Shown: in pieces, positions 1 through 64,000 of the stretch | How positions within the stretch are numbered: position 1 is the stretch's first letter | How the letters are laid out: the number at the start of each line of letters is the position of its first letter | Source: Schaalia sp. HMT-172 | GTDB lineage: Bacteria > Actinomycetota > Actinomycetes > Actinomycetales > Actinomycetaceae | Direction: 5' to 3' | Length of the DNA stretch: 64,000 nt | Assembly: GCF_030644365.1 (NCBI RefSeq) | Contig: NZ_CP130058.1 | Location: 124,001-188,000, forward strand | Program-made: the position numbers and the translations under genes | Notes under the pieces: generated by a model | The model's database searches: none | What the model was told of the DNA's origin: nothing | The model's input: the letters and a program-made list of their open reading frames with translations, nothing else

Positions 1-1
1 C

Positions 2-1057
2 CCGGGCCTGACCCTCATCGTGGGCGGCGGCTACCACGGCAAATCCACCCTCCTGGAGGCCATCGCCCAGGGCGTCTACGCGCACGTGCCCGGCGACGGC
101 CGCGAACTCGTCGCCACCGACCCCACCGCCACGAAGGTGCGCGCCGCCGACGGGCGAGCCGTCACCGGCGTCGACATCTCACCCTTCATCACCCACCTGC
201 CCGGCGGCGCCGACACCACGTCGTTTTCCACCGAGAACGCCTCCGGCTCCACCTCGCAGGCCGCCTCCATCATCGAATCCCTCGAGCTGGGCGCGCGCAC
301 GCTCCTCATCGACGAAGACACCTCCGCCACCAACCTCCTCATCCGCGACACCCGCATGCGCGACCTCGTCGCCGCCGAGAAGGAACCCATCACGCCCCTC
401 GTCGACCGCGTCACCTCCCTCACCGAGGCCGGGGTCTCCCTCATCATGGTCGTCGGCGGCTCCGGCGCCTTCCTCGACGCCGCCGACCGGGTCCTCATGA
501 TGGACAACTACCACTGCCTCGACGTCACCTCCCGCGCGCGCGAGGTCGTCGCCGACCTGCCGCGCCCCCGCACCGACGCCCCAACCTCCTGGGAGGCCGC
601 ACCCCGCGTGCCCGCCGCTAAGGCCCGCGTGGACCGCCCGCGCACCAAGGCCTCGGGCACGACCGTGTTGACGATCGACCGTTCGACCGTCGACATTTCC
701 GACGTCGCCGCCGTCGTTGACCCCGGGCAGGCCGAGGCCATCGCCTGGTGCGTGCGCGGCGTCCTCGAGGAGATGGCCGGCAAGCAGTCGATGCCCGACC
801 TCATGGCCAAGCTCGGCCGACGCCTCGCTTCCGAGGGCCTGGACGCCGTCTGCAAGTTCGGCGCCCGCCCCTACCCGGCGTTCCTGGCGCGCCCGCGCCT
901 CATCGACGTGGGCGCCGCCATCAACCGCTACCGCGGCCTGTCCCTGCGCGAGCCGCGCGAGGCGGGGGAGGCGGACGATCCGCGCGAGGCTGGCCAGGTG
1001 GGCGCGGCGCGCGAGGCGGGCCAGGTGGACGATCCGCGCGAGGCGGTCGAGTCGTAG
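2..1057 (+). CDS. ABC-class P-loop ATPase (COG3044-like), 5' end outside window
   Basis: The reading frame is open from base 2, so the N-terminus lies before the window; an internal GTG at 20 is not the true start. The visible part begins with a Walker A motif (GGGYHGKSTLL) and continues through a TLLIDEDTSATNLLIRD segment that fits Walker B of the 'predicted ATPase of the ABC class' family, in which GG-x-HGKSTLL is characteristic. A further IMVVGGSGAFLDAADRV stretch and a C-terminal helical domain follow, as in that family. The biochemical role of the family is poorly defined, so none is assigned. The last 35 residues are an acidic/Arg repeat (EADDPREAG, QVDDPREA) that looks like expansion of a short DNA repeat. 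The gene is followed by two 107-bp elements. Confidence 0.8.
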   Translation, partial: PGLTLIVGGGYHGKSTLLEAIAQGVYAHVPGDGRELVATDPTATKVRAADGRAVTGVDISPFITHLPGGADTTSFSTENASGSTSQAASIIESLELGARTLLIDEDTSATNLLIRDTRMRDLVAAEKEPITPLVDRVTSLTEAGVSLIMVVGGSGAFLDAADRVLMMDNYHCLDVTSRAREVVADLPRPRTDAPTSWEAAPRVPAAKARVDRPRTKASGTTVLTIDRSTVDISDVAAVVDPGQAEAIAWCVRGVLEEMAGKQSMPDLMAKLGRRLASEGLDAVCKFGARPYPAFLARPRLIDVGAAINRYRGLSLREPREAGEADDPREAGQVGAAREAGQVDDPREAVES

Positions 1058-1120
1058 CCGCTTGCGGCCGGACGCCGGGGCCACCCTCCACGCCAGTGGC
1101 GCCTGGTGTGCGCTCGGCAA

Positions 1121-1230
1121 TTTCGCACGTAATTCCCATGTAAACCTTTCAGACATTGAATTGGCATCGTTGGAATTGCAGCGATTCCGGAGATAATTGA
1201 AAGTTCAGGCAATCGAATTGCATGCGAAAT
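1121..1230 (+). repeat. 107-bp family element R1 (hybrid ends)
   Basis: Intergenic element in forward orientation. The left end is of the ACGTAATT type and the right end of the GCATGC type, so the termini do not match; all other copies have matching ends. Inside are a decayed TTTCAGACATTGAA hairpin and CGTTGGAATTGCAGCG. It shares its left flank (GTGCGCTCGGCA) with R2. Confidence 0.85.
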
Positions 1231-1302
1231 TTCGGGTATGTGTCTCTGTCGTCACTCCTGGGTGCTGCAGTCGGGCCAGCGCGGCTATTGTGCGCTCGGC
1301 AT

Positions 1303-1410
1303 TTTCGCACGTAATTCCCCCGCGACTATTTCAAACTTTGAATTCAGGCCGTTGGAATTGCAACGTTTGTGGGGCTAATTAAAAACTGACCAAGCGAAAT
1401 TACGTGCGAC
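1303..1410 (+). repeat. 107-bp family element R2
   Basis: Forward copy with both ends of the ACGTAATT type. It contains TTTCAAACTTTGAA and CGTTGGAATTGCAACG. It lies downstream of the DUF559 gene stop and pairs with R3 on the other side of that gene. Confidence 0.9.
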
Positions 1411-1418
1411 TTTTGTGA

Positions 1419-1507
1419 TGTGTGCTCAAAGTGCAGTCCACTTCGGTGGAAATTGGCACTTTTGGGGTGTTTTGGGCGAGGTGGTCTACGGTTTGGGCAC
1501 ACTGCGG
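1419..1507 (+). repeat. 89-bp direct repeat, copy A
   Basis: Begins TGTGTGCTCAAAGTGCAG and ends GGGCACACTGCGG. A near-identical copy lies at 2746-2834, so the two flank the DUF559 gene in direct orientation. Confidence 0.9.
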
Positions 1508-1703
1508 TTGAAACCGGAGCCGGGGGCGGGCTCGGGCCGGTCTCAGGGACCTATACGCTCGACTGAGGGTGGATGGAGCGCAAGCCTTGCCCAGGCCTCG
1601 TCCTTGGGTGCATGACGTATTCTTCCCCGGACCCCGGACTCCGGACCCCGGACCCCGGACCCCGGACTGAAGCTTGTCCGGTGCGACAACCGAGACGTGC
1701 GGC
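1508..1703. other. Intergenic remainder with 7-bp tandem repeat
   Basis: No gene is seen here. Bases 1626-1669 are a tandem array of a 7-bp CCGGACC unit. A copy of the recurrent CAGGCCTCGTCC motif lies near 1592-1603. Confidence 0.6.
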
Positions 1704-2711
1704 TTACTGGCCACCGAGGAGCGTGCGGATCTGCCCGAGGATCTCATCGGGATGTGCGAGCGCCTCCCACCGAAATCGTCGGATTTGCCATCCCTGGGCT
1801 TCGAGCAGGCGCTGGCGGCGCTCCTCGGCTTCGATCGACCGGTGGACGGAATCGACGTCGGAGCCGTACTTGCCACGGCCGTCGAACTCGATGCCGATGC
1901 GCGCCTCCGGCACTGCGATGTCGATGAAGTACCACTTGCCGGAAGCCGACACCGGATACTGTGTCTCCAGCCCCGATAGTCCCCCGCAGATCAGGAGATA
2001 GAGCAGTCGAGACTCTCCCACGCTGTCGCAGCCCGCATCCGCGTGAGTGAGCACCCAGCGGGCGGAAGTCACGTTCCTCGTTCCCTGACCCGAGGAACCG
2101 ATCATGCGCTGCAAACGGGCGCGGTTAACCTCCTCGCGTTGGCGTGAATCGTCCCGGTAGAAACGCCGGTATCGCGCCAGTTCGTGCAGGCCCGCGCAGG
2201 CGACGACAAATGCTTCCTCCTGGTCGAGTGCTAACGCGCAGTCAATGATCGTGTCCTCGAGCGTTGCCCCCATGAGGTCCCCGTCGTAGCGATTCATCGC
2301 TGGTGATCGTCCCCCTCGCGGCCGGTGCGGGCGGACCGTGACGGCCGGAACATGGAGGTGGCCCGCGTGAATCTCGGGAAGCGTGACCGGACGCGGGTGA
2401 TGGTCCGAGGTCGTGGTGACGTGCAGCGGATGCTCGTGCAGAAGCGGTAAGTCACGGAGCCACGCGGCGGTGGGGCCGGATGCGATCAGGTGCGGGTGCC
2501 TGTACTGAAGGGCCAGTAGCCGCGCCAGATCGACGGCCACGCTCGGGGCAGGATGCGTGGTGATTGCCTCGGAGTCGAGGTAGTAGCCGGGAGCGATCCT
2601 CACGAGTTCGCCTCGTTGCGCGCGACGAGCCAGTTCCCGGCGCGCGCCGTTATCCCTGTTCGCAGTTGTGTGTGCGTGCTCCGCAAGGGTGCGGACCGCA
2701 GATGCATCCAT
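1704..2711 (-). CDS. AbiEi-like winged-helix / DUF559 (PD-(D/E)XK-type) protein
   Basis: 335 aa. The start is placed at ATG 2711 because AAGGAG lies just upstream (about 2716-2723) and the open frame before it runs into the flanking 89-bp repeat. The N-terminal half (ARRELARRAQRGELVRIAPGYY) has the helix-turn-helix and 'G-x-Y' pattern of AbiEi-type antitoxins. The C-terminal third (YFIDIAVPEARIGIEFDG, then RRQRLLEAQGWQIRRFRW) matches the DUF559 nuclease-like fold, with acidic residues in IDIAVPE and IEFDG and a late 'GW-x-(I/V)-x-R-(F/Y)' strand. No toxin partner adjoins it. It is bracketed by repeats R2/R3 and by an 89-bp direct repeat, as a cassette would be. It could be an orphan antitoxin, a repair-type nuclease or a domesticated fusion of both. 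Confidence 0.8.
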   Translation of the reverse strand: MDASAVRTLAEHAHTTANRDNGARRELARRAQRGELVRIAPGYYLDSEAITTHPAPSVAVDLARLLALQYRHPHLIASGPTAAWLRDLPLLHEHPLHVTTTSDHHPRPVTLPEIHAGHLHVPAVTVRPHRPRGGRSPAMNRYDGDLMGATLEDTIIDCALALDQEEAFVVACAGLHELARYRRFYRDDSRQREEVNRARLQRMIGSSGQGTRNVTSARWVLTHADAGCDSVGESRLLYLLICGGLSGLETQYPVSASGKWYFIDIAVPEARIGIEFDGRGKYGSDVDSVHRSIEAEERRQRLLEAQGWQIRRFRWEALAHPDEILGQIRTLLGGQ

Positions 2712-2745
2712 TGTGGTCTCCTTTGACTTGCCTTCAATTGTAGGG

Positions 2746-2834
2746 TGTGTGCTCAAAGTGCAGTCCACTTCGGTGGAAATGGGCATTTTTGGGGTGTTTC
2801 AGGCGAGGTGGTCTACGGTTTGGGCACACTGCGG
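2746..2834 (+). repeat. 89-bp direct repeat, copy B
   Basis: Second copy of the 1419-1507 sequence with a few substitutions. It lies immediately upstream of the DUF559 gene and so covers its promoter region. Confidence 0.9.
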
Positions 2835-2926
2835 GCGAGGTGCGCGGGGCGGTCTCCGTGATGCGCCGGGCGGCCTAGCTTTCGGCTGCCCGCTCTGCCC
2901 CGGCCTCGGCATGGTTTCCCAAAAAT

Positions 2927-3033
2927 GTCGCACGTAATTCCCATGTAAACCTTTCAAACATTGAATAGGCGTCGTTGGAATTGCAACGTTTGTGGGGCTA
3001 ATTAAAAACTGACCAAGGGAAATTACGTGCGAG
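2927..3033 (+). repeat. 107-bp family element R3
   Basis: Forward copy with ACGTAATT-type ends (GTCGCACGTAATTCCC and AATTACGTGCGAG). The left flank GGTTTCCCAAAAATG is the conserved long flank of the family. The sequence after it (about 3034-3065) resembles that after R1. Confidence 0.9.
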
Positions 3034-3276
3034 ATTTTGTATATGTGTGTCTGCCATCACTCCTGGAGGTCTGTGGGGTGTGTCCGCAGGCACCGCAGCC
3101 GGCCCTGCCCACGGGCGGCGTGGTCAGCACCAACAAACCCGCAAGCACCGGGAATTTCGGTCGCGCCCCTGGTGTAGGGCGACTGAGCGTCCCCGAGTGT
3201 ACCCCGGGTGGCCTCGGGGACGAATCAGGGGAAACCTCCGTAGCGGTGACGCGCACCGCAGGCGCACCATGGATGC

Positions 3277-4044
3277 ATGAACACGAACACGACAATCGCG
3301 CAGGCCCCCGTGGCCGACCAGGGGGCCCCGGCCTCGTCCATCGTCCGACTCCAGGGCGTCTCCAAGATCTACGGAAGCGGCGACGCACAGGTGCGCGCCC
3401 TCGACGACGTGAGCGTCGGCTTTGGCGCCGGTGAATTCACCGCCATCATGGGCCCCTCCGGCTCCGGCAAGTCCACGATGATGCACATCCTCGCCGGCCT
3501 CGACGCCCCCACCTCCGGGCATGTCTTCGTCGAAGACACCGACATCACCACCCTGAAAGACACCGCGCTGACGAAGCTGCGCCGCGACCGCATCGGCTTC
3601 GTTTTCCAGTCCTTCAACCTGGTGCCCACCCTGGACGCCCGCGCCAACATCCTCCTGCCGATGCGCCTGGCCGGGGCCACCCCCGAGAAGGAATGGTTCG
3701 ACCTCATCGTCGCCTCCCTGGGCATCGCGGACCGACTGAGTCACCGCCCCTCCGAGATGTCCGGCGGCCAGCAGCAGCGCGTCGCCGTCGCCCGCGCCCT
3801 CATGAGCCGCCCCGCCGTCATCGTCGCGGACGAGCCCACCGGCAACCTCGACTCACACTCGACCGCCGAGGTCATGGACCTGCTGCGCCGCGCCGTCGAC
3901 GAACTCGGCCAGAGCGTCATCATGGTCACCCACGACACCTCCACCGCCGCCTATGCGGACCGCGTCCTCGTGTGCCGCGACGGACGCATCGTCTCCGACC
4001 TGCGCGACGTCACTGCCGACTCCCTGACCGCGGCGCTGCGCTGA
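3277..4044 (+). CDS. ABC transporter ATP-binding protein (MacB/LolD type)
   Basis: 255 aa. This is the nucleotide-binding subunit of a FtsX-type ABC system. Walker A GPSGSGKST is at residues 59-67, Q-loop FVFQSFN near 109-114, signature MSGGQQQR at 161-168, Walker B VIVADEPTGNLDS at 181-193 and the switch His in VTHDTS. The QSFNLVPTLDA and EPTGNLDS wording is typical of the LolD/MacB/SalX family, which handles lipoproteins, peptides or mechanotransmission rather than classical import. The ATG at 3277 is the first plausible start. The permease gene begins 29 nt after the stop, so the two form one transcription unit. The substrate is unknown. Bases 3325-3338 within the gene are an exact copy of the recurrent 14-mer (reverse orientation). 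Confidence 0.92.
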   Translation: MNTNTTIAQAPVADQGAPASSIVRLQGVSKIYGSGDAQVRALDDVSVGFGAGEFTAIMGPSGSGKSTMMHILAGLDAPTSGHVFVEDTDITTLKDTALTKLRRDRIGFVFQSFNLVPTLDARANILLPMRLAGATPEKEWFDLIVASLGIADRLSHRPSEMSGGQQQRVAVARALMSRPAVIVADEPTGNLDSHSTAEVMDLLRRAVDELGQSVIMVTHDTSTAAYADRVLVCRDGRIVSDLRDVTADSLTAALR

Positions 4045-4073
4045 ACGCGCGCCCACTCCCCAAGGCTCACCTC

Positions 4074-6608
4074 ATGTCTGCAACACACTCACTCCTGCGC
4101 GCAAACCTGCGCTCCCACGGCCGCCGCTACATCTCCACCGGCCTGGCCGTCGCCATCTCTACGGCCTTCATCGTCATCACCCTCATCGTCATGACGGGGA
4201 TGACCTCGGGCCTGACCTCCAGCGTCTACCAGCAGTACCGCGGCGGCACGATCGTCGTCTCCCAAGACAAGGACGCGCCTGAGGGCGCCATCGAAAGCGC
4301 CGAAAAAGCCCTGGCAGCAACCAGCGGTGTCACCGCCATCAAGCACATGGCTCAGTGGCCCGCCGACGCCCAAACCGACGCGACGCGCGCCGGCCTCTAC
4401 GTGTCGCCGCTGGCCCCCAAGCCCTTCGCGGACCTCGACCTGAGCGCCGGAACCGCCCCGACTGCCGACGACCAGATCGCCATCCCCGAGCACACGGCCT
4501 TGACCCTCTCTCTGAAGGTCGGCGACACCGTCCGCGTGCGCGCCGGATTCACCGAGGGCGACTACCGCACCCTCACCATCGTCGGCACCACCCGCTCGAA
4601 CACGATCAGCATGGGCATCCCCGCCTCTTACGTGACCGACGGCGGCTTCTCCGCGATCTTCGGAACGACCGCCTCCGGGCAGTTCATCGTCGCGACTTCC
4701 GGAGCGGATGCGGACAGCAACGCAAACCCTCCCAGCGCCACCCAGGACGAGTGGGTGGCGAGAGCAAACTCCGCGCTCAGCGGCATCTCGGGCGTGACCG
4801 TGACCAGCGTGCACAAGGCAATCCAGGACGACCTCAACCAGGCGCGCCTGGGAGCGTCCGTGACGATGGGAATCATGCTGATCTTCCCGGCGATCGCGGC
4901 GCTCGTGGCCTCTATCGTCGTCTCCTCGACATTCCGAGTGGTGCTCACGCAGCGCACCCGCGAACTGGCGCTACTGCGCACGCTGGGAGCGACCAGGCGA
5001 CAGGTCCGCTCGCTCGTGACCCGCGAGGCCCTCGCGATCGGAGCGATCTCGTCCGCGATTGGCGTCGCACTCGGCTGGCTGATTGGCGCGCTCGCGGAGG
5101 CGGGCACCGGCCTGGCCTCTAGCGTCGTCGCGGCACTGGCGGGGGCCTCCGTCTGGCAGCTCGCGTTCACGTGGCTCGGTGCCACCCTGTTCACGACCCT
5201 GGTCGGCGTCTTCCCGGCCCGCGCCGCCTCCCGCGTCGCGCCCGTCGCCGCCCTCGCCCCCGTGAACGAGGCCGGGGCCGCCGCCCGCAAGAAGCACACC
5301 GTCCGCTTCATCATCGGTGCGCTCATCGCGGTGGCCGGGTGCGGAGCTGTGGCCCTCGCGTGGTGCTCGGATAGTGGCGGCACGAAATTCCTTGGGGCTT
5401 TCGCCGGGTCGCTCCTGGCCCTCCTCGGCGCGCTGCTCGTCGCCTCCGTGCTGCTGCCCGCCCTCACCCGTGCGTTCGGCGCAGCCTTCCCGGGCACCCT
5501 GTCCGCCATGGCCCGCGAGAACACGATGCGCAACCCCGGCCGCACCTCCGCGACCGGCACCGCGATCATCATCGGCGTGACCCTGGTCGTCACCATCATC
5601 GTCGGCGCCGCCTCCGTGCGCACCACCCTGACCAACGCCGTCAACGACGCTCGCCCCTTCGACCTCATGGCGGTGTCCACAGATGGGGCGATCACCGACG
5701 ACCAGCAGGCCGCCATCGCGGCCACCGACGGCGTCGCCGCCACCGTCGCCCAGTACGCCGCCCCCGGCACCCTGACGACCACCTCGGGCGCGCCCGCCTA
5801 CGCTCCCGGTGAGGGAGCGGGCTCGGAGGACGAGGCCCAGGCCTCGTCGGTCATGATCACCGGAGAACCCGACTACACGGGCGTCACCCACTCGACCGTC
5901 ACCCAGCTGGGCGATGGTCAGGTGCGCGTCGGCGACGAGGCCCTGGCCGGGCAGACGCTGCGCCTGTGCGCCGACACGTGCGTGGACCTGAGCGCCACCT
6001 ACGACAAGAACGGCAGCGTCGGGGAGGCCCAGGTCTCCGAGAAGACCCTTCGGTCTATCGCGACGTCGCTTGAGCGTCAGGCGATCATCATCAAGATGGC
6101 CGACGGGGCCGACGCCGAGACCGTCCAGGCCGCGCTGCTCAAGGACTCGCACCTGAGCGTCAACGGCTCCGCGCTGGAGCGCCAGACGTACACCAAGATC
6201 ATCGACCGGCTGATGCTCGTCCTCGTCGGGCTGCTCGGCGTGTCCGTCCTGGTGTCCCTGGTGGGCGTGGCCAACACGCTGTCCCTGTCGGTCGCCGAAC
6301 GCACCCGCGAGAACGGGCTGCTGCGGGCGCTCGGCCTGACGCGCCGCCAGATGAAGAGCCTCCTCGCCCTCGAGGCGCTGTTCCTATCGCTGACCGGCGC
6401 GCTCATCGGCGTCGGCATGGGCGTCGCCTTCGGGTGGGTCGGCGTGATGAGCCTGCCGATTGACGGGGCCACCCCCGTGCTGAGCGTGCCATGGCTGCAG
6501 CTGGTCGGCGTGTGCGTCGTGGCCATCGTGTCTGCGCTGATCGCCTCCTGGCTGCCCGGCCGCCGCGCCGCGAAGGTCAGCCACTCGGAGGCGCTGGCCA
6601 CGGAGTGA
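4074..6608 (+). CDS. FtsX-like ABC transporter permease (two FtsX domains)
   Basis: 844 aa from ATG 4074; the open frame extends upstream but overlaps the ATPase gene. An N-terminal membrane segment (STGLAVAISTAFIVITLIVM) is followed by an extracytoplasmic MacB-like domain and a first three-helix FtsX block (IMLIFPAIAALVASIVVSS... ELALLRTLGATRRQVRSL). A second ectodomain and a second FtsX block (LVLVGLLGVSVLVSLVGV... NGLLRALGLTRRQMKSLL) end the protein. The duplicated 'LLR-(T/A)-LG-x-TRRQ' coupling motif contacts the ATPase in this family. Its length fits the roughly 800-aa two-domain actinobacterial permeases. It is convergent with the adhesin gene across a shared hairpin. Confidence 0.92.
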   Translation: MSATHSLLRANLRSHGRRYISTGLAVAISTAFIVITLIVMTGMTSGLTSSVYQQYRGGTIVVSQDKDAPEGAIESAEKALAATSGVTAIKHMAQWPADAQTDATRAGLYVSPLAPKPFADLDLSAGTAPTADDQIAIPEHTALTLSLKVGDTVRVRAGFTEGDYRTLTIVGTTRSNTISMGIPASYVTDGGFSAIFGTTASGQFIVATSGADADSNANPPSATQDEWVARANSALSGISGVTVTSVHKAIQDDLNQARLGASVTMGIMLIFPAIAALVASIVVSSTFRVVLTQRTRELALLRTLGATRRQVRSLVTREALAIGAISSAIGVALGWLIGALAEAGTGLASSVVAALAGASVWQLAFTWLGATLFTTLVGVFPARAASRVAPVAALAPVNEAGAAARKKHTVRFIIGALIAVAGCGAVALAWCSDSGGTKFLGAFAGSLLALLGALLVASVLLPALTRAFGAAFPGTLSAMARENTMRNPGRTSATGTAIIIGVTLVVTIIVGAASVRTTLTNAVNDARPFDLMAVSTDGAITDDQQAAIAATDGVAATVAQYAAPGTLTTTSGAPAYAPGEGAGSEDEAQASSVMITGEPDYTGVTHSTVTQLGDGQVRVGDEALAGQTLRLCADTCVDLSATYDKNGSVGEAQVSEKTLRSIATSLERQAIIIKMADGADAETVQAALLKDSHLSVNGSALERQTYTKIIDRLMLVLVGLLGVSVLVSLVGVANTLSLSVAERTRENGLLRALGLTRRQMKSLLALEALFLSLTGALIGVGMGVAFGWVGVMSLPIDGATPVLSVPWLQLVGVCVVAIVSALIASWLPGRRAAKVSHSEALATE

Positions 6609-6640
6609 CGCCGGTTGAGTGACGCCGGTTGAGTGACGGG
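6605..6640 (+). repeat. 14-bp tandem repeat at permease stop
   Basis: GAGTGACGCCGGTT occurs about 2.5 times, starting at the permease stop codon, so the stop region itself has been tandemly copied. Confidence 0.75.
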
Positions 6641-6675
6641 CGGGGCGCTGTGGGTGTGGTCCACAGCGCCCCGCC
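6639..6675. terminator. Bidirectional hairpin between convergent genes
   Basis: Perfect 15-bp stem GGCGGGGCGCTGTGG paired with CCACAGCGCCCCGCC across a 7-nt loop. It lies between the stops of the permease (+) and adhesin (-) genes, so it probably ends both transcripts. There is no long U-run on either side, as is common in GC-rich actinobacteria. Confidence 0.75.
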
Positions 6676-6710
6676 TCGCGTTTGTTAGCGTCTCGCGTCA
6701 TCGTCTCGCG

Positions 6711-9700
6711 TCAGGCGGCGCGCTTGCGGGCGGCGCGCCGGGCGGCCAGCGCCGAGGCGATCAGGGCCGCCGAGGCCGCGAGGTACGGGTACAGGCCCGG
6801 CCCGCCGGAGTAGGGGAGCGTCGGGGCCTCCCGGTCGGCCACCATGATGGTCGCCGTGAACTTCCCGTCGATGATCATGCCCTGCACGTCGAGCGTCAGG
6901 TCGTTGTAGCCGGAGTTGTAGACCTGGACGGAGGCCTTCGTCCACTTGTTTTGGTCGAAGATCTCAGTGTCGGGCATGACGTTCGTGCCCGTGCCGTCGC
7001 CCAGCTGAGCGCTGAGCGTGAAGCCGATCGGCTGCGGCAGGAGCAGGTGCCCGTCGGGGGCCTTCGTCTCGACGAGCCAGTACTTCTTGTCCGTCGCCAG
7101 CGTCGTCACCTTCCAGTAGTACGGGAAGGTGCCGGTGTTCGACGCATCCAGGGTCAGGACCGGGGTGGCCGAGCCGTTCACGCGCGGGTCCACGTCGTAG
7201 ATCGCGAACTCGGACCCGGCGAGCGGGTAGTAGGAGTAGCCCTGCGCGTCCACGTACTCGTTGGCGATCTCGGGCCACTGGAGATTCGTGAACTGGCGGC
7301 CCGCCTTCGCGATGACGACCGTTCGCACGCGCACGGGGGCGCACGCCTTGTTGTTGTCCGAGCCGTCCGAATCGCGGTTCGCGGCGGTGACGACCTCGCT
7401 GTACAGGCCGTATCCCGAGCGCGGCGCCCCCAAGTAGCGGCACGAGAAGCGCGACTCGTCCACGTTCGCCGCTTCCGAGCGCGTCACGTTGACGCGCACC
7501 CAGTATTCGCGCGAGGAGTTCGCGGGCAGCGCGTCGCCGTCGGTGATCTGGTAGCGCCCGCCCGCGGCGGCCAGCTCGGTCCCCGCGCCCAGGCCCTCCT
7601 GCGTGGCGGCCACGCGCACCGAGTTGATCGTCAGGCTCGAGGGGAAACCGGGCGCGACCTGCAAGGCGCCCGTGTCCGCATCTAGCGACCCGCTATTCGT
7701 CGCGGTCACCTTGTAATCCACGTCGAAGGTCACCGGCCCATTGCCCCCGTTCGCCACAAGCTCCTGCTTGACGCTCACGTTCGCGCTCTTCGCGTGGTTC
7801 GTGAACGTGCAGTCGATCGTTTGCGCGGCCGCACTGGCCGCCGCCCCGACGCCCGCGAAGTTGACGCTCTTCGTGTCGGTGTCCACGGTCGCGGCCACGG
7901 CCTCGCCCGCGCCGTTCACGCACGAGATCGACTCAAGCGTCCACTGCTCGTCGGGGTCCTCCAGGGTCACGCCGGTTTCCGTGATCGTGAAGTCGGAGTG
8001 GCCCACCAGGAACGCCCGGTACGAGGCCATGGATCCCTTCTTGTCCGCGCCGACGCCGGTGGGGGTGATGGTCTGGTTGAAGGAGCCGCCCTGGACCCAG
8101 CCGGAGACCGCCGTGCCGTCCGGGGTCGTCGACGAGGCCGTGGCACCGGCCGGCGCGTCAACCGCGTCGCGGGTCGCCGTGGAGGTGAAGGTCGCCGACG
8201 GTCCGGTCGCGTAGGTGCGGCCACCGTCCGTGGTGATGACCTTGTGGATGCGCACGTAGCGCTCCTGCGTGATCGAAGCGTACAGGCACGCGAAGCTCAT
8301 GTTGAGTTCCGGCGTGCTCATGGACGTCACCGGCTGCGCGCCCTCCGGGGGAGCGGCCGGGCACGAGGCACTGCGGCCGTTATCCGTGAAGCCCCAGATC
8401 GTCATGCGGTAGCGGATACCGTCCTTCTCCCACACCGTGTCGGGCAGCGTGGAGGTGGAGATGGAGACCGTGTCGTTCGAGGCCGGGGTGCGCAGGGAGA
8501 TATCGACGGCGTCCGGCCAGTCGTTCTCCGCGCGCTGTGCCTTCGCCCAGCCCGCGGTCTGGTTGATGTGGCCCTTCTGGCCCTTGTTGTACAGGTCGTG
8601 CGTGCCGTTGCCCGCGCCGACGTGCTGGGCGCACACGGTCTTACCTGTCAGCCACTGGTCTGTATTGCGGCCCTCCGGGTTGTAGAGGCGCGCCGGACCC
8701 GTGAACTTGCCTCTGATCTTGCGGCGGCTACCGTTCGCGGCCACCGATCCGTCAGGGTTCGTGTCGCACACACTGTTGGCGACGATGGTGTAGGCACCGC
8801 CCGCGCGCGGCACGACCGTGGTCTCCGTGTCGTCCTGGGACTCTTCGATGTCCCACGGGATCGCCCCCTGCATGGCGAAACCGTCACCCTGGATGCGCAG
8901 GTTCAGGTCCCCGTGGAAATACCGCTGCTGGCCAATATCGGTCAGCGTCTTCTGTTGCCTGCCCGTGCCTCGTTCCAAGTTGTTGAAAATCGGGAGGTTG
9001 TTGTTGCGCAGCGTGCCCAGCAGGAAGGGCTTGCCGGCCGCGACCGTGCCCGGCGTGGCCGGCTGGAAGCCCATCGCCGTCTGCTTCCACGGCGCGATCT
9101 TGCCCTGGACGGTGGTCTCGTTGTTGTAGAAGATGACGCCGTTGTCTGCGGGGTTTTCGCCCCACGGTAGCGAGCGCGTCGTATAGCTCCAGTAGCCCTG
9201 CGACGCCAGGGAGGACTCCAGCCACTGGGCGCGCTTCCAGCCTGTCCCGTCCTGCAGCGAGCCGCCCGGCCAGGGGCCCCACTGGTCTAGGGGCTTGACC
9301 CAGCCGTCGCGCGACCACATGTTCGGCTTGTAGGTCTCCATGTAGGCGTATCGGTCCACCTGGTTGCGCGTATCTTCGACCGTGCCGTAGTAGACCAGGC
9401 GGCGGAAGTTGTAGTCCCACACGCCCGGCTCGTCGCCGGGGTCGATGAAGGGGTAGGTGCGCTCGGTGGGCGAATTGTTGACGACCGAGTCCGTGAAGAT
9501 CGAGGCGACGTTGTTGATGGTGAAGGAGGCGCCGCCGGGTTCCTCCGCGGTTTGCGCGGTTTGCGTGGTTTGCGCGGCCTGCGCGGTTTGCGTGGTTTGC
9601 GCGGCCTGCGCGGGGGGCGCCACGACGAGGCCCACCAGGAGTGCCGATGCGCTCGCGGCCCACGCGCGCGCCGCGCGCCGGGCGTGAACGGCCGAGTGGG

Positions 9701-9743
9701 GCGACGCGGGCGTGGCGTGGCCGTGTGTGGATGTGCGATGCAT
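6711..9743 (-). CDS. LPxTG-type surface adhesin (paralogue of pilus tip protein)
   Basis: 1010 aa. The start is placed at the ATG at 9743, directly before a basic/hydrophobic signal peptide (HARRAARAWAASASALLVG... PAQA). An AQT/QAA 9-bp coding repeat follows the cleavage site. The N-terminal domain carries the signature GTVAAGKPFLLGTLRNNNLPI shared with the other two adhesins and resembling 'choice-of-anchor K'-type domains (tentative). Later come Cys-paired segments, beta-rich repeats and a SpaA/prealbumin-like domain with an E-box (YWLVETKAPDGH). The sorting signal is LPYSG at about residue 976, followed by a hydrophobic helix and an RRAARKRAA tail. It would be exported and anchored by sortase. 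It is transcribed away from the pilus cluster and lacks its own sortase. Confidence 0.88.
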   Translation of the reverse strand: MHRTSTHGHATPASPHSAVHARRAARAWAASASALLVGLVVAPPAQAAQTTQTAQAAQTTQTAQTAEEPGGASFTINNVASIFTDSVVNNSPTERTYPFIDPGDEPGVWDYNFRRLVYYGTVEDTRNQVDRYAYMETYKPNMWSRDGWVKPLDQWGPWPGGSLQDGTGWKRAQWLESSLASQGYWSYTTRSLPWGENPADNGVIFYNNETTVQGKIAPWKQTAMGFQPATPGTVAAGKPFLLGTLRNNNLPIFNNLERGTGRQQKTLTDIGQQRYFHGDLNLRIQGDGFAMQGAIPWDIEESQDDTETTVVPRAGGAYTIVANSVCDTNPDGSVAANGSRRKIRGKFTGPARLYNPEGRNTDQWLTGKTVCAQHVGAGNGTHDLYNKGQKGHINQTAGWAKAQRAENDWPDAVDISLRTPASNDTVSISTSTLPDTVWEKDGIRYRMTIWGFTDNGRSASCPAAPPEGAQPVTSMSTPELNMSFACLYASITQERYVRIHKVITTDGGRTYATGPSATFTSTATRDAVDAPAGATASSTTPDGTAVSGWVQGGSFNQTITPTGVGADKKGSMASYRAFLVGHSDFTITETGVTLEDPDEQWTLESISCVNGAGEAVAATVDTDTKSVNFAGVGAAASAAAQTIDCTFTNHAKSANVSVKQELVANGGNGPVTFDVDYKVTATNSGSLDADTGALQVAPGFPSSLTINSVRVAATQEGLGAGTELAAAGGRYQITDGDALPANSSREYWVRVNVTRSEAANVDESRFSCRYLGAPRSGYGLYSEVVTAANRDSDGSDNNKACAPVRVRTVVIAKAGRQFTNLQWPEIANEYVDAQGYSYYPLAGSEFAIYDVDPRVNGSATPVLTLDASNTGTFPYYWKVTTLATDKKYWLVETKAPDGHLLLPQPIGFTLSAQLGDGTGTNVMPDTEIFDQNKWTKASVQVYNSGYNDLTLDVQGMIIDGKFTATIMVADREAPTLPYSGGPGLYPYLAASAALIASALAARRAARKRAA
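9541..9612 (-). repeat. 9-bp in-frame coding repeat (Ala-Gln-Thr)
   Basis: The 9-bp unit (GTTTGCGCG and variants on the + strand) is repeated about seven times within the adhesin gene just after the signal peptide and encodes AQT/QAA triplets. Because the unit is a multiple of three, slippage would change length without breaking the frame. Confidence 0.8.
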
Positions 9744-9988
9744 GAGTACTCCGTCGTCCCGGGGCCCGTGGTTATTACAAAACTGACTAGTGGTCATGCT
9801 ATCTGTGCTGATAGGCACGTGCAAACATTTGTCACACCTGGATGGTTTGTGGGGATAGTCATTCGAGGCTAGTCTCGGTCGGCCCGTTTCTCTGCGCGCT
9901 TGGGGTGTGTGGGCTGCTTGGCCCCTTGTCTGCCCGGGGGCGTGTTGGGTGCGGGGTGCGGCGGGTGCGGCGGGTGCGGCGGGCGCAG
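9744..9988. other. Upstream region of minus-strand adhesin
   Basis: No gene is seen. Bases 9770-9870 are less GC-rich than the surroundings and probably hold the adhesin promoter on the minus strand. Bases 9951-9985 are a 9-bp GCGGGTGCG tandem array. Confidence 0.45.
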
Positions 9989-10044
9989 CCCTGGTGACCC
10001 ATGGTCCCGATGGTCCCCCAACGATGTCATGGTTCCTCAACAAC

Positions 10045-10151
10045 GTCGCACGTAATTCCCATGTAAACCTTTCAAATGTTGAAATCAGATCGTTGGAATT
10101 GCAACGTTTCTAGGCTTTGTTGAAAGTTCAGGCAATCGAATTACGTGCGAC
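10045..10151 (+). repeat. 107-bp family element R4
   Basis: Forward copy, 107 bp, ACGTAATT-type ends, CGTTGGAATTGCAACG inner hairpin and TTTCAAATGTTGAAA hairpin. It has the long conserved flank on the left and the short CTTTTAGGGG-type flank on the right. Confidence 0.92.
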
Positions 10152-10232
10152 TTTTAGGGGGAGTGTTCGGCCTGGCCCTGGTGATCCTACGGTCCCGATG
10201 GTCCCCCAATGATGTCATGGTTCCCCAACAAT

Positions 10233-10339
10233 GTCGCACGTAATTCCCATGTAAACCTTTCAAATGTTGCAATTGGATCGTTGGAATTGCAACGTTTCTA
10301 GGCTTTGTTGAAAGTTCAGGCAATCGAATTACGTGCGAC
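10233..10339 (+). repeat. 107-bp family element R5
   Basis: Forward copy, 107 bp, nearly identical to R4, with which it forms a tandem pair between the adhesin promoter and the end of sdaA. Confidence 0.92.
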
Positions 10340-10342
10340 TTT

Positions 10343-10430
10343 TGGGGCGGCTCGATGGCTCGGGGCGGCTCGATGGCTCGGGGTGGCTCGGGGGCGCGGC
10401 GGCGCGGCGGCGCGGCGGCTCGGGGGCGCG
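10343..10430 (+). repeat. G-rich minisatellite after sdaA
   Basis: A 19-bp unit (GCGGCTCGATGGCTCGGGG) is repeated about 2.5 times and then passes into GCGGCGC triplet-like repeats. It lies directly after the sdaA stop codon. It is not coding. Confidence 0.7.
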
Positions 10431-10431
10431 G

Positions 10432-12180
10432 TTAGCACTCCACGACGTTGACGGCCAGGCCGCCCTCCGACGTCTCCTTGTACTTCGACAGCATGTCGTT
10501 GCCGGTCTGGCGCATCGTCTCGATGACGACGTCCAGGCTCACCATGTGTCGCCCGTCGCCCCACAGGGCCATGCGCGCAGCGTTGATCGCCTTGACCGCG
10601 GCAATCGCGTTGCGCTCGATGCACGGCACCTGCACGAGGCCCGCCACCGGGTCGCAGGTCAGCCCCAGCGAGTGTTCCATCGCGATCTCCGCCGCGTTCT
10701 CCACCTGCTGCGGGGTGCCGCCGAGGGCCTGCGCCAGGCCCGCCGCCGCCATCGCCGAGGCCGACCCGACCTCGCCCTGGCAGCCGACCTCCGCGCCTGC
10801 AATGGACGCATTCGTCTTGATGAGCGCGCCGATCGCCGTGGCGGCTAGAAGGAACTCGTGCACGAGGGAGCGGCGGCGGGCCGCGCATTCCTCGACGGAC
10901 GAGGCCGGGGCCTCGTCGCCGGGTTCCGCGCCGCCCTTGGGGGCGGGGGCGGGGGCCGGGGGAGTCATGCGGATGTGGCACAGTGGCGCGCGCGCCTCGT
11001 CCTGCGTCGCAGGCCCCGCCGCGATGCCGGGCGCCGAGCCGGTCTCCGGGCAGTGCGTCACCAGGTAGCCCAGGACCGCCGGAATGACGCCCGCCGCGCC
11101 GTTCGTCGGCGCCGTCACCACCCGGTGGCCGGCCGCGTTTTCCTCGTTGACGGCCAGGGCGAACAGGTTCACCCAGTCCATGGCTCGCATCGGGTCGGCC
11201 ACCGTCGACGCCCATGCCGTGGACCCCGAGCGGTGAGCGCCGGAGCCGGCCCCGGCCTCGTCCGTTGAATCCCCGGGGGCGCCCGTCAGGCGCCGCGCGA
11301 GCTTGCCGGCCAGCGCACGGGCGCGGCGCGGCACGTCGAGGCCGCCCGGCAGGATGCCCGCCGCCGACGTGCCCGCGTCCACGCAGTCGAACATCGTGTC
11401 CGCGATGCGGTCCAGGTAGGCGTTGAGGGTGTCGCGTGGGCGCACTGCCTCCTCATTGGCGCGCACCAGTTCGGCGACGCTCAGGCCTGACGCCTCGCAC
11501 TGGGCGAGCAGCTGGGCGCCCGACGCGAAGGGGTGCGGCGCGGGAACGTCGATGCCGACGCCGGCCTGGCTGGATGCGAGCGAGGAAACCTCGGGGTGAA
11601 GCGGGTCGTCGTTCGTCTGTAGCATGACGAAGCCGCCGCCCACCGAGTAGTAGGTGCGCTGGAGGATCGTGTCGCCGTCGCCGCCGCTCGCGGTGATCGT
11701 CAGTGCGTTCACGTGATAGGGGAGGACCGTGCGTGGGATGAATCGGATGTCCTCGGCGATGTTCAGGGGCACGCGCGTGCCCGAGGGCAGCGTGAGGGTG
11801 CCCGTGCTCGCCAGCGTCGGGAGGATCGCCTCCACCGTGTGTATGTCCACCGTCTCCGGGTCGTAGCCCGCCAGGCCCAGCAGCACCGCGCGGTCCGTCG
11901 AGTGTCCGCGGCCCGTCGCCCCCAGCGACCCGAACAGGTCGATCGTGATGCGCGAGGGTGGCGTGAGGGTCGTCAGCTCCGTCGTGAAGGCCAGGCCCGC
12001 GCGCATTGGGCCCACCGTGTGCGACGAGGAGGGCCCGATCCCGATGCGGAACATGTCGAAGACCGACAGGGGGTGGGGCGCGTCGTGCGCGGCGACCTCG
12101 CCGGAGACGATGGCGGCGGGGGTCGGGCGCGACGGGTCGTAGGCGGTGACGGGCACGAGGGCGACGGGGCGTAGATCCAT
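10432..12180 (-). CDS. sdaA: L-serine ammonia-lyase, single-polypeptide iron-sulfur type
   Basis: 582 aa. Deaminates L-serine to pyruvate and ammonia in the cytoplasm. The beta domain carries [19 protein letters not shown] and [20 protein letters not shown]. The alpha domain carries [48 protein letters not shown] and [20 protein letters not shown], whose cysteines are the expected [4Fe-4S] ligands. It is longer than the usual 450-460 aa for two reasons. There is an N-terminal extension of about 38 residues before the conserved start. There is also a Pro/Ala-rich insert of about 55 residues between HCPETG and the [13 protein letters not shown] helix. ATG 12180 follows a CACAAT hexamer at 12188-12193 by 7 nt, so it may be leaderless. 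A shorter product starting nearer the FDMFRIG motif cannot be excluded. Confidence 0.93.
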
Positions 12181-12216
12181 GCGCCCTATTGTGCAGGGGT
12201 GTGGGTGCTTGCGCGT

Positions 12217-12285
12217 GACGAGGCTGGGGCGCGGTGGCGGGTGCTCGCGACGAGGCCGGGGCGCGGTGGCGGGTGCCCTGAGGTT
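12217..12285 (+). repeat. 32-bp tandem duplication containing the GACGAGGCCGGGGC motif
   Basis: Two tandem units of GACGAGGC(T/C)GGGGCGCGGT followed by GGCGGGTGC lie upstream of sdaA. The second contains an exact copy (12249-12262) of the recurrent 14-mer and the first differs at one base. Confidence 0.8.
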
Positions 12286-12362
12286 CGGTGGTGCGGAGCT
12301 GCGTTGGCGTGTTGGCGTGTGCGGGCGTGTGTGGGCACCGTTAGGCGTGGTTGCCGAAAAAT

Positions 12363-12468
12363 GTCGCACGTAATTCCATGTAAACCTTTCAAACTTTGAA
12401 ACCAGACCGTTGGGATTGCAACGTTTGTGGGCGGTGTTGAATTTTCGGGTAGCCGAATTACGTGCGAC
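12363..12468 (+). repeat. 107-bp family element R6
   Basis: Forward copy, 106 bp, ACGTAATT-type ends, in the divergent region between sdaA and the pilus operon. Long flank (GGTTGCCGAAAAATG) on the left and short flank (CTTTTGGGG) on the right. Confidence 0.9.
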
Positions 12469-12555
12469 TTTTGGGGTGGGGTGGTGAAGGGGGGTGTGGG
12501 CGAGGCGTGGGCGGGAGGCGTCCGAGTGGCGAGTGGGGGGCATGAAAGGCCTTGT

Positions 12556-12790
12556 GGTACCGATCTTTTGTAGGGTGTCAAGCTCTGCATAGTTCCACGA
12601 TCGGATTTGTTGCCAGCCGTTAAAAATAACAATTTAGCTACTTATGTTGCGATAATATGAATAGATACCAGCCGGTCAAACCGCGATATCCTGCGGAAAG
12701 ACGGCTTGACTGTTGTTCTGTAACGTAGCCCACTAGCAAAGTCGTGAAAATGGGGTTGCATTTTTGAGTAACCGCGACGTAGGCTGTGTG
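12556..12790 (+). promoter_or_regulatory. AT-rich leader/promoter region of the pilus operon
   Basis: This stretch is far more AT-rich than the rest of the window. Bases 12671-12707 can fold: AGCCGGTC pairs with GACGGCT (one bulge), AAA faces AAA, and CCGC pairs with GCGG around a GATATCCT loop. A weak promoter candidate is TTGCAT (12756-12761) with TAGGCT (12780-12785) at 18-bp spacing. GATAAT at 12653-12658 is another possible -10 hexamer. The start site is not fixed by sequence alone. Confidence 0.4.
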
Positions 12791-12868
12791 TCATCAAGGT
12801 TGTGGAAAAACCGAACCGGACGTCCCTCCGGTCACAACACAGCACAAGAACGTCAAGGAGAACGATCG

Positions 12869-15800
12869 ATGACAGCAAGTCGAGCGCGCGCGGGCCACGC
12901 GCGGACCAAGCGAGCAGGAGTCGCCTCCCGCGCCCTGGCCGCCCTGGCCGTCGTGGCTACTGCGGCCAGCACGCTGGTCGTCTCCCAGGTCGCCGCTCCC
13001 GAGGCCGCCCAGGCCGCCCAGGAGCCCGCCGCCACTGGTATCAATGTTGGTCCCGTCCGTGCGAGCATGGGAACGGGCATTATCAATGCGTCCGAGACGG
13101 ACACGACGACTAGTTATCCCAATAACTACATTCGCTACGGCATCGTGCCCGGAATGTCGGAGACCCCTTTCTCTCGCGCCGGCATCAACGGCGGCAAGCC
13201 GATCACTGACAACAAGCCTGTCGGCACCCAGCTGGGCGGCACGTTCGCCAATAACAATGATCTGTGGACCTACATCACTCGAGGCTGGCCCTGGAAGTGG
13301 GATGAGAATCCTACAGGGACAAGTGACAGCGAAAAGTGGATGCAAGCGCAATACACGAAGTGGCACAACGGCGGTGACGCCAAGCTGTGGGCCAACGGCC
13401 AGTCGTCGATTGGTTTCAAGCCGAACGATCCTGGCACCGTCCAGCCGGGCGAAACCTTCCTGCTCGGCGCGATCCGCCACAACAACCTGCCGATTCGAGG
13501 CGGCGCCGACGTTAAGCCTTACCTGCACTCGAGCTTGAACATCACGATCCCCGACCTGCTTGGCTCTCAGCCCGAGAGCTTCCCCTTTGTCAACCAGGAA
13601 ACATATAACACGCTGTCCTCGACGATCATCTACCGCAAGGGCGGCGCCTACATTAAGCATCCCGGCATTGCTGGAACCGGCACGTGCCGTAGTGGCTTTG
13701 GTGTGGATGGTAAGCCGGCCACGGACAAGCCGCTCGTGCAGTCAGGCGTTGATAATATGCGTGACGCCGTCATGGACCAGGGAATCTACTATGGCACGCC
13801 CCAGTGGGCAATGAAGGACGGCAAGTACGTTCTGGATGAGAATGGGCAGAGGCAGTTCATTGGTACCGCCTATGAGCCGGATCCGATCGACCCCTCCGAC
13901 CGCTCGAAGGGCTACGTCAACAAGCCTGAATCTCAGTCGGGACGCTACTACTGCGTCAAGTACGTGGGCGAGGGCAACGGAGACTACGATCTCTACAGCC
14001 AGTACTACAACAAGGGTGCGGCACAGCCCTTCAACCAGATTTCCGGCAAGCGGGTTGAGCCCATTGACTGGCCTGGCGCCAAGGGTAACGTCAACGAGAA
14101 CCCATACGTGTGGGACAATGTGAAGCTGCAGAAGACGACGTCGGACGATACTTTCACGAAGAACGGACGCACCTACCGACTGCAGCTGTGGGGCTTCGTT
14201 CCCGCGAACAACCCCAGGACGCTCATCACCCCGGATAACATCAACAGTATCCCCACCGCCGACTGCCCGGCGACGCCTCCGGCGGACGCCAAGCGTACCG
14301 ACACCTTCATCACGCAGGAGCTCTCGGTCAACTACGGCTGCCTCTACGGCGTCATCACCGAGGAGCGCTCCGTGCGCATCGTGAAGTCCGTCGAGGATCC
14401 CTCGGGTGCCAACCCGACGATCCCGGCTGCTAACTTCGCAGTGACCACGGGTTCCACCTGGGCGGACAATACGAGCCGTACCCCGGCGACCACCGGCACG
14501 GTGACCGTCTCGAAGCCCACGGCTTCCTCAGCCCCGGCCAAGACCTCGTACATCTCCGCAGCCGACCCGGCCGCGACGCTGACCCCCACCGGCTTCGGTG
14601 AGGGAGGCGCGAAGTACGACTCGACGTTCATCCCCTTCGAGGTCGGCAACTCCGACTTCACCATCACGGAGAAGGACATCTCGACCGGCGGCGAGGACAA
14701 GTGGAGCCTCAAGGACATCAAGTGCGTCAACGGCATCGGTGAAGACGTCGCCGTAACCAAGACTGAGCGCGGCGTCAACTTCAAGAACGTCGGCGGCGCA
14801 GCCTCCAACGAGGCAGCCCCCATCACCTGTACGTTCGTCAACGAATACCAGGCTCCCAAGCTGCGCGTCCAGAAGACCATCGAGAACAACGGCGGCGCCG
14901 GCGGCGCCACCACCTTCAACGTGGACTACAAGATCGTCGCCACCAACGACGGCTCGCTGGCCGCCAACACCGGCAAGCTCACCGACAAGCCCGACTTCGC
15001 GAAGGGCCTGGAGATCAACTCCGCCAAGATCGCCGAGACCCAGGCTGGCCTCGACTCCGCGGCCGACGCGACCGCTACCGGCGGCGTCTACACGCTGACC
15101 GACGGCGTCGAGCTGGCCCCCGGTGCCACCAAGGAATACTGGATCCGCTTCTCGGTGACCCGCAACCCCGCGGCCGCCGGCTACAACGAGGCTGACCTGG
15201 CCTGCTCCGTCAACGGAAACAACGAGCTCGCTCCCGGCAAGGGTCTCTTCAACGAGGTCTTGGCTGAGAACGGCAAGGACAGTGACGGTACGAGCAACAA
15301 CAAGGCCTGTGGCCCGACCGTCCCCCACGACTTCGTGATCGTGAAGGCCGGCACGCAGAACACCGGCTCCACCTTCGCGGACGCCTCGAACCAGTACATC
15401 GGTCCGAACAACGCGGCCATGTACCCCCTGAAGGGCGCCGAGTTCGCGATCTACAAGTCCAACCCCAACACGGATGCGAACGCCACCGTGGTCAAGACCC
15501 TGACCCAGGCCAACGCGACCGACGGATACTACTGGAGCGTCAACGACCTCGATCTTGACACCGCCTACTGGCTGGTCGAGACCAAGGCACCCGCCGGACA
15601 CTCCCTGCTGCCCCAGCCCCTCGAGTTCAAGCTGACCACCGCCCGCCCGGACGGCTCCGGCACGAACGTTGAGCTCGCGGCCGACCTCACGGACCAGGCC
15701 AAGTGGGCCACGAGCGCCGTCCAGGCGTTCTCCTCCGAGGCCACCGGCATCTCCGGCCCCCAGGGCTTCATGGCTGCCGGAACCCGCAAGGCCACCCTGG

Positions 15801-15943
15801 TCGTCAAGGACACACAGGTTGGCGAGCTGCCCAAGGCAGGCAGCACCGGAATCTACCCCTACATCGGCGTCGCAGCGGCGCTCATGTCCGGGGCGATGGT
15901 GATGACCGTGGTCACCACCAAGAGGCGCAAGGCACTCGCCTGA
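12869..15943 (+). CDS. Pilus tip adhesin, LPxTG-type
   Basis: 1024 aa from ATG 12869, chosen because AAGGAG lies at 12855-12860. The signal peptide (ASRALAALAVVATAASTLVVS, ending AAQA) has a long charged n-region. The N-terminal domain contains GTVQPGETFLLGAIRHNNLPI, the shared adhesin signature. The middle has Cys-containing beta domains (CPATPPADAK... YGCLYGVITEERSVRI), then three beta-sandwich-like repeats and a SpaA-like domain with the E-box YWLVETKAPAGH. The sorting signal is LPKAG at residue 987, followed by a membrane helix and KRRKALA. Gene order large adhesin, pilin, class C sortase matches Actinomyces fimbrial operons (fimQ-fimP-srtC1 arrangement), so it is probably the tip subunit. 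The pilin gene starts 82 nt after its stop. Confidence 0.88.
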   Translation: MTASRARAGHARTKRAGVASRALAALAVVATAASTLVVSQVAAPEAAQAAQEPAATGINVGPVRASMGTGIINASETDTTTSYPNNYIRYGIVPGMSETPFSRAGINGGKPITDNKPVGTQLGGTFANNNDLWTYITRGWPWKWDENPTGTSDSEKWMQAQYTKWHNGGDAKLWANGQSSIGFKPNDPGTVQPGETFLLGAIRHNNLPIRGGADVKPYLHSSLNITIPDLLGSQPESFPFVNQETYNTLSSTIIYRKGGAYIKHPGIAGTGTCRSGFGVDGKPATDKPLVQSGVDNMRDAVMDQGIYYGTPQWAMKDGKYVLDENGQRQFIGTAYEPDPIDPSDRSKGYVNKPESQSGRYYCVKYVGEGNGDYDLYSQYYNKGAAQPFNQISGKRVEPIDWPGAKGNVNENPYVWDNVKLQKTTSDDTFTKNGRTYRLQLWGFVPANNPRTLITPDNINSIPTADCPATPPADAKRTDTFITQELSVNYGCLYGVITEERSVRIVKSVEDPSGANPTIPAANFAVTTGSTWADNTSRTPATTGTVTVSKPTASSAPAKTSYISAADPAATLTPTGFGEGGAKYDSTFIPFEVGNSDFTITEKDISTGGEDKWSLKDIKCVNGIGEDVAVTKTERGVNFKNVGGAASNEAAPITCTFVNEYQAPKLRVQKTIENNGGAGGATTFNVDYKIVATNDGSLAANTGKLTDKPDFAKGLEINSAKIAETQAGLDSAADATATGGVYTLTDGVELAPGATKEYWIRFSVTRNPAAAGYNEADLACSVNGNNELAPGKGLFNEVLAENGKDSDGTSNNKACGPTVPHDFVIVKAGTQNTGSTFADASNQYIGPNNAAMYPLKGAEFAIYKSNPNTDANATVVKTLTQANATDGYYWSVNDLDLDTAYWLVETKAPAGHSLLPQPLEFKLTTARPDGSGTNVELAADLTDQAKWATSAVQAFSSEATGISGPQGFMAAGTRKATLVVKDTQVGELPKAGSTGIYPYIGVAAALMSGAMVMTVVTTKRRKALA

Positions 15944-16025
15944 GCCACCCATGAGGTCCCGTGACCACGGTGACCCACCATCAAGAAAAACTCCCGAAAT
16001 CACACACACAGGAGAAAGAAAACCC

Positions 16026-17636
16026 ATGAGCACCACGAAGACCCGCCGCAGCCTGAGCCTGCTCGCAGCCTTCGCCGTCGCCGCCGGCGCGCTGGCCCTG
16101 CCCGCCGCCACCTCCGCGACGCAGGCTGCCCCCGCCTTCGGCCTCGCTGCCACCGTCACGCGCGCCCCGTCGCTCGTTGACCTCGACGCCACCAAGACCG
16201 GCTCCATCACCATCCACAAGCTGGTCAAGGACGACACCAACGGCACCACCGCCGGCAACGGCCTCGAGGACGCCACCGCGACCGGCACGCCCCTCGACGG
16301 CGCGACCTTCACCGTCGAGAAGCTGACCAACGTCGACCTCACCACGCAGGCCGGCTGGGAGAAGCTCGCTGGCTACAACGGCAACGTTGACACCGCGAAG
16401 GCTGACGGCACCGACCCTGCCGTCGAGAAGACCACCGCCGGCGGCGGCCTGGCTAAGTTCGACAGCCTCCCCCTCGGCGCCTACATCGTGACCGAGACCG
16501 CGACCCCCGCGGGCTACGTCGGCTCCAAGCCCTTCATCATCACGGTGCCCATGACGCACCCGACCGACCTCAACAAGTGGGTCTACGACGTCCACGCCTA
16601 CCCGAAGAACTCCAAGGCTGGCATCGACAAGACGGTCAACGACGCGGACACCCCGGCCATCGGCTCCGCGATCTCCTACACCATCAAGTCGGACATCCCC
16701 GCCGCTGAGGCCCTCGACTACTACGACGTCGTCGACCAGTACGACAAGCGCGTCGAGCTGCCCGAGGCGAACGTCGCCCTGAAGATCATCGACGGCAAGA
16801 CCGGCGAGGTCGCCCTCGTCAAGGACACCGACTACAAGCTGATCTCCGCCACCGGCACCGACGGCAAGACCATGTTCTGGACCGCCGAGTTCACCGCTGA
16901 CGGCCGGAAGAAGCTGCTCGACAACCGCAAGGACGACACCACCAAGGTCCAGATGGACCTGTCCGGCACCGTCAAGGACAAGGTTGAGGCTGACGGCCTG
17001 TTCAAGAACAAGGCCATCCTGCTCCCCAACGCCCCCTCCAATGGCTGGAAGCCCAACTCGGGTGAGGTTCCCCCGCCGGACTACCCGAACTCCGAGGTTG
17101 TCTCCAAGTTCGGCAAGGTGAAGATCACCAAGGTCAACGCCAAGGATCCCGCCACCAAGCTGAAGGGCGCCCAGTTCGAGGTCTACAAGTGCACGCCTCA
17201 GTCCACCCCGACCACGAACTTCGAGTCCGTCGACGCGAGCCTCGATGAGAAGCTGAGCCCCGCCGGTACGACCACTTTCGAGACCGACACCGACGGTGTG
17301 GTCACCATCGACGGCCTGCGCAACAACGACTGGGAGAACAACGCCGTCGTCGCCAACCCCGGCTACTACTGCCTCGTCGAGGTCAAGGCCCCCGACGGCT
17401 TCGAGCTCCAGACCCGCCCGATCGCCTTCCAGGTCCTGCAGACCAACTCCACCAAGGATAACGAGTACACCCTCGCGACGACCGTCAAGGACGTCCCGCA
17501 CAACGGTGGCTTCAACCTGCCGCTGACCGGTGCTGCCGGCATCGGCGTGCTGATCGGCGCTGGCGCCCTCCTCGTGGGCGGCTCCGGTGCGATCGCGCTG
17601 GCCAACAAGCGCCGCAAGGAGCAGGCCGACGCCTGA
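16026..17636 (+). CDS. Major fimbrial shaft subunit (FimP/SpaA-like pilin)
   Basis: 536 aa. ATG 16026 has GGAGAAAG just upstream (16011-16018). The signal peptide (SLSLLAAFAVAAGALALPAA) is followed by a CnaA/SpaA-type domain with a first E-box-like segment YIVTETATPAGY (about 153-164). The pilin motif is WVYDVHAYPKN with Lys194 as the expected cross-linking lysine. A second E-box, YCLVEVKAPDGFE, lies near the C-terminus. The sorting signal is a canonical LPLTG at 498-502 with a hydrophobic helix and KRRKEQADA tail. Length matches the roughly 530-aa type 1 and 2 fimbrillins of Actinomyces. In this family the sortase joins the LPxTG threonine of one subunit to the pilin-motif lysine of the next. 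A perfect 32-bp palindrome separates it from the sortase gene. Confidence 0.93.
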   Translation: MSTTKTRRSLSLLAAFAVAAGALALPAATSATQAAPAFGLAATVTRAPSLVDLDATKTGSITIHKLVKDDTNGTTAGNGLEDATATGTPLDGATFTVEKLTNVDLTTQAGWEKLAGYNGNVDTAKADGTDPAVEKTTAGGGLAKFDSLPLGAYIVTETATPAGYVGSKPFIITVPMTHPTDLNKWVYDVHAYPKNSKAGIDKTVNDADTPAIGSAISYTIKSDIPAAEALDYYDVVDQYDKRVELPEANVALKIIDGKTGEVALVKDTDYKLISATGTDGKTMFWTAEFTADGRKKLLDNRKDDTTKVQMDLSGTVKDKVEADGLFKNKAILLPNAPSNGWKPNSGEVPPPDYPNSEVVSKFGKVKITKVNAKDPATKLKGAQFEVYKCTPQSTPTTNFESVDASLDEKLSPAGTTTFETDTDGVVTIDGLRNNDWENNAVVANPGYYCLVEVKAPDGFELQTRPIAFQVLQTNSTKDNEYTLATTVKDVPHNGGFNLPLTGAAGIGVLIGAGALLVGGSGAIALANKRRKEQADA

Positions 17637-17659
17637 TCCTCGCTAGCTAGCGACACACA

Positions 17660-17691
17660 GGGGGGTGTGGACCCGCGGGTCCACACCCCCC
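17660..17691. terminator. Perfect 32-bp palindrome between pilin and sortase genes
   Basis: GGGGGGTGTGGACCC is followed by its exact complement around a CCGCGG centre. It lies 24 nt after the pilin stop and before the sortase start. It is probably a partial terminator that lowers sortase expression relative to pilin. A small CGCTAGCTAGCG palindrome precedes it at 17641-17652. Confidence 0.7.
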
Positions 17692-17774
17692 TCGCGTTGC
17701 CCGCAACCACCCCCAAGCGGTACTACCCTGTAACCAGACAAACTTCCACGGCCTCGGCAATGAATGGAGAAAGC

Positions 17775-18911
17775 GTGAGCACCCAAGCGCCCGACAAGAA
17801 GAAGACCCCCCTCAAGTGGCGTCTCCTCACCATCGCGCCCCCGATCCTGCTGCTCGCCGGCATCCTTGTCCTCCTCTACCCCGTCCTGGCGACCCAGTAC
17901 AACAACCAACGCCAAGAACGCATCGCCTCCGAATTCAGCGCCGTCGCCGACCAGGCCGGCCCCGACGCCGTCGCCGAGTCCCTGCGCCGCGCCGACGAAT
18001 ACAACCTCAAAGCCTCCGAGTCACCCATCCTCGACCCCTGGCTCGACGCCCAACGCCCCGGCACCGCGCAATACCAGGACTACCTGAGCCAGCTCAACCT
18101 CAACGACGTCATGGCGACCATCAAAATCCCGTCGATCAACGTCAACCTGCCCATCTACCACGGCACCGAAAACGCCACCCTCGACAAGGGCATCGGCCAC
18201 CTCTTCGGCACCGCCCTGCCCGTCGGCGGCGAATCCACGCACACCGTCCTCACCGGCCACACCGGCCTGGGCAACGCCACCATGTTCGACCAGCTCACCA
18301 GCGTCAAGGTCGGCGACGTCTTCTACATCGAAACCGCCGGCCGCCACCTCAAGTACGAGGTCACCGACATCCGCGTCGTCCTGCCCACCGAAACCGAATC
18401 CCTCAACAAAGTCGAGGGCAAGGACCTGGCCACCCTCATCACCTGCACCCCCTACGGCATCAACACCCACCGCCTGCTCGTCACCGGCGAGCGCGTCCCC
18501 ATGGACGACGACGCCGTCGCCGCCGAAGCCGCGCAGGTCAAGGGCTCCGTTATGAAACCCTGGATGATCGCGGTCCTCGCGTCCGTTGCCGTCATCCTGG
18601 CCATCGCCGCCGTCATCTGGGTGCGCTCGCGTAAGCGCACGGAAGAGGAGCCCCAGGCGGTTGAAGGCGCCGCTGCTGCTGGCGCGCTGGCTCCCGCTGA
18701 TTCGGGGGACGAGGCCGGGGCTGATTCCGGGGACGCTGAGCCTACGTCCGGTGCGGTCGCTGCCGGGGCCGACTCAAGGTCCGGCGACGCGCCGCCAGAC
18801 GCGCACGCCCCCGACCTGCTGACCTCCGCCGAACAGATCACCGACGAGGAGATCGACGCGGGCCGCACCGCCGCCCTCAAGAAGATGCTCGAGGAGCGCG
18901 GCAAGCAGTAA
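17775..18911 (+). CDS. srtC: Class C sortase (pilin polymerase)
   Basis: 378 aa from GTG 17775, chosen because GGAGAA precedes it closely; an in-frame ATG at 17760 has no ribosome site. An N-terminal membrane helix (about 17-38) leads to a lid with the DPW motif (residues 87-89), the hallmark of class C sortases. Catalytic residues are His162 in LTGHTG, Cys224 in TLITCTPYG and Arg233 in THRLLVTGER. A second membrane helix (KPWMIAVLASVAVILAIAAVIW) and an acidic Ala/Asp/Ser-rich cytoplasmic tail follow. The tail contains DEAGADSGD, encoded in part by an exact copy (18708-18721) of the recurrent 14-mer. It should polymerise the LPLTG pilin and attach the tip adhesin. It is the only sortase gene in the window. 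Confidence 0.94.
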   Translation: MSTQAPDKKKTPLKWRLLTIAPPILLLAGILVLLYPVLATQYNNQRQERIASEFSAVADQAGPDAVAESLRRADEYNLKASESPILDPWLDAQRPGTAQYQDYLSQLNLNDVMATIKIPSINVNLPIYHGTENATLDKGIGHLFGTALPVGGESTHTVLTGHTGLGNATMFDQLTSVKVGDVFYIETAGRHLKYEVTDIRVVLPTETESLNKVEGKDLATLITCTPYGINTHRLLVTGERVPMDDDAVAAEAAQVKGSVMKPWMIAVLASVAVILAIAAVIWVRSRKRTEEEPQAVEGAAAAGALAPADSGDEAGADSGDAEPTSGAVAAGADSRSGDAPPDAHAPDLLTSAEQITDEEIDAGRTAALKKMLEERGKQ

Positions 18912-18919
18912 ACGGGCGC

Positions 18920-19010
18920 CTAGCGTGGCCACGAGCGGCCACCCGATACGCGCGAGCGCGCGGGCCTGAGCGAGCAAGCTCACCCGCGCGCTCGCGTGTA
19001 TCTACGCTAG
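18920..19010. terminator. Large nested hairpin after srtC
   Basis: Inner stem ATACGCGCGAGCGCGCGGG (18946-18964) pairs with 18983-19001 with a single G-U. The loop itself can form TGAGC/GCTCA. An outer CTAGCGT (18920-18926) pairs with ACGCTAG (19004-19010). It separates the pilus operon from the third adhesin gene. Confidence 0.75.
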
Positions 19011-19046
19011 AGTCGGTGAGTAACTGTCAAACACCATGGAGGGCTC

Positions 19047-21647
19047 GTGGAGCACCACCCTTGCGGCGCCCGCTCCCGCCGCGCCACGGACGCGGAGACC
19101 GAACCCCGGCCTCGTCGCGCCGTCGCACGCACACTGTCCGCCCTCCTCGTCGCGACCACCACGGCCCTGGTCGGCCTCGTCGCTCCCGAGCGCGCCGACG
19201 CCGACGCAACCCTGGAAACACCCGGCGGCGGCACCGTCCCGGTCACCTCATCCGCCGGCCGCCTCGGCGCGGCCACCATCAACGCCTCGGCCACAGACCG
19301 CACGACGAACGTACCCGACAACGCCTACGTCGGAACCGTACGCGGCGCGGGCCCCTACGATGCGGCAGACCCAGCCCAGTCCTCGGCCCCCTTCCAGGCA
19401 GGAGTCACTCAGCCGATGCTGGACGCGGGCGTCGCCGCGGGGGACTACTGGACCTACATCGCGCGCGGCCTGCCCGCCGCCAACCCCGTGAGTACCGGTG
19501 TCATCTCGCCGCAGGACACCAACGCCCTGGGATACAAGCCGAACAAACCCGGCAACGTCCCCATCGGCCAGCCCTTCCTGCTGGGTACCGTGCGGCACAA
19601 CAACTTCCAGGTGCTGTCGGCCAACAAGTGGGTGCACTCCTCGATCGACGTCAACATCGGCGGCATCGAGGATTCCTTCCCCTTCGACCAAGAAGAGACC
19701 GAAGACGACACCGACACCACCGCCGCCCTGAGCGACGAGGGCGCCTACATGCTCGCCTCGCGCGCCAACGGCCCTTCCTCCTGCCCCGCGCACGCCCCCT
19801 ACGCCGCCCTCAACCGCGACGCCGGACCGGGCGTCTGGTACTGCTACCGCCACGTCGGCAAGAGGCGGGGCAACCGCGACATCTACACGAACAACCTGGC
19901 CGCCTACCCCGACGCTGCGGGCACGCCCGACCAGAGCCCCAACTCCGAGGACGTTCTGACGATCTCGCGGACCACCTCGACCAAGACTGTCATGATCGAC
20001 GGCATCCCCTACCGCCTCGTCATCGCCGGCTTCACCCCCAGCGCCGACGGCGACTGCCCGGAGACTCCGCCCGAAGGCGTCACCCCCGTCTCCACCTTCA
20101 CCTCGAAGGAAAACAAGTCCTCCTTCGGGTGCCTCTACGCCTCCTTCAGTCAGGAGCGCTACATCCGCATCGCCAAGACCGTAACCGCCGAATCCGAGGC
20201 GATCGGCGGCACCATCCCCTCCTTCAACTTCACGACGCTCGGCATCGGCGACTTCGTCTCGCCCACCGGCGAGCCCCTCGCCACCGACCAAAACGCCTCC
20301 GGATTCGTCGACTGGTCCTCCTTCTCCGACACGCCCCTGACCCCCACCGGCTACGGCAAGGACGGCACCGTGACGTCTGGGTACCAGGCCTTTATCCCCG
20401 GATACTCCCAGTTCGTCATCGCCGAAACCGGCCCGCGCATCCCCGGGCGCCGCCCCCTGCGCTTCGGCGAACCCGGCTACTTCGGGCCCTGGAAAATCAG
20501 CGACGACCCTAACTCCGGGCGCTGGGAGCTCACCGACATCAGCTGCGTCAACGGCGTCGGCGAGGCCGTCAACGTCACCCGCGACCCCGTGACCGGCGGC
20601 ATCGACTTCTCCGACGTGCCCCCCGCCAAGACCGCGGCTGCCGTTCCCATCACATGCAACTTCACGATCCAGCAGCAGGCCCCCAAGCTGCGCATCAACA
20701 AGGCCGTGGAAAGCGTCGAGGGCGCCTCCGGCGACACGATCACCGTCACCTACCGCGTGACCGCCACGAACGACGGCACGATCGCGGGCACGACGGGACG
20801 CCTCGTCGACACTCCGGCCTTCGCGCCCGGCCTCACCCTGCGCTCCGCGGCGATCGCCACCTCTCTCGAAGGACTGGGCGCCGCCCGAGCGCAGAACGCC
20901 GCCGCGTCCTACATCCTCACCCAGGGCACCACCGTCGAACCCGGGGAGGGCGCGACCTGGTACGTGCGCATGACGGTCGCCCGCAACAAGGCAGCAGCCG
21001 GCTACTCCGAGTCCCTCCTCGAATGCGCCCCCTCCAACGGGCGCCTCGCACCCGGTCATGGCCTCTACAACTCCGTCGCCGGCCCCTACGACCACGACGG
21101 CGCCGCCAACAACGAGGACTGCGCCCCCGCCCGCCCGCGCCCCATCCGCATCGAAAAGGCCGGCACCCAGCCCATGGGCACCGCCAACGAAGACGGCACG
21201 TATCCGCTGGGCGGCGCTGCCTTCGCGATCTACGACAACGAGGCCCTGGCCGGCACCCCGGTCTCCGTCCTTGACGGAGGCGCGCAGTTCGTCACCGCTC
21301 CCCTCGAGACCGGCAAGACCTACTGGCTCGTCGAAACCCGCGCACCCGCCGGGCACGTCCTCCTGCCCCGCGCCGTCCCCTTCCACATCGAGGTGGGCGC
21401 CGATGCCTCGGCCTCCACGGTGATCACCACGGACTTCGGCGCCGACGAGGGCTTCACCTCCGTGCGGGTCATCCCCGCCTCCACGGGCGCCGGCGCCGCG
21501 GCGCTGCCCGCCATCCGCGTTGTCGACACCCAGGTCGGCGTCCTGCCCAACTCCGGTGCCGCCGGCATCTACCCCTACCTCGGCCTCGGCGCCGCCCTCC
21601 TCGGCCTCGCCGGCGCGTGCGCGTGGGTTCGGCGCCGCACGGCTTGA
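19047..21647 (+). CDS. LPxTG-type surface adhesin, third paralogue
   Basis: 866 aa from GTG 19047, which has GGAGGG at 19038-19043; the nearby ATG 19036 is out of frame. The signal peptide is RTLSALLVATTTALVGLVAPERADA. The N-terminal domain has GNVPIGQPFLLGTVRHNNFQV, matching the same block in the other two adhesins. The Cys segments CPETPPEGVTPV and SSFGCLYASFSQERYIRIAK line up too. The C-terminal SpaA-like domain has the E-box YWLVETRAPAGH. The sorting signal is LPNSG at residue 833 with GIYPYLGLG after it and an RRRTA tail. It follows the sortase gene across a strong hairpin, so it probably has its own promoter. It may be an alternative tip protein or a monomeric wall-anchored adhesin. Confidence 0.87.
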   Translation: MEHHPCGARSRRATDAETEPRPRRAVARTLSALLVATTTALVGLVAPERADADATLETPGGGTVPVTSSAGRLGAATINASATDRTTNVPDNAYVGTVRGAGPYDAADPAQSSAPFQAGVTQPMLDAGVAAGDYWTYIARGLPAANPVSTGVISPQDTNALGYKPNKPGNVPIGQPFLLGTVRHNNFQVLSANKWVHSSIDVNIGGIEDSFPFDQEETEDDTDTTAALSDEGAYMLASRANGPSSCPAHAPYAALNRDAGPGVWYCYRHVGKRRGNRDIYTNNLAAYPDAAGTPDQSPNSEDVLTISRTTSTKTVMIDGIPYRLVIAGFTPSADGDCPETPPEGVTPVSTFTSKENKSSFGCLYASFSQERYIRIAKTVTAESEAIGGTIPSFNFTTLGIGDFVSPTGEPLATDQNASGFVDWSSFSDTPLTPTGYGKDGTVTSGYQAFIPGYSQFVIAETGPRIPGRRPLRFGEPGYFGPWKISDDPNSGRWELTDISCVNGVGEAVNVTRDPVTGGIDFSDVPPAKTAAAVPITCNFTIQQQAPKLRINKAVESVEGASGDTITVTYRVTATNDGTIAGTTGRLVDTPAFAPGLTLRSAAIATSLEGLGAARAQNAAASYILTQGTTVEPGEGATWYVRMTVARNKAAAGYSESLLECAPSNGRLAPGHGLYNSVAGPYDHDGAANNEDCAPARPRPIRIEKAGTQPMGTANEDGTYPLGGAAFAIYDNEALAGTPVSVLDGGAQFVTAPLETGKTYWLVETRAPAGHVLLPRAVPFHIEVGADASASTVITTDFGADEGFTSVRVIPASTGAGAAALPAIRVVDTQVGVLPNSGAAGIYPYLGLGAALLGLAGACAWVRRRTA

Positions 21648-21767
21648 TTCATACGAGGTCGGGGCTCGGTCCCGCCCGTCCCGTGTGGTGCGCGCTCCGT
21701 ACCGCCCCCCGCGCGGGGCGAGCGCGACCCGACCCGGCCTGTCCCGGCCCCGTGGTTCCTCAACAAT

Positions 21768-21874
21768 GTCGCATGCAATTCCCTCAGGATTATTTCAAAC
21801 ATTGAAATCGAGTCGTTGGAATTGCAACGTTTGTGGGCAGTGTCAAAAACTGACCTGGGGGAATTGCATGCGAC
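21768..21874 (+). repeat. 107-bp family element R7
   Basis: Forward copy, 107 bp, both ends of the ATGCAATT type. Long flank GGTTCCTCAACAATG on the left and short flank CTTTGGGG on the right. Apart from this element, 21648-22003 holds no gene. Confidence 0.92.
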
Positions 21875-21991
21875 TTTGGGGTGGGTGTCACCGGAAAGGG
21901 AGGGTTCCAGGCGATACCGCCGGGTGCGCCCGGCCCGGCATGCCGCGCGCCCCCGCGCGGGGCGAGCGCGACCCGACCCGGCCTCGTCCCC

Positions 21992-22006
21992 TACCATGGA
22001 CACATG
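21992..22006 (+). promoter_or_regulatory. -10 hexamer and leaderless start of nucleosidase gene
   Basis: TACCAT (21992-21997) ends exactly 6 nt before the ATG at 22004, and no ribosome site is visible. This fits a leaderless mRNA. Confidence 0.5.
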
Positions 22007-22747
22007 AACCTCAGCTTCCCCGCACGCCCCCGCGTCGACGCCATCATCCAAGCCGCCATGGACATGGAGGCCGCGCCCCTCCTCCACGCGCTCGCCCCCA
22101 TCGGCGACGACGAAACGCCCCAGGCCGTCCTGGCCGGCACCATGAAAACCCAACGATTCGCGCTCGGCCTCCTCGACGGACGCACCGTCCTGGTCGTCAC
22201 CTCCGGCATCGGCCTGGCCAACGCCGCGTCCGCCACCGGGCGAGCCCTCACCCTCGTCGACGCGCCCATCGTTATCGCCGCCGGCACCACCGGCGGGCTC
22301 GCCCGTGACATCAACGTCGGCGACATCGCCGTCGGCACCACCGCCATCTACGGGCAGGCCGACGCCACCGCCTTCGGCTACGCCATGGGCCAAGTCCCCC
22401 AAATGCCCGTCGACTACACCTCCTCCGACGCCGCCGTCGCGCGGCTCGCCCAGCTGAGCGCGCTCATCGCCCACACCGTGCGTGCCGGCGGCATCGTCTC
22501 CTCTGACTCCTTCTGCACTGAAGCCAACGTCGGCCCCATGCGCGAGCGCTTCCCTGACGCCATCGGCGCCGACATGGAAACCTGCGCGATGGCCCAAGTC
22601 TGCTGGTCCTCCGGCGTCGACTGGATCTCGTTGCGAGCAGTTTCCGACCTGTGCGGGCCCACCGCCGACCAGGCCTTCCACATGGACGGCCCCCTCGCCG
22701 CCGCCCACAGCGCCCAGGCCGTCCGCGCCTACCTGACGCTCCTCTGA
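22004..22747 (+). CDS. mtnN: 5'-methylthioadenosine/S-adenosylhomocysteine nucleosidase
   Basis: 247 aa. Hydrolyses MTA and SAH to adenine and the thioribosyl product, feeding methionine salvage and the activated methyl cycle. The N-terminal AAMDMEAAPLLHAL has the family's conserved Glu. A TSGIGLANAASATGRALTL block and the AAGTTGGLARDINVGDIAVGTTA phosphorylase-superfamily block follow. The C-terminal IGADMETCAMAQVC and RAVSDLCG contain the catalytic pair: the Met-Glu that binds ribose and the Asp that protonates adenine. Length fits the family (about 230-250 aa). The start follows a -10-like TACCAT by 6 nt. The phosphatase gene follows 178 nt later on the same strand. Confidence 0.92.
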   Translation: MNLSFPARPRVDAIIQAAMDMEAAPLLHALAPIGDDETPQAVLAGTMKTQRFALGLLDGRTVLVVTSGIGLANAASATGRALTLVDAPIVIAAGTTGGLARDINVGDIAVGTTAIYGQADATAFGYAMGQVPQMPVDYTSSDAAVARLAQLSALIAHTVRAGGIVSSDSFCTEANVGPMRERFPDAIGADMETCAMAQVCWSSGVDWISLRAVSDLCGPTADQAFHMDGPLAAAHSAQAVRAYLTLL

Positions 22748-22925
22748 GGCCGCCCGCGGCACCGCCTCCCCGGCAGCGTGCGTGCGCCTACTGCGCGCCC
22801 CTGCGCGGACGGTCTGACGCCGCGGCGCCCTGCGACCCGGAGCCACGCGCTCGCCCCCTGCGGCGCCCCGGAGCCCCGCCCCGGCCTCGTGCCTGTCTCC
22901 CCGCCCCGAACGAACGGAACCGACC

Positions 22926-23432
22926 ATGACCCGCCCCACCCGCGTCCTGATGGTGTGCACCGGCAACATCTGCCGCTCCACGATGGCCCACGCGATCCTC
23001 GACCAGGCCGCCGCGCGCGCAGGCGTGGACGTCGTCGTCGACAGCGCCGGCGTCTCCGACGAGGAAGCCGGCAACCCCATCGACCGTCGCGCCGCCCGCG
23101 TCCTGCGCGACGCCGGGTACGCCGTGCCCGACCACCGCGCGCGCCAAATCCGCCCCGGCGAGCTAGGGGAGTGGGACCTGATCCTCGCCATGACCTCGCG
23201 ACACCTCGGCGTGCTCCAGCGCCTCGCCGATCGTGCGGGGGTTGAGTACGGGGGCGCGCCGGAATCCGCGGACCTGCGCGCCGACACCCCGCGCATCTGC
23301 CTGTACCGCGACCTCGACCCCGAGGGCAGCGGCGACGTGCCCGACCCGTGGTACGGCGGCCACCAGGACTTCCTCGACACCCTCGACGTCATCGAGCGGG
23401 TCACGCCGCAGATCCTCCAGCTTCTCAGCTGA
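22926..23432 (+). CDS. Low-molecular-weight protein-tyrosine phosphatase
   Basis: 168 aa. Cytoplasmic phosphotyrosine phosphatase fold. The P-loop CTGNICRS (Cys11 to Arg17) starts right after the first beta strand, as in the family, and the general acid is in the DPWYGG motif near residue 138. SAGVSDEEAGNPIDRRA and HRARQI match the usual 'D-S-A-G-(T/V)' and 'H-x-A-R-x-(I/L)' blocks. An ATG at 22926 follows ACGGAACCGACC, which is a weak ribosome site. Substrates in actinobacteria include signalling and capsule or wall enzymes, but nothing here points to one. Confidence 0.93.
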   Translation: MTRPTRVLMVCTGNICRSTMAHAILDQAAARAGVDVVVDSAGVSDEEAGNPIDRRAARVLRDAGYAVPDHRARQIRPGELGEWDLILAMTSRHLGVLQRLADRAGVEYGGAPESADLRADTPRICLYRDLDPEGSGDVPDPWYGGHQDFLDTLDVIERVTPQILQLLS

Positions 23433-23467
23433 CGGGTACAGCGCGCTTGGCGGGCTTCCCCCCAAAA

Positions 23468-23575
23468 GTCGCATGCAATTCCCCGGAGGGGTCGTTGGCG
23501 ACCCTTACGAAAACCGCATGATTTCAATGGTCTGGTTTCAAATCTTGAAATAGTGGTGGGGGAATTGCATGCGAC
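23468..23575 (-). repeat. 107-bp family element R8
   Basis: Reverse-orientation copy, 108 bp, ATGCAATT-type ends, short flank CCCCAAAA on the left and long flank (ACATTTTTGGGTAA) on the right. The inner segment has AACCGCATGATTTCAA in place of the CGTTGGAATTGCAACG block. It pairs with R9 around the DUF559 gene. Confidence 0.92.
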
Positions 23576-23602
23576 ATTTTTGGGTAAGCGTGGTGTGTGG
23601 CG

Positions 23603-24550
23603 TCAAGATGCCCGTCCGAGGCCGTGGTGTGGCAGGTAGAGTCCGCCCAGGATCTGCAGGAAATCGATGTTTTTAGCGGCCACGCGCCCTTCCCCTGCTT
23701 CCGAGTGCGACACGAGGCTTTGGATCGCCTTCACCGATTCGGGGACCTCTCGCGCAAAGTCGCCATTCATGACGTTATCGTAGGTGAATCGAAGGACGAC
23801 GTATCCGCGCCGGAGGAGTTCTCGATCCCGCTTCAGGTCCTTCTCGCGCTGTTCTTTCGAGGAATGGAAAGCCCAGCCGTCCACCTCGATGACGATGAAG
23901 CCAAGGATGATCATATCGACCTCGCCGACTCCCTCGATCCAGACTCCTACCTCCGGAGTCAGCCCCATGTCGATGAGTTGCAACCGGGCGACCGTCTCGA
24001 GGATCGAGCGTGCACGGTCAGTCGACAGGCCGATTGCCTCGCGAAGATGGGGAACTCTGCTGCCAGAAATCGGTAGTGTGAGGGTCGATATGTCGTACAA
24101 GCCGCGGTTGCGCGCGGCATCAAGCATCGGCAGTGACACCTTGAGAGGCATGCAGACGAGCACGCGCTCCAGCACCGTGCCGATACTGGCGACGTGTGTG
24201 CGTTCTTCATCGGCGCTCAGGACCGGCTCCCAGTGGATGCATACGTCGTCAAAGCGCCGGAGCTTTGAGTAGTGCATTCCGCGGCTGTGTCTGACCGACA
24301 AATGAGTCTGCGGTGGGAGTTCTCCAGTGGCAACCGGTAAGTCATAGAACTTCGCAGCGCTTACACACGAGAGGCAAGCGTTGTAGACGAAGGCTCGGAC
24401 CTGGTCCAGCGTAAAGCTGTGCCTGTCGTAGATCCAGCCCCGGTAGTGACTGATGCCTGTTGGCAGCATTGAGGGAGTGAGCTCTGCATGGTGCAGGCTT
24501 GTGATTCGTGTGATTCCGTGGCGTTTACGTAGCTCTTCGTTGAGGTCCAT
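23603..24550 (-). CDS. DUF559-domain (PD-(D/E)XK-type) protein
   Basis: 315 aa. The C-terminal segment GVGEVDMIILGFIVIEVDGWAFHS followed by KDLKRDRELLRRGYVVLRFTY is the DUF559 pattern: an acidic residue in a beta strand, an E-x-D-G strand, then 'R-x-L-x-x-x-G-(Y/W)-x-V-(L/V)-R-(F/Y)'. The first 200 residues resemble the N-terminal region of other actinobacterial AbiEi/DUF559 proteins: a short helical start, then Cys-containing ACLSCVSAAKFYDLP and LSVRHSRGMH. Such proteins may be repair-type nucleases or antitoxin-like regulators; the function is unproven. It is flanked on both sides by ATGCAATT-type 107-bp elements (R8, R9) within 27 and 68 bp of the gene, like the first DUF559 gene. Confidence 0.82.
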   Translation of the reverse strand: MDLNEELRKRHGITRITSLHHAELTPSMLPTGISHYRGWIYDRHSFTLDQVRAFVYNACLSCVSAAKFYDLPVATGELPPQTHLSVRHSRGMHYSKLRRFDDVCIHWEPVLSADEERTHVASIGTVLERVLVCMPLKVSLPMLDAARNRGLYDISTLTLPISGSRVPHLREAIGLSTDRARSILETVARLQLIDMGLTPEVGVWIEGVGEVDMIILGFIVIEVDGWAFHSSKEQREKDLKRDRELLRRGYVVLRFTYDNVMNGDFAREVPESVKAIQSLVSHSEAGEGRVAAKNIDFLQILGGLYLPHHGLGRAS

Positions 24551-24617
24551 GGACTGATTGTGCTACTTTATAACGCTTCGTGTGAGCTGTTTGAGAAATC
24601 TGTGGATAACTCAGAGA

Positions 24618-24726
24618 TTTCGCATGCAATTCCCCGGCGCGGTCTTTTTAGGACCTCGCGAAAACCGCATGATTTCAACGATCCGATTTCAAACATTGAA
24701 AGAGTTGTGGGGGAATTGCATGCGAC
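24618..24726 (-). repeat. 107-bp family element R9
   Basis: Reverse copy, 109 bp, ATGCAATT-type ends, long flank (ACATTGTTGGGTAAC) on the right. Together with R8 it brackets the DUF559 gene. Confidence 0.92.
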
Positions 24727-25014
24727 ATTGTTGGGTAACTGAGGGCGGGGGTGTGTGCGCGAGGCTTGGGTTGGGTACGAGGCCTGGGTTGGGTTATGGA
24801 GCCTGGGGTACGAGGCTTGGGGTGGCCTGGGGCGTGTGGTTTGAGAGCGGCGCGTTGTCAAGCGTGTCTCGCCTACGGAACGAGGTTGTATGTTACTCGT
24901 GTCACGAATTATGGTGATATTGCTGGCATGTTGGTCAGTAGCTGCACGATCTGCGGTGAGTGGCCATGCGCCACAGGATTGCGCGCGCATACACGACACG
25001 AACTAAGGATGCTT
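24727..25014. other. Intergenic region with degenerate G-rich repeats and a promoter candidate
   Basis: Bases 24763-24840 are degenerate tandem copies of GGTTGGGTACGAGGCCTGGG-like units. TTGTAT (24887-24892) and TATGGT (24911-24916), 18 bp apart, could be the promoter of the next gene. No other gene is seen. Confidence 0.4.
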
Positions 25015-25788
25015 ATGAACGCACTGAATAAAGTCGCACGTGGCGAGCGGATGACAATGATCATTGCACTTGTCGCAGCCGTTGCCCTCGTCCTGGGCGT
25101 CGGTGGCTTCTTCATGGCGCGCACGTTCCTGACTAGCGCGGACTCGGGAACCACGGCCTCGAAGTCGAGCTCCGATTCCAACGGAGGGATGAGTGGCGAC
25201 TCCTCGCCCAGCGAGGCTTCACAGGTGCCCGACACCGCGCCGCAGTCTGAGGCGGCTCCCACCCCGGAGGCCACGGCCTCGAGCATGCCCCCGTGTGAGG
25301 ACGGCACCTCTGCGCCCGACGGAACCTGCCTGCACCCGGCATCGGTTCAGTGGCTCGACGACCTCCTGCCCGACCCGTCCACCGTTGATCGCAAGGATGC
25401 CGACGCAGTGTGCTCCGCCTACGTCATCACCAATCAAACGTGGGACGCGTCGCGCGACGTCACGGACGCGTTCGCGTCCATCCGCGCGAGCGTCTACGAA
25501 ACGCCCGAGCTGCAGCGTAATCACACGCCGACCCCCGAGCTGGTGAAGGGGCAGGGTGAGTTCCTGCCGCTGGTGCCAAATCGCTCCCACACGACTGTCA
25601 CGATTGAGAACATCGGCGTCGAAGGCAGGGAATCGACCCGCCGCGAAGGTAATGAGTGGGTGAGGCTCGTCAGCTTCACGCGCTCCTACGCGGACGACTC
25701 GCACGAGCCGGTCCGCGAGCTGGTGTTCCTGACCCTCGTCGAGCAGGAGGACGGCACCTGGGCTGTCGGTAACGCCGAGTGGCACTGA
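25015..25788 (+). CDS. Membrane-anchored extracytoplasmic protein of unknown function
   Basis: 257 aa from ATG 25015, with AAGGA 5 nt upstream; an in-frame ATG two codons earlier overlaps that site. A single N-terminal membrane helix (MIIALVAAVALVLGVGGFFMA) is followed by about 60 residues of Ser/Thr/Pro/Ala/Glu linker (TTASKSSSDSNGG... APTPEATASS). A C-terminal globular domain then runs from about CEDGTSAPDGTC to the end (WAVGNAEWH). The two cysteines in CEDG-TSAPDG-TC could form a small disulphide loop. I do not recognise the domain. The topology suggests an outward-facing protein tethered to the membrane. It stands alone between elements R9 and R10. Confidence 0.7.
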   Translation: MNALNKVARGERMTMIIALVAAVALVLGVGGFFMARTFLTSADSGTTASKSSSDSNGGMSGDSSPSEASQVPDTAPQSEAAPTPEATASSMPPCEDGTSAPDGTCLHPASVQWLDDLLPDPSTVDRKDADAVCSAYVITNQTWDASRDVTDAFASIRASVYETPELQRNHTPTPELVKGQGEFLPLVPNRSHTTVTIENIGVEGRESTRREGNEWVRLVSFTRSYADDSHEPVRELVFLTLVEQEDGTWAVGNAEWH

Positions 25789-25878
25789 TTGGCGCGAGGT
25801 CGCGTGGGACGTGGATCTGTGCAGTGGATCTGTGCGGCTGATATCCCGTGTGTCCGCCATGCTCGGCGGCCCTCGAAA

Positions 25879-25985
25879 GTCGCATGCAATTCTAAAATGG
25901 TAAGTTTTGGAGTCCTCTGAAAACCGCGGAATTTCAACGATGTGGATTCAAAAATTGAAATAGCGGTGGGGGAATTGCATGCGAC
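25879..25985 (-). repeat. 107-bp family element R10
   Basis: Reverse copy, 107 bp, ATGCAATT-type ends (left end decayed to GTCGCATGCAATTCTA), long flank ACATTTTTGGGTAAC on the right. It lies between convergent genes; the rest of 25789-26132 has no gene. Confidence 0.9.
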
Positions 25986-26132
25986 ATTTTTGGGTAACTA
26001 GCGATCAGGGCGGAAAGGCGGGGCGGAAGACCGTGTGGAGGGGCCACGAACGAGGCCGGTGTGAATGCGACGAGCCCCGCGGTGGCCGCCCGTGTGCCGT
26101 CGCGAGGCCTCGGCCGCCTCAGTCGGGCCGCC

Positions 26133-27467
26133 TCAGTCGGGCAGGGACGCCCCCGCCTCGGTGAGGAGAGTGCGAATCTGCTCCTCGACGCCCTTCGTGC
26201 CGCGTCCGACGGCGACGAGCTGCCCGTCCGCGCCTGCGATGTAGTGCGTGGGCCACGCGGAGGCGCCATACGTCTGGAAGTCGATCAGCTCCGGATCCAG
26301 CGCGACCGGATACGTGATGCCTAGGCGCGACACCGCGTCGGACACGACCGAGGGGTCGCGCTCGTAGGCCTGCTGGGGCGAGTGGACGCCGATCACGACC
26401 AGGCCGTAGTCCTTGTACTTCTCGTAGATGCGTTCAAGCTCGGGGATTTCGCGCTGGCAGTTCGTGCACGAGCTCGACCAGAAGTCCACGAGCGTCACGG
26501 TGCCGGTGGGCTGGCCGAGCGCGTTCATCCACTCGGTGGAGGTGAGGGCCGGCAGTGTCCCGCAGTCCTTCCCGGTGCCTCGGGCGCACTGGGCGAAGTC
26601 GCCGCGCGCCTCGACCTCCTGCTCGGGGTCGCACGCGCCGGTCTCGCAGGCCTCGTCGTCGCCCGCCTGAAGCGAGGCCGTGTAGTCCGGGATGATCCGC
26701 TGGAGTGCCGCGGGGGCGTCGGTCGCGATGCCGATCGCGAGGGCGATCATGGCGACGCCGGCGGCGATGCGCAGCGGGCGCTGCCGGGCCTTCAGGCTGG
26801 CGGCCACGCCAGACCCCGCGAGGGCGACGGCCAGCAGCGGGATCGACACGCCCACCGCGAAGGAGATGGCCAGGCCCACGATGCGCCACGTGAACTGGCC
26901 GTTGTTCGAGGCGACGATGACGGACGTGAGGACGGGCCCCGCGCAGGGCACAAAGGCTGCGCCGAGCACGAGCCCGAGGCCGAAGCCCGCGCCATCTCCC
27001 GCTGTGCGCGGCGCGATGCGCGCGAAGGGGCGCTCCAGGATTTCCATGACCTTTGGGACGATCATGCCGACGCCGACGGCCGCCAGTAGCATGATGCCGG
27101 CCCAGCGGATCGCCGTCTGTGGCAGGTGGAGCAGGCTCAGCAGCGCCGACCCGGCGACGGTGATCAGCATGAACGAGGTGACGAGGCCTGCGACGATCAG
27201 CAGGGGTCGGCGCGCGACGCTCGGCGAGTCGTCGGCGGTCTTGCGCGCGGCGACGGCGGGGGCGCTGCCTCCCCCGAGGGAAACGCCCGGCGCGACGCGG
27301 AAAAGTCCGGGGTTCACGGTGTTGGTGTCGCCTGAGGACGAGGCCGTGGCGGCGTTCGCGGTCTCCTTCCCTCCGGCGGCGCCGAGGAATAGGACGGGAA
27401 GGACGGGCAGGATGCACGGGGAGATGCCCGTGACGAGGCCGCCGAGCAGGCCAAGCAAGAGGAACAT
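26133..27467 (-). CDS. CcdA-like membrane thiol transporter fused to a TlpA/ResA-type thioredoxin
   Basis: 444 aa. Residues 1-250 form a DsbD/CcdA-like membrane domain with six hydrophobic segments and the two functional cysteines Cys18 (ISPCILPVLPV) and Cys175 (AFVPCAGPVL). They would carry reducing power from cytoplasmic thioredoxin across the membrane. A Cys-rich linker (Cys274, 279, 294, 302) leads to an extracytoplasmic thioredoxin domain with DFWSSSCTNC (Cys334/Cys337) and a cis-Pro segment SAWPTHYIA. A 45-residue hydrophilic insert sits between the first two membrane segments. ATG 27467 is preceded by AAGGTG. One polypeptide thus combines electron transporter and acceptor, probably for cytochrome c maturation or repair of exported disulphides. 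No cytochrome assembly genes are near. Confidence 0.88.
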   Translation of the reverse strand: MFLLLGLLGGLVTGISPCILPVLPVLFLGAAGGKETANAATASSSGDTNTVNPGLFRVAPGVSLGGGSAPAVAARKTADDSPSVARRPLLIVAGLVTSFMLITVAGSALLSLLHLPQTAIRWAGIMLLAAVGVGMIVPKVMEILERPFARIAPRTAGDGAGFGLGLVLGAAFVPCAGPVLTSVIVASNNGQFTWRIVGLAISFAVGVSIPLLAVALAGSGVAASLKARQRPLRIAAGVAMIALAIGIATDAPAALQRIIPDYTASLQAGDDEACETGACDPEQEVEARGDFAQCARGTGKDCGTLPALTSTEWMNALGQPTGTVTLVDFWSSSCTNCQREIPELERIYEKYKDYGLVVIGVHSPQQAYERDPSVVSDAVSRLGITYPVALDPELIDFQTYGASAWPTHYIAGADGQLVAVGRGTKGVEEQIRTLLTEAGASLPD

Positions 27468-27575
27468 AGGTTCACCTTACTTGGAAGTGGTTGAAAATGC
27501 GCGCGACATGGTGCCTGAAGGTGTGAAAACCCTGAGGCTTGGGTTGGTATTAGTTTAATTACCCGACACCCAAAA

Positions 27576-27682
27576 GTCGCACGTAATTCCCTCCCGGGAA
27601 TTTCAAACTTTGAAATCGGACCGTTGAAATCATGCGGTTTTCGGCCGTACTCTAAAACTGACCCGGGGGAATTACGTGCGAC
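27576..27682 (+). repeat. 107-bp family element R11 (core inverted relative to flanks)
   Basis: 107 bp, ACGTAATT-type ends. The outside flanks are in reverse order (short CCCAAAA on the left, long ACATTTTTGGGTAACC on the right), but the core reads forward: TTTCAAACTTTGAAA near the left end and AAAACTGACC near the right. The rest of 27468-27766 contains no gene. Confidence 0.9.
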
Positions 27683-27766
27683 ATTTTTGGGTAACCGAGC
27701 GCAGGCGCGGGGGCGCGGCTCAAGGAAGCGGCGCGATGCCTCGGCGCGGGTCCGGGGGCGCGGGGC

Positions 27767-28444
27767 CTACAGCGACAGGATGAGGTCCGCGCGGGCCTTC
27801 GTGCGCTCCACGAGGGCCATGTTCGCGGCGTCCACCGTGCGCACCCAGTGGGCCGCATCCGCGCGGTCGCGCCCGAAACTCACGTGCCGGTCGATGAGGC
27901 GCGACGCCAGCTCCTCAAACGGAGTATCGATGTAAACGAGCAGGTCGATGAGGCCGCGCACGTCCGCCCATCCGGGCAGCTCCAGCCCCAGGTAGTTGCC
28001 CTCCGTGATGACGACGCCGTCGATCTTGATGGGGAGCGAGGCGGCGACGGGTTCGTGCAGGTCGCGCCGGTAGTCGGGGGCCAGCACCACCGCGTCCCCG
28101 CGGCGCACGCGCCCCAGCAGCGCCACGTACCCGCCCACGTCGAAGGTGTCGGGCGCGCCCTTGTGGTCGGCGATCCCGCGCGAGGCCAGCACCGCGTTCG
28201 ACATGTGGAAGCCGTCCATGGGGGCCAGGCCCGCGACGGGGAGGCCGGCCTCGGGCAGGGCGCGAGCCAGCTCGGCGGCGATCGTCGTCTTGCCGGTCCC
28301 GGGAGGACCGGTCAGGCCCAGCACGCGCACGGGGTCACCGAGGCGTGCGCGCTCGGCCACGGCCTCGACGATGCGCCGGGTGATCGACGAGGCCTGGGCG
28401 CGTTCGGGGGAGACGGCCCGTGGTCCTGGGTCCTCCCGTTTCAT
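27767..28444 (-). CDS. P-loop nucleoside/pantothenate-type kinase
   Basis: 225 aa from ATG 28444, 2 nt after the stop of the phosphoribosyltransferase gene, so the two are co-transcribed. Walker A GLTGPPGTGKTT starts at residue 43. The lid and base motifs are as in uridine kinase/PanK-like proteins: LAPMDGFHMSNAVL (with the 'D-G-F-H' base-acceptor motif), GAPDTFDVGGYVALL, APDYRRDLHEPV and ITEGNYLGLE, then RLIDRHVSFGRD. This set is typical of the 'nucleoside/nucleotide kinase family protein' (YfhF/Frk-like) group, whose substrate varies (fructose, ribosyl compounds, nucleosides). Pairing with a purine-type phosphoribosyltransferase fits nucleotide salvage, but that is inference. Confidence 0.85.
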   Translation of the reverse strand: MKREDPGPRAVSPERAQASSITRRIVEAVAERARLGDPVRVLGLTGPPGTGKTTIAAELARALPEAGLPVAGLAPMDGFHMSNAVLASRGIADHKGAPDTFDVGGYVALLGRVRRGDAVVLAPDYRRDLHEPVAASLPIKIDGVVITEGNYLGLELPGWADVRGLIDLLVYIDTPFEELASRLIDRHVSFGRDRADAAHWVRTVDAANMALVERTKARADLILSL

Positions 28445-28446
28445 GC

Positions 28447-28980
28447 TCACGGCTTGATGACGGGCAGCGTCGACCAGGGGAAGTTGATCCACTTATCGGT
28501 GAAGGCCCACACGTAGTCGGGCTCGATGATGGACACCGGCTTCTTGTAGATGACCGCGCTGCGCGCCTCGACGCGCACGGCGGCGGAGCCATCCAGGGAC
28601 AGGCCGTGCTCGTCGATGAGGTCCATGACCATCTTGAGGGTCTTGCCGGAGTCGGCGACGTCGTCGACGACGAGGACGCGCTTGCCGTCCATCGCGGAGA
28701 CGTCCATGAGCGGGGGAAGCAGCATGGGCTCGTCGAGGGTTTCACCGATGCCGGAGTAGAACTCGACGTTCATGGTGCCGATCGCCTTGACGTCCATCGC
28801 GTAGGCGATGGCGCCGGCCGGGATGAGGCCGCCGCGCGCGATGGCGACGATCAGGTCCGGCACCCACCCGGAGTCAATGATCTGCTGGGTGAGCTCGCGA
28901 GATGCGTCGCCGAAGCCCTGCCATGTGAGGACTTCGCGGTCGGGAGCGGTGCTGGCGTCGGGGCTGGCGGTGGTACCCAT
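28447..28980 (-). CDS. Purine-type phosphoribosyltransferase (XGPRT-like)
   Basis: 177 aa from ATG 28980, preceded by GAAGGAAG. The PRPP-binding motif RVLVVDDVADSGKTL (about 101-115) and the substrate strand PDLIVAIARGGLIPAGAIAYAMD are characteristic of type I phosphoribosyltransferases. The C-terminal DYVWAFTDKWINFPW block is typical of the archaeal/actinobacterial xanthine-guanine or hypoxanthine PRT-like subgroup. It would convert a purine base and PRPP to the nucleotide. The kinase gene follows after a 2-nt gap. Which base it uses cannot be read from sequence. Confidence 0.88.
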   Translation of the reverse strand: MGTTASPDASTAPDREVLTWQGFGDASRELTQQIIDSGWVPDLIVAIARGGLIPAGAIAYAMDVKAIGTMNVEFYSGIGETLDEPMLLPPLMDVSAMDGKRVLVVDDVADSGKTLKMVMDLIDEHGLSLDGSAAVRVEARSAVIYKKPVSIIEPDYVWAFTDKWINFPWSTLPVIKP

Positions 28981-29124
28981 GGCTTCCTTCTCTCGGGGGG
29001 TGTTGGGATCAAGGGTATCCCCGGGGGGTGTGTGTCTGCTCGCCTTTGGCTGTGTTCGGCCCTGTGACGTGGGCAGACGCACGCCGCGGGCGGCTTTCCG
29101 GCCCCGGCTGGCCCCTCCCCAAAA

Positions 29125-29231
29125 CTCGCACGTAATTTAACTTGGTCAGTTTTTGAGTATGGCTTAAAACGTTGCAATTCCAACGGCTAGAGTTCAAAGT
29201 TTGAAAGAGTGATGGGGGAATTACGTGCGAC
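29125..29231 (-). repeat. 107-bp family element R12
   Basis: Reverse copy, 107 bp, ACGTAATT-type ends with left-end change CTCGCACG and AATTTAAC. Contains CGTTGCAATTCCAACG and TTCAAAGTTTGAAA. It lies upstream of the phosphoribosyltransferase gene; bases 29265-29305 after it are GGCGCCGGCCCTA tandem copies. Confidence 0.9.
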
Positions 29232-29301
29232 GTTTTTGGGTAACCGGCACCATGGTTGGACTCCGTTGGCGCCGGCCCTAGCGCCGGCCCTGGCGCCGGC
29301 C

Positions 29302-29805
29302 CTAGCGGCGGAGCGCGGCGAGCTCGCGCTCGTAGACGCGACCGGGCGAGGCCGCCTTCCCCCGGTGCTCCCACGTGAGGATCAGTGCGGGGTCGAAAGC
29401 ACGCGAGCACATCCCGCACGAGGAGACGCGCCGCGGCGCCCTGTAGAGGCGACGCTTGGCCCCGCAGCGCGGGCACGTGCCCACCCAGGGCGCGTCCGGG
29501 GCGGGGAGGGAGGAAGACAATCGCGCGGAGTCAGGCGCGCCGAGGGCTCGGGCTGCCCGCTTCCACGCGGCGTCGTGCCCGTGGGCGGGGCCGACGAGGG
29601 CGTGGGCGATCTCGTGCAGGATGACGCCCCGGATCGTGGTCGCGTCGTACAGGTCGGTGAGCGGTCCGGACAGGCTGATCGTGCGCGTGGAGTGCGTGCA
29701 CGCCCCGGCCCGCCGCTTGGCGTGGTCGAAGCGGAAACGCCAGTCGGCCAACCCCGCCGCGTCCATGAGGGAGCGGGCGAGGACGCGCGCCTCCTCCCGC
29801 TTCAT
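29302..29805 (-). CDS. SprT-like zinc metalloprotease domain protein
   Basis: 167 aa. The HEIAH motif (His64, Glu65, His68) in GVILHEIAHALVG plus a downstream His in GPAHGHDAAW gives the SprT/Spartan-type catalytic zinc site. A C-terminal zinc ribbon follows: CPRCGAKRR then SSCGMC. The SprT fold in eukaryotic Spartan cuts DNA-protein crosslinks; bacterial members are uncharacterised. ATG 29805 lies in a sequence (TCCCGCTTCATCGCGCC on the + strand) that is duplicated 110 bp upstream at the hrpA stop, so this start arose from or gave rise to the hrpA 3' end sequence. Confidence 0.88.
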   Translation of the reverse strand: MKREEARVLARSLMDAAGLADWRFRFDHAKRRAGACTHSTRTISLSGPLTDLYDATTIRGVILHEIAHALVGPAHGHDAAWKRAARALGAPDSARLSSSLPAPDAPWVGTCPRCGAKRRLYRAPRRVSSCGMCSRAFDPALILTWEHRGKAASPGRVYERELAALRR

Positions 29806-29939
29806 CGCGCCTCCGCGAGCACACCGAGCGCTCCGAGCGCTCCGAGCGGGCGCCTCGTGGTGGGAACGCTCAGGCGTGGGGTGAACAAGGAGACGCGACG
29901 CTTGTCCCGCTTCATCGCGCCCCCGCGAGGACGCCGAGC
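29795..29939. repeat. 35-bp direct duplication at the hrpA/sprT junction
   Basis: 29795-29829 and 29905-29939 differ at 3 of 35 positions (110-bp offset). One copy holds the hrpA stop and the other the SprT-like start. Confidence 0.85.
29802..29915 (-). CDS. Candidate 37-aa ORF in the hrpA-sprT junction
   Basis: The ATG at 29915 overlaps the hrpA stop (ATGA) and its TGA (29802-29804) overlaps the SprT-like start, again as ATGA. The peptide starts MKRDKRRVSL and ends GALGVLAEAR, echoing the hrpA C-terminus RLLGVLAGAR. It exists because a 35-bp junction sequence is duplicated. It may be translated by coupling, but there is no independent sign of function. Confidence 0.3.
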   Translation of the reverse strand: MKRDKRRVSLFTPRLSVPTTRRPLGALGALGVLAEAR

Positions 29940-32900
29940 AGGCGCTTCATGGAGACCTTGTTGGGGGTTCCCAGGGTCTGGGCGAACATGGAGACGCGCA
30001 GCTCCTCGGCCATCCACCGCGCCTGCGTGAGCGCGGCGGCGCTGCGGGCCTCGTAGGGGCGTCGCTCCAGGGCCTGCCGCGTGGCGGCGATGTCGGCCTC
30101 GGCCTGGTGGATGCGGTCCATGTCCTCCAGGTCGCGCCCCAGCGCCCCGGGCGAGGAGGCGGCGCGCTCGATGCGCACGGCCCCGGCGCGCAGGTAGCGG
30201 GCCAGGTGCGGCAGCGCGGAGGCGGGAGTGGCGGACACGAAGCCCTCGTAGAGCAGGGTCCGCCCGTGCGCCGCGACGTCGCGCGTCGTCTCCTTGAGCG
30301 AGGCCTGGGGGTGGGAGCGCACCGCGGCGTCGGCCTCGGCGCTGGCCTCCAGCGCCCGCACGACGTGGGAGAGGATCTGGTAGACGCGGTCCTCGTGGGC
30401 GTCGCGCGCGGCCGCGACGAGGGTTTCGAAGGCCTCGGGGTCGCGCACGTTTGCGGGGGTGCTGAGCTCGTCGACGAGGGCCAGGGCTGAGGCCAGCTGC
30501 GCGTCCGCGACCAGGGCGGCCGTGTCCGCGTAGGGGGAGGCCGCCAGCATGAGGGCCTCGCGGCCCGTCCACCGCGTGGTGACGCGGTTCGTCGCCAGGG
30601 CGACGCGGGTGAGCAGCAGGCGGGCGAGGCCGGCGCGGTGCTCGCGGTCGGCCTCGGCGGCGCTGGCCATGACGCGCACGCCTGCCGCGGGGGCCGCGGC
30701 GCTGCCCTGGGGGACCAGCGCGGGGAAGGCCCGCAGGGTCATCGCGCCCGAGGTCTGGGTGATCGAGCGCGGCAGCATCGGCATCTCGGCGATGGCATCC
30801 GCGTGGAACGCCGGGTTCGGCGCGGGGGCCGAGGCCTGGGCCGCGTCGCGGGGGCCGGTGCCCGTCGCGGTCGCGCCGTGAGCCGGAGTGGAGGGACTCT
30901 CCCCACCGGGCGATCCCGTGGAGGTGTCGGTGGGGGAGGGTGCTCCACTCGCGGTGTTGTTCGCGCCGGTGGCAGCCTTCCTTGAGGTGCCGCGCCCGCG
31001 CTTGTTCCTGCGCGCCTGCTTCTCGCTGGCCTCCTCGAGGGCGGCGCGAACGGCCGTGCGCACCGCCTTGTTCGCGTCGCTGGCGAGGGAACGCTGCAGG
31101 TAGGCCAGGTCCTTGCCCGAGCCCAGCTCACGCCCCGAGGCGTCCGTGACGACGAAAGTCATGCGCAGGTGGTCGGGCAGGTGGGCGCGCGCGTGCGCCA
31201 GGTCCGCCTCGCTCAGGTCTACGCCGCGCAGGACGCGCACCGCGTGGGCGAGGGCATCCAGGACGGGGCCGTCGGTGAGCGTGCGGCGCGTGGAGGCACC
31301 TGCGGCGGGGGTGCCGGAGGCGCTGGCCGGCGTGGCCGCGCCCGATGCGACGGCTCCCGCGTGACTCCCAGTGCCGACGAGCGCGCCGGTCGTGGGATTC
31401 GTGCCCGGCTGCGCCGCTGCGCCCGTCGCGCCCGCGCCGGTCGCCTCGCCCGCGCTCGCTCCCGCCGAGGCCTGCTGTGCGGTGGCCTTCTGCGCGCCCT
31501 TCTTGGAGGCCTTTGCGGGAGAATTGCGCGTCGAGACTCGGCCTGAGGTCGCGCCCCACGCGGCCAGGCGTCCCATCGCGGCGTCCAAGCTCAGCGGGTC
31601 CGGCTCGTCGGCTTGGGCGGCTTTCTGGCCGCCGCGCTTTCCAATGCTGCCGCCCGCCCGGGCACCCGTCCTGGCCTCGCCCGCGTGCGCATCCGCTGAC
31701 GCCACCACGGCCTCGGCCGGCTGGTCGCCCGCCTGTTCGATCCACCGCGCCACCGACGCGGCCACGTCCGGCGCGGGGGCCAGCAGGCGGCGCACGCCCT
31801 TGGGCAGTGCGCGGATCGCCTCGGTCAGCAGGTCCTCGCGCATGCCGGGCACCAGCCAGTCCGTGCCCGCATCGCTCACGCGCTCGAGCACTTCGATCGG
31901 GATGCGCATCGACACGCCGTCACGCGGGCTGCCCGGCGCGAACTCGTAGCTGAGCGCCAGCGACAGGTCGCCGCACTGCCACCGGTCCGGGAAGCCCTCG
32001 CCCGACGTCGCCTCGCGCGGCATCAGCAGGGACGCCGGGTAAATGAGTAGGTCCGGGTGAGAGCGGCGCTCGTCCTTCCACCAGCGGTTGAACGCCGCCG
32101 CGCTGGTCACGTGCTCGGGGATCAGGTCGTCGAAGAAACGGAAGCGCGCCTGCTCGTCCGCGACGAGGCCGTGGGTGCGGCTCCGGCGCTCAACCTCGCG
32201 GGCCTGCTCCACCAGGGCCTCGTTTCGGCGCTGAAAACCGTGCCTCTCCCTCCACTGGCCATCCACCAGGGCGTTACGTATGAACATCTCGCGGGCCAGC
32301 TCGCGGGCCGTCGTCCCCTCGCGCGCGGCCGCCAGCTCCTCGAAATGACGCGGCTCAAACGACCCCGACGATAGGGGATCCTTCGACGCCGACACCAAGC
32401 CGGCCGCCAGGGCCTCCAGCGACCCCGCGCGCGGAGCGTGAGAGCGCGAGGCGGCCACGGCCTCGTCGATGACCAGGTCGCCCAAGCGCCCCAGCAGCAC
32501 CTCGCGGTCCGCCGCCAGCGTCAACCCGTAGAGGGTCACGCGCTCGCGGACCATCGCCGCGCCCTTGCCGACCGACCAGAACGGCTCCGAATACGAGCGC
32601 TTGAGCAGGCCGCGCGCCGCCGGCTCCACCCACTCCGGGCGGATGCGGGCCACCGTGCGCGCGAACAGGCGCGAGGTCTCCACGAGCTCCGCGGTCATCA
32701 CCCACGCGGGGTGGCCGCTCACGCCCGACCCCGGCCAGATCGTGAAGTGCGTGCCGCGCGCGCCCTCATAGTCGCGCCTCGTCTCATCCCATGAGCCCAG
32801 GTAGGACAGCAGGCCGACCAGCAGCGAGCGGTGCACCTGGTCCGCGTCCACGGAAGCCGGCCCCTGCCCGTAGGCCAGGACCGCGCGCACGGCCGCGTCC

Positions 32901-35116
32901 TGGGCGCCGCCGAAGCGGGCGGCCTCCACGACGTCGCCCGTCGACGGCTCTCCCACCGGCCCCACGCCGATTCCGAGCGCGCGGGCCATCTGGCGCAGCT
33001 GGCCGACGACGTCGCGCCATTCGCGCCACCGCAGGTAGTGGAAGAACTCCGCGCGGCACAGGCGCCGGAACGCCGAGCCCGACAGGTCGCGCGCCTGCAC
33101 AGCCAGGTAGCGCCACAGGTTCAGGTAGGTGATGAAGTCCGAATGGGGGTCCGCCAGGCGCGCGTGCGAGGCGTCCGCCGTGCCCTGATGCTCGGCCGGG
33201 CGCTCGCGCACGTCCTGGATCGACAGCGCCGCCACGATGACGAGGACCTCCGAGGCGCAGCCCAGGCGCTCGGCCTCCAGCAGCATGCGCCCCAGGCGCG
33301 GGTCGATCGGCAGGCGCGCCAGGTCCCGGCCGATCCCGGTGAGCCTGTACTGGGACGAGGCCGGGGCCGCGTCCGGCTGCTCAGCGTCCCGGGCTGTGGG
33401 CGCGGTGCCCGAGGCATCCTGATCCGCGCGGGTATCCCGCGCGTTGCCTGCGTCGCGTGTACCGCGTTCGTCGCGTGTACGGGAACGGTCGCCACGGCCT
33501 CGGCGCTCCTGAGGCTCGCCGGACGCGAGCGCGCCGATCTCCACGAGGAGGGCGACGCCGTCGCGGACCGCGCGCCGATCCGGGGCATCCAGGAAGGGGA
33601 AGTCCTCGACCGCGCCCAGGCCCAGGGACGCCATCTGCAAGATGACGCTGGCCAGCGACGTGCGCAGGATTTCCGGCTCCGTGAAACGCGGGCGCGAGAG
33701 GTAGTCGGCCTGGGAGAACAGGCGGATCGCCACGCCTTCGGCGACTCGACCGCATCGGCCCGCGCGCTGGTTCGCACTCGCCTGGCTGACCGGCTCGATC
33801 GGCAGGCGCTGCACCTTCGTCTTATTGGAATAGCGGGAAATGCGCGCCAAACCCGGGTCGATCACGTAGCGGATGCCCGGCACCGTCAGCGACGTCTCCG
33901 CGACGTTCGTCGCTAGGACCACGCGGCGCAGCCGGTGCGGCTCGAACACGCGATGCTGCTCAGCCGCCGTCAGCCGCGCGTACAGGGGCAGGATCTCGAT
34001 GTCGTCGGGGCGTGCGCCCTTGTCGTCTCCCGCGCGCCGGCCTCGTCCCTTCAAGTGATCGAGGAGGGCCGCCTCCGTGTCGCGGATGTCGCGCTCGCCG
34101 GGCAGGAAGACCAGGATGTCGCCGTCGCCCTCCGCGCTCAGCTCGTCCACCGCGTGGCAGATCGCGGTCTCCACGTCGATGTCCTCGCCCATGCCGTAGC
34201 CCAGCGTCGCCAGCTCGTCGTCCGGGTCCTCCAGGACCAACTGCATGGGGCCGGACTCGGTGACGTCAGTGGTCTCGATGACCTCGACGGGTTTCTCCGC
34301 CTGCGCGGGCGAGGCCTCGGACGTGTACGACGAGGGCGTCGTCGGGCCGAGGGGACGGTAGCGGATCTCCACCGGGTACGTGCGGCCCGACACCTCGATG
34401 ACCGGCGCGGGCTCGATGAGGCGGCCCGAGCCGGGCGTGCCCTCCCACGTGCCGAAATGGCGCGCGAAACGGTCCGAGTCGATCGTCGCCGAGGTAATGA
34501 TGACCTTCAGGTCGGGGCGCGCGGGCAGCAGGCGCGCCACGTAGCCCAGGATGAAGTCGATGTTCAGGCTGCGCTCGTGGGCCTCGTCGATGATGAGCGT
34601 GTCGTAGCGGCGCAGCATCGGATCCGACTGGATTTCCGCCAGCAGAATGCCGTCCGTCATGAGCTTGACGAGGGTCGTGGGGCCGATCTCGTCCGTGAAA
34701 CGCACCTGGTATCCGACCACCTGGCCGCGCTCGCGGCCCACGGTCTGGCCCAGCTCGTGGGCGATGCGATCCGCGACGGAGCGCGCCGCGAGCCTGCGCG
34801 GCTGGGTGTGCCCGATCATGCCGGCCACGCCGCGGCCCAGCTGCATGCAGATTTTCGGCAGCTGCGTCGTCTTGCCCGAGCCCGTCTCGCCTGACACGAT
34901 GACCACCTGGTGGTCGCGGATGGCGCGCGCGATCTCGTCGCGCCGGGCGCTCACCGGCAGATCCGGGAAGGAGATCACCGGGATTGCCGCCGCACGCTCG
35001 GCGAGCTGCTCCGGCGTGAACGGCTTGAAGGGGCGCGCGTGCTGGCGGCGGCCCGCGCGCGGTCGCGTGCGCGCGGGCTGGGAGGAGCGGGGCGTGGCGG
35101 AGCGGGAGTCAGGCAT
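29912..35116 (-). CDS. hrpA: ATP-dependent RNA helicase HrpA (DEAH box)
   Basis: 1734 aa. RNA helicase of the DEAH/RHA family, implicated in mRNA processing and translation. The order of motifs is complete: I GETGSGKTTQLPK, Ia TQPRRLAARSVA, II DEAHERSLN, III TSATID, IV-V LPGERDI and ATNVAETSLTVPGIRYVID, VI QRAGRCGR. The HA2/OB-like and DUF3418 C-terminal regions follow (FRFFDDLIPEHVTSAAAFNRWW, VPGMREDLLTEAIRALPK). It is much longer than the E. coli protein (about 1300 aa). One reason is an insert rich in Arg, Asp and Thr in the helicase part near residue 550. The other is Ala/Gly/Thr/Ser-rich low-complexity stretches around residues 1160-1450, which split the C-terminal region. The recurrent 14-mer occurs at 33354-33367, encoding PASSQ. 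Confidence 0.95.
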   Translation of the reverse strand: MPDSRSATPRSSQPARTRPRAGRRQHARPFKPFTPEQLAERAAAIPVISFPDLPVSARRDEIARAIRDHQVVIVSGETGSGKTTQLPKICMQLGRGVAGMIGHTQPRRLAARSVADRIAHELGQTVGRERGQVVGYQVRFTDEIGPTTLVKLMTDGILLAEIQSDPMLRRYDTLIIDEAHERSLNIDFILGYVARLLPARPDLKVIITSATIDSDRFARHFGTWEGTPGSGRLIEPAPVIEVSGRTYPVEIRYRPLGPTTPSSYTSEASPAQAEKPVEVIETTDVTESGPMQLVLEDPDDELATLGYGMGEDIDVETAICHAVDELSAEGDGDILVFLPGERDIRDTEAALLDHLKGRGRRAGDDKGARPDDIEILPLYARLTAAEQHRVFEPHRLRRVVLATNVAETSLTVPGIRYVIDPGLARISRYSNKTKVQRLPIEPVSQASANQRAGRCGRVAEGVAIRLFSQADYLSRPRFTEPEILRTSLASVILQMASLGLGAVEDFPFLDAPDRRAVRDGVALLVEIGALASGEPQERRGRGDRSRTRDERGTRDAGNARDTRADQDASGTAPTARDAEQPDAAPASSQYRLTGIGRDLARLPIDPRLGRMLLEAERLGCASEVLVIVAALSIQDVRERPAEHQGTADASHARLADPHSDFITYLNLWRYLAVQARDLSGSAFRRLCRAEFFHYLRWREWRDVVGQLRQMARALGIGVGPVGEPSTGDVVEAARFGGAQDAAVRAVLAYGQGPASVDADQVHRSLLVGLLSYLGSWDETRRDYEGARGTHFTIWPGSGVSGHPAWVMTAELVETSRLFARTVARIRPEWVEPAARGLLKRSYSEPFWSVGKGAAMVRERVTLYGLTLAADREVLLGRLGDLVIDEAVAASRSHAPRAGSLEALAAGLVSASKDPLSSGSFEPRHFEELAAAREGTTARELAREMFIRNALVDGQWRERHGFQRRNEALVEQAREVERRSRTHGLVADEQARFRFFDDLIPEHVTSAAAFNRWWKDERRSHPDLLIYPASLLMPREATSGEGFPDRWQCGDLSLALSYEFAPGSPRDGVSMRIPIEVLERVSDAGTDWLVPGMREDLLTEAIRALPKGVRRLLAPAPDVAASVARWIEQAGDQPAEAVVASADAHAGEARTGARAGGSIGKRGGQKAAQADEPDPLSLDAAMGRLAAWGATSGRVSTRNSPAKASKKGAQKATAQQASAGASAGEATGAGATGAAAQPGTNPTTGALVGTGSHAGAVASGAATPASASGTPAAGASTRRTLTDGPVLDALAHAVRVLRGVDLSEADLAHARAHLPDHLRMTFVVTDASGRELGSGKDLAYLQRSLASDANKAVRTAVRAALEEASEKQARRNKRGRGTSRKAATGANNTASGAPSPTDTSTGSPGGESPSTPAHGATATGTGPRDAAQASAPAPNPAFHADAIAEMPMLPRSITQTSGAMTLRAFPALVPQGSAAAPAAGVRVMASAAEADREHRAGLARLLLTRVALATNRVTTRWTGREALMLAASPYADTAALVADAQLASALALVDELSTPANVRDPEAFETLVAAARDAHEDRVYQILSHVVRALEASAEADAAVRSHPQASLKETTRDVAAHGRTLLYEGFVSATPASALPHLARYLRAGAVRIERAASSPGALGRDLEDMDRIHQAEADIAATRQALERRPYEARSAAALTQARWMAEELRVSMFAQTLGTPNKVSMKRLLGVLAGAR

Positions 35117-35206
35117 GATAGCGCCAGTCTAGTCGCTCGACATGCCGGTCGAGCGGCGCGCGGCTGGTGGGGGTCGAGTAGGTCGGAAGGGGCTCAGACC
35201 CCAAAA

Positions 35207-35313
35207 GTCGCATGCAATTCCCTTGGGTCAGTTTTTGAGTGCGGCTTAAATCCGCATGATTTCAACGGTCTGATTTCAAATGTTGAAGTAGGTGCGAGGG
35301 AATTGCATGCGAC
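35207..35313 (-). repeat. 107-bp family element R13
   Basis: Reverse copy, 107 bp, ATGCAATT-type ends, GGTCAGTTTTTGAG near the left, CCGCATGATTTCAACG inside, and long flank ACATTGTTGGGTAAT on the right. The rest of 35117-35464 contains no gene. Confidence 0.92.
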
Positions 35314-35464
35314 ATTGTTGGGTAATTGTTGGGTGTGGGTTGACGAGGTGTGGGTGCAGCGGGCGGTGAAGCGACGACGCGGGGGCATCGCCGGCAGCAC
35401 GAGAGAGATCAGGTCGCGCCCGCCGCATCGTGGAGGGTGCCAGTCAGCCTGAGGGAGCCTCGCC

Positions 35465-36415
35465 CTACAGGTCCTCGTCGAAGCGCGTGAGAGGCTCCTC
35501 GAGGTGCAGGTCCACGAGGGCGCGGGCCAGCGCGTCGATCTCCTCGCCCTGATACAGCGTCGACCTCCACGAGGCCGGGATGGCCTCGACCCCGAAGTAT
35601 GCGCCGCCGAGCTGCCCGTAGATCGCGGCGTTCGTGTCCGAGTCGCCGCCCATGTTGGCGATCGCCAGGGTCGCATCCTTGAAGGACGGGAAATCCAGGA
35701 GGCCGTGAACAGCGAGGCGCAGGCCGTGCACGATGTAACCGCTGGTCTCTGACTCCCACGAGGCGCGCTCGGCGGGGTCCGTGCTGATGACGCGCGCGGC
35801 CATCTCGTCGAAGGCGGGGCCCGTTGAGGCCCAGCCGACGTTGATGATGTGCTCCGGCGCCCAGCCGAGGAGGGCACCCACGAGGAGGGCAGCGAAGACC
35901 TCGGTGCCTGCCTCGGCCTCGACCGAATAGTGGGTCTCCCGCGCGCTCAGTCCAGCGGTGACGACGATCTCGCGGATTTCGCGGTGCTCGAAGCCGGCGA
36001 TGACGACGGGCGCCAGGCGCATGATCGCGCCGTTACCGGCACGGTTCGAGCGCTCGGCGGTCACCGGCACACGCTGTTCGTGCTCAAAATCGAACAGCGC
36101 GGCACGCACCTGGCCACCGATATCGAAACACCTGTCCGTCGACGAACGGTAACCCTTCGAAAACCAACGCTGGTAGCGCTCCATCACGTCAAAAGAGTCA
36201 TAGTGGCCCATCGCCAGCAGGGAATCCGCGATGCACAGCGCCATCGACGTGTCATCCGTCCACTGCCCGGGCTTCAACAGGAAGGGGCCGCCACCCACCA
36301 TGTCCGTGATCGGCTTGAAGGTACCTGCGACCTTGAACTCATTCGTGGTGCCCACTGCGTCGCCGACAGCCAGGCCCATGAGAGCGCCGCGCGCCCGAGA
36401 AAGAAAATCCGTCAT
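35465..36415 (-). CDS. ADP-ribosylglycohydrolase family protein
   Basis: 316 aa from ATG 36415. Dinuclear-metal hydrolase of the DraG/ARH family, which removes ADP-ribose from proteins, nucleic acids or small molecules. Metal-binding motifs are GDAVGTTNEF (N-terminal), QWTDDTSMAL (Thr-Asp-Asp at about 53-55) and NMGGDSDTNAAIYGQLGGAYFG near residue 253. Length and motif order match the family. No ADP-ribosyltransferase gene adjoins it, so the target is unknown. A hexamer CACACT lies 6 nt before the start, hinting at a leaderless mRNA, but weakly. It is flanked by elements R13 and R14. Confidence 0.92.
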   Translation of the reverse strand: MTDFLSRARGALMGLAVGDAVGTTNEFKVAGTFKPITDMVGGGPFLLKPGQWTDDTSMALCIADSLLAMGHYDSFDVMERYQRWFSKGYRSSTDRCFDIGGQVRAALFDFEHEQRVPVTAERSNRAGNGAIMRLAPVVIAGFEHREIREIVVTAGLSARETHYSVEAEAGTEVFAALLVGALLGWAPEHIINVGWASTGPAFDEMAARVISTDPAERASWESETSGYIVHGLRLAVHGLLDFPSFKDATLAIANMGGDSDTNAAIYGQLGGAYFGVEAIPASWRSTLYQGEEIDALARALVDLHLEEPLTRFDEDL

Positions 36416-36493
36416 CCCCACAGTGTGCCACAGGATGCACTTCAACGGATTTCTGGCCTCGTCCCCCAGGAGCGCTCTGGCTTACCGACAAAT

Positions 36494-36600
36494 GTCGCAC
36501 GTAATTCCCTTTGGTCAGTTTTTGAGTGCGGTCGAAAACCGCATGATTTCAACGGTCCGATTTCAAAGTTTGAAAGAGAGGTGGGGGAATTACGTGCGAC
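36494..36600 (-). repeat. 107-bp family element R14
   Basis: Reverse-core copy, 107 bp, ACGTAATT-type ends. Both outside flanks look like the long type (TACCGACAAATG on the left, ACATTGTTGGGTAT on the right), unlike other copies. Confidence 0.9.
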
Positions 36601-36647
36601 ATTGTTGGGTATATGTTGGGTGTGAGCACATGGAACGTCAGGATTCG

Positions 36648-37202
36648 TTACTCACGTTCCCAGTCTTCCAGTTCGCCGCGGGCTTTGCGGTCGAGGAAGT
36701 CGAGCAGATTACCCGTCTCCGAAGGAGAGTTCAGAGATAGTGTGATCTTGTCTGCGGCGCCGCCGAGGAAGTAGAGGATTTTATCATGGGAGATAAGCTC
36801 AACGCAGGACTTATCGAATGTTCTTTTGCTGGCCAGTCGGTTCTGGAGGCGTTGTTCAAGGTATTCATTGTAGTAGGAATACGCTTTGTCGCATTGCTTC
36901 TTGTCGTGTGGGTCTAGGTGCGCTGCGAGATAGAACATAAGACCTGCGACGCCGCCGAAGGTGTTGTAAACAATGTAGGAAGATGATCGTTCGGGAATGA
37001 CGTCGGAGGTGAAGAGCAGGCTTTCTCTGGGGTCGGGAGTCCACCCGAAATGATCGCGGAAGGCCGCGGCGTCTGCCCGGCTGGCGGGCCACGTCAGAGA
37101 CTCCCACGCGTCGAGGATCTCGTTCAGGCGCGACAGCGTCATCATGCGCGCCCCCTCGGGCGTGACACGCACATGCTCGGGATTTAACGGCGTGTTACTC
37201 AC
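36648..37202 (-). CDS. Putative immunity protein, second tandem copy
   Basis: 184 aa. The GTG start at 37202 overlaps the stop of the upstream paralogue by 8 nt. The first 60 residues (LNPEHVRVTPEGARMMTLSR, LNEILDAWESLTWPASRADA) and the last 25 (PSETGNLLDFLDRKARGELE) are almost identical to the neighbour. The centre differs, as expected for gene-conversion mosaics. I recognise no catalytic motif; the protein looks globular and soluble with an acidic C-terminus. It resembles short actinomycete proteins found beside WXG-like toxins. Position after a nuclease-like toxin gene suggests an immunity role (inference). Confidence 0.7.
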   Translation of the reverse strand: MSNTPLNPEHVRVTPEGARMMTLSRLNEILDAWESLTWPASRADAAAFRDHFGWTPDPRESLLFTSDVIPERSSSYIVYNTFGGVAGLMFYLAAHLDPHDKKQCDKAYSYYNEYLEQRLQNRLASKRTFDKSCVELISHDKILYFLGGAADKITLSLNSPSETGNLLDFLDRKARGELEDWERE

Positions 37203-37749
37203 GTTCCCAGTCTTCCAGTTCGCCGCGGGCTTTGCGGTCGAGGAAGTCGAGCAAGTTACCCGTCTCCGAAGGAGAGTTCAGAGATAGTGTGATCTTCTCA
37301 CCTCCATCTCCAATGCGATAGTAAAGGTTGTCGCTTGTGAATAATCGGATTCCTGATTCGCGTGAACCCGTTTTATTCTGTAGCCTCTCGCCGAGGTGTT
37401 TGATGATGTGATTGAGGTAGAACGAAAGAGTGTCGTCGAATTGTGACGTGTCGTGTGGGTCTAGGTGCGCTGCGAGATAGAACCTGAGGCATGCGACGCC
37501 GTCGAAGGGAGTGTAGACGATGAAGGAGGATGACCGTTCGGGTACGACGTCGGAGGTGAAGAGCAGGCTTTCTCTGGGGTCGGGAGTCCATCCGAAACGA
37601 TCGCGGAAGGCCGCGGCGTCTGCCCGGCTGGCGGGCCACGTCAGAGACTCCCACGCGTCGAGGATCTCGTTCAAGCGCGACAGCGTCATCATGCGCGCCC
37701 CCTCGGGCGTGACACGCACATGCTCGGGGTTCAACCGTGTCTGATCCAT
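37195..37749 (-). CDS. Putative immunity protein, first tandem copy
   Basis: 184 aa from ATG 37749, which lies inside the 3' end of the toxin gene (19-nt overlap), so translation is probably coupled. It is a paralogue of the following gene, with the same length and the same termini. The variable centre is GVACLRFYLAAHLDPHDTSQ and KTGSRESGIRLFTSD, versus GVAGLMFYLAAHLDPHDKKQ and KRTFDKSCVELISHD in its neighbour. The nucleotide sequence 37199-37295 is nearly identical to 36653-36750. Toxins are commonly followed by cognate and orphan immunity genes; this first copy is the better candidate for the cognate one. Confidence 0.72.
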   Translation of the reverse strand: MDQTRLNPEHVRVTPEGARMMTLSRLNEILDAWESLTWPASRADAAAFRDRFGWTPDPRESLLFTSDVVPERSSSFIVYTPFDGVACLRFYLAAHLDPHDTSQFDDTLSFYLNHIIKHLGERLQNKTGSRESGIRLFTSDNLYYRIGDGGEKITLSLNSPSETGNLLDFLDRKARGELEDWERE

Positions 37750-39293
37750 GGGGTGTCCCCTCTTCCGGCCGCGTCGGTCCACGCGGCAATCTTCGCATCA
37801 ATATTATCCATGTGGTGCGGCGCGAGCGTGATCGGAGTCGTCGTGAAGCGAATCTTCTCCGGATCCGCGGTGCGCGTGAACGACACGTCTGAGTGCAGGG
37901 TCATGCGCCCCGTCTTGATGTCGTGCCAGACATCCTGGTTCATCGACATTAGTTCGTGGAACGACGTGTCGGTGCCCAGGCGGTCGCCGATATAGGCAGC
38001 AGAACCCTGACGTACCCGTACCCCGTCCACGGAATACGTGCCCATCCGGGCCCCTCCTCCCTTCGATTCGCCGATGTGAAACTCCGTTCCCGAATAGTGA
38101 ATCGCAAAATCGTCAAGACGTCCGGCACCCGTCCCGGGGCCGCCCAGGCCCAGGTTGTAGATGCCCCGCTCGTGCCACGCGTGATCGAGCCCCGCATGCC
38201 CCATCCGCTCCGCCGCATAGCGCGCACCATTGCGCGACGAGGTCAGACCTAAAGACATTTGCTGCATCTGAATGAGCTCAAAATCGTCAACGCCCTGTCG
38301 ATCCAGTTTATCGAGGGTCCGTTGAATCTGGTCGGCATTCCCCGCAGAAGGCGGCAGGTCGTACCGCGCGAGCCGCTCGGCCAGAGAAGGCTGAAGTTCA
38401 CGCGCGGTCGTCAGATTCACCTGTCGGATCGTCTCCAGCTCATCGAGCACCTGGGCGGTATACGCGGCGTCGGCGTAGGAGTTCGTGAAATGACCCCTCT
38501 CCACGACGTGCAGGCCATTCTTCCTGCGTCGTATCCACATCCCAGACGGAATGATCGCCGCGAGCGACGTGTCGGGAGCCTTCTTCAGCAGGTTCGTGAT
38601 GGACTCGAGGATGCCTCGAGCATCATGCAGGTGAGAGACAAGATTCTTCGCCGAAGTGACGACACCTGTGACGCTGTCCGTCAATGACGTGACAGCTGCG
38701 CCAACCTTGATCTGAATTTGAGCAACGACACCGCCAGACGCCAAACCAACCGTGCCGACGATCTCGATGATCGCGCTGGCTAAGGTTCCAATGATCTCAG
38801 CGAGAACATCGCGGACGAGATCGTGAACCGCGCTGACAACCCCCGACAGAATAGAATACGCGGTCGCAACCGCCTCCAACGCCTGAGCGCCCGAACGGAG
38901 CGCTCCGACCGTTGAGGCGGACCGCGATCGAAAGGTGCTCGCGGTCAATCCTTCGAATTCTCCCACGAGCGCCTGCGTGCGCGACTCGAGCTCATCGGCT
39001 CGCTGCGCCACCGCTGCAGCACACGCCAACCACGACTGGCCGTCAGCCTGGACGGCATCACCGTTCCCAGCGAGATCATCAAGCCAACCTTTGAGCGGCT
39101 CGAAATGCTCCAGCAAAAAGGAAGCGCCCCAGCCAATGAGCGTCCCAATCGGGTCGACCATCATCCCCACGACATCCCCGACGACGGCCAGCCCCGATAA
39201 ACCCGTTCCTAGCCATGAGCCCGACGACATGGACTTATTGAGCCCATCCAAGTCCTCTAGGAGGCCCGAACCTGCTAGCTCTTCCGTGCTCAC
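37731..39293 (-). CDS. Polymorphic toxin: WXG-like helical N-terminus, nuclease-like C-terminus
   Basis: 520 aa from GTG 39293, overlapping the previous stop as GTGA. Residues 1-240 are an alpha-helical, partly hydrophobic region (GLSGLAVVGDVVGMMVDPIGTLIGWG, then WLDDLAGNGDAVQADGQSWL). This resembles WXG100/LXG-type effectors, which use type VII or related secretion. The C-terminal 130 residues contain GAGRLDDFAIHYSG, FHIGESKGGGARMG and VRQGSAAYIGD. Asp394/395, Glu409 and Lys411 with a downstream QG fit the PD-(D/E)XK-type toxin nucleases. Immediate downstream paired small genes would supply immunity. The upstream YbaB-like and small WXG-like genes are typical companions. I see no secretion apparatus gene in the window. 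Nuclease activity is inferred from motif only. Confidence 0.72.
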   Translation of the reverse strand: MSTEELAGSGLLEDLDGLNKSMSSGSWLGTGLSGLAVVGDVVGMMVDPIGTLIGWGASFLLEHFEPLKGWLDDLAGNGDAVQADGQSWLACAAAVAQRADELESRTQALVGEFEGLTASTFRSRSASTVGALRSGAQALEAVATAYSILSGVVSAVHDLVRDVLAEIIGTLASAIIEIVGTVGLASGGVVAQIQIKVGAAVTSLTDSVTGVVTSAKNLVSHLHDARGILESITNLLKKAPDTSLAAIIPSGMWIRRRKNGLHVVERGHFTNSYADAAYTAQVLDELETIRQVNLTTARELQPSLAERLARYDLPPSAGNADQIQRTLDKLDRQGVDDFELIQMQQMSLGLTSSRNGARYAAERMGHAGLDHAWHERGIYNLGLGGPGTGAGRLDDFAIHYSGTEFHIGESKGGGARMGTYSVDGVRVRQGSAAYIGDRLGTDTSFHELMSMNQDVWHDIKTGRMTLHSDVSFTRTADPEKIRFTTTPITLAPHHMDNIDAKIAAWTDAAGRGDTPWIRHG

Positions 39294-39631
39294 GGCATCA
39301 GCGTCCTTCCAGCCATGCCACGACGACCCTGTGCGGCATCCCGAATTGCTTGAGCTGAGGATTCCTCACACTCCTCGAAGCTCTGAACGGCTTTGATCAG
39401 CCCGTCTCCATCTTTCGTTGCTCCAGAAGCTGCTTCCTCCACCATGGAGCGCACCCACCGGCGAACAAGACCCAGCGGGCCTGTGACAAGCGGTCCAACC
39501 AACAGGCCGAGGGCCGCATCATTGCAACCGGCATCCACGCCAACGACCGACGACTTCACGTCGTCGCCGGCGCTTTGCGACTCGCGTGCCGCTGCACGCG
39601 CTTTCTCGAAGTCAAGGGAGATGTCCGCCAT
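39290..39631 (-). CDS. Small WXG100-like helical protein
   Basis: 113 aa from ATG 39631, 2 nt after the upstream stop and with GGGAG about 12 nt before; a GTG at 39643 is possible but lacks spacing. The protein is predicted mostly helical (DISLDFEKARAAARESQSAG... LVRRWVRSMVEEAASGATKD). It has the size and context of EsxA/WXG-like partners, though no strict W-x-G is present; LVGPLVTGPLGL forms a Gly/Pro turn in the middle. It would act as chaperone or co-secreted partner of the toxin. The assignment rests on operon position more than on sequence. Confidence 0.6.
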   Translation of the reverse strand: MADISLDFEKARAAARESQSAGDDVKSSVVGVDAGCNDAALGLLVGPLVTGPLGLVRRWVRSMVEEAASGATKDGDGLIKAVQSFEECEESSAQAIRDAAQGRRGMAGRTLMP

Positions 39632-39633
39632 GG

Positions 39634-40119
39634 TCAGTGCCACTCCCTGCGGATACCAGGATTGCGCAGTATCCCGAAACGATCAATCGGTCGGCTCTCG
39701 CGCTCCCCGGCGTCTTGCTCCCGTGCCGACCCATAACGCGCGACCAATGCCTGTGCGCCCGGGTCTGACTCGCCGTAAGCATCAACGGCGGCGTCGGCTA
39801 CCTGGGCGCCAGCGCTCGATTGGGCCGCCTTCCAGGCCTCAATGACCAAACGCCCCACGGCCTCGTCCCCGTCAATGAGCACCCGAAGCGGGCAACCGGA
39901 GGCGTCGACCGTCACGTTGACGCGGCCAGACGCATCCTCACCCTGTCCGCGCACCGTCTCCCGGAGCTCAAGGAACGTTGCGGCCTTCTCCGCGAGGCGC
40001 TGAGCTTTTCGCGCCGAACGGCGCACGTTGGCGGCGGCCTCATCGAAAGCAGACAAGTCCGGCGTGCCATCCCCACCCGGGTCACTCTGGCTTGCTGCAT
40101 CGGGGCGATAGGTAACCAT
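39634..40119 (-). CDS. YbaB/EbfC-family protein heading the toxin operon
   Basis: 161 aa. The middle segment GRVNVTVDASGCPLRVLIDGDEAVGRLVIEAWKAAQ is the YbaB/EbfC DNA-binding fold, preceded by a helical segment (NVRRSARKAQRLAEKAATFLELRETVRG). Such proteins head many actinobacterial WXG/ESX-type effector operons. ATG 40119 is preceded by a run of eight G residues (C8 at 40132-40139 on the + strand) 12 nt upstream, which may serve as, or disturb, the ribosome site. All five genes to 36648 overlap or abut, so they form one operon. Confidence 0.78.
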   Translation of the reverse strand: MVTYRPDAASQSDPGGDGTPDLSAFDEAAANVRRSARKAQRLAEKAATFLELRETVRGQGEDASGRVNVTVDASGCPLRVLIDGDEAVGRLVIEAWKAAQSSAGAQVADAAVDAYGESDPGAQALVARYGSAREQDAGERESRPIDRFGILRNPGIRREWH

Positions 40120-40131
40120 TCGGTCAAGCTA

Positions 40132-40139
40132 CCCCCCCC
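40132..40139. repeat. C8 homopolymer in front of the toxin operon
   Basis: Eight consecutive C residues (G8 on the coding strand) lie 12-20 nt before the start of the YbaB-like gene, where a length change would alter the ribosome-site spacing or the promoter. Confidence 0.85.
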
Positions 40140-40174
40140 GAAGGCAACCTGTCAAACTCTGAGCGACCGCCCTG

Positions 40175-41332
40175 CTAGGAAACCGAGGTGCCGAACAGCA
40201 AGCCCAGCAGGTAGGTGACGCCCGCGGCGCCGTAGCCCACGACAAGCTGACGCAGCGCGCGAGGCGTCGGGGACTGGCCCGACAAGATGCCGACCACGCC
40301 GCCCGTGAACAGCAGGGCCACGCCCACAATCGCAGCCGCGACCGCGATCGCCGTCAGGCCCGTCAGGCCCACAATATAGGGAATCAACGGGAAAAATGCG
40401 CCCGTCGCGAAGAAACAGAACGACGACAACGCGGCCTTCATGGGCGTGCCCACCTGGTCGCCCGCACCATCCGACTCGGGGCTGCCGCCGAGGGCGGCGC
40501 GCACCGCGATCGCGCCGGACTCTCCGGTCGCCGGCTTGGCGAGACGCGCGAAAACCTGCCTCGCGTGCCGCTCGGCCTCCTCCTCGCTCTCCCCGCGCGC
40601 ACGGAACACAAGCGCCAGCTCGTTCGCGTCCACATCCAGGTCCGGCACTGCCTGATGCGCGTCCGGGGCGGGGATCGAGGCGTCGAGCAGCTCGCGCTGA
40701 CTGCGCACGCTCACCCACTCGCCGGCAGCCATCGACAAGGCGCCCGCGAGCAGGCCCGACACGCCCGTCAGCAACACGACGTGCGGCTCCATGCCCGTCG
40801 CCGCCACGCCCAGCACGAGAGCCAGGTTCGACACGAGGCCGTCGTTCGCGCCAAAGACCGCCGCGCGGAACGTGCCCGCCAGGGTCTCGCGGGACTTCGC
40901 AGCCAGGGAACGGATGACCTCGGCGTGAATGTACTCGTCTGCCTGCATGTGCGCCGGCACGTCATCATCCACGTCGCGAGCGGAACGCTGCTCCGCGCGC
41001 TGGGCCATCGCCAGAATGAAAATCGTGCCAAAAAGATGCGCGAGGACCGCCGCGGCACGCGTGCGCAGCGGCGGCTTCGGGGCGGGCAGGGCCCGCTCAC
41101 CCAGGCGCGCCAGCCAATACTCCTCGTGGCGGCGCTCCGCCTCCTCCAACTGCAGCAGGACCGCGCGCTCCTCGCCCGTCCGGCGCTCCGACAGGTCACG
41201 GTAGGTGTGGGCCTCCATGCGCTCCTCAGCCAGGTGCTTGCGCCAGCGCTTAATCTGCTCGCGCGTCGGCTCCCGGTCTTCGGCCGCGTGATCCGCGTTC
41301 ACTGCCGAGGCCTCGTTCCCCTGCGCGCTCAC
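40175..41332 (-). CDS. VIT1/CCC1-family Fe/Mn transporter with ferritin-like N-terminus
   Basis: 385 aa from GTG 41332, overlapping the YtxH gene stop as GTGA. Residues 20-90 are a ferritin-like helical segment (KRWRKHLAEERMEAHTYRDLSERRTGEER, then EAERRHEEYW) with a Glu/His pattern able to bind metal. The VIT domain follows: TFRAAVFGANDGLVSNLALVLGV is the family hallmark, then GLLAGALSMAAGEWVSVRSQRE, an acidic cytoplasmic section (ARGESEEEAERHARQVF) and three C-terminal membrane helices. Members move iron or manganese out of the cytoplasm. No metal-responsive operator is obvious. Confidence 0.9.
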   Translation of the reverse strand: MSAQGNEASAVNADHAAEDREPTREQIKRWRKHLAEERMEAHTYRDLSERRTGEERAVLLQLEEAERRHEEYWLARLGERALPAPKPPLRTRAAAVLAHLFGTIFILAMAQRAEQRSARDVDDDVPAHMQADEYIHAEVIRSLAAKSRETLAGTFRAAVFGANDGLVSNLALVLGVAATGMEPHVVLLTGVSGLLAGALSMAAGEWVSVRSQRELLDASIPAPDAHQAVPDLDVDANELALVFRARGESEEEAERHARQVFARLAKPATGESGAIAVRAALGGSPESDGAGDQVGTPMKAALSSFCFFATGAFFPLIPYIVGLTGLTAIAVAAAIVGVALLFTGGVVGILSGQSPTPRALRQLVVGYGAAGVTYLLGLLFGTSVS

Positions 41333-41622
41333 CGCTGAGGCGAGGCGGGGGCGGGCTGCGCGTCAACCGTCGTCGGCGAGGCGGGGGCGCCAAAAAGGCG
41401 TTCCTTCACCGCATCGGCAACCTTATCCGTCACCTGCTCGCCGCCCGCGCGCACGAAATCCGACACCTTCTGGCCCGCAGCGTCCAGGGGGCGGGCCACG
41501 ACCGGGAAACGACGCACCTTCGAGGCGCCAGCGCGGATCTGCTCGTAGCGCTCACGCCCGGCGCGGGCCCCCAGCACGTATCCGATGCCAACTCCGATGA
41601 GGATCCCGGTCTTGGTTCCCAT
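41329..41622 (-). CDS. YtxH-domain small protein
   Basis: 97 aa from ATG 41622 with AAGGAC just upstream. The N-terminal GTKTGILIGVGIGYVLGARAGRERYEQIR is the YtxH pattern: a short glycine-rich membrane helix followed by 'G-A-R-A-G-R-x-R-Y'. A helical amphipathic region and a Pro/Ala tail follow. Such proteins are membrane-associated and of unknown role. It is translated just ahead of the VIT1-family transporter with a 4-nt stop/start overlap. Confidence 0.83.
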   Translation of the reverse strand: MGTKTGILIGVGIGYVLGARAGRERYEQIRAGASKVRRFPVVARPLDAAGQKVSDFVRAGGEQVTDKVADAVKERLFGAPASPTTVDAQPAPASPQR

Positions 41623-41850
41623 ATCTGTCCTTCTCTCGCTGCGTGGGGCGGCGCCCGCGGTCCGCCGGGCGTTCTCGCGCAGGCGTTCCCACCGGCGCAC
41701 AATCACCCTCATCTTAGTGCCGGGCCATGCTCGCTCGCACGCCCCTGACGCGGGGTGGAGATTTCTCTCGGAAACCTAGCCCAGGCCTCGTTCCCTTGTC
41801 ACATATGTGCACACCGTGGTCTCCCCTTCACGGAGGGTGATGGAAAGCGC

Positions 41851-41865
41851 TATGTTTAATGCGTG
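41851..41865 (+). promoter_or_regulatory. -10 hexamer and leaderless GTG start
   Basis: TATGTT (41851-41856) ends 6 nt before GTG 41863; no ribosome site is visible. Confidence 0.5.
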
Positions 41866-42705
41866 AGCCAGATAACGATTCAGACGCCCCGGGGAGTGTC
41901 CATCACCGGGACATTCACGCGTCCTGTGGACTGCCGCGACGCCGCGGTGATCTTTTCTCACAGCTTTTTGTCGGACCGTCACGCATCGGGGATGTTCGAT
42001 GCGCTCGGTCGCGCGATGCGTCGCGCCGGCTACGCCACCCTCGCCTTCGACTATTCCGGGCACGGCGAATCCGGCGATGAGATCATCACCTTCGACCCGC
42101 TCATCGAGGACTTTCGCTCCGCCTCCGGCTGGCTGGCCGACCAGGGGTTCACACGCCAAATCTGCGTCGGCCACGAGTTCGGCGCCACCGTCGCCCTGCG
42201 CGCCCGCCCGTCCGCCGTGCAGACCTACGTGCTCGTCTCGCCGGTCCTCGGCCCGCTGTCCTACGACTGGAATCTCGTGTTCTCCGACGTGCAGCTCTCC
42301 GACCTGGAACGCCACGGCACCACCACCATCCCCAACGACTCCGAGTCCGTGCGCCGTCACTTCACGATCAACAAGGCCACCCTCGCCGACATGTCCATGG
42401 TGTCCGGCGAGAAGGCCTTGCACGGCATCGACGTGCCCATTCTCATCACACACGACGCCTTCGACGAGGAAACCGGCCTGCTCGACCGCACGCGCGAGGC
42501 CTTCCACCTGCTGCCCGACGGATCCGTCGTCGACATGACCGCGCCGCCCGTCGGTGTCGTCGGCGAGTACACGCCCATCGACGGCGTTCCCGTCGCCGAC
42601 GAGGCCGTGGATCGCGCCCTGGCCGCCTCAGGTTCCGCGCACCTGCCCGCGCTGCCCGACGTCGCCGTGCGGTGGGTCAGCCGCTGGGTGCCAGCAGGCC
42701 GGTAG
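41863..42705 (+). CDS. Alpha/beta-hydrolase fold protein lacking the nucleophile serine
   Basis: 280 aa from GTG 41863. The fold is clear: HSFLSDRHASG oxyanion-hole strand, LAFDYSGHGES, then the nucleophile elbow region CVGHEFGATVALRARP and a late ILITHDAFDEE with the acid. At the elbow the usual G-x-S-x-G reads Gly103-His104-Glu105-Phe106-Gly107; the codon is GAG, so Glu replaces Ser. No clear C-terminal catalytic His motif is seen either. The protein may be a non-hydrolytic member, for instance a binding or sensing protein, or may use a different chemistry. It resembles the acylaminoacyl-peptidase/BAAT-like group in overall layout. Confidence 0.82.
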   Translation: MSQITIQTPRGVSITGTFTRPVDCRDAAVIFSHSFLSDRHASGMFDALGRAMRRAGYATLAFDYSGHGESGDEIITFDPLIEDFRSASGWLADQGFTRQICVGHEFGATVALRARPSAVQTYVLVSPVLGPLSYDWNLVFSDVQLSDLERHGTTTIPNDSESVRRHFTINKATLADMSMVSGEKALHGIDVPILITHDAFDEETGLLDRTREAFHLLPDGSVVDMTAPPVGVVGEYTPIDGVPVADEAVDRALAASGSAHLPALPDVAVRWVSRWVPAGR

Positions 42706-42792
42706 CTGCCCGGTGGGCTGTGCTGACTGCCTCTGCTCCTGGGCCCGCCCCCTGGCGCGCTCTGGTGGCTCGCTGCGCGGATAAGCTGTTGC

Positions 42793-42899
42793 TATCTGGA
42801 TAGGTTGCGCGGATGTGGATAGGTTGTGTGCATCCGGATAGGTTATTAAGCTATCCGGATGTTTGTTACCTATCCGGATGTTTGTTACCTATCCGGATG
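42793..42899. repeat. TATCCGGATG palindromic/tandem cluster
   Basis: A 19-bp unit (CTATCCGGATGTTTGTTAC) is repeated tandemly at 42851, 42870 and 42889. The same TATCCGGAT half occurs inverted at 42831-42840 and weakly at 42793-42820 (TATCTGGATA, GTGGATAGG). CATCCGGATA and CTATCCGGATG form a hairpin over 42831-42861. No protein is encoded. Confidence 0.85.
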
Positions 42900-43047
42900 T
42901 TGATTGCCCGTCCGCGCGGATTCGCAGGGACGTGGTTTGCCCGCTCGGCGAGTGCGCCGGGGAGCCTAGTGCGTGTTTGTGCGCGGATAGTTTGGACAGC
43001 GGGACTGTCCGACTGGCTTCAGGCCTCTGTTTTGCTGCGCGCTAGGC

Positions 43048-43180
43048 GGGCTCGAGTGCTCAACGGTCCGCCTCAGACGAGCTCGAGTGCTCAACGGTCC
43101 GCGCTAGGCGGGCTCGAGTGCTCAACGGTCCGCGTCAGGCGGGCTCGAGTGCTCAACGGTCCGCGTCAGGCGGGCTCGCG
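43048..43180 (+). repeat. 31-bp tandem repeat, four copies plus a partial
   Basis: CTCGAGTGCTCAACGGTCCG occurs at 43051, 43082, 43113 and 43144, and a broken copy begins at 43175. The period is exactly 31 bp with no spacers, so it is a minisatellite rather than a CRISPR array. It shares no sequence with the 107-bp elements. Confidence 0.9.
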
Positions 43181-43224
43181 CGTGTGCCGACAATCCACGC
43201 CATCATGTATGGTTCCCTAACAAT

Positions 43225-43331
43225 GTCGCACGTAATTCCCTCGTGAATATTTCAGACTTTGAAAATGCGTCGTTGGAATTGCAATGTTTGTGGGGTGTCT
43301 CGAAAACTGACCGACATAAATTATGTGCGAC
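43225..43331 (+). repeat. 107-bp family element R15
   Basis: Forward copy, 107 bp. The left end is GTCGCACGTAATTCCC and the right end is decayed (AAATTATGTGCGAC). Long flank GGTTCCCTAACAATG on the left. The hairpin is CGTTGGAATTGCAATG. Confidence 0.9.
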
Positions 43332-43338
43332 TATTTTT

Positions 43339-43376
43339 GGGGAAGGGGAGGGGAAGGGGTAGGGGAGGGGGAGGGG
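43339..43376 (+). other. Purine-only tract with G-quadruplex potential
   Basis: Seven runs of four or more G are separated by one or two bases (A, AA or TA). It lies just right of R15, near the 3' end of the PfkB gene. Bases 43377-43497 after it contain a duplicated CAACCGTCGCCGACCACG segment and nothing coding. Confidence 0.75.
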
Positions 43377-43497
43377 AAGCGATCAGTGCGAGCCTCGCCC
43401 GCGACAGGCGTCAGCCCGCGACAGGCGCCGCGCGCAACCGTCGCCGACCACGTGCGCCAGCAGAAGCGCCCGCAACCGTCGCCGACCACGTGCGCAG

Positions 43498-44571
43498 CTA
43501 CCCGCGCACCAACTCCGCCAGGGCAGGAGAAGCCAGCCACTGCCTCGTCCCGAAGGAGGACACCGACACGCCCGCCACCGCCGACGCGAAACGAATGAGG
43601 CGCTCCGGATCCGAGGCCCCCGCGCGCTCAAGCGCCCACGCGAACGCCCCGTGGAACGCGTCCCCCGCGCCCATCGTCGAGGCGTCGGGGACCTCGTGCA
43701 CGGGAACCTCGCCGCTGGTGCCGTCCCACCAGTACTGCACGGGCCGCTCGCCGCGCGTGCGCACCACCCGCGTGATGCCGAAACCGCGCAGGAAGCCGGC
43801 GACCTGCTCGCCGTCCGCTCGCGCGAGGAGCGGGGGCGCGAAATCCTCCGACACGACGGCGACGTCCACGAGGCCCAGCAGGGGAGTGAGCCAGTCCTTC
43901 CACGAGCCGCCATCGAGCACCCGCAGGTGCGGCGGGCGCGCCTCAAGGACCGCGAAGGGATCCTCACCGTCCACCTCGGGCACGCCCAGCGTCAGCGCCG
44001 CCTGCGCCAGCGCCGGGTTGTGCCCGTCGATGAGGACGACGCCGACGCGTTCGGGCAGCTCCGCCGCGACGCGCCCCGGGTCGGCGTCCATCCGCGCGTT
44101 CGTGGAGGCGACCATGCGCCCGCTCGGGTGCTCGATGATCGAGGAGACGGCCGGCTCGCGCAGGGACGAGGCCGGGGCCGCGCCGCGCTCTCCAAGCGCG
44201 GACGGGTGATCGAGAGGGGTGGGGGCCGTCGCATCCAGGACTCGCACGCCCGCGGACGCCAAGTCCGCGGCCAGGAAAGCAGACACCGGGCCCTCGCCGA
44301 GGGCCGTCAACAGCGTCGGCGCCTCCCCAGAGGGGAAGGGGGCGGGGGAGTCGGCCTCGGCCTCGCCGGCGGAAGGAGCGCGGGTGGCCGCGTCGGCGGA
44401 AGGAGCGCGGGTGGCCGCGACGAGCGCCGCGTAGGTGACGGCCGCGTTCGTCGCGGGGCCGCCGGCGGCCATCGTGAAGTCCGTGGAGGTCACCTTCAGG
44501 CCCGGGTCGGGCACGTGGTCGAGTCGGTGCAGCACATCCAGGGTCGTCAGCCCGGCAAAGAGAGCAGTCAT
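43498..44571 (-). CDS. PfkB-family carbohydrate/nucleoside kinase
   Basis: 357 aa. The PfkB N-terminal signature is FAGLTTLDVLHRLD plus TDFTMAAGGPATNAAVTYAALV, and the C-terminal signature is STMGAGDAFHGAFAWALE with the catalytic Asp in GAGD. A low-complexity insert (APSADAATRAPSAGEAEADS) near residue 75 is made of repeat DNA. The start is taken at ATG 44571 because GACAAT (44578-44583) lies 6 nt before it, fitting a leaderless mRNA; an in-frame ATG at 44577 overlaps that hexamer. The substrate may be a sugar (fructose, ribose, 2-keto-3-deoxygluconate) but cannot be told. The recurrent 14-mer is at 44165-44178, encoding APASS. Confidence 0.85.
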   Translation of the reverse strand: MTALFAGLTTLDVLHRLDHVPDPGLKVTSTDFTMAAGGPATNAAVTYAALVAATRAPSADAATRAPSAGEAEADSPAPFPSGEAPTLLTALGEGPVSAFLAADLASAGVRVLDATAPTPLDHPSALGERGAAPASSLREPAVSSIIEHPSGRMVASTNARMDADPGRVAAELPERVGVVLIDGHNPALAQAALTLGVPEVDGEDPFAVLEARPPHLRVLDGGSWKDWLTPLLGLVDVAVVSEDFAPPLLARADGEQVAGFLRGFGITRVVRTRGERPVQYWWDGTSGEVPVHEVPDASTMGAGDAFHGAFAWALERAGASDPERLIRFASAVAGVSVSSFGTRQWLASPALAELVRG

Positions 44572-44590
44572 GGGCATATTGTCGCACCCT

Positions 44591-44765
44591 GCGGGCGCTG
44601 GGGGACGAGGCGGGCGAGGGGGACGAGGCGGGCGAGGGGGACGAGGCGGGCGAGGGGGACGAGGCGGGCGAGGGGACGAAGCGGGCGCTGGGGGACGAGG
44701 CGGGCGAGGGGACGAAGCGGGCGCTGGGGGACGAGGCGGGCGAGGGGACGAGGCAGGCGCTGGGG
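44591..44765 (+). repeat. GACGAGGCGGGCGAGGG minisatellite
   Basis: GGGGGACGAGGCGGGCGA-like units of about 15-30 bp are repeated roughly nine times between the PfkB gene and the TRIC gene. The GACGAGGC core equals the 5' part of the recurrent 14-mer. It spans the upstream region of both divergent genes. Confidence 0.88.
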
Positions 44766-44812
44766 CTGTACCATGATGGCGAACCAACATTCACCGACTC
44801 TTTCGGACCGCC

Positions 44813-45511
44813 ATGCACCTGCTCGACGCGCTGAACAATTCACTCCCCGAGGCCTTCCGAGCCATCGACCTCATGGGCGTGCTCCTCAACGGTATCCTCG
44901 GCGGAAAGGTTGCGCGAGAACGCAACTTCGACGCCGTCGGCTTCTGTATCCTCGCGATCATGACGGCGCTCGCGGGCGGCATGATCCGTGACCTGCTGCT
45001 GACGACGCGCACCGGCGCACCCGTGGCCATCACAGACCCCTACTACCTGTGGTTCGCGATCATCGGTGCCCTGGTCGCGATGGCCTTCCGCATGGACTCG
45101 CGTGCGTGGTCGGTGCTCCTCGTCATCGCGGACGGCATGGTGCTGGGCTGTTGGAGCGCGACCGGCGCGATCAAGACCCTCGACGCGGGGTTTGCGATCA
45201 TGCCGGCGATCCTGCTCGGCATCATGACTGCCATCGGCGGTGGCATGGTCCGAGACATCTCCGCGGGCTTGGTCCCGCGCGTCTTTGGCGGCAACAACCT
45301 CTACGCCACACCGGCGTTCGCGTGCTCGCTGGTCACGGTTGCGTTCTGGTACATGGGCCAGCCCGTCCTGGGCATGGGCGCATCTATCGTCGTTGGCCTC
45401 ATTTTCACAGCCATGGCGCACTGGCGTCGATGGAGGCTCCCGCAGACTCGCGAGTGGACGATCACTCTCACATATTCGCAGTTAAAAGCTCTGCGCAGGG
45501 GTAGGCGTTAG
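44813..45511 (+). CDS. TRIC-type cation channel / UPF0126 membrane protein
   Basis: 232 aa. Two repeated blocks carry the TRIC glycine motifs: FCILAIMTALAGGMIRDLLL and AILLGIMTAIGGGMVRDIS, with six to seven membrane helices. The GG(M/T)-x-RD pattern is the signature of the bacterial TRIC/UPF0126 family, which forms homotrimeric monovalent cation channels. ATG 44813 lies after the minisatellite. The APC permease gene starts 10 nt after its stop, and that gene's probable -10 hexamer TAGTAT begins in the stop codon of this one. Function beyond ion permeation is unknown. Confidence 0.9.
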   Translation: MHLLDALNNSLPEAFRAIDLMGVLLNGILGGKVARERNFDAVGFCILAIMTALAGGMIRDLLLTTRTGAPVAITDPYYLWFAIIGALVAMAFRMDSRAWSVLLVIADGMVLGCWSATGAIKTLDAGFAIMPAILLGIMTAIGGGMVRDISAGLVPRVFGGNNLYATPAFACSLVTVAFWYMGQPVLGMGASIVVGLIFTAMAHWRRWRLPQTREWTITLTYSQLKALRRGRR

Positions 45512-45523
45512 TATGGCCGTGTG
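45509..45523 (+). promoter_or_regulatory. -10 hexamer overlapping a stop codon, leaderless GTG
   Basis: TAGTAT (45509-45514) starts with the TAG stop of the TRIC gene and ends 6 nt before GTG 45521. No -35 box is clear. Confidence 0.45.
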
Positions 45524-47008
45524 AATTCCAAAACAACACACGCTTCTTCGTCTCCCGCAACGGCGCGTAAGCCGTTCAAAACGTGGCACCTGTCCATGAT
45601 GGCCCTGGGCCTGGCGATCGGTGCCGGCTTCTTCCTGGGCACGGGCTCCGCCATTCACCAGGCGGGCCCTGCCGTCCTCGTGTCCTACCTGCTGGCCGCC
45701 ATCATCGTCGTGTCCGTGATGCTGGCCCTCGCGGAGCTGGCCTCGTCGCTGCCGTCGACCGGCTCTTTCTCGTCCTACGCCGAGGCCGGGATCGGCCGGT
45801 GGGCCGGGTTCACCATCGGGTGGCTGTATTGGGTCATGCTCATCATGGTGTCGGGCCTGGAGGTGACGGGCGCGGCCACGTTCTTCGTCGGCTGGTTCCC
45901 GGGCGTGTCTCAGTGGGTCGTCGCCCTGGTCATCGTCGTCGTCATTGGTGGTATTAACCTGCTGGCCGCCGGTCAGTACGGCGAGATCGAGGCCTGGCTG
46001 TCGATGGTGAAGATCATCGCGATCGTCGGCTTCCTGTGCGTGGGTGTCTTCCTGGTCGCGCGCACCGCGCTCGTTGGGCCGCTGCCCGGACACGAGGGTG
46101 TCCTGCAGAACGTCCTGGGTCACAACGGTTTCGCGCCCAACGGCCTGTCGGGTATCGCCGTGGCTCTCCTGGCCGTCATCACGTCGTTCGGTGGCCTCGA
46201 AATCGTCACGATCGCCGCCGCCGAGGCCGAGGACCCCCGCGCCGCGATGGCCAGCGCGATCCGTTCGGTCATTACCCGCATCCTCGTGTTCTACGTGGGT
46301 TCCGTCCTCCTGCTGACCGCCCTGCTGCCCTGGGACAGTGAGGCGATGGAGAAGAAGGCCTTCGCCGCCGTCCTCGAGATGGCTGGCGTCCCGGCCGTCG
46401 GAACCATCATGGAGGTCATTATCTTCATGGCGCTGGTTTCTGCGTTCTCCGCGAATATCTACGCGTCCTCGCGCATGGCTTACTCCCTGTCCGCGCGCGA
46501 CATGGGGCCGCGCTGGCTGCTGGGGGCTTCCGCTTCTGAGAAGGCGCACGCGCACACCGTTGTCGAGGCTGCCCTCGAGGACGACGAGGCCGTCCTGGCA
46601 GTCGAGAGGCAGGGTGACATCGAGGCCGGGCGTACCCCGAAGCGCGCGGTCGGCCTGGTCGTCGCGCTGGCGCTCCTGGCGGTCCTGGGCAACTGGTACC
46701 TGCCCGGTGAGATCTTGACGATGCTCATCAACGCGATCGGCATGGTCCTCCTCATCGTGTGGACCTTCATCATCATCTCGCTCATGCGCCTACACCCCTC
46801 TCTGGAGCGCAGTGGCTCCCTGGTGATCCACATGCCCGGATGGCCGTGGCTGCCGTGGGTTGTCCTGGTGGGCCTGGCTGGCATCGCCGCGCTCATGCTC
46901 ACGAGCGACGAGGGCCGCTCTCAGCTGGTCTCGATGGGCGCGCTCACGCTCATCATCGTCGCGATCTACTTCGTGCGTCAGCTGGTGAGATCGCGCGCCA
47001 CCAAGTAG
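45521..47008 (+). CDS. APC-family amino acid permease
   Basis: 495 aa, about 12 membrane helices. The first helix motif GLAIGAGFFLGTGSAIHQAGPAVLVSYL is the APC-superfamily substrate-binding signature (G-x-G-I/F-F-x-G). LALAELASSLPSTGSFSSYAEAGIGRWAGFTIGWLYW follows, as in the GABA/arginine/proline permease group. A hydrophilic loop of about 40 residues (LLGASASEKAHAHTVVEAAL and beyond) lies between helices 8 and 9. Substrate is a neutral or basic amino acid or polyamine, not resolved. The GTG start follows TAGTAT by 6 nt. A strong hairpin lies 53 nt after the stop. Confidence 0.9.
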   Translation: MNSKTTHASSSPATARKPFKTWHLSMMALGLAIGAGFFLGTGSAIHQAGPAVLVSYLLAAIIVVSVMLALAELASSLPSTGSFSSYAEAGIGRWAGFTIGWLYWVMLIMVSGLEVTGAATFFVGWFPGVSQWVVALVIVVVIGGINLLAAGQYGEIEAWLSMVKIIAIVGFLCVGVFLVARTALVGPLPGHEGVLQNVLGHNGFAPNGLSGIAVALLAVITSFGGLEIVTIAAAEAEDPRAAMASAIRSVITRILVFYVGSVLLLTALLPWDSEAMEKKAFAAVLEMAGVPAVGTIMEVIIFMALVSAFSANIYASSRMAYSLSARDMGPRWLLGASASEKAHAHTVVEAALEDDEAVLAVERQGDIEAGRTPKRAVGLVVALALLAVLGNWYLPGEILTMLINAIGMVLLIVWTFIIISLMRLHPSLERSGSLVIHMPGWPWLPWVVLVGLAGIAALMLTSDEGRSQLVSMGALTLIIVAIYFVRQLVRSRATK

Positions 47009-47060
47009 TTATCCACAGGGGCGCGCCGCCGAGTACGCAGATGCCGGCGGTCGGGTCCAT

Positions 47061-47099
47061 CATGGGGGCACCCCGACGACGCGTCGGGGTGCCCCCATG
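47061..47099. terminator. 18-bp perfect hairpin after the APC permease gene
   Basis: CATGGGGGCACCCCGACG (47061-47078) pairs with 47082-47099 around a 3-nt loop. It separates the permease from the nuclease gene. Confidence 0.8.
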
Positions 47100-47138
47100 G
47101 CGTGGGCTCACGCGAGTGACGAGTGAACAGGAGGCGTG

Positions 47139-47882
47139 ATGGCACACAAGCGCCGCAGGAGCATCGGGGATATGATCGGCGTCCTGCTGATCGTCGTCGC
47201 CCTGGTGTGGGCCTTCGCGCCCGGCGTCGGCTGGGACCTGCTGGGCCTGCGCTCGCGCCTGGGATGGCCTCCGATGCGCAGCGGGGAGGCGCTGTCCTCC
47301 TTGCCTGACACCGAGGCGGCCCGCCAGCTGCGCGAACTCGCCGTCCGGTCCGCGGATGAGGCGTCAGTCGTCCCGGATTACGACCGTCAGGCCTTCGGCC
47401 AGCGGTGGGCGGACACCGACCACAACGGCTGCGATACCCGTAACGACATCCTCGCCCGGGACCTCGCGCGACCCACCTTCAAGCCGGGCACGCGGGACTG
47501 CGTGGTGCTCACCGGGACGCTCGCCGAACCCTACACGGGCACCACGATCCAGTTCCAGAGGGGGGACAAGAGCTCTGCCCTGGTCCAGATCGACCACGTC
47601 GTCGCCCTGGCTGACGCGTGGCGCTCGGGGGCCTGGCAATGGGACGCGCAGCGGCGCCAGGAGTTCGCCAACGACCCCGAGAACCTCCTGGCGGTCGACG
47701 GGGCGGCAAACGAGGACAAGTCGGCGTCCTCCGCTGACCAGTGGCTGCCGCCCAACGCCGCCTTCCGTTGCGACTACGTCAAGCGGCAGATCGCCGTCAA
47801 ATACGCCTACGGCCTCAGCGTCACTCAGGCCGAACAGGACGCGATGGCGACCCAGCTGACTACCTGCTCGGACGATCCCTAG
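47139..47882 (+). CDS. Membrane-anchored or secreted HNH (DUF1524/GmrSD-C type) nuclease
   Basis: 247 aa from ATG 47139 with AGGAGG at 47129-47134; a GTG at 47136 is too close to that site. A single N-terminal hydrophobic segment (IGDMIGVLLIVVALVWAFAPG) serves as signal or anchor. The domain has the DUF1524/HNH layout: DTDHNGCDTRNDILARDL, LVQIDHVVALADAWRSGAW with the catalytic Asp-His pair, then NDPENLLAVDGAANEDKSASSADQWLPPN with the Asn/Lys metal motif, and a late CDYVKRQIAVKYAYGLSV. Actinobacteria encode many such extracellular nucleases, thought to recycle nucleic acids or clear DNA. No partner gene is near. Confidence 0.88.
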   Translation: MAHKRRRSIGDMIGVLLIVVALVWAFAPGVGWDLLGLRSRLGWPPMRSGEALSSLPDTEAARQLRELAVRSADEASVVPDYDRQAFGQRWADTDHNGCDTRNDILARDLARPTFKPGTRDCVVLTGTLAEPYTGTTIQFQRGDKSSALVQIDHVVALADAWRSGAWQWDAQRRQEFANDPENLLAVDGAANEDKSASSADQWLPPNAAFRCDYVKRQIAVKYAYGLSVTQAEQDAMATQLTTCSDDP

Positions 47883-48087
47883 TCCGAATCTGTCAGACCG
47901 TTCGGAGTGTGAGCCTGTGTGTGTGACGCTCACACGAATGCAGCGCGCCGGTGCGCCAGTGACTAGGGGAGGCGAGAAGAATCTCAGCCTTTTTCTCAAT
48001 ATGTGTCCATCCGGCGTGGAACTGTACCCAGCGCGGGGACGTTGCCGAACAACGCCGGTAAGGTTCCCCTCAAGGGAGAGGGGCGAC

Positions 48088-48942
48088 ATGTACACGGCAA
48101 TCAACTGGGCGATGGACGCGGGCTTGTACGCGGCCGTCACCGTGCTCACCTGCGCCCTGTGGTGGCTCCTCGGCCGACGCGCCGACCGCGCGCGCCTACG
48201 CGGGCGTCCCCCGCGCGCCACCTCGCACGACGAGGCCCCCGGCCACGCCAGCCACGACCAGCTCACCGTCTCCAAGGCCCTGCCCCTCATCTACCGTCGA
48301 TCCAAGCGGACCGGCGCCCTCCTGCCGCGAGAAGACAACCCGCACACCCCCACGACCGCGGAGATTCCCGTGGTCGCGGCCCAGGCCTCGTCGATGTGGA
48401 GGCTGCCGAGGGCACTGCCCCTCGCGTGGATCCTCTACCTGGCGGGCCTCCTGATCTTCACGCTCCTGCCGATCCCCTCCGACCCGGTGGCAGCCTGCGC
48501 CGCGATCATCCACTGGGACAACTACGTGCCCTTCGGGTCCCTGGTCGCCGTCGCCGACCAATTCCGCGACGGCGAACAGCTGCGCGGCACCCTCTACGCC
48601 CTGTCGATCCTCCTCAACATCGCCCTGTTCGTGCCCCTCGGCGCGCTCGCGGAGACGACGTGGAGGATTCGGCGCGCCCGCCAAGCCCGCGAGGACCTGC
48701 CCACCGACGGCGGGCGCCTGGCCCGTTCCATTCCCACCCGTCGCGTGCTCGTATGGATTGCGATCGGCGCCCTCGTCTCCTGCCTGATCGAATTCACCCA
48801 GTACACGGGCCTGTTCGGCATCGTGCCCTGCACCTACCGCGTCGTCGACATCGACGACGTCATCACCAACACGATCGGCACCTACCTGGGCGTGCGGCTC
48901 CTGCCCCTCATCGCGCGCAACGCGCGCTTCATGGGCGCGTAG
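48088..48942 (+). CDS. VanZ-like membrane protein
   Basis: 284 aa from ATG 48088, with GGGAGAGGGG just upstream. An N-terminal helix (DAGLYAAVTVLTCALWWLLGRR) and a charged linker of about 90 residues precede the VanZ-like domain: AWILYLAGLLIFTLLPIPSD, an LYALSILLNIALFVPLGALA helix and the conserved SCLIEFTQYTGLFGIVPCTYRVVDIDDVITNTIGTYLG block. VanZ confers low-level teicoplanin resistance in enterococci, but most members have no known role. The linker includes HDEAPGHASH. It is convergent with the Doc gene and the two stop regions overlap by 14 bp. Confidence 0.85.
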   Translation: MYTAINWAMDAGLYAAVTVLTCALWWLLGRRADRARLRGRPPRATSHDEAPGHASHDQLTVSKALPLIYRRSKRTGALLPREDNPHTPTTAEIPVVAAQASSMWRLPRALPLAWILYLAGLLIFTLLPIPSDPVAACAAIIHWDNYVPFGSLVAVADQFRDGEQLRGTLYALSILLNIALFVPLGALAETTWRIRRARQAREDLPTDGGRLARSIPTRRVLVWIAIGALVSCLIEFTQYTGLFGIVPCTYRVVDIDDVITNTIGTYLGVRLLPLIARNARFMGA

Positions 48943-49312
48943 CCGTCCACTCCGATAGCGTGGCGCAGACTCGCTCGAACGTCACGCGAGAGGAATCGAC
49001 GGCGACCACAAGGCCGTACACATCATCGTCGGAAACTGTTTCTGAGATTTCGAGCGCGTTGAGAGATAAGAAAGCGGAACAGGCAGCCCACGCAAGGCGC
49101 TTGTTGCCGTCGATCAGCGCGTGGTTCTTCGTGAGTGATTCGAGTAAAGCTGCAGCCTTGGCTGCGGTGGACGGGTAAGCGTCCTTGCCCAGCAGCGTCG
49201 TCTGTGGGCGCAAGGCCGCCGCATCGAGGAGGCCGAGATCTTGAACGGGACCGATTCTCAGTGCGGCCACGATATCCAGCAGGTCCTCAAGTGAGAGAAA
49301 CTCGCACGGCAT
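48929..49312 (-). CDS. Doc-type Fic toxin
   Basis: 127 aa from ATG 49312, 4 nt after the antitoxin stop. The Fic/Doc core is HALIDGNKRLAWAACSAFL (His64), close to the Doc motif H-x-F-x-x-(A/G)-N-K-R, with Leu in place of Phe. The flap region LLGKDAYPSTAAKAAALLESL has the usual Pro/Thr target-docking residues. Doc proteins phosphorylate elongation factor Tu; the length matches the about 125-aa Doc family. The C-terminus (LSEWTATRP) overlaps the 3' end of the VanZ-like gene. Confidence 0.88.
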   Translation of the reverse strand: MPCEFLSLEDLLDIVAALRIGPVQDLGLLDAAALRPQTTLLGKDAYPSTAAKAAALLESLTKNHALIDGNKRLAWAACSAFLSLNALEISETVSDDDVYGLVVAVDSSRVTFERVCATLSEWTATRP

Positions 49313-49316
49313 AGCG

Positions 49317-49520
49317 CTACTGTCCAAGTCGCTCCAGCGCGTCCCCCCAGCGCTCAACGGTCTGGTTGAGTGCGTCGGTCACGCGCTGGCGGTGCGTCAT
49401 GCGGTTGAACTCCTCGTCGATGGCGCGCAGCACTGCATCGTGTTTGGACGTGCCGGCGCGCTGGGCGAGCTCGTCGAGCTTGCGTGCGTGTTCCTCGTCG
49501 AGTCGGAGTGTCATAGCCAT
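49317..49520 (-). CDS. Ribbon-helix-helix antitoxin for the Doc toxin
   Basis: 67 aa. The ribbon-helix-helix pattern AMTLRLDEEHARKLDELAQRAGTSKHDAVLRAIDEEF is complete: a beta strand then two helices with the 'G-T-S-K' turn. The C-terminal helix (VTDALNQTVERWGDALERLG) would mask the toxin. It replaces the Phd-type antitoxin usually paired with Doc. ATG 49520 or 49514 (both in frame) may be the start. The pair would repress its own promoter in front of this gene. Confidence 0.85.
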   Translation of the reverse strand: MAMTLRLDEEHARKLDELAQRAGTSKHDAVLRAIDEEFNRMTHRQRVTDALNQTVERWGDALERLGQ

Positions 49521-49566
49521 GCCGTAATGGCATCACTCTGATACCAGCCTTGTGGCGGTGGCCCTC

Positions 49567-50220
49567 CTACAGCCAGCCGGCGGCGCGGGCCAGGGACGCG
49601 GCCTCGGCGCGGGTGCGTGCGTCCATCTTCAGCATCGACGAGGACACGTGGTTGCGCACCGTCCCCTGGCTGAGATGGAGGGAATGGGCGATGTCGGCGA
49701 TCGTGCCTCCGCCTTCGACCTCGCGCAACACGTCGGCCTCGCGATCCGTCAGGGGAGAAGACCCCGCCGCCAGCGCCTCCAACGCCAGATTCTGGTCGAT
49801 CACCCGCCCGCCCGCGGCCACCGTCCGCACGCCCTCGGCGAGAGTCTCGACCGGCGCGTCCTTCACCGTGAAGCCCGTCGCCCCCGCGTCGAGGGCGCGC
49901 TGCAAGTAACCCGGGCGCCCGAAGGTCGTCACGATGAGCACGCGCACCCCCGGGAAACGCTCCCGGATCGCCTGCGTGGCCGTGATGCCGTCCATGCGGG
50001 GCATCTCGACGTCGATGATGGCGACGTCGACGGGGGCACTCGCGCGGGCAGGGGCGTGGGCAGGGGCGTCCGCTGATGCCAGGCGCGCCAGCTCATCGAG
50101 TGCCTGCGCGCCGTCTGCGGCCTGCGCGACGACCTCAATATCGCGTTCCAGGTCCAGCAACCCAGCCAACGCCCCGCGAATCATCGCCTGGTCATCGGCC
50201 ACGAGTACCCGAATCGTCAC
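49567..50220 (-). CDS. LuxR-family response regulator (DesR/NarL type)
   Basis: 217 aa from GTG 50220 with AGGAGGG upstream. The receiver domain has VLVADDQAMIRGALAG and phospho-acceptor Asp70 in VDVAIIDVEMPRMDG. A 15-residue Ala/Pro insert (DAPAHAPARASAPV) precedes that strand. The LuxR HTH (SSPLTDREADVLREVEGGGTIADIAHSLHLSQGTVRNHVSSSMLK) ends the protein. It is the partner of the histidine kinase gene 200 bp upstream on the same strand, and both follow an ABC-2 exporter, the usual DesKR-exporter operon. Confidence 0.92.
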   Translation of the reverse strand: MTIRVLVADDQAMIRGALAGLLDLERDIEVVAQAADGAQALDELARLASADAPAHAPARASAPVDVAIIDVEMPRMDGITATQAIRERFPGVRVLIVTTFGRPGYLQRALDAGATGFTVKDAPVETLAEGVRTVAAGGRVIDQNLALEALAAGSSPLTDREADVLREVEGGGTIADIAHSLHLSQGTVRNHVSSSMLKMDARTRAEAASLARAAGWL

Positions 50221-50387
50221 GTCACCCTCCTGTCTGCCTGCGCTTGGGGTACTAGGCTAGCGCAGGTAAGCGGCTCATTTCTCCGATCAGCCACCACTCA
50301 GGACGAGGCCGACTCCCCCTCCCGGGGACCGCGCAAGAGCCGGGAAGGGGACACTGCCTCGTCGAGGGGAGTGCAGCGGGACAGTCA

Positions 50388-50454
50388 GGACGAGTGGGCG
50401 GCGGGTGCACCGTCGAAGGTCACGACGAGTGAGCGGCGGGTGTGGCCTCGAAGG
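50388..50454 (-). repeat. Imperfect tandem copy of the kinase gene 3' end
   Basis: 50388-50419 and 50423-50454 match at about 26 of 32 positions. The second copy covers the last codons and stop of the kinase gene (ending AHSS) and the first lies just past the stop. The remaining gap to 50221 has no gene. Confidence 0.65.
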
Positions 50455-51523
50455 ACAGCGCGAGCGTCCACGTGGAGCCCGACGCGCCCCAGGTGAGCGT
50501 GCCCTCGTCGCCGACCAGCTCGGACAGGCCCGCCAGGCCCGACCCCGATCCCACGCTCGACGCCGCGTAGGCGGCCGAGTATCCGTCGTTCGTGACCGTC
50601 ACGCCATCAGGGGAAAGACGTACCCGCACCCACGAGGGGCGCGCGTGCAGGATCGCGTTCGTGACCCCCTCGCGGATCACGTGGGCGGCGGCGGCCGAAC
50701 GAGGCCCCGACGGCGGCTCGCCCTCGTTCGTGATCTCGGCGTCGATGCGCGCGACCTCCAGAAGCGACCGCGCCTCCTCGAGCTCCTCTCCCGGGGACAA
50801 GGCCCGCGTGGCCGCCACGATGCGGCGCACGTCAGCCAAGGCCTCGTTCGACTGCGCGGTCACCGCGCGAATCTGCTCGCGCGCCTCCTGGACGCGCCCA
50901 GCCTCCAGGAGGCGACCCGCCAGCTCGGACACCATCGTGATCCCCGTCAGCGAGTGCCCCAGGATGTCGTGCAGATCCGTGCTCAGGCGCGCACGCTCCG
51001 CGGCCTTTGCGCGCTGGATCGCATCCTGGCGGCGCAGATGCTCGCGGGCCGAACGCTCCATGCGCCAACGCGCCACCCCCACGAAGACACACAGCAGCAC
51101 CAGGTACCAGCCCATCCACAGGGGCTCACCCTGCGCGTAAGCGGCCACACCCGCGATAGCGGTCACCGGCACGAGGCCCGCGACGATGAACCTGCCCGGC
51201 GCCTGAAACACCCACGCGACCAGCAGATACGACGTCAGCATGAACGCGTGTGGCGTGTCAACGGAAACCGCGTACACGAGGTAGGCAACCGTCGCCGCCA
51301 CCAGCGCCGCGTGGGAGAGGATGAATGGCCTCGTGAAGGAGTTGCGCGCGGGCAGGGGATTGGCCAGCCACGTCGCCGAGTTCACGACCGCGAGGAGGGC
51401 GCACAGCCCGATGAGGCCCGCGCGCTGGGCCGGATCCGGCAGTTCCAGGGCGTAGGCGAGGGGAAACCCCATGAACAGCATCCACGGGGCCGCCCACGCC
51501 AGGGAGATCAAGCGCTCCTTCAT
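50420..51523 (-). CDS. DesK-type sensor histidine kinase
   Basis: 367 aa. Five hydrophobic N-terminal segments (about residues 5-155) form the sensor. The dimerisation helix ERARLSTDLHDILGHSLTG contains phospho-acceptor His185 as in the HisKA_3 family. The ATPase domain has HVIREGVTNAILHAR (N box) and GSGSGLAGLSELVGDEGT (G box). ATG 51523 lies 9 nt after the exporter permease stop, so kinase expression is tied to the exporter. The last codons are partly duplicated just beyond the stop. Confidence 0.92.
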   Translation of the reverse strand: MKERLISLAWAAPWMLFMGFPLAYALELPDPAQRAGLIGLCALLAVVNSATWLANPLPARNSFTRPFILSHAALVAATVAYLVYAVSVDTPHAFMLTSYLLVAWVFQAPGRFIVAGLVPVTAIAGVAAYAQGEPLWMGWYLVLLCVFVGVARWRMERSAREHLRRQDAIQRAKAAERARLSTDLHDILGHSLTGITMVSELAGRLLEAGRVQEAREQIRAVTAQSNEALADVRRIVAATRALSPGEELEEARSLLEVARIDAEITNEGEPPSGPRSAAAAHVIREGVTNAILHARPSWVRVRLSPDGVTVTNDGYSAAYAASSVGSGSGLAGLSELVGDEGTLTWGASGSTWTLALSFEATPAAHSS

Positions 51524-51532
51524 GACACCAGC

Positions 51533-52321
51533 CTAGCGAGCCGTGTCGTGGGACGCGCCCCACCAGGCGATGCCCGCCGTGATAACCACCCACCCGACGA
51601 TGTTGAGCCACGCCGCCGTCGGCATCGGGACGGTACCGGCGACCGCGTAGATCGCCTGGACGGCGCCATACAGGGGCGTGAAGGGCGCGACGTGGGAGAC
51701 GAAGGGCGGCATCTGCTCCAGCGGGATGAACATGCCGGACACGAACGCGCCGAACACCATGACGAACGCCGAGGCGCTGTAGGCGTTCTCGCCCTTAATC
51801 GTGTAGCCGCACGCCAGGCCGATCAGCGCACCCAGCGCCGACAGCGCGACGACCACCGCGGCGCTGGCCGCCCACGCGCCCGCCGTCATCTTTGAGCCGG
51901 TAGCCAGACCAACACTGAAGCAGATGAGCGCGATGAACGCGCTCAGCGCCACCAGGGCCGTGAGGCGCACGAGGAGGATCACCCACGGCTGGATGGGGGT
52001 CAGCGCGTACATGCGCGAAATGCCGGTCGTGCGCTCGACGGACAGCGTCGCGCCGAGCGACCCGCCCACCAGGATGACGCCGTACGTGGTCATCATGACG
52101 ACCATCGCGGCGGCCACGTTGCCGCGCCCGGTCTGCGTGGTGCGCGCGGCCTCGGTCATCCCGAACATCGCGTACATGAACAGGGGCAGGAGCAGGGCAA
52201 ACGCCATATTCCATGGGTTGAGGATGTGCGACAGGAACGTCGCGCGCCACAGCTTCCCGGCCCCCGTGAAGGGGAAGGGGATCGGTCGGTCGGTGGTACG
52301 CGCGGGTGCGTGGGTGGTCAT
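51533..52321 (-). CDS. ABC-2 type transporter permease
   Basis: 262 aa from ATG 52321 with GAAGAAGGAATC before it. Six membrane helices of the ABC-2 family: FLSHILNPWNMAFALLLPLFMYAMFGM, VVMMTTYGVILVGGSLGATLSVERTTGISRM, then ILLVRLTALVALSAFIALICF and a GAFVSGMFIPLEQMPPFVSHVAPFTPLYGAVQAIYAV block, which is the standard C-terminal motif. Works with the ATPase encoded 104 nt upstream. Such exporters with DesKR regulators often handle antibiotics, lipids or lantibiotic-like peptides. No substrate gene is near. Confidence 0.9.
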   Translation of the reverse strand: MTTHAPARTTDRPIPFPFTGAGKLWRATFLSHILNPWNMAFALLLPLFMYAMFGMTEAARTTQTGRGNVAAAMVVMMTTYGVILVGGSLGATLSVERTTGISRMYALTPIQPWVILLVRLTALVALSAFIALICFSVGLATGSKMTAGAWAASAAVVVALSALGALIGLACGYTIKGENAYSASAFVMVFGAFVSGMFIPLEQMPPFVSHVAPFTPLYGAVQAIYAVAGTVPMPTAAWLNIVGWVVITAGIAWWGASHDTAR

Positions 52322-52425
52322 GATTCCTTCTTCGTGTGTCGTGTCTGCGTTCGTGGGGCGTGGGCTTCGGCGTCGGCCTCGGGACGAGGCTGGGGCCGGC
52401 TCATCGGGTTGGGCGTTCGTCACGC

Positions 52426-53148
52426 TCACTCGGCGTCGGCGTGGGAGGTGATGCGCTCGAAGACGTCTTCGAGGTCCTCGTTGTCGGCGACGACCTGCTC
52501 GGTGGGAGCGTCCAGGAGGACCTTCCCGGCGTCGATGATGACGATGCGATCGGCCTCCTTGCGGGCCTCGGTCAGGTAGTGCGTGGCGAAGAGGAGCGTG
52601 CGGCCCTCCGCGGCCTCGGCGTGCATCGTGTCCCAGAATGCGCGCCGCGCCAGGGCGTCCATGCCGGCCGTGGCCTCGTCGAGGATCAGGAAGTCCGGGT
52701 TGCCGGACAGGGCGAGGGCGAGGCGCACGCGCTGCACTTCGCCGCCGGAGAGCTTGTTGAGCGGGCGCTTCGCGAGCTTCGTCAGGTTCGTGCGCTCGAG
52801 GAGCTCGTCGGTGGGGATCGGATCGGCGTGCATCGCGGCGACCAGGTCGATCGTGTTGCGGACCTTCCCGTCGCGCGGTAAGGCACCGGTCTGGAGCATC
52901 GCGCCCACGAGGGAGCGGCGCACGGCCTCGCGTGGGCTCATGCCGTAGACGCTGATGTCGCCCTGCGTGGGGGTGGCCAGGCCGAGGACGATGTCCAGGA
53001 AGGTGCTCTTGCCCGCACCGTTGACGCCGAGGAGCGCCACGATTTCGCCGGGCATGAGGGTCAGGTTCACGCCGCGCAGGGCGTCGACGTGGCCGAAAGA
53101 CTGATGAATGTTCGTCGCCTGGAGGGCGGGCGTTGCTTGTGCGTTCAT
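52426..53148 (-). CDS. ABC exporter ATP-binding protein
   Basis: 240 aa from ATG 53148 with GGGAG just upstream. Walker A LLGVNGAGKST (near residue 40), signature LSGGEVQRVRLALAL and Walker B FLILDEATAGMDALAR followed by ATHYLTEA (switch His). The DEATAGMD form of Walker B and the short 'NGAGKST' loop are typical of daunorubicin/CcmA-type exporters. It heads the ATPase-permease-kinase-regulator operon. It is separated from the upstream intergenic repeats R16/R17 by about 170 bp that show nothing recognisable. Confidence 0.92.
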   Translation of the reverse strand: MNAQATPALQATNIHQSFGHVDALRGVNLTLMPGEIVALLGVNGAGKSTFLDIVLGLATPTQGDISVYGMSPREAVRRSLVGAMLQTGALPRDGKVRNTIDLVAAMHADPIPTDELLERTNLTKLAKRPLNKLSGGEVQRVRLALALSGNPDFLILDEATAGMDALARRAFWDTMHAEAAEGRTLLFATHYLTEARKEADRIVIIDAGKVLLDAPTEQVVADNEDLEDVFERITSHADAE

Positions 53149-53319
53149 GGCTCCCAGTCTGCGCGCGTTTAGGTGGGGCCGGAAGTGCCCTTTGATGCAG
53201 GAGGAGCCATGACAAATGTCAGGGGTGGGGGCTGTCACTCGCGCGTGGGCCCTCTGTCGCGTGTAATCCCGCCGTCAGCCGGTGAATGAGTTGCGCGGGA
53301 GTGGTGTCCTGCCCTGAAA

Positions 53320-53425
53320 GTCGCATGCAATTCCCCCAAGCGAGTTTTTTGAGATGCCCGGAAACGTTGGAATTGCAACGGCGCTATTTCAATATGTGAA
53401 AGGTTGACAGGGAAATTGCATGCGA
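53320..53425 (-). repeat. 107-bp family element R16
   Basis: Reverse copy, 106 bp, ATGCAATT-type ends with right end GGAAATTGCATGCGAA. The inner hairpin reads CGTTGGAATTGCAACG in a reverse-oriented core, the opposite of R12, so the hairpin itself has flipped. Confidence 0.85.
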
Positions 53426-53638
53426 AAACGTATCGGTTGGGCGGCCATACCCTTCAGTCGCGGACTCGCCGCCAGCAAACGGGGGAATTGCACCATTAGA
53501 GGTGCGACACGCCGACGACACGCCGAGGGGAGGCTTCTAATGCTGCAAAACCCCCATCGCCACCGGTGTGCCGAGCGCCGGTGGGCTCGGGCCAGGCCAC
53601 GGTGCCCGCGGGGGAAACGGGGTGAGCGCCAGATTAGT
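53426..53638. other. Region between R16 and R17 with a split terminal repeat
   Basis: GGGGGAATTGCA (53481-53492) and GTGCGAC (53502-53508) together resemble a right end of the family, interrupted by 9 bp. Probably a decayed copy. No gene is seen. Confidence 0.5.
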
Positions 53639-53745
53639 TTCGCACGTAATTTAACTCGGTCATTTTTCGAGATGGCCCACAAACGTTGCAATTCCAACGA
53701 TTGCGCTTCAAAGTCTGAAATATGTGGAGGGGAATTACGTGCGAC
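53639..53745 (-). repeat. 107-bp family element R17
   Basis: Reverse copy, 107 bp, ACGTAATT-type ends (CGCACGTAATTTAAC on the left, GGAATTACGTGCGAC on the right), hairpin CGTTGCAATTCCAACG. It is the second element in the same intergenic gap but of the other end type than R16. Confidence 0.9.
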
Positions 53746-53859
53746 ATTGGTGACCGGCGGGCATGACTGGTCAGTGCACAGCCACATGGCAGACCAAACA
53801 CGCAACCCGCCGCGAACGAGGAGGCAAGGGGGCCCGAAACGCGGGCACAGCAAACAGCA

Positions 53860-53891
53860 AGGGGCCCGAGGCGCTGCAGCGCCTCGGGCCC
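53860..53891. terminator. Perfect 32-bp palindrome after the oligopeptide ABC operon
   Basis: GGGGCCCGAGGCGCTG is followed by its exact complement. It lies 19 bp beyond the stop of the last gene of the minus-strand operon. Confidence 0.82.
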
Positions 53892-53910
53892 CCTCGCGTG
53901 TGCCAGTTGC

Positions 53911-55818
53911 TCACAGGTTGAGCTGGATGTTGCGGCCGGGGACGGCCTCGATCAGCTCGCGTGTGTAGTCCTGGACCGGGTTGTTGAACAGCTCGTCCGT
54001 CGAGTTGGCCTCGACGAGCTTGCCCTTCTCCATGACGATGACGTCGTCGGCGATCTGGCGGACGACAGCCAGGTCGTGTGTGATGAAGAGGTAGGACAGG
54101 CCCAGCTCCGCCTGCAGGTCGTTGAGCAGGTACAGGATCTGATTCTGCACCAGCACGTCCAGGGCGGACACGGCCTCGTCCAGGACGATGACCTCCGGGT
54201 TGAGCGCGAGAGCGCGAGCCACGGCCACGCGCTGACGCTGGCCGCCCGACAGCTCGTTCGGGTAGCGGCGCATGGCGCTGCGTGGCAGGGCCACCATGTC
54301 AAGCAGCTCGGCGGCGCGGGCGATGCGCAGCTTCTTCGGGGTCAGCTTGCGCTTCTCGGCCGCGGTCAGCGTACGCTTGCCCTCCGAGGCCTCGACGAGG
54401 GTGGTCATCCACTCTTCGGGCTCACGACCGGTCTCCTCGGCGCGCTTGATCTCCTGGACGGCGTACTCGAGGGTGCCGTAGCCGTGAATCTTCAGCGGCT
54501 CCTCGATGAGGCGGTAGATCGAGTACATCGGATCCAGCGACCCGTAGGGGTTCTGGAACACGGCCTGGAGACGGCGGCGCAGGCGGAAGAGCTCCGCGCT
54601 GGTCATTGTCGAGGTGTCCTGGCCGTCGAAGAAGATTGTTCCGGCGGTGGGCTTGAGGAGCTGCAGGATCATGTTCGCGGCGGTCGACTTGCCGGAGCCG
54701 GACTCGCCGACGACCGCGAGGGTCGTGCCGCGGCGCAGCTCGAAGGACACGTCATCGACGGCCAGGAAGGTGTTGTTGCCCTTCTTGGCTCCGCGAATGT
54801 CGAACTCCTTGGTGAGGTTTTCGACGCGGATGATGGCGTCCGTGGAGACGGATCCCTTGCCGGCGCCGGTGAGCTCCTCGTCGGTGACCTGGATGCCGCG
54901 CTTGTGGGCGGATTCGATGCGGGCCGAGGCCAGGGAGGGCGCGGCGGACACGAGGCGCTTCGTGTAGGGGTGCTGCGGGCGCTGCAGGATCTCGAGGGCG
55001 GGGCCGGATTCGACGATGCGGCCTCGGTGCATGACGACGAGCTGTTCGGCGCGTTCGGCCGCCAGGCCGAGGTCGTGCGTGATGAACAGGACGGCGGTGC
55101 CCATCTCAGCGGTCAGCTTTTCGAGGTGGTCGAGGATGCGGCGCTGGACGGTGACGTCCAGGGCGGAGGTGGGCTCGTCGGCGATCAGCAGTTTGGGGTG
55201 CGCGGCCATGCCGATGGCGATGAGGGCGCGCTGACGCATGCCGCCGGAGAATTCGTGCGGGAACTGCTTGGCGCGGCGTTCGGCGTCGGGCAGGCCGGCT
55301 TCCTCCAGGAGAGCGGTGACGCGCTCGCCGACCTCGGACTTGGGGACGACGTTGTTGGCGAGCAGCGCTTCCTTGACCTGGTAGCCCACGCGCAGGACGG
55401 GGTTCAGGTTGCTCATGGGGTCCTGGGGGACGAGGCCGATGCCGGATCCGCGCAGGGCCACCCATTCGTTGGTAGACAGGTTGGTGATGTCCTGCCCGTC
55501 GAACTCGATGGTTCCGCCCGCGACCTTGCCGGTGCCGGGCAGTAGGCCGATGACGGCTGCGGCCGTCGTGGACTTGCCGGAGCCGGACTCGCCGACGATT
55601 GCGACGGTCTGGCCGGGGTAGATGGTCAGGTTCGCGCCGCGAACGGCGGGGACGATGCCGGTCGAGGAGGTGAAGGTGACCTCCAGGTCGGTGATCTTGA
55701 GCAGGGGATTCTCGTCGTCGGGGTGGACGGGGGCCGAGGCCGCGGCGGGGGCGACGGCTCGTTCGACGATCTCTTCCATCTCCTTCTCGGAGAGGGGGGT
55801 GTTGTTCGTTTCGCTCAC
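53911..55818 (-). CDS. Fused oligopeptide ABC ATPase (DppD-DppF type)
   Basis: 635 aa. Two complete ABC domains lie in one chain: first domain Walker A GESGSGKST, signature FSGGMRQRALIAIGMAAHP and Walker B LLIADEPTSALDVTVQ; second domain GESGSGKSTAANMI, LSGGQRQRVAVARALALNP and VIVLDEAVSALDVLVQ. They match OppD/DppD and OppF/DppF respectively and energise peptide uptake. The second Walker B has DEAVS instead of DEPTS, as in many actinobacterial fusions. GTG 55818 overlaps the preceding stop as GTGA. The first gene of the operon's substrate-binding lipoprotein is separated by a hairpin. Confidence 0.94.
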   Translation of the reverse strand: MSETNNTPLSEKEMEEIVERAVAPAAASAPVHPDDENPLLKITDLEVTFTSSTGIVPAVRGANLTIYPGQTVAIVGESGSGKSTTAAAVIGLLPGTGKVAGGTIEFDGQDITNLSTNEWVALRGSGIGLVPQDPMSNLNPVLRVGYQVKEALLANNVVPKSEVGERVTALLEEAGLPDAERRAKQFPHEFSGGMRQRALIAIGMAAHPKLLIADEPTSALDVTVQRRILDHLEKLTAEMGTAVLFITHDLGLAAERAEQLVVMHRGRIVESGPALEILQRPQHPYTKRLVSAAPSLASARIESAHKRGIQVTDEELTGAGKGSVSTDAIIRVENLTKEFDIRGAKKGNNTFLAVDDVSFELRRGTTLAVVGESGSGKSTAANMILQLLKPTAGTIFFDGQDTSTMTSAELFRLRRRLQAVFQNPYGSLDPMYSIYRLIEEPLKIHGYGTLEYAVQEIKRAEETGREPEEWMTTLVEASEGKRTLTAAEKRKLTPKKLRIARAAELLDMVALPRSAMRRYPNELSGGQRQRVAVARALALNPEVIVLDEAVSALDVLVQNQILYLLNDLQAELGLSYLFITHDLAVVRQIADDVIVMEKGKLVEANSTDELFNNPVQDYTRELIEAVPGRNIQLNL

Positions 55819-56786
55819 TTGCGTGCCTTCGGGTCGAGGGCTTCGCGCACGGCGTCACCCATCATGATGAAGCTGAGGACGGTCAGGGCCAGGGCCGAGG
55901 CCGGGTAGAAGAGAACCATGGGGGCGTCGCTCAGCTGGTCCTTGGCCGTGGAGATGTCGGCGCCCCAGGAGACGACCGAGCTGGGCAGGCCGATGCCCAT
56001 GAAGGACAGGGAGGCCTCGGAGACGATGAAGGTGCCCAGTGCGACGGTCGCGTACACGATGATGGGGGCCATCGAGTTGGGGATGATGTGGCTCATGAGG
56101 ATGCGCGCGCGGGAGGCGCCGGTGGCGCGGGCCGCGGTGACGAATTCTTCGTTCTTCGCGCTCATGACGGATCCTCGCGTGATACGCGCGATGGAGGTCC
56201 AGGCGAAGGCGGACAGGACGACGACGACCATGGTGATGGAGCGCGAGTCCTTGAACATCTGCATGAAGACGATGGCTGCCAGGAGCAGGGGGATCGCGAA
56301 GAAGACGTCGGTGATGCGCGAGAGCAGGGAGTCGAGCCAGCCGCCGAAGTAGCCGGCGAGGGCGCCGATCGTGCCGCCGATGAGGGTGACGGCGATGGTC
56401 GTCAGGATGCCGACGGAGACGGAGGCGCGGGCGCCGTAGATGACGCGCGAGTAGATGTCGCAGCCCTGCTTGTCGAAGCCGAAGGGGTGGCTCCACAGCT
56501 CGGGGGCGCCCAGGGAGTTGGAGAGCACGCAGTAGCGCGGGTCCTGGCTGGTGAAGAGCCAGGGGAACACTGAGATCATGACCGCGAAGAAGATGATCGC
56601 GGCGGCGAACCAGAAGATTGGGCGGCGGCGCAGGCGCTTCCAGGCCTCGCCCCACATGGAGGAGGGGGCGCCCTCGTCGGGGACCGCGTCGACGGCGCCG
56701 AGGCCGGTCTCGTCGATGTCGGAGACGTAGTGGTCCTGTCCCGCGCGGGTGCGGGAAATGTTGGCGGAGGGGATGAAATCACTCAT
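55815..56786 (-). CDS. Oligopeptide ABC permease, OppC/DppC type
   Basis: 323 aa from ATG 56786, overlapping the previous stop by 8 nt. After a 60-residue cytoplasmic N-terminus come six helices: FWFAAAIIFFAVMISVFPWLF first, then the OppC signature GCDIYSRVIYGARASVSVGI and the EAA loop EEFVTAARATGASRARILMSHIIPNSMAPI that contacts the ATPase. GIGLPSSVVSWG and FYPASALALTVLSFIMMGDAVREALDPK end the protein as in the family. Confidence 0.94.
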   Translation of the reverse strand: MSDFIPSANISRTRAGQDHYVSDIDETGLGAVDAVPDEGAPSSMWGEAWKRLRRRPIFWFAAAIIFFAVMISVFPWLFTSQDPRYCVLSNSLGAPELWSHPFGFDKQGCDIYSRVIYGARASVSVGILTTIAVTLIGGTIGALAGYFGGWLDSLLSRITDVFFAIPLLLAAIVFMQMFKDSRSITMVVVVLSAFAWTSIARITRGSVMSAKNEEFVTAARATGASRARILMSHIIPNSMAPIIVYATVALGTFIVSEASLSFMGIGLPSSVVSWGADISTAKDQLSDAPMVLFYPASALALTVLSFIMMGDAVREALDPKARK

Positions 56787-57705
56787 AGCGGATCCTCGGG
56801 TCGAGCACGGCGTAGAGGAGGTCAACGATGAGGTTGGCCAGGATGTACACCAGGACGAGCACGGTCGTGATGGAGACGACGGTGGGGGCTTCACCCAGAC
56901 GGATGGCCTGCCAGAGCGTGCCGCCGACGCCGTTGATGTTGAAGATGCCCTCGGTGATGATGGCGCCGCCCATGAGGGCGCCGAGGTCGCCGCCGAGGAA
57001 GGTGGCAACGGGGATGAGGGAGTTACGCAGGATGTGGCGCGTCATGACGGCGCTGTTGGCCAGGCCCTTGGCGCGGGCGGTGCGCACGTAGTCGGCGGAG
57101 ACGTTCTCGGAGACGGACTGGCGGGTGAGTCGGATGACGTATGCCAGGGAGACGCCGCCGAGGACCATGGCTGGCATGGTCAGTGATGCCATGTTGACCG
57201 AGGCGCTGGCTGTGACCGGGAGGACCCCGAGTTTGAAGCCGAGGAGGAACTGGAGGACGAAGCCCAGGACGAAGGTGGGCACCGAGATCAGCAGGAGCGA
57301 GAACACGAGGATCGTCGAGTCGAACCAGCCGCCGCGGCGCACGCCGGCGATGACGCCCAGGGTGATGCCAAAGATGGATTCGATGGAGAGAGCGTAGATG
57401 GCCAGGGCGATCGTGGTGGGGAAGGCTCGTGCCATGACGTCGATGACGGGCTGCTGGTTGAAGGACTTGCCGAAGTCGAGGGTGAAGACACCTTTGAGGT
57501 AGAGCAGGTACTGCATCCAGAAGGGCTGGTCGAGGTGGTATTCGGCGCGGATCTGAGCGGCGGCCGCCTCGGTGAGGCCGCGGTCGCCACCGAGGGCGGC
57601 AACGGGGTCACCTGGCATCAGGTAGACCATCGCGAAGATCAGAAAGGTGGCTCCGAAGAAGACCGGGATGGTCTGGAGGAGTCGCCGTCCGATGTAGCGG
57701 AGCAT
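56779..57705 (-). CDS. Oligopeptide ABC permease, OppB/DppB type
   Basis: 308 aa from ATG 57705, chosen over an in-frame TTG at 57711 because AAAGGA gives 6-nt spacing. The N-terminal LRYIGRRLLQTIPVFFGATFLIFAMVYLMPGDPV is the classic OppB start. The EAA loop is SADYVRTARAKGLANSAVMTRHILRNSLIPV, and IFNINGVGGTLWQAIRLGE with the final DLLYAVLDPRIRYE complete the family pattern. Six helices. It precedes OppC with an 8-nt overlap. Confidence 0.94.
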   Translation of the reverse strand: MLRYIGRRLLQTIPVFFGATFLIFAMVYLMPGDPVAALGGDRGLTEAAAAQIRAEYHLDQPFWMQYLLYLKGVFTLDFGKSFNQQPVIDVMARAFPTTIALAIYALSIESIFGITLGVIAGVRRGGWFDSTILVFSLLLISVPTFVLGFVLQFLLGFKLGVLPVTASASVNMASLTMPAMVLGGVSLAYVIRLTRQSVSENVSADYVRTARAKGLANSAVMTRHILRNSLIPVATFLGGDLGALMGGAIITEGIFNINGVGGTLWQAIRLGEAPTVVSITTVLVLVYILANLIVDLLYAVLDPRIRYE

Positions 57706-58041
57706 GGGCAATCCTTTAGATTCGTGTCGAGGGATGGGCGCGGTGCCTTTCCCGTTCGTGCGCCCCGCTGGGGGCGGGGCTGCCTTTATGTCCCATCATA
57801 GGGTAAAGAATGGGCAAATGAGGCGTGGGGGACGTGATGTGGCCCGAGGATCAGTGCTTTTCCCTTGTTCGTGGGCGAAAGTGTGGCCCACATTGCGGGC
57901 GGCTGGTGCGGGGTGAGCACCTCACGGGGGCGCGGGCAGGCGACATATGCCGGTCTGATCGTGTTTGTCAGGTCGGGGTGCGCCGAGGGGGTGGGCGGCC
58001 GGTGCCGCCCACCCCCTCGGGTGAGGAGAGTTCCTAGGAAC
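57706..58041. other. Intergenic region between substrate-binding gene and permeases
   Basis: It contains the hairpin at 57983-58020 and otherwise nothing recognisable; a TATGAT-like hexamer on the minus strand (57795-57800) might serve a secondary promoter for the permeases but has no clear -35 box. Confidence 0.4.
57983..58020. terminator. Hairpin after the substrate-binding lipoprotein gene
   Basis: CCGAGGGGGTGGGCGGC pairs perfectly over 17 bp with its complement around a CGGT loop. It lies between the lipoprotein gene and its permeases, so it probably allows more lipoprotein than permease to be made. Confidence 0.8.
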
Positions 58042-59643
58042 TCACTTGCTCGCGTTCTTGGTGATCTCGGAGAGCATGGGCTGGCCCCTCCAGTCGAAGG
58101 TCACGTTGCTCACGTTCTTGGACCAAGCGCCGTTGACGTTGTAGTACCACAGCGGGATGACGGGCAGATCCTGCAGGAGGATCTCCTGGGCCTGCTGCAG
58201 GGTCGTCGTGGCTTCCTCGGCGTTGGCGGCGCCCGCCGCCTTGGTGATCAGGGCGTCGAACTCGGGGTTGGAGTAGTCACCCTTGTTCGAGGCGGCCTTG
58301 GTCACGTACAGGGGCTGCAGGAAGTTGTAGATCGACGGGTAGTCGCCCTGCCAGCCGGAGCGGAAGGCCGAGCCGATGGTCTGGTCATCTTCCTGCTGGA
58401 GCAAGGTCTTGAAGTCGACGATCGCCTTGCCCTGGGCGTCGATGTTCAGCGTGTTCTTGATGGAGTTGGCGGCAGCGTCCACCCATTCCTTGTGGCCGCC
58501 GTCGGAGTTGTAGGCGATCTCGAAGGTGCCGTCCCACGGGGCGATGGCGTCGGCCTGGGCCCACAGTTCCTTAGCCTTGGTCTCGTTGTAGGTCAGGACA
58601 TCGGAGCCGGGCAGGGAATCGGAGTAGCCCGGAAGGGTGGGGGCGGTGAAGTCCTTGGCCGGGGTGCGCGCGCCGGCGTAGATCGTCGAGGTGATCTCGT
58701 CGCGGTTGATGGCCATCGAGATGGCCTGGCGGCGCAGCTTGCCTTCCTCGCCCTTGAAGTGGTCGAGGTACTGCGGGATGGTCAGCGTCATGATGCCGGC
58801 GTAGGGCTCGTTGACGGAGGTGCCCGCGAAGGTCTGCTGGTAGGAGGCCATGGCGGAGGAGGGAACGGCGTCGAGGACGTCGACGTTACCAGCCTTGAGG
58901 TCGTTGTAGGCGGCATCCATCGAGTTGTAGAAGACGAAGGTCACGCCCTCGTTCTGGGGCTTCTCGTCGCCGACGTAGTTCTCGTTGGGGACGAGGGTAA
59001 TCTTGACGTTGTGCTCCCACGCGGAGTCGGAGGCCAGCTTGTAGGGGCCGTTGCCGACCGGCACCTGGCCGCCCTTGTCCGGGTCGTCCAGGGTCGAGTC
59101 GGGAAGCGGTGCGTAGGCGGTGTAGCCCAGGCGGGTGATGAGGTCGTAGGCGGGGGCCTTCAGCTTGATCGTGAAGGTGTAGTCGTCGACGATCTGGACG
59201 CCGGTCAGCTCGCCGACGCCTTCCTCATTGGTGCCTTCGAAGGAGTCGAAGAAGGAGGCCTGCTTCTGGTTCTGGGAGGTGACGAGGTTCCAGGCTCGAG
59301 TGAAGTTCTGGGCCTTGACGGGGGTGCCGTCGGAGAACTTGCGGTCCTGGTGGAGCTTGACGGTCCACAGGGTGTTGTCTTCGTTGGGCTCGATGGACTC
59401 GGCGACGTCGAGGACGGCCGTGCCGTCGGCCTCGTATCGGACGAGCTCGCTGAAGATCGCGGTGAGGATGCGGCCGCCGCCGGTCTCAGAGGTCTGGCCG
59501 GGCAGCAGAGCGTTCTGCGGCTCGGAGCCGTTGAGGATGATGGCGTTGTTGGTGGTGGTGGCGGATCCGCCGCCACCGGCGCAGGCGGTCAGCGCGAGCG
59601 CAGCCGCCGCGGGAATGGCGAGCCATGCCTTCTTCAGGTTCAT
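58042..59643 (-). CDS. Oligopeptide ABC substrate-binding lipoprotein
   Basis: 533 aa from ATG 59643 with GGAGG at -12 on the minus strand. The signal peptide ends in the lipobox LALTAC, so Cys21 would be lipidated. Family SBP_bac_5: the conserved start AIILNGSEPQNALLPGQTSETGGGRIL, the segment ADGTAVLDVAESIEPNEDNTLWTVKLHQDRKFSDGTPVKAQNF, and the late KELWAQADAIAPWDGTFEIAYN. Binds peptides for the adjacent OppBC-DppDF importer. The operon direction is lipoprotein, hairpin, OppB, OppC, ATPase. Confidence 0.94.
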   Translation of the reverse strand: MNLKKAWLAIPAAAALALTACAGGGGSATTTNNAIILNGSEPQNALLPGQTSETGGGRILTAIFSELVRYEADGTAVLDVAESIEPNEDNTLWTVKLHQDRKFSDGTPVKAQNFTRAWNLVTSQNQKQASFFDSFEGTNEEGVGELTGVQIVDDYTFTIKLKAPAYDLITRLGYTAYAPLPDSTLDDPDKGGQVPVGNGPYKLASDSAWEHNVKITLVPNENYVGDEKPQNEGVTFVFYNSMDAAYNDLKAGNVDVLDAVPSSAMASYQQTFAGTSVNEPYAGIMTLTIPQYLDHFKGEEGKLRRQAISMAINRDEITSTIYAGARTPAKDFTAPTLPGYSDSLPGSDVLTYNETKAKELWAQADAIAPWDGTFEIAYNSDGGHKEWVDAAANSIKNTLNIDAQGKAIVDFKTLLQQEDDQTIGSAFRSGWQGDYPSIYNFLQPLYVTKAASNKGDYSNPEFDALITKAAGAANAEEATTTLQQAQEILLQDLPVIPLWYYNVNGAWSKNVSNVTFDWRGQPMLSEITKNASK

Positions 59644-59840
59644 GGTTACTACCTCCTGGTTGATGGACGGGACCGGTGGGCTGTGCCCGTGGTCATGTCT
59701 TCGAGGGTAGCCGGTCGCGCGTGGAAGTAACCGGACGTGTCCATCATGTGCGCATTACATTTTGGTTACAAACGTAAAAAGTAGGTCAAATGATGGTGTG
59801 GGTCACATAAAACGGCGCAGTTGTGCCCATATTCACACGC

Positions 59841-59891
59841 GACGAGGCCGGGGCGCGGAACGCGAACACGCTCCCCAGCCCCGGCCTCGTC
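59841..59891. terminator. Inverted repeat made of two copies of the recurrent 14-mer
   Basis: GACGAGGCCGGGGC (59841-59854) and its complement (59878-59891) flank a 23-nt loop. The stem is 14 bp. It is just beyond the stop of the betaine-type substrate-binding gene on the minus strand, so it may end that operon. Confidence 0.65.
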
Positions 59892-59905
59892 CCACGCGGG
59901 TGTTC

Positions 59906-60805
59906 TCAGGACAGCAAACCCTTGGAGGACAGCCACTCCCGGGCGATCTGCGAGGCCGACCGCTGCTCCTGCGTGGATGCGCGGTTCATCTCCACCAGAT
60001 CCGCGGGCTCAAGCGCGGCGCTCACGCGGTTGATGACGGCGGCCGCCGCATCGTCCACGCGGGCTGAGGCCAGGGGGACGACGTGCGAGGCCAGGAACAG
60101 GCCCTGCGGATCCGCCAGGACCGTCAGCGTGCCGTCCGCCAGCACCGGATCCGAGGAGTAGATGTTCGCCAGCTGGATATCCCCGTCCCTCAAGGCCTTG
60201 ACCGTCAGCGGACCGCCCGAATCCTCGATCGGCGTGAAGGACACCGTCACGCCGTAGGCCTGCGACAAGCCAGCCGGGCCATACGGGCGAGTCTCAAGCT
60301 CCGAGTTCCCGCCCAGGATCAGCGGCCCCGCGCCGGCCAGGTCGCCGATCGAGGCCAGCGAATGCTCCGCGGCGAAGTCGGCCGTCACCACGTAGGAATC
60401 CTGGTCGGTCGCCGGCGCCTGGTCGAGGGCGCGCAGCCCCTGCGGAAGGGCGGCGGTCAGCGCCGCGTACACCTCATCCGAGGATCGCGCGGACGCCTCG
60501 GAATCCAGGTATTGCAACAGGTTGCCCGTGTACTCGGGGAACACGTCGATCGAGCCGGCCTCGAGCTCGGGCATGTAGACCTCGCGCTGACCGATACGCA
60601 TCTGTCGATCCACCGTGTACCCGGCGCCCTCCAGGGCCTGCGCGTAGACCTCGGCGATGATCTCATTCGAGTAGTAATCCTGTGAGCCCACGACGATCGT
60701 GGACGAGGCCGTGGCGCCTCCGTCGACGGTCTGCGCCGACCCGCAGGCGGCCAGGACCAGGGCGGACGCGGCGGCGGCCGCGAGCGTGATCATCGAGCGT
60801 TTCAT
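59906..60805 (-). CDS. Glycine-betaine/choline-type ABC substrate-binding lipoprotein
   Basis: 299 aa. Lipobox LVLAAC after the signal peptide. The OpuAC/ProX-type fold is shown by STIVVGSQDYYSNEIIAEVYAQALEGAGY, MPELEAGSIDVFPEYTGNLLQYL and LADPQGLFLASHVVPL, typical of OpuCC/OsmF-type binding proteins for quaternary ammonium osmoprotectants. The ATG overlaps the stop of the permease before it (ATGA). Last gene of the MarR-ATPase-permease-permease-lipoprotein operon. Confidence 0.92.
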   Translation of the reverse strand: MKRSMITLAAAAASALVLAACGSAQTVDGGATASSTIVVGSQDYYSNEIIAEVYAQALEGAGYTVDRQMRIGQREVYMPELEAGSIDVFPEYTGNLLQYLDSEASARSSDEVYAALTAALPQGLRALDQAPATDQDSYVVTADFAAEHSLASIGDLAGAGPLILGGNSELETRPYGPAGLSQAYGVTVSFTPIEDSGGPLTVKALRDGDIQLANIYSSDPVLADGTLTVLADPQGLFLASHVVPLASARVDDAAAAVINRVSAALEPADLVEMNRASTQEQRSASQIAREWLSSKGLLS

Positions 60806-61497
60806 AGTGACTCCTTGAGTGAATTGTTCCCCGCGTCAACGCGCGAGTGAGTGCGGGCGCGCAGCGCGCGGCTCGCGGCCGCCAGCGCAGCATCCGCGAG
60901 AAGAGCGAGCACGACGACGACGATCGCGCCGCCGATCATCTGCGCGTAGTCGCGGGTCTTCAATCCCGCGTAAAGGAAGCGGCCCAGGCCATAGTTAGCC
61001 GTGTAGGCCGCCAGGGTGGTCGTCGCGATCACCTGCAGGGTCGCCGAGCGCACACCGGCCGCGACGAGGCCCGCCGCGTGGGGCACCTCGACACCCACAA
61101 GAATCTGGCGCTCAGTCAACCCCATCGCGCGGGCGGCATCCACCGTCGCACGCGGCGTCGAGGCGATCCCCGAATACGTCGCCGACAGCAGCGGCGGGAC
61201 CGCGAGCACCAGAAGCGCCAGCGTCGGAGCCGCCAGGCCGATGCCCAGCCACAGGCCCGCGAGCGTCAGCACGCCCAGGGTGGGGACCGCGCGGGCTCCG
61301 CCCGTCGCACCCACCAGCCACCGGCCCCTGCCCGTGTGCCCGATCCACGTGCCCACGGGCAGTGCCACCAGCGTCGCAAGCGCGACGATGAGGAGGGTTA
61401 AGCCCAGGTGCTCGGCGCTCCGGGCAAGGATCCCCGACTCGCCCACCCAATTCGCCGGGGTCGCAAGCCACCTCAGGGCTTCCCAGAGAATGCTCAC
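60802..61497 (-). CDS. Betaine-type ABC permease (OpuCD-like)
   Basis: 231 aa from GTG 61497, overlapping the previous stop (GTGA). Five to six membrane helices with the binding-protein-dependent transporter signature: RAVPTLGVLTLAGLWLGIGL, LSATYSGIASTPRATVDAARAMGLTERQILVGVEVPHAAGLVAAGVRSA (the EAA loop) and YTANYGLGRFLYAGLKTRD. Works with its paralogue encoded upstream. Confidence 0.92.
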   Translation of the reverse strand: MSILWEALRWLATPANWVGESGILARSAEHLGLTLLIVALATLVALPVGTWIGHTGRGRWLVGATGGARAVPTLGVLTLAGLWLGIGLAAPTLALLVLAVPPLLSATYSGIASTPRATVDAARAMGLTERQILVGVEVPHAAGLVAAGVRSATLQVIATTTLAAYTANYGLGRFLYAGLKTRDYAQMIGGAIVVVVLALLADAALAAASRALRARTHSRVDAGNNSLKESL

Positions 61498-62132
61498 GCC
61501 GTCCCCCTCCTCGCCCACGGGGTCAGCGCCCAGCCGATCCCCTGCACGGCCGCGTCCACCACGAGCGCCAGGAGCACCGTCGCAACCAGGCCGGCCACGA
61601 CCTCGGCCGTGATGCCGCGCTGAAAACCGTCCGTGAACAGCGTCCCCAGCGAGCGCACCCCGATAAACGCGCCCACCGTCACGAGCGACACCGTGGACGT
61701 GGCCACCACGCGCGTCCCCGCGATGATGACCGGCGTCGCCAGGGGCAGCTCGACCTCCACGAAGCGACGCGGCAGCGAGTAGCCGCACGCGTTCGCCGCC
61801 CGCAGGGTCGCGCCCGGGATCGCGCGGAAACCCTCGGTCGCCTGGCGCACCAGGACGGCCACGCCGTACAGGGTGAGCACCGCGATCATGTTCGCGCTCG
61901 AGCGCAGCGCCACCCCGATGATCACCGGCACCACCACCAGGAGAGGCAGCGACGGCACCGCGTACAGGGCCGACAGGGCCGACAGGACCCAGCCGCCCCG
62001 GCGCGAAAACGCCGCCCAGCGGGCGATTGGCACCGAGAGCGCGACCGAGAGCGCGATCGCCGGCAGGGCGATCCACAGGTGCTCGGCGGTCAGCTCGCCG
62101 ATCAGCGCCAGGTTCGAGGACAGCCAGCTCAT
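61494..62132 (-). CDS. Betaine-type ABC permease (OpuCB-like)
   Basis: 212 aa from ATG 62132, overlapping the ATPase stop (ATGA). The helices include LWIALPAIALSVALSVPIARWA and LSALSALYAVPSLPLLVVVPVIIGVAL. The EAA-type loop is EGFRAIPGATLRAANACGYSLPRRFVEVELPLATPVIIAGTRV. The fold and length are those of OpuCB. Heterodimerises with the following gene product. Confidence 0.92.
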   Translation of the reverse strand: MSWLSSNLALIGELTAEHLWIALPAIALSVALSVPIARWAAFSRRGGWVLSALSALYAVPSLPLLVVVPVIIGVALRSSANMIAVLTLYGVAVLVRQATEGFRAIPGATLRAANACGYSLPRRFVEVELPLATPVIIAGTRVVATSTVSLVTVGAFIGVRSLGTLFTDGFQRGITAEVVAGLVATVLLALVVDAAVQGIGWALTPWARRGTA

Positions 62133-63019
62133 AGGCGCACTCCGGCGGGATCGGCACCTCCGCGCGGCGCGGGCGAGGGAGCCGTGGCCTCGTCCCCTCC
62201 CTGCTCACGCGTGCCCTGCGTGAGCGTGCCCACCGGGGTTCCCGCCTCGTCCACGACCAGGCCGTGGGAGCCCGTCACGCGCACCGGGCGCGCCGCGCGC
62301 GAGGCCCCCACGAAGTCGGCGACGAACGCGCAGGCCGGGGAGGTGAGCAGATCGAGCGGGCGACCCGCCTGCTCGATGTGCCCGCCCGTGGAGAGGACGG
62401 CGACCTGGTCGCCCAGGGTGAAGGCCTCGTCCACGTCGTGCGTCACGAACAGGATCGTCGTACCCAGCGAGCGCTGAATCTCCTTCAATTCCCGCTGCAG
62501 ATCCGCGCGCACGAGCGGGTCGAGCGCCCCGAAAGGCTCATCCATCAGCAGGATGTCCGCGCGGTTCGCCAGCGCCCGCGCGACCCCCACGCGCTGACGC
62601 TGCCCGCCCGACAACTCGGAGGGGTAGCGATCAGCCATCTGCGTGTCCAGGCCCACCAGACCCAGGAGCTCGAGGGCGCGCTCGCGGGACTCCTTCTTGC
62701 CGGCACCCTCCAGGCGCGGCACGGTCGCGACGTTGTCCGCGACCGTGCGGTGCGGGAACAGGCCGCCTTCCTGCAGGACGTAGCCGATCGAGCGGCGCAG
62801 GCGCACCGGGTCCTCGTCCGCGACGTTGGCGCCGCGCACGAAGACCGCGCCCGAGGTCGGGGTGACCATCGCGTTCACCATGCGCATGAGGGTCGTCTTT
62901 CCGCAGCCCGAGGTTCCCAGGAGGACCGTCGTCGAGCCGCGCTCGACGTGGAGGGAAAAGTCCTCGACGGCCCTCGTTCCGCCCGGGTAGGTCTTCGAGA
63001 CGTGGTCGAAGCGGATCAT
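62129..63019 (-). CDS. Betaine-type ABC ATPase (OpuCA-like)
   Basis: 296 aa from ATG 63019, overlapping the MarR stop (ATGA). Walker A GTSGCGKTT, signature LSGGQRQRVGVARALANR, Walker B ILLMDEPFGALDPLVR and switch His in THDVDEAFTLGD. After the ABC domain there is a short tail (PVRVTGSHGLVVDEAGTPVGTL) in place of the tandem CBS domains found in osmotic-strength-sensing OpuA/OpuC ATPases, so regulation must come from elsewhere. The following permease genes overlap it. Confidence 0.92.
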   Translation of the reverse strand: MIRFDHVSKTYPGGTRAVEDFSLHVERGSTTVLLGTSGCGKTTLMRMVNAMVTPTSGAVFVRGANVADEDPVRLRRSIGYVLQEGGLFPHRTVADNVATVPRLEGAGKKESRERALELLGLVGLDTQMADRYPSELSGGQRQRVGVARALANRADILLMDEPFGALDPLVRADLQRELKEIQRSLGTTILFVTHDVDEAFTLGDQVAVLSTGGHIEQAGRPLDLLTSPACAFVADFVGASRAARPVRVTGSHGLVVDEAGTPVGTLTQGTREQGGDEATAPSPAPRGGADPAGVRL

Positions 63020-63486
63020 GCGCGCCCCTTCCCGCATCCCTGCACGTTTCCTGCAGTTGGGTCCGCGGCCTCGTCAATGAGGGCGAGCGCGTGGGCGAGG
63101 TGTTCGCGCTGGCCCGGGGAGAGGGGTGCGAGGAGTCGTTCCTGCTCGGCGGTGACGATGGCCTCGGCGCTGGCGAGGTGGGTCATGCCCGTGTCGGTGA
63201 CCGTCAGGATCGTGGCGCGGCGGTCGTGCTCGCACGGCGTCCGATGGAGCAGGCCGACGCGGTGCAGGCGGTCGACCAGGCGTGAGGCGGCACCCAACGT
63301 GATGCCCTGGCTCGCGGCCACCTCCTGGATGCGGCAGGCGGGGGTGTCGCGCACGGTGCGCAGGACCAGGAAACGGCCCAGTGACAGGGGGTTGTTCGCC
63401 TTGCAGAGCGCGGATTCAACCGCGTTCCAGGCGCGTAGTTCTGCACTCACGAGGGCAGAAAACAGCGATGATGCATCCGTTGCCAT
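63016..63486 (-). CDS. MarR-family regulator heading the betaine-type ABC operon
   Basis: 156 aa from ATG 63486. The winged-helix core is ACRIQEVAASQGITLGAASRLVDRLHRVGLLHRTPCEHDRRATILTVTDTG, the standard MarR HTH and wing (D-x-R-R-A). The start follows TAATGT (63494-63499 on the minus strand) by 7 nt, fitting a leaderless mRNA; a GTG at 63495 overlaps that hexamer. It overlaps the ATPase gene, so it is co-transcribed and probably controls the operon in response to a ligand. The role of MarR-type GbsR regulators in betaine metabolism offers a precedent. Confidence 0.88.
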   Translation of the reverse strand: MATDASSLFSALVSAELRAWNAVESALCKANNPLSLGRFLVLRTVRDTPACRIQEVAASQGITLGAASRLVDRLHRVGLLHRTPCEHDRRATILTVTDTGMTHLASAEAIVTAEQERLLAPLSPGQREHLAHALALIDEAADPTAGNVQGCGKGRA

Positions 63487-63753
63487 GGTCGACACATTAC
63501 GTGGAAATAAGTGATATGTATAGTGAGTGTGAGGGGAGACTCGTTGATGCTTTCGCGAAATCGGTTGCTACTGTGTGCTCGTCGAAAGGCTCTCGAACCG
63601 TGTGTGGGGTGTGGTTGGCGGGCCCCCGTGCGGTGCTACAGTGCGTGGTGTCGGCGACTGACAGCGTCGTGCCCCTCGCTTCGTGCACGGGGGTCCCAGT
63701 GGCGGGTGAGTTTTCTTGGTGCGTCACGCGTCTATCAATGAGGAGTGCCAACG

Positions 63754-64000
63754 GTGCGACAACGTCTCTGCTCTGCGCTGAACGGCGAAGACGGCGCGGC
63801 ACTGTGGTACGGCCGCATCATGACCGTGCTCATTATCGCCAGCCTCCTTCCCCTGTGTTTCAAGGAATCCAGCCCCATCCTCGAAACGATCGAGTACGCG
63901 TGCGTCCTCGTGTTCATCGTCGACTACCTGGCCCGCTGGGCGACGGCGGACCTGAAGCTACGCAAAGGCGCGTTGTCGTTCCTGATCTACCCCTTCACGC
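63754..64000 (+). CDS. Voltage-gated-type ion channel, 5' part only
   Basis: Starts at GTG 63754 with GAGGAG 8-13 nt upstream and runs past the window edge, so only 82 codons are seen. The N-terminus MTVLIIASLLPLCFKESSPILETIEYACVLVFIVDYLARWATADL is the first voltage-sensor-like helices of the VIC/Kv superfamily (the 'E-(x)-F-(x)-D-Y-x-x-R-W' pattern). The rest, including pore and filter, is outside. The promoter lies in 63497-63753, shared divergently with the MarR gene. Confidence 0.65.
   Translation, partial: MRQRLCSALNGEDGAALWYGRIMTVLIIASLLPLCFKESSPILETIEYACVLVFIVDYLARWATADLKLRKGALSFLIYPFT

Follow-up and report, generated by a model that had tools for sequence, protein, structure and literature searches.

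A family of near-constant-length intergenic palindromic repeats with paired, two-state ends in Schaalia

Related repeat families

REPIN/RAYT systems are dispersed paired palindromes. The repeats described here, found in a 64,000-nucleotide stretch of the Schaalia sp. HMT-172 genome (the window) and in relatives of this organism, are dispersed paired palindromes too, but they form units of 105 bp with one outer stem, and no Y1 transposase was found in 35 genomes of the genus. In the passages of PMC2229807 that treat small intergenic repeats, RUP of Streptococcus pneumoniae (107 bp, 108 copies) is like the Schaalia element in length, copy number, intergenic dispersal and terminal inverted repeats, but the RUP ends resemble those of IS630-Spn1 and insertion is at TA, whilst the Schaalia element shows neither TA nor, in the source genome, an IS-sized partner with exact ends. 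The Correia/NEMIS repeats of Neisseria, given there as about 107 and 155 bp, share with it fixed length classes, common ends, a palindromic structure and many copies; their ends, however, are 24 bp with TA and a target duplication, whereas the Schaalia ends are 12 bp in two matched forms with no duplication seen, and the Schaalia size classes of 105 and 83 bp, unlike those of Correia/NEMIS, have unrelated interiors (PMC2229807). ERIC/IRU of enterobacteria (127 bp; PMC2229807) is likewise an intergenic palindrome for which orientation to transcription matters, and Vibrio cholerae ERIC has lost its terminal repeats much as copies in two Schaalia genomes (G028 and G034) are losing theirs (PMC2229807; PMC2267715). 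ERIC is recorded as having TA and a target duplication (PMC2229807), neither of which was found for the Schaalia element, whose two-state end switching does not feature in the cited portions of the ERIC descriptions (PMC2229807; PMC2267715).

Copies, length and paired ends

The first-pass annotation had listed 17 palindromic elements of near-constant length in the window, and all 17 were present where it had put them (Table 1), with 12.5–21.7 and 53.8–64 kb free of elements as it had said. The core runs from TCGCA to TGCGA and is nearly always 105–107 bp long; within the window it measured 104 bp once, 105 bp 14 times and 106 bp twice, or about 106–108 bp with one flanking base per side, in agreement with the earlier reading. 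TCGCAYGYAATT was exact at 33 of the 34 window ends, the remaining end having one mismatch, and with up to two mismatches the end pattern matched 39 times in the window (34 being the ends of the 17 elements) against 9.7 expected and a maximum of 21 in 100 shuffles. The TTTCAAA/TTTGAAA hairpin box is general across the window elements, as first described, whilst the CGTTG..CAACG hairpin, then called usual, is, as read from the alignment, complete in 9 of 17, replaced by a CRTTGAAAT..GCGG variant in six and altered by one change in two.

Table 1. Elements of the window, with strand, core length and type of ends.
Core	Strand	Length	Ends and remarks
1123..1227	+	105 bp	CACGTA left, CATGCA right; sole full hybrid among 277 (matches listed)
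1305..1409	+	105 bp	CACGTA
2928..3032	+	105 bp	CACGTA
10046..10150	+	105 bp	CACGTA
10234..10338	+	105 bp	CACGTA; 188 bp from the 10046 copy, 3 core differences
12364..12467	+	104 bp	CACGTA
21769..21873	+	105 bp	CATGCA
23469..23574	-	106 bp	CATGCA; orthologous gap filled in five congeners, three with the other end type
24620..24725	-	106 bp	CATGCA; orthologous gap filled in four congeners
25880..25984	-	105 bp	CATGCA; in G010 near flanks alike, interior different
27577..27681	+	105 bp	CACGTA; orthologous gap filled in four congeners
29126..29230	-	105 bp	CACGTA
35208..35312	-	105 bp	CATGCA; orthologues in G011, G019 and G022 CACGTA on both arms
36495..36599	-	105 bp	CACGTA
43226..43330	+	105 bp	CACGTA; right arm 1 mismatch
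53321..53425	-	105 bp	CATGCA
53640..53744	-	105 bp	CACGTA

Copy number in the source genome (G000) proved high: a model search found at least 97 places, a lower bound since scoring covered only 150 of the 446 candidates from the first look, and an exact pattern found 77 places with both ends exact, its reversed control giving 0. Of the 173 exact 12-base ends in the whole genome, 172 belong to the 97 elements and the last to an 83-bp variant; as every one lies within such a unit, these exact ends are not carried by anything larger. Loci from other genomes were mostly fetched for holding an exact element and their counts lean to good ends, which affects the length peak, end-type matching, gap counts in other genomes, orthologue divergence and switching, and covariation; loci L131–L140, from a central-block scan, and the genome-wide counts are unaffected. 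Across the fetched sequence the spacing of inverted end pairs peaked at 105–107 bp among the matches listed, and at least six enclosed 83-bp units with a different, unrelated interior.

The ends are of two types, CACGTA and CATGCA, and with a search pattern that let the two-state positions combine in all four ways, left and right types agreed in 265 of 277 elements among the matches listed, with a single full hybrid. Among 150 orthologue pairs, 60 had both arms switched to the other type; the figure was 11 of 64 for pairs whose interiors were at least 0.85 identical, and 7 of 23 for those sharing 16 or more of the 20 near-flank bases on each side (all among the matches listed). The pairs are not mutually independent, and those of low identity may be different elements sharing one gap.

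Gene gaps, transcription and replication

The elements had been said to sit only between genes, which held for 97 of 97 in the source genome, where overlap with genes from our own gene caller never exceeded 20 bases; in other genomes three overlapped a predicted gene among the matches listed, and whether the 12363 element is intergenic depends on which start is chosen for a 703-aa ORF with a serine dehydratase domain from residue 160 onwards. The claim that no gap type is preferred was wrong genome-wide: divergent gaps are avoided, holding 7 of 96 elements as against 49 of 218 of all gaps of at least 100 bp (p 0.001; elements set against gaps, the latter including element-holding ones), and convergent gaps are enriched. 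In tandem gaps 40 of 53 elements of the source genome are co-oriented with the genes (40:13), and the 277 fetched elements among the matches listed, 244 of which were used (three had an ambiguous direction, three overlapped genes and 27 were one-sided), gave 58:18 co-oriented to opposed.

Element direction tends to follow transcription and replication, and copy density is higher near the origin. The replichore counts were the same with the contig start or dnaA (about 20 kb away) as origin, the terminus being taken as opposite. Outside the source genome the test is weaker: replication direction was followed by 43 of 66 elements on the G023 main contig (p 0.02), by 26 of 40 after thinning (p 0.06–0.08) and by 18 of 26 in G028 (p 0.11). 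Within tandem gaps of G000, leading and other elements numbered 28:3 where genes lead and 10:12 where genes lag, and replication direction is here confounded with gene direction.

Distribution, upkeep of the ends and interpretation

Model matches occurred in 11 of 35 Schaalia genomes and in none of the other 24, with 1 to about 100 copies per genome that has them, and a sample of 108 other genera contained no instance of the exact pattern. The insertion polymorphism proposed for checking takes the form of presence/absence at orthologous gaps between species only; the copy at 29124 (core 29126..29230) is present in three congeners, whilst five others lack it in the orthologous gap and one case is unresolved. 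The flanks of empty sites differ as well, so that the insertion boundary is unreadable, and ten selected cases gave no clean junction, half of them concerning repeats rather than empty sites. An automated search for empty sites was overwhelmed by other repeats lying between genes.

Ends were perfect in 45 of 48 cases in relatives' syntenic stretches scanned with the central block only, bearing out the strict constraint on length and paired ends suspected at the outset. Among the matches listed, with two-state columns removed from the ends (masking) and the reverse-strand duplicate L217 excluded, masked-end and interior differences were 14/1280 versus 478/5161 in a six-species set and 6/216 versus 28/732 between G028 (S. 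odontolytica FDAARGOS_732) and its relative G034 (z 3.6). Masked ends in the six species, ~1% diverged, thus differ about ninefold less than interiors, ~9% diverged; unmasked, 75 of 1536 end sites differ, which is only half the interior rate (matches listed). Between G028 and G034 the ends decay almost like the interiors. Of the model places in G000 and G023, 136 of 183 had both ends exact, versus 13 of 50 in G028 and G034, and the contrast is graded, with 28 (G022) and 34 (G019) exact pairs versus 72 and 92 both-strand model matches, and 3 of 7 exact in G025, not distinguishable from G000 and G023 (p 0.08). The decay sample comprised 20 stretches from G028, 15 from G034, four from G025 and one from G031 rather than all their places. 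End constraint depends on clade.

No fixed-offset direct repeat stood out as a target-site duplication in 265 copies (best z 5.1 in some 3000 comparisons), the unreadable filled/empty junctions leaving room for an irregular one, and TA lay directly outside 2 of 265 left and 2 of 265 right ends. The check first proposed, for a transposase gene bearing these repeats at its ends, was negative for exact ends: the source genome, where all 173 exact ends were assigned, holds no IS-sized element with exactly these ends; inexact ends and other genomes were covered in fetched parts only. One open frame entering an element (L103) was rejected as an autonomous partner, its domains marking it as the N-terminal remnant of a transposase, taken to be IS30-like, beside the element. 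The idea of a structured RNA was not supported, with no Rfam match in the window at gathering score and no strong internal covariation, mainly the end switch and the TTTCAAA-box pairs covarying. A tRNA search of the window, a plasmid search with one stretch and a comparison with viral contigs gave no matches.

A short unit (about 100–200 bp), terminal inverted repeats and many dispersed copies make MITEs, one of the kinds first proposed, the nearest kind, but without target duplication, TA termini, a partner IS or a Y1 transposase we do not file the family as MITE or REPIN. That these are MITE-like repeats whose matched ends are recognised by a trans factor that moves or replaces units, and are still kept up in part of one clade, seems to us an even call. 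They would be non-autonomous intergenic palindromic repeats of a Schaalia clade, and a factor supplied in trans may read the 12-base ends jointly, as a matched pair, their spacing of about 105 bp corresponding to ten helical turns; mobility in trans, protein recognition and helical spacing are here what we infer. By moving or replacing whole units such a factor could leave near-perfect ends with no solitary ends or larger relatives, the same ends around an unrelated 83-bp interior, and units differing between species. The interior drifts, two short palindromic boxes excepted. Where the factor is presumably gone, as in S. odontolytica FDAARGOS_732 and G034, ends decay much like the rest. Surviving copies lie mainly downstream of genes and tend to run along transcription and replication, for which either insertion or selection may be the cause.

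That the elements are plain dead MITE relics, recent bursts accounting for the perfect ends, is very unlikely: near-identical copies do occur, tandem as well as dispersed, and the copies in G028 and G034 look like relics, but at shared positions elsewhere neutral loss would be equal in interior and masked ends, which it is not. The leading reading has a difficulty of its own here: copies of a dead MITE would lose their ends, and keeping these up in place calls for ongoing replacement or selection. A less likely alternative to it is that the elements have a host function, as a two-site, same-helix-face target of a chromosome or transcription protein, and are kept by selection at fixed places, their mobile past being over. 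Ends retained at orthologous places, strict length, avoidance of divergent gaps, density near the origin and a direction following transcription or replication in several genomes would fit; against it stand the 24 genus genomes without elements, the copy number of 1 to about 100, the decay in G028 and G034, and the lack of a fixed distance to neighbouring genes (medians 150–400 bp). The elements may be the target of a protein, as was also suggested.

The same distances speak against a further, unlikely reading, in which a mobile element spread the repeats, as with ERIC or SPRITE, and they act as intrinsic terminators in both directions or as hairpins for 3' RNA processing: 8–9% lie within 60 bp of a co-oriented upstream gene, and in convergent gaps 22% are that close to the opposing gene. 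The stem between CCCANCAAT and ATTTTKGGG in fetched elements, the enrichment in convergent gaps and the co-orientation in tandem gaps (the fetched ratio among the matches listed) speak for this reading, but the outer stem has a loop of about 80 nt, compensatory changes beyond the end switch are not notable, and the G-U versus A-C asymmetry in 220 elements is 14:10 after collapsing (19:11 before). Insertion into the single-stranded lagging template would give a replication-following direction, and a REPIN-like family moved by a REP-associated Y1 tyrosine transposase would also be palindromic, intergenic and dispersed; such an origin is scarcely credible, PF01797 being absent from all 35 genus genomes with 5 of 14 controls positive.

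Returning to a matched-end family served in trans, ends near-perfect in several species and decayed in a close cousin suggest that something in the cell goes on recognising the two together. Small palindromic repeats abound, but sequence seldom allows a test of whether they are passengers or working parts; in this case, ends kept at shared positions in several species and lost in a close pair amount to a natural experiment, in which a gene present in the end-keeping species and lost in G028 and G034 would be a candidate for the end-reading factor. The two-state matched ends are a second handle, as the reader should differ in specificity or exist in two versions. Doubtful, in our view, is the further idea of a paired-site code, in which a dedicated protein would read two identical 12-base half-sites ten (or eight) turns apart in two interchangeable alphabets, CACGTA and CATGCA, switching on both arms, with ~100 units along replication and transcription; were it true, the repeats would be working parts of the chromosome and not passengers.

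Abundance, anatomy and range of the element family

All 17 palindromic elements of the first-pass annotation were recovered at their places in the window, where the terminal repeat TCGCAYGYAATT was matched exactly by 33 of the 34 ends, far more than in shuffled sequence, and where cores measured from TCGCA to TGCGA spanned 104–106 bp, bearing out the near-constant length described there. A model (R1) was built from these 17 elements and used for genome scans, and in the 2.53-Mb genome of Schaalia sp. HMT-172 (G000) it located at least 97 element places, a lower bound with strands merged and 150 of 446 first-look candidates scored, so that the genome-wide search proposed at that stage did return many copies. 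A pattern scan of the same genome found both ends exact at 77 elements, and a reversed control pattern gave no matches. The element family is real and abundant.

Core length among 176 distinct exact elements (first fetched set; permitted span 94–124 bp) was 105 bp in 127, 106 bp in 35, 107 bp in 11 and shorter in three. Outside the core, conservation extended over CCCANCAAT at the left and ATTTTKGGG at the right, and no further. In the interior, lying between two 12-base terminal arms (the ends), the TTTCAAA..TTTGAAA and CGTTGGAATTGCAACG boxes were conserved and the remainder drifted; base-paired covariation, ends aside, was confined to the TTTCAAA box. Six distinct copies formed a further size class, 83 bp long, in which these ends enclosed an unrelated interior. 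Core sizes of 105 and 83–84 bp approximate ten and eight helical turns, which we offer as a remark and not as a test.

The R1 model matched in 11 of 35 genomes of the genus (G031 and G024 with one or two matches each) and the exact element pattern was present in nine of the 35. Sampling across the order placed the exact pattern in five of 396 genomes, all five belonging to this genus, whereas the 108 other genera sampled had none; within the samples searched, the family is restricted to a single genus. Among the matches listed, records were named Schaalia and Actinomyces, plus one labelled Sanguibacter and one labelled Xylanimonas. Sanguibacter keddieii 250_SKED and Xylanimonas cellulosilytica 352_XCEL (NZ_JVOJ01, JVKM01; fetched stretches L012, L022 and others) are apparently members of this genus. 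No elements were found in viral contigs, nor in a plasmid search with one 551-base stretch.

Coordinates of repeats and neighbouring features (L numbers are fetched genome stretches)
Feature	Location	Remarks
83-bp element	L042:2477	CATGCA type
83-bp element	L064:1362	CATGCA type
83-bp element	L089:7789	CATGCA type
83-bp element	L112:1300	CATGCA type
83-bp element	L136:1866	CATGCA type
83-bp element	L175:2413	CATGCA type
Three identical elements in tandem	L096:3462–3970 (G023)	spacing 202 bp
Another palindromic intergenic repeat	L064 ~1460	GGGGGAATTGCACTACACGAGG-like ends; same genomes
Another palindromic intergenic repeat	L112 ~1200	GGGGGAATTGCACTACACGAGG-like ends; same genomes
Spacer clusters	L187:3009; L173 ~3100; L065:5294; L191 ~3000	TTAGCGGG/CCCGCTAAT-type and GCTGCACCTCTTACG-type repeats
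Many mutually similar ~75-bp units around two elements	G000:C1:826500–838000 (L162)	lower GC, 0.60
Large protein with SpaA/prealbumin-like domains	window 6711–10043 (-)	

Placement and direction

Using genes called with our own codon-usage gene caller, none of the 97 G000 elements overlapped genes by more than 20 bases, in agreement with their reported confinement to intergenic positions; in the other genomes three elements overlapped genes. The supposed lack of preference among gap types did not hold, since convergent gaps were enriched and divergent gaps depleted in both sets: 36 convergent, 7 divergent and 53 tandem for the 96 G000 elements with neighbours on both sides, and 58 convergent and 16 divergent in other genomes. 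Elements in tandem gaps were co-oriented with the genes in 40 of 53 cases in G000 and ran 58 with and 18 against them elsewhere. Median element-to-gene distances were 150–400 bp.

With dnaA taken as the origin, elements ran with replication in 70/97 cases in G000, 43/66 on the G023 main contig, 18/26 in Schaalia odontolytica FDAARGOS_732 (G028) and 19/24 in its relative G034, a lean that is weak in G023 and G028 taken singly, with G028 and G034 having orthologues in common. Convergent and divergent gaps of G000, which give no gene direction, showed 31:12 with replication, and copy density rose towards the origin. At window ~24600, TTATCCACA, which we take to be DnaA-box-like, adjoins the element of a divergent gap, and four congeners retain this sequence.

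Matching and conservation of the ends

End positions 6 and 8 are two-state, reading CACGTA or CATGCA, and the type agreed between arms in 265 of 277 elements; the sole full hybrid lies at window 1123, and the remaining 11 carry a point variant at the two-state positions. The end type follows lineage loosely, since at least 20 changes were required on the interior tree, compared with a shuffled-label mean of 50.7 (minimum 45), and the prevailing type varied among genomes. Of 150 element pairs occupying orthologous positions in two species, 60 differed in type on both arms; the figure was 11 of 64 among pairs whose interiors were ≥0.85 identical, and 7 of 23 among those in which ≥16/20 near-flank bases matched on both sides, as with window 35208 versus G011 and G019.

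A synteny scan using the central 44-base block only, and hence independent of the ends, found 24 elements in five congeners, of whose ends 45/48 were perfect, and no elements in the syntenic stretches of G034, G028, G025 and G031. Identities within six sets of orthologues (28 elements, 53 pairs) were 99% for masked ends (two-state columns left out), 85% for interiors and 75–80% for flanks. Across the 64 orthologue pairs, differences numbered 14/1280 in masked ends versus 478/5161 in interiors (75/1536 in unmasked ends), and a nine-pair subset from stretches fetched regardless of ends gave 2/180 versus 79/727. For G028 versus G034 (nine pairs) the corresponding values were 6/216 in unmasked ends and 28/732 in interiors; the odds difference between this set and the 64 pairs had a z of 3.6, shared ancestry not being allowed for. 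Under the same model both ends were exact at 77/97 places in G000 and 59/86 in G023, compared with 6/26 in G028 and 7/24 in G034, the numbers in G025 (3/7) and G031 (0/1) being too few to judge. G022 (28 exact pairs per 72 both-strand matches) and G019 (34 per 92) look intermediate. Among fetched relics, perfect ends numbered 16/46 in G028, where a duplicate row contributed two of the 46, and 11/34 in G034. Something thus preserves the ends in one group of species, whereas in the other it does not do so or has ceased to.

Mobility and relation to known repeats

Element presence varied between species, tandem copies ~200 bp apart occurred, and close copies at unrelated places had in common the core and, as judged by eye, ~5–15 outside bases. 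At window 25880 the G010 orthologue has an interior of another subfamily (0.78 identity) and near flanks agreeing at 19 and 20 of 20 bases; we read this as a unit probably replaced in place, via inter-copy recombination or renewed insertion. The exact 12-mer end occurred 173 times in G000, 172 within the 97 elements and one within an 83-bp variant, so that no exact end stood alone and none was borne by an element of IS size. For exact ends, the suggested search for a transposase gene with the same terminal repeats was therefore negative in this genome.

In size, copy number and place the element resembles RUP, NEMIS and ERIC as described in PMC2229807 (compared also with PMC2267715, PMC12306157 and PMC10969869), but defining features fail: the elements showed neither a target duplication at a fixed position nor TA termini, and neither an IS partner sharing precisely these ends (G000) nor a Y1 transposase (35 genomes of the genus) was found. 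We have therefore not filed it as a member of such families. The open-licence literature on palindromic or inverted repeats of Schaalia and Actinomyces yielded no published description: PMC12369343 deals in this respect with a laboratory transposon and PMC3672468 with Porphyromonas, and broader searches turned up no paper naming the organism.

A transposase with HTH_38 and rve domains, presumably IS30-like, was present in L203, L209 and L212 (1465–2745), with remnants in several genomes (L201, L202, L204, L207 and L210); some of these sequences lie beside palindromic elements (L201, L210 and L212). The palindromic elements may be insertion targets for this transposase. The best-supported reading of the family itself, for which we infer the mechanism of spread and the function, is a MITE-like repeat whose ends would be read in trans and which would still be maintained in several species.
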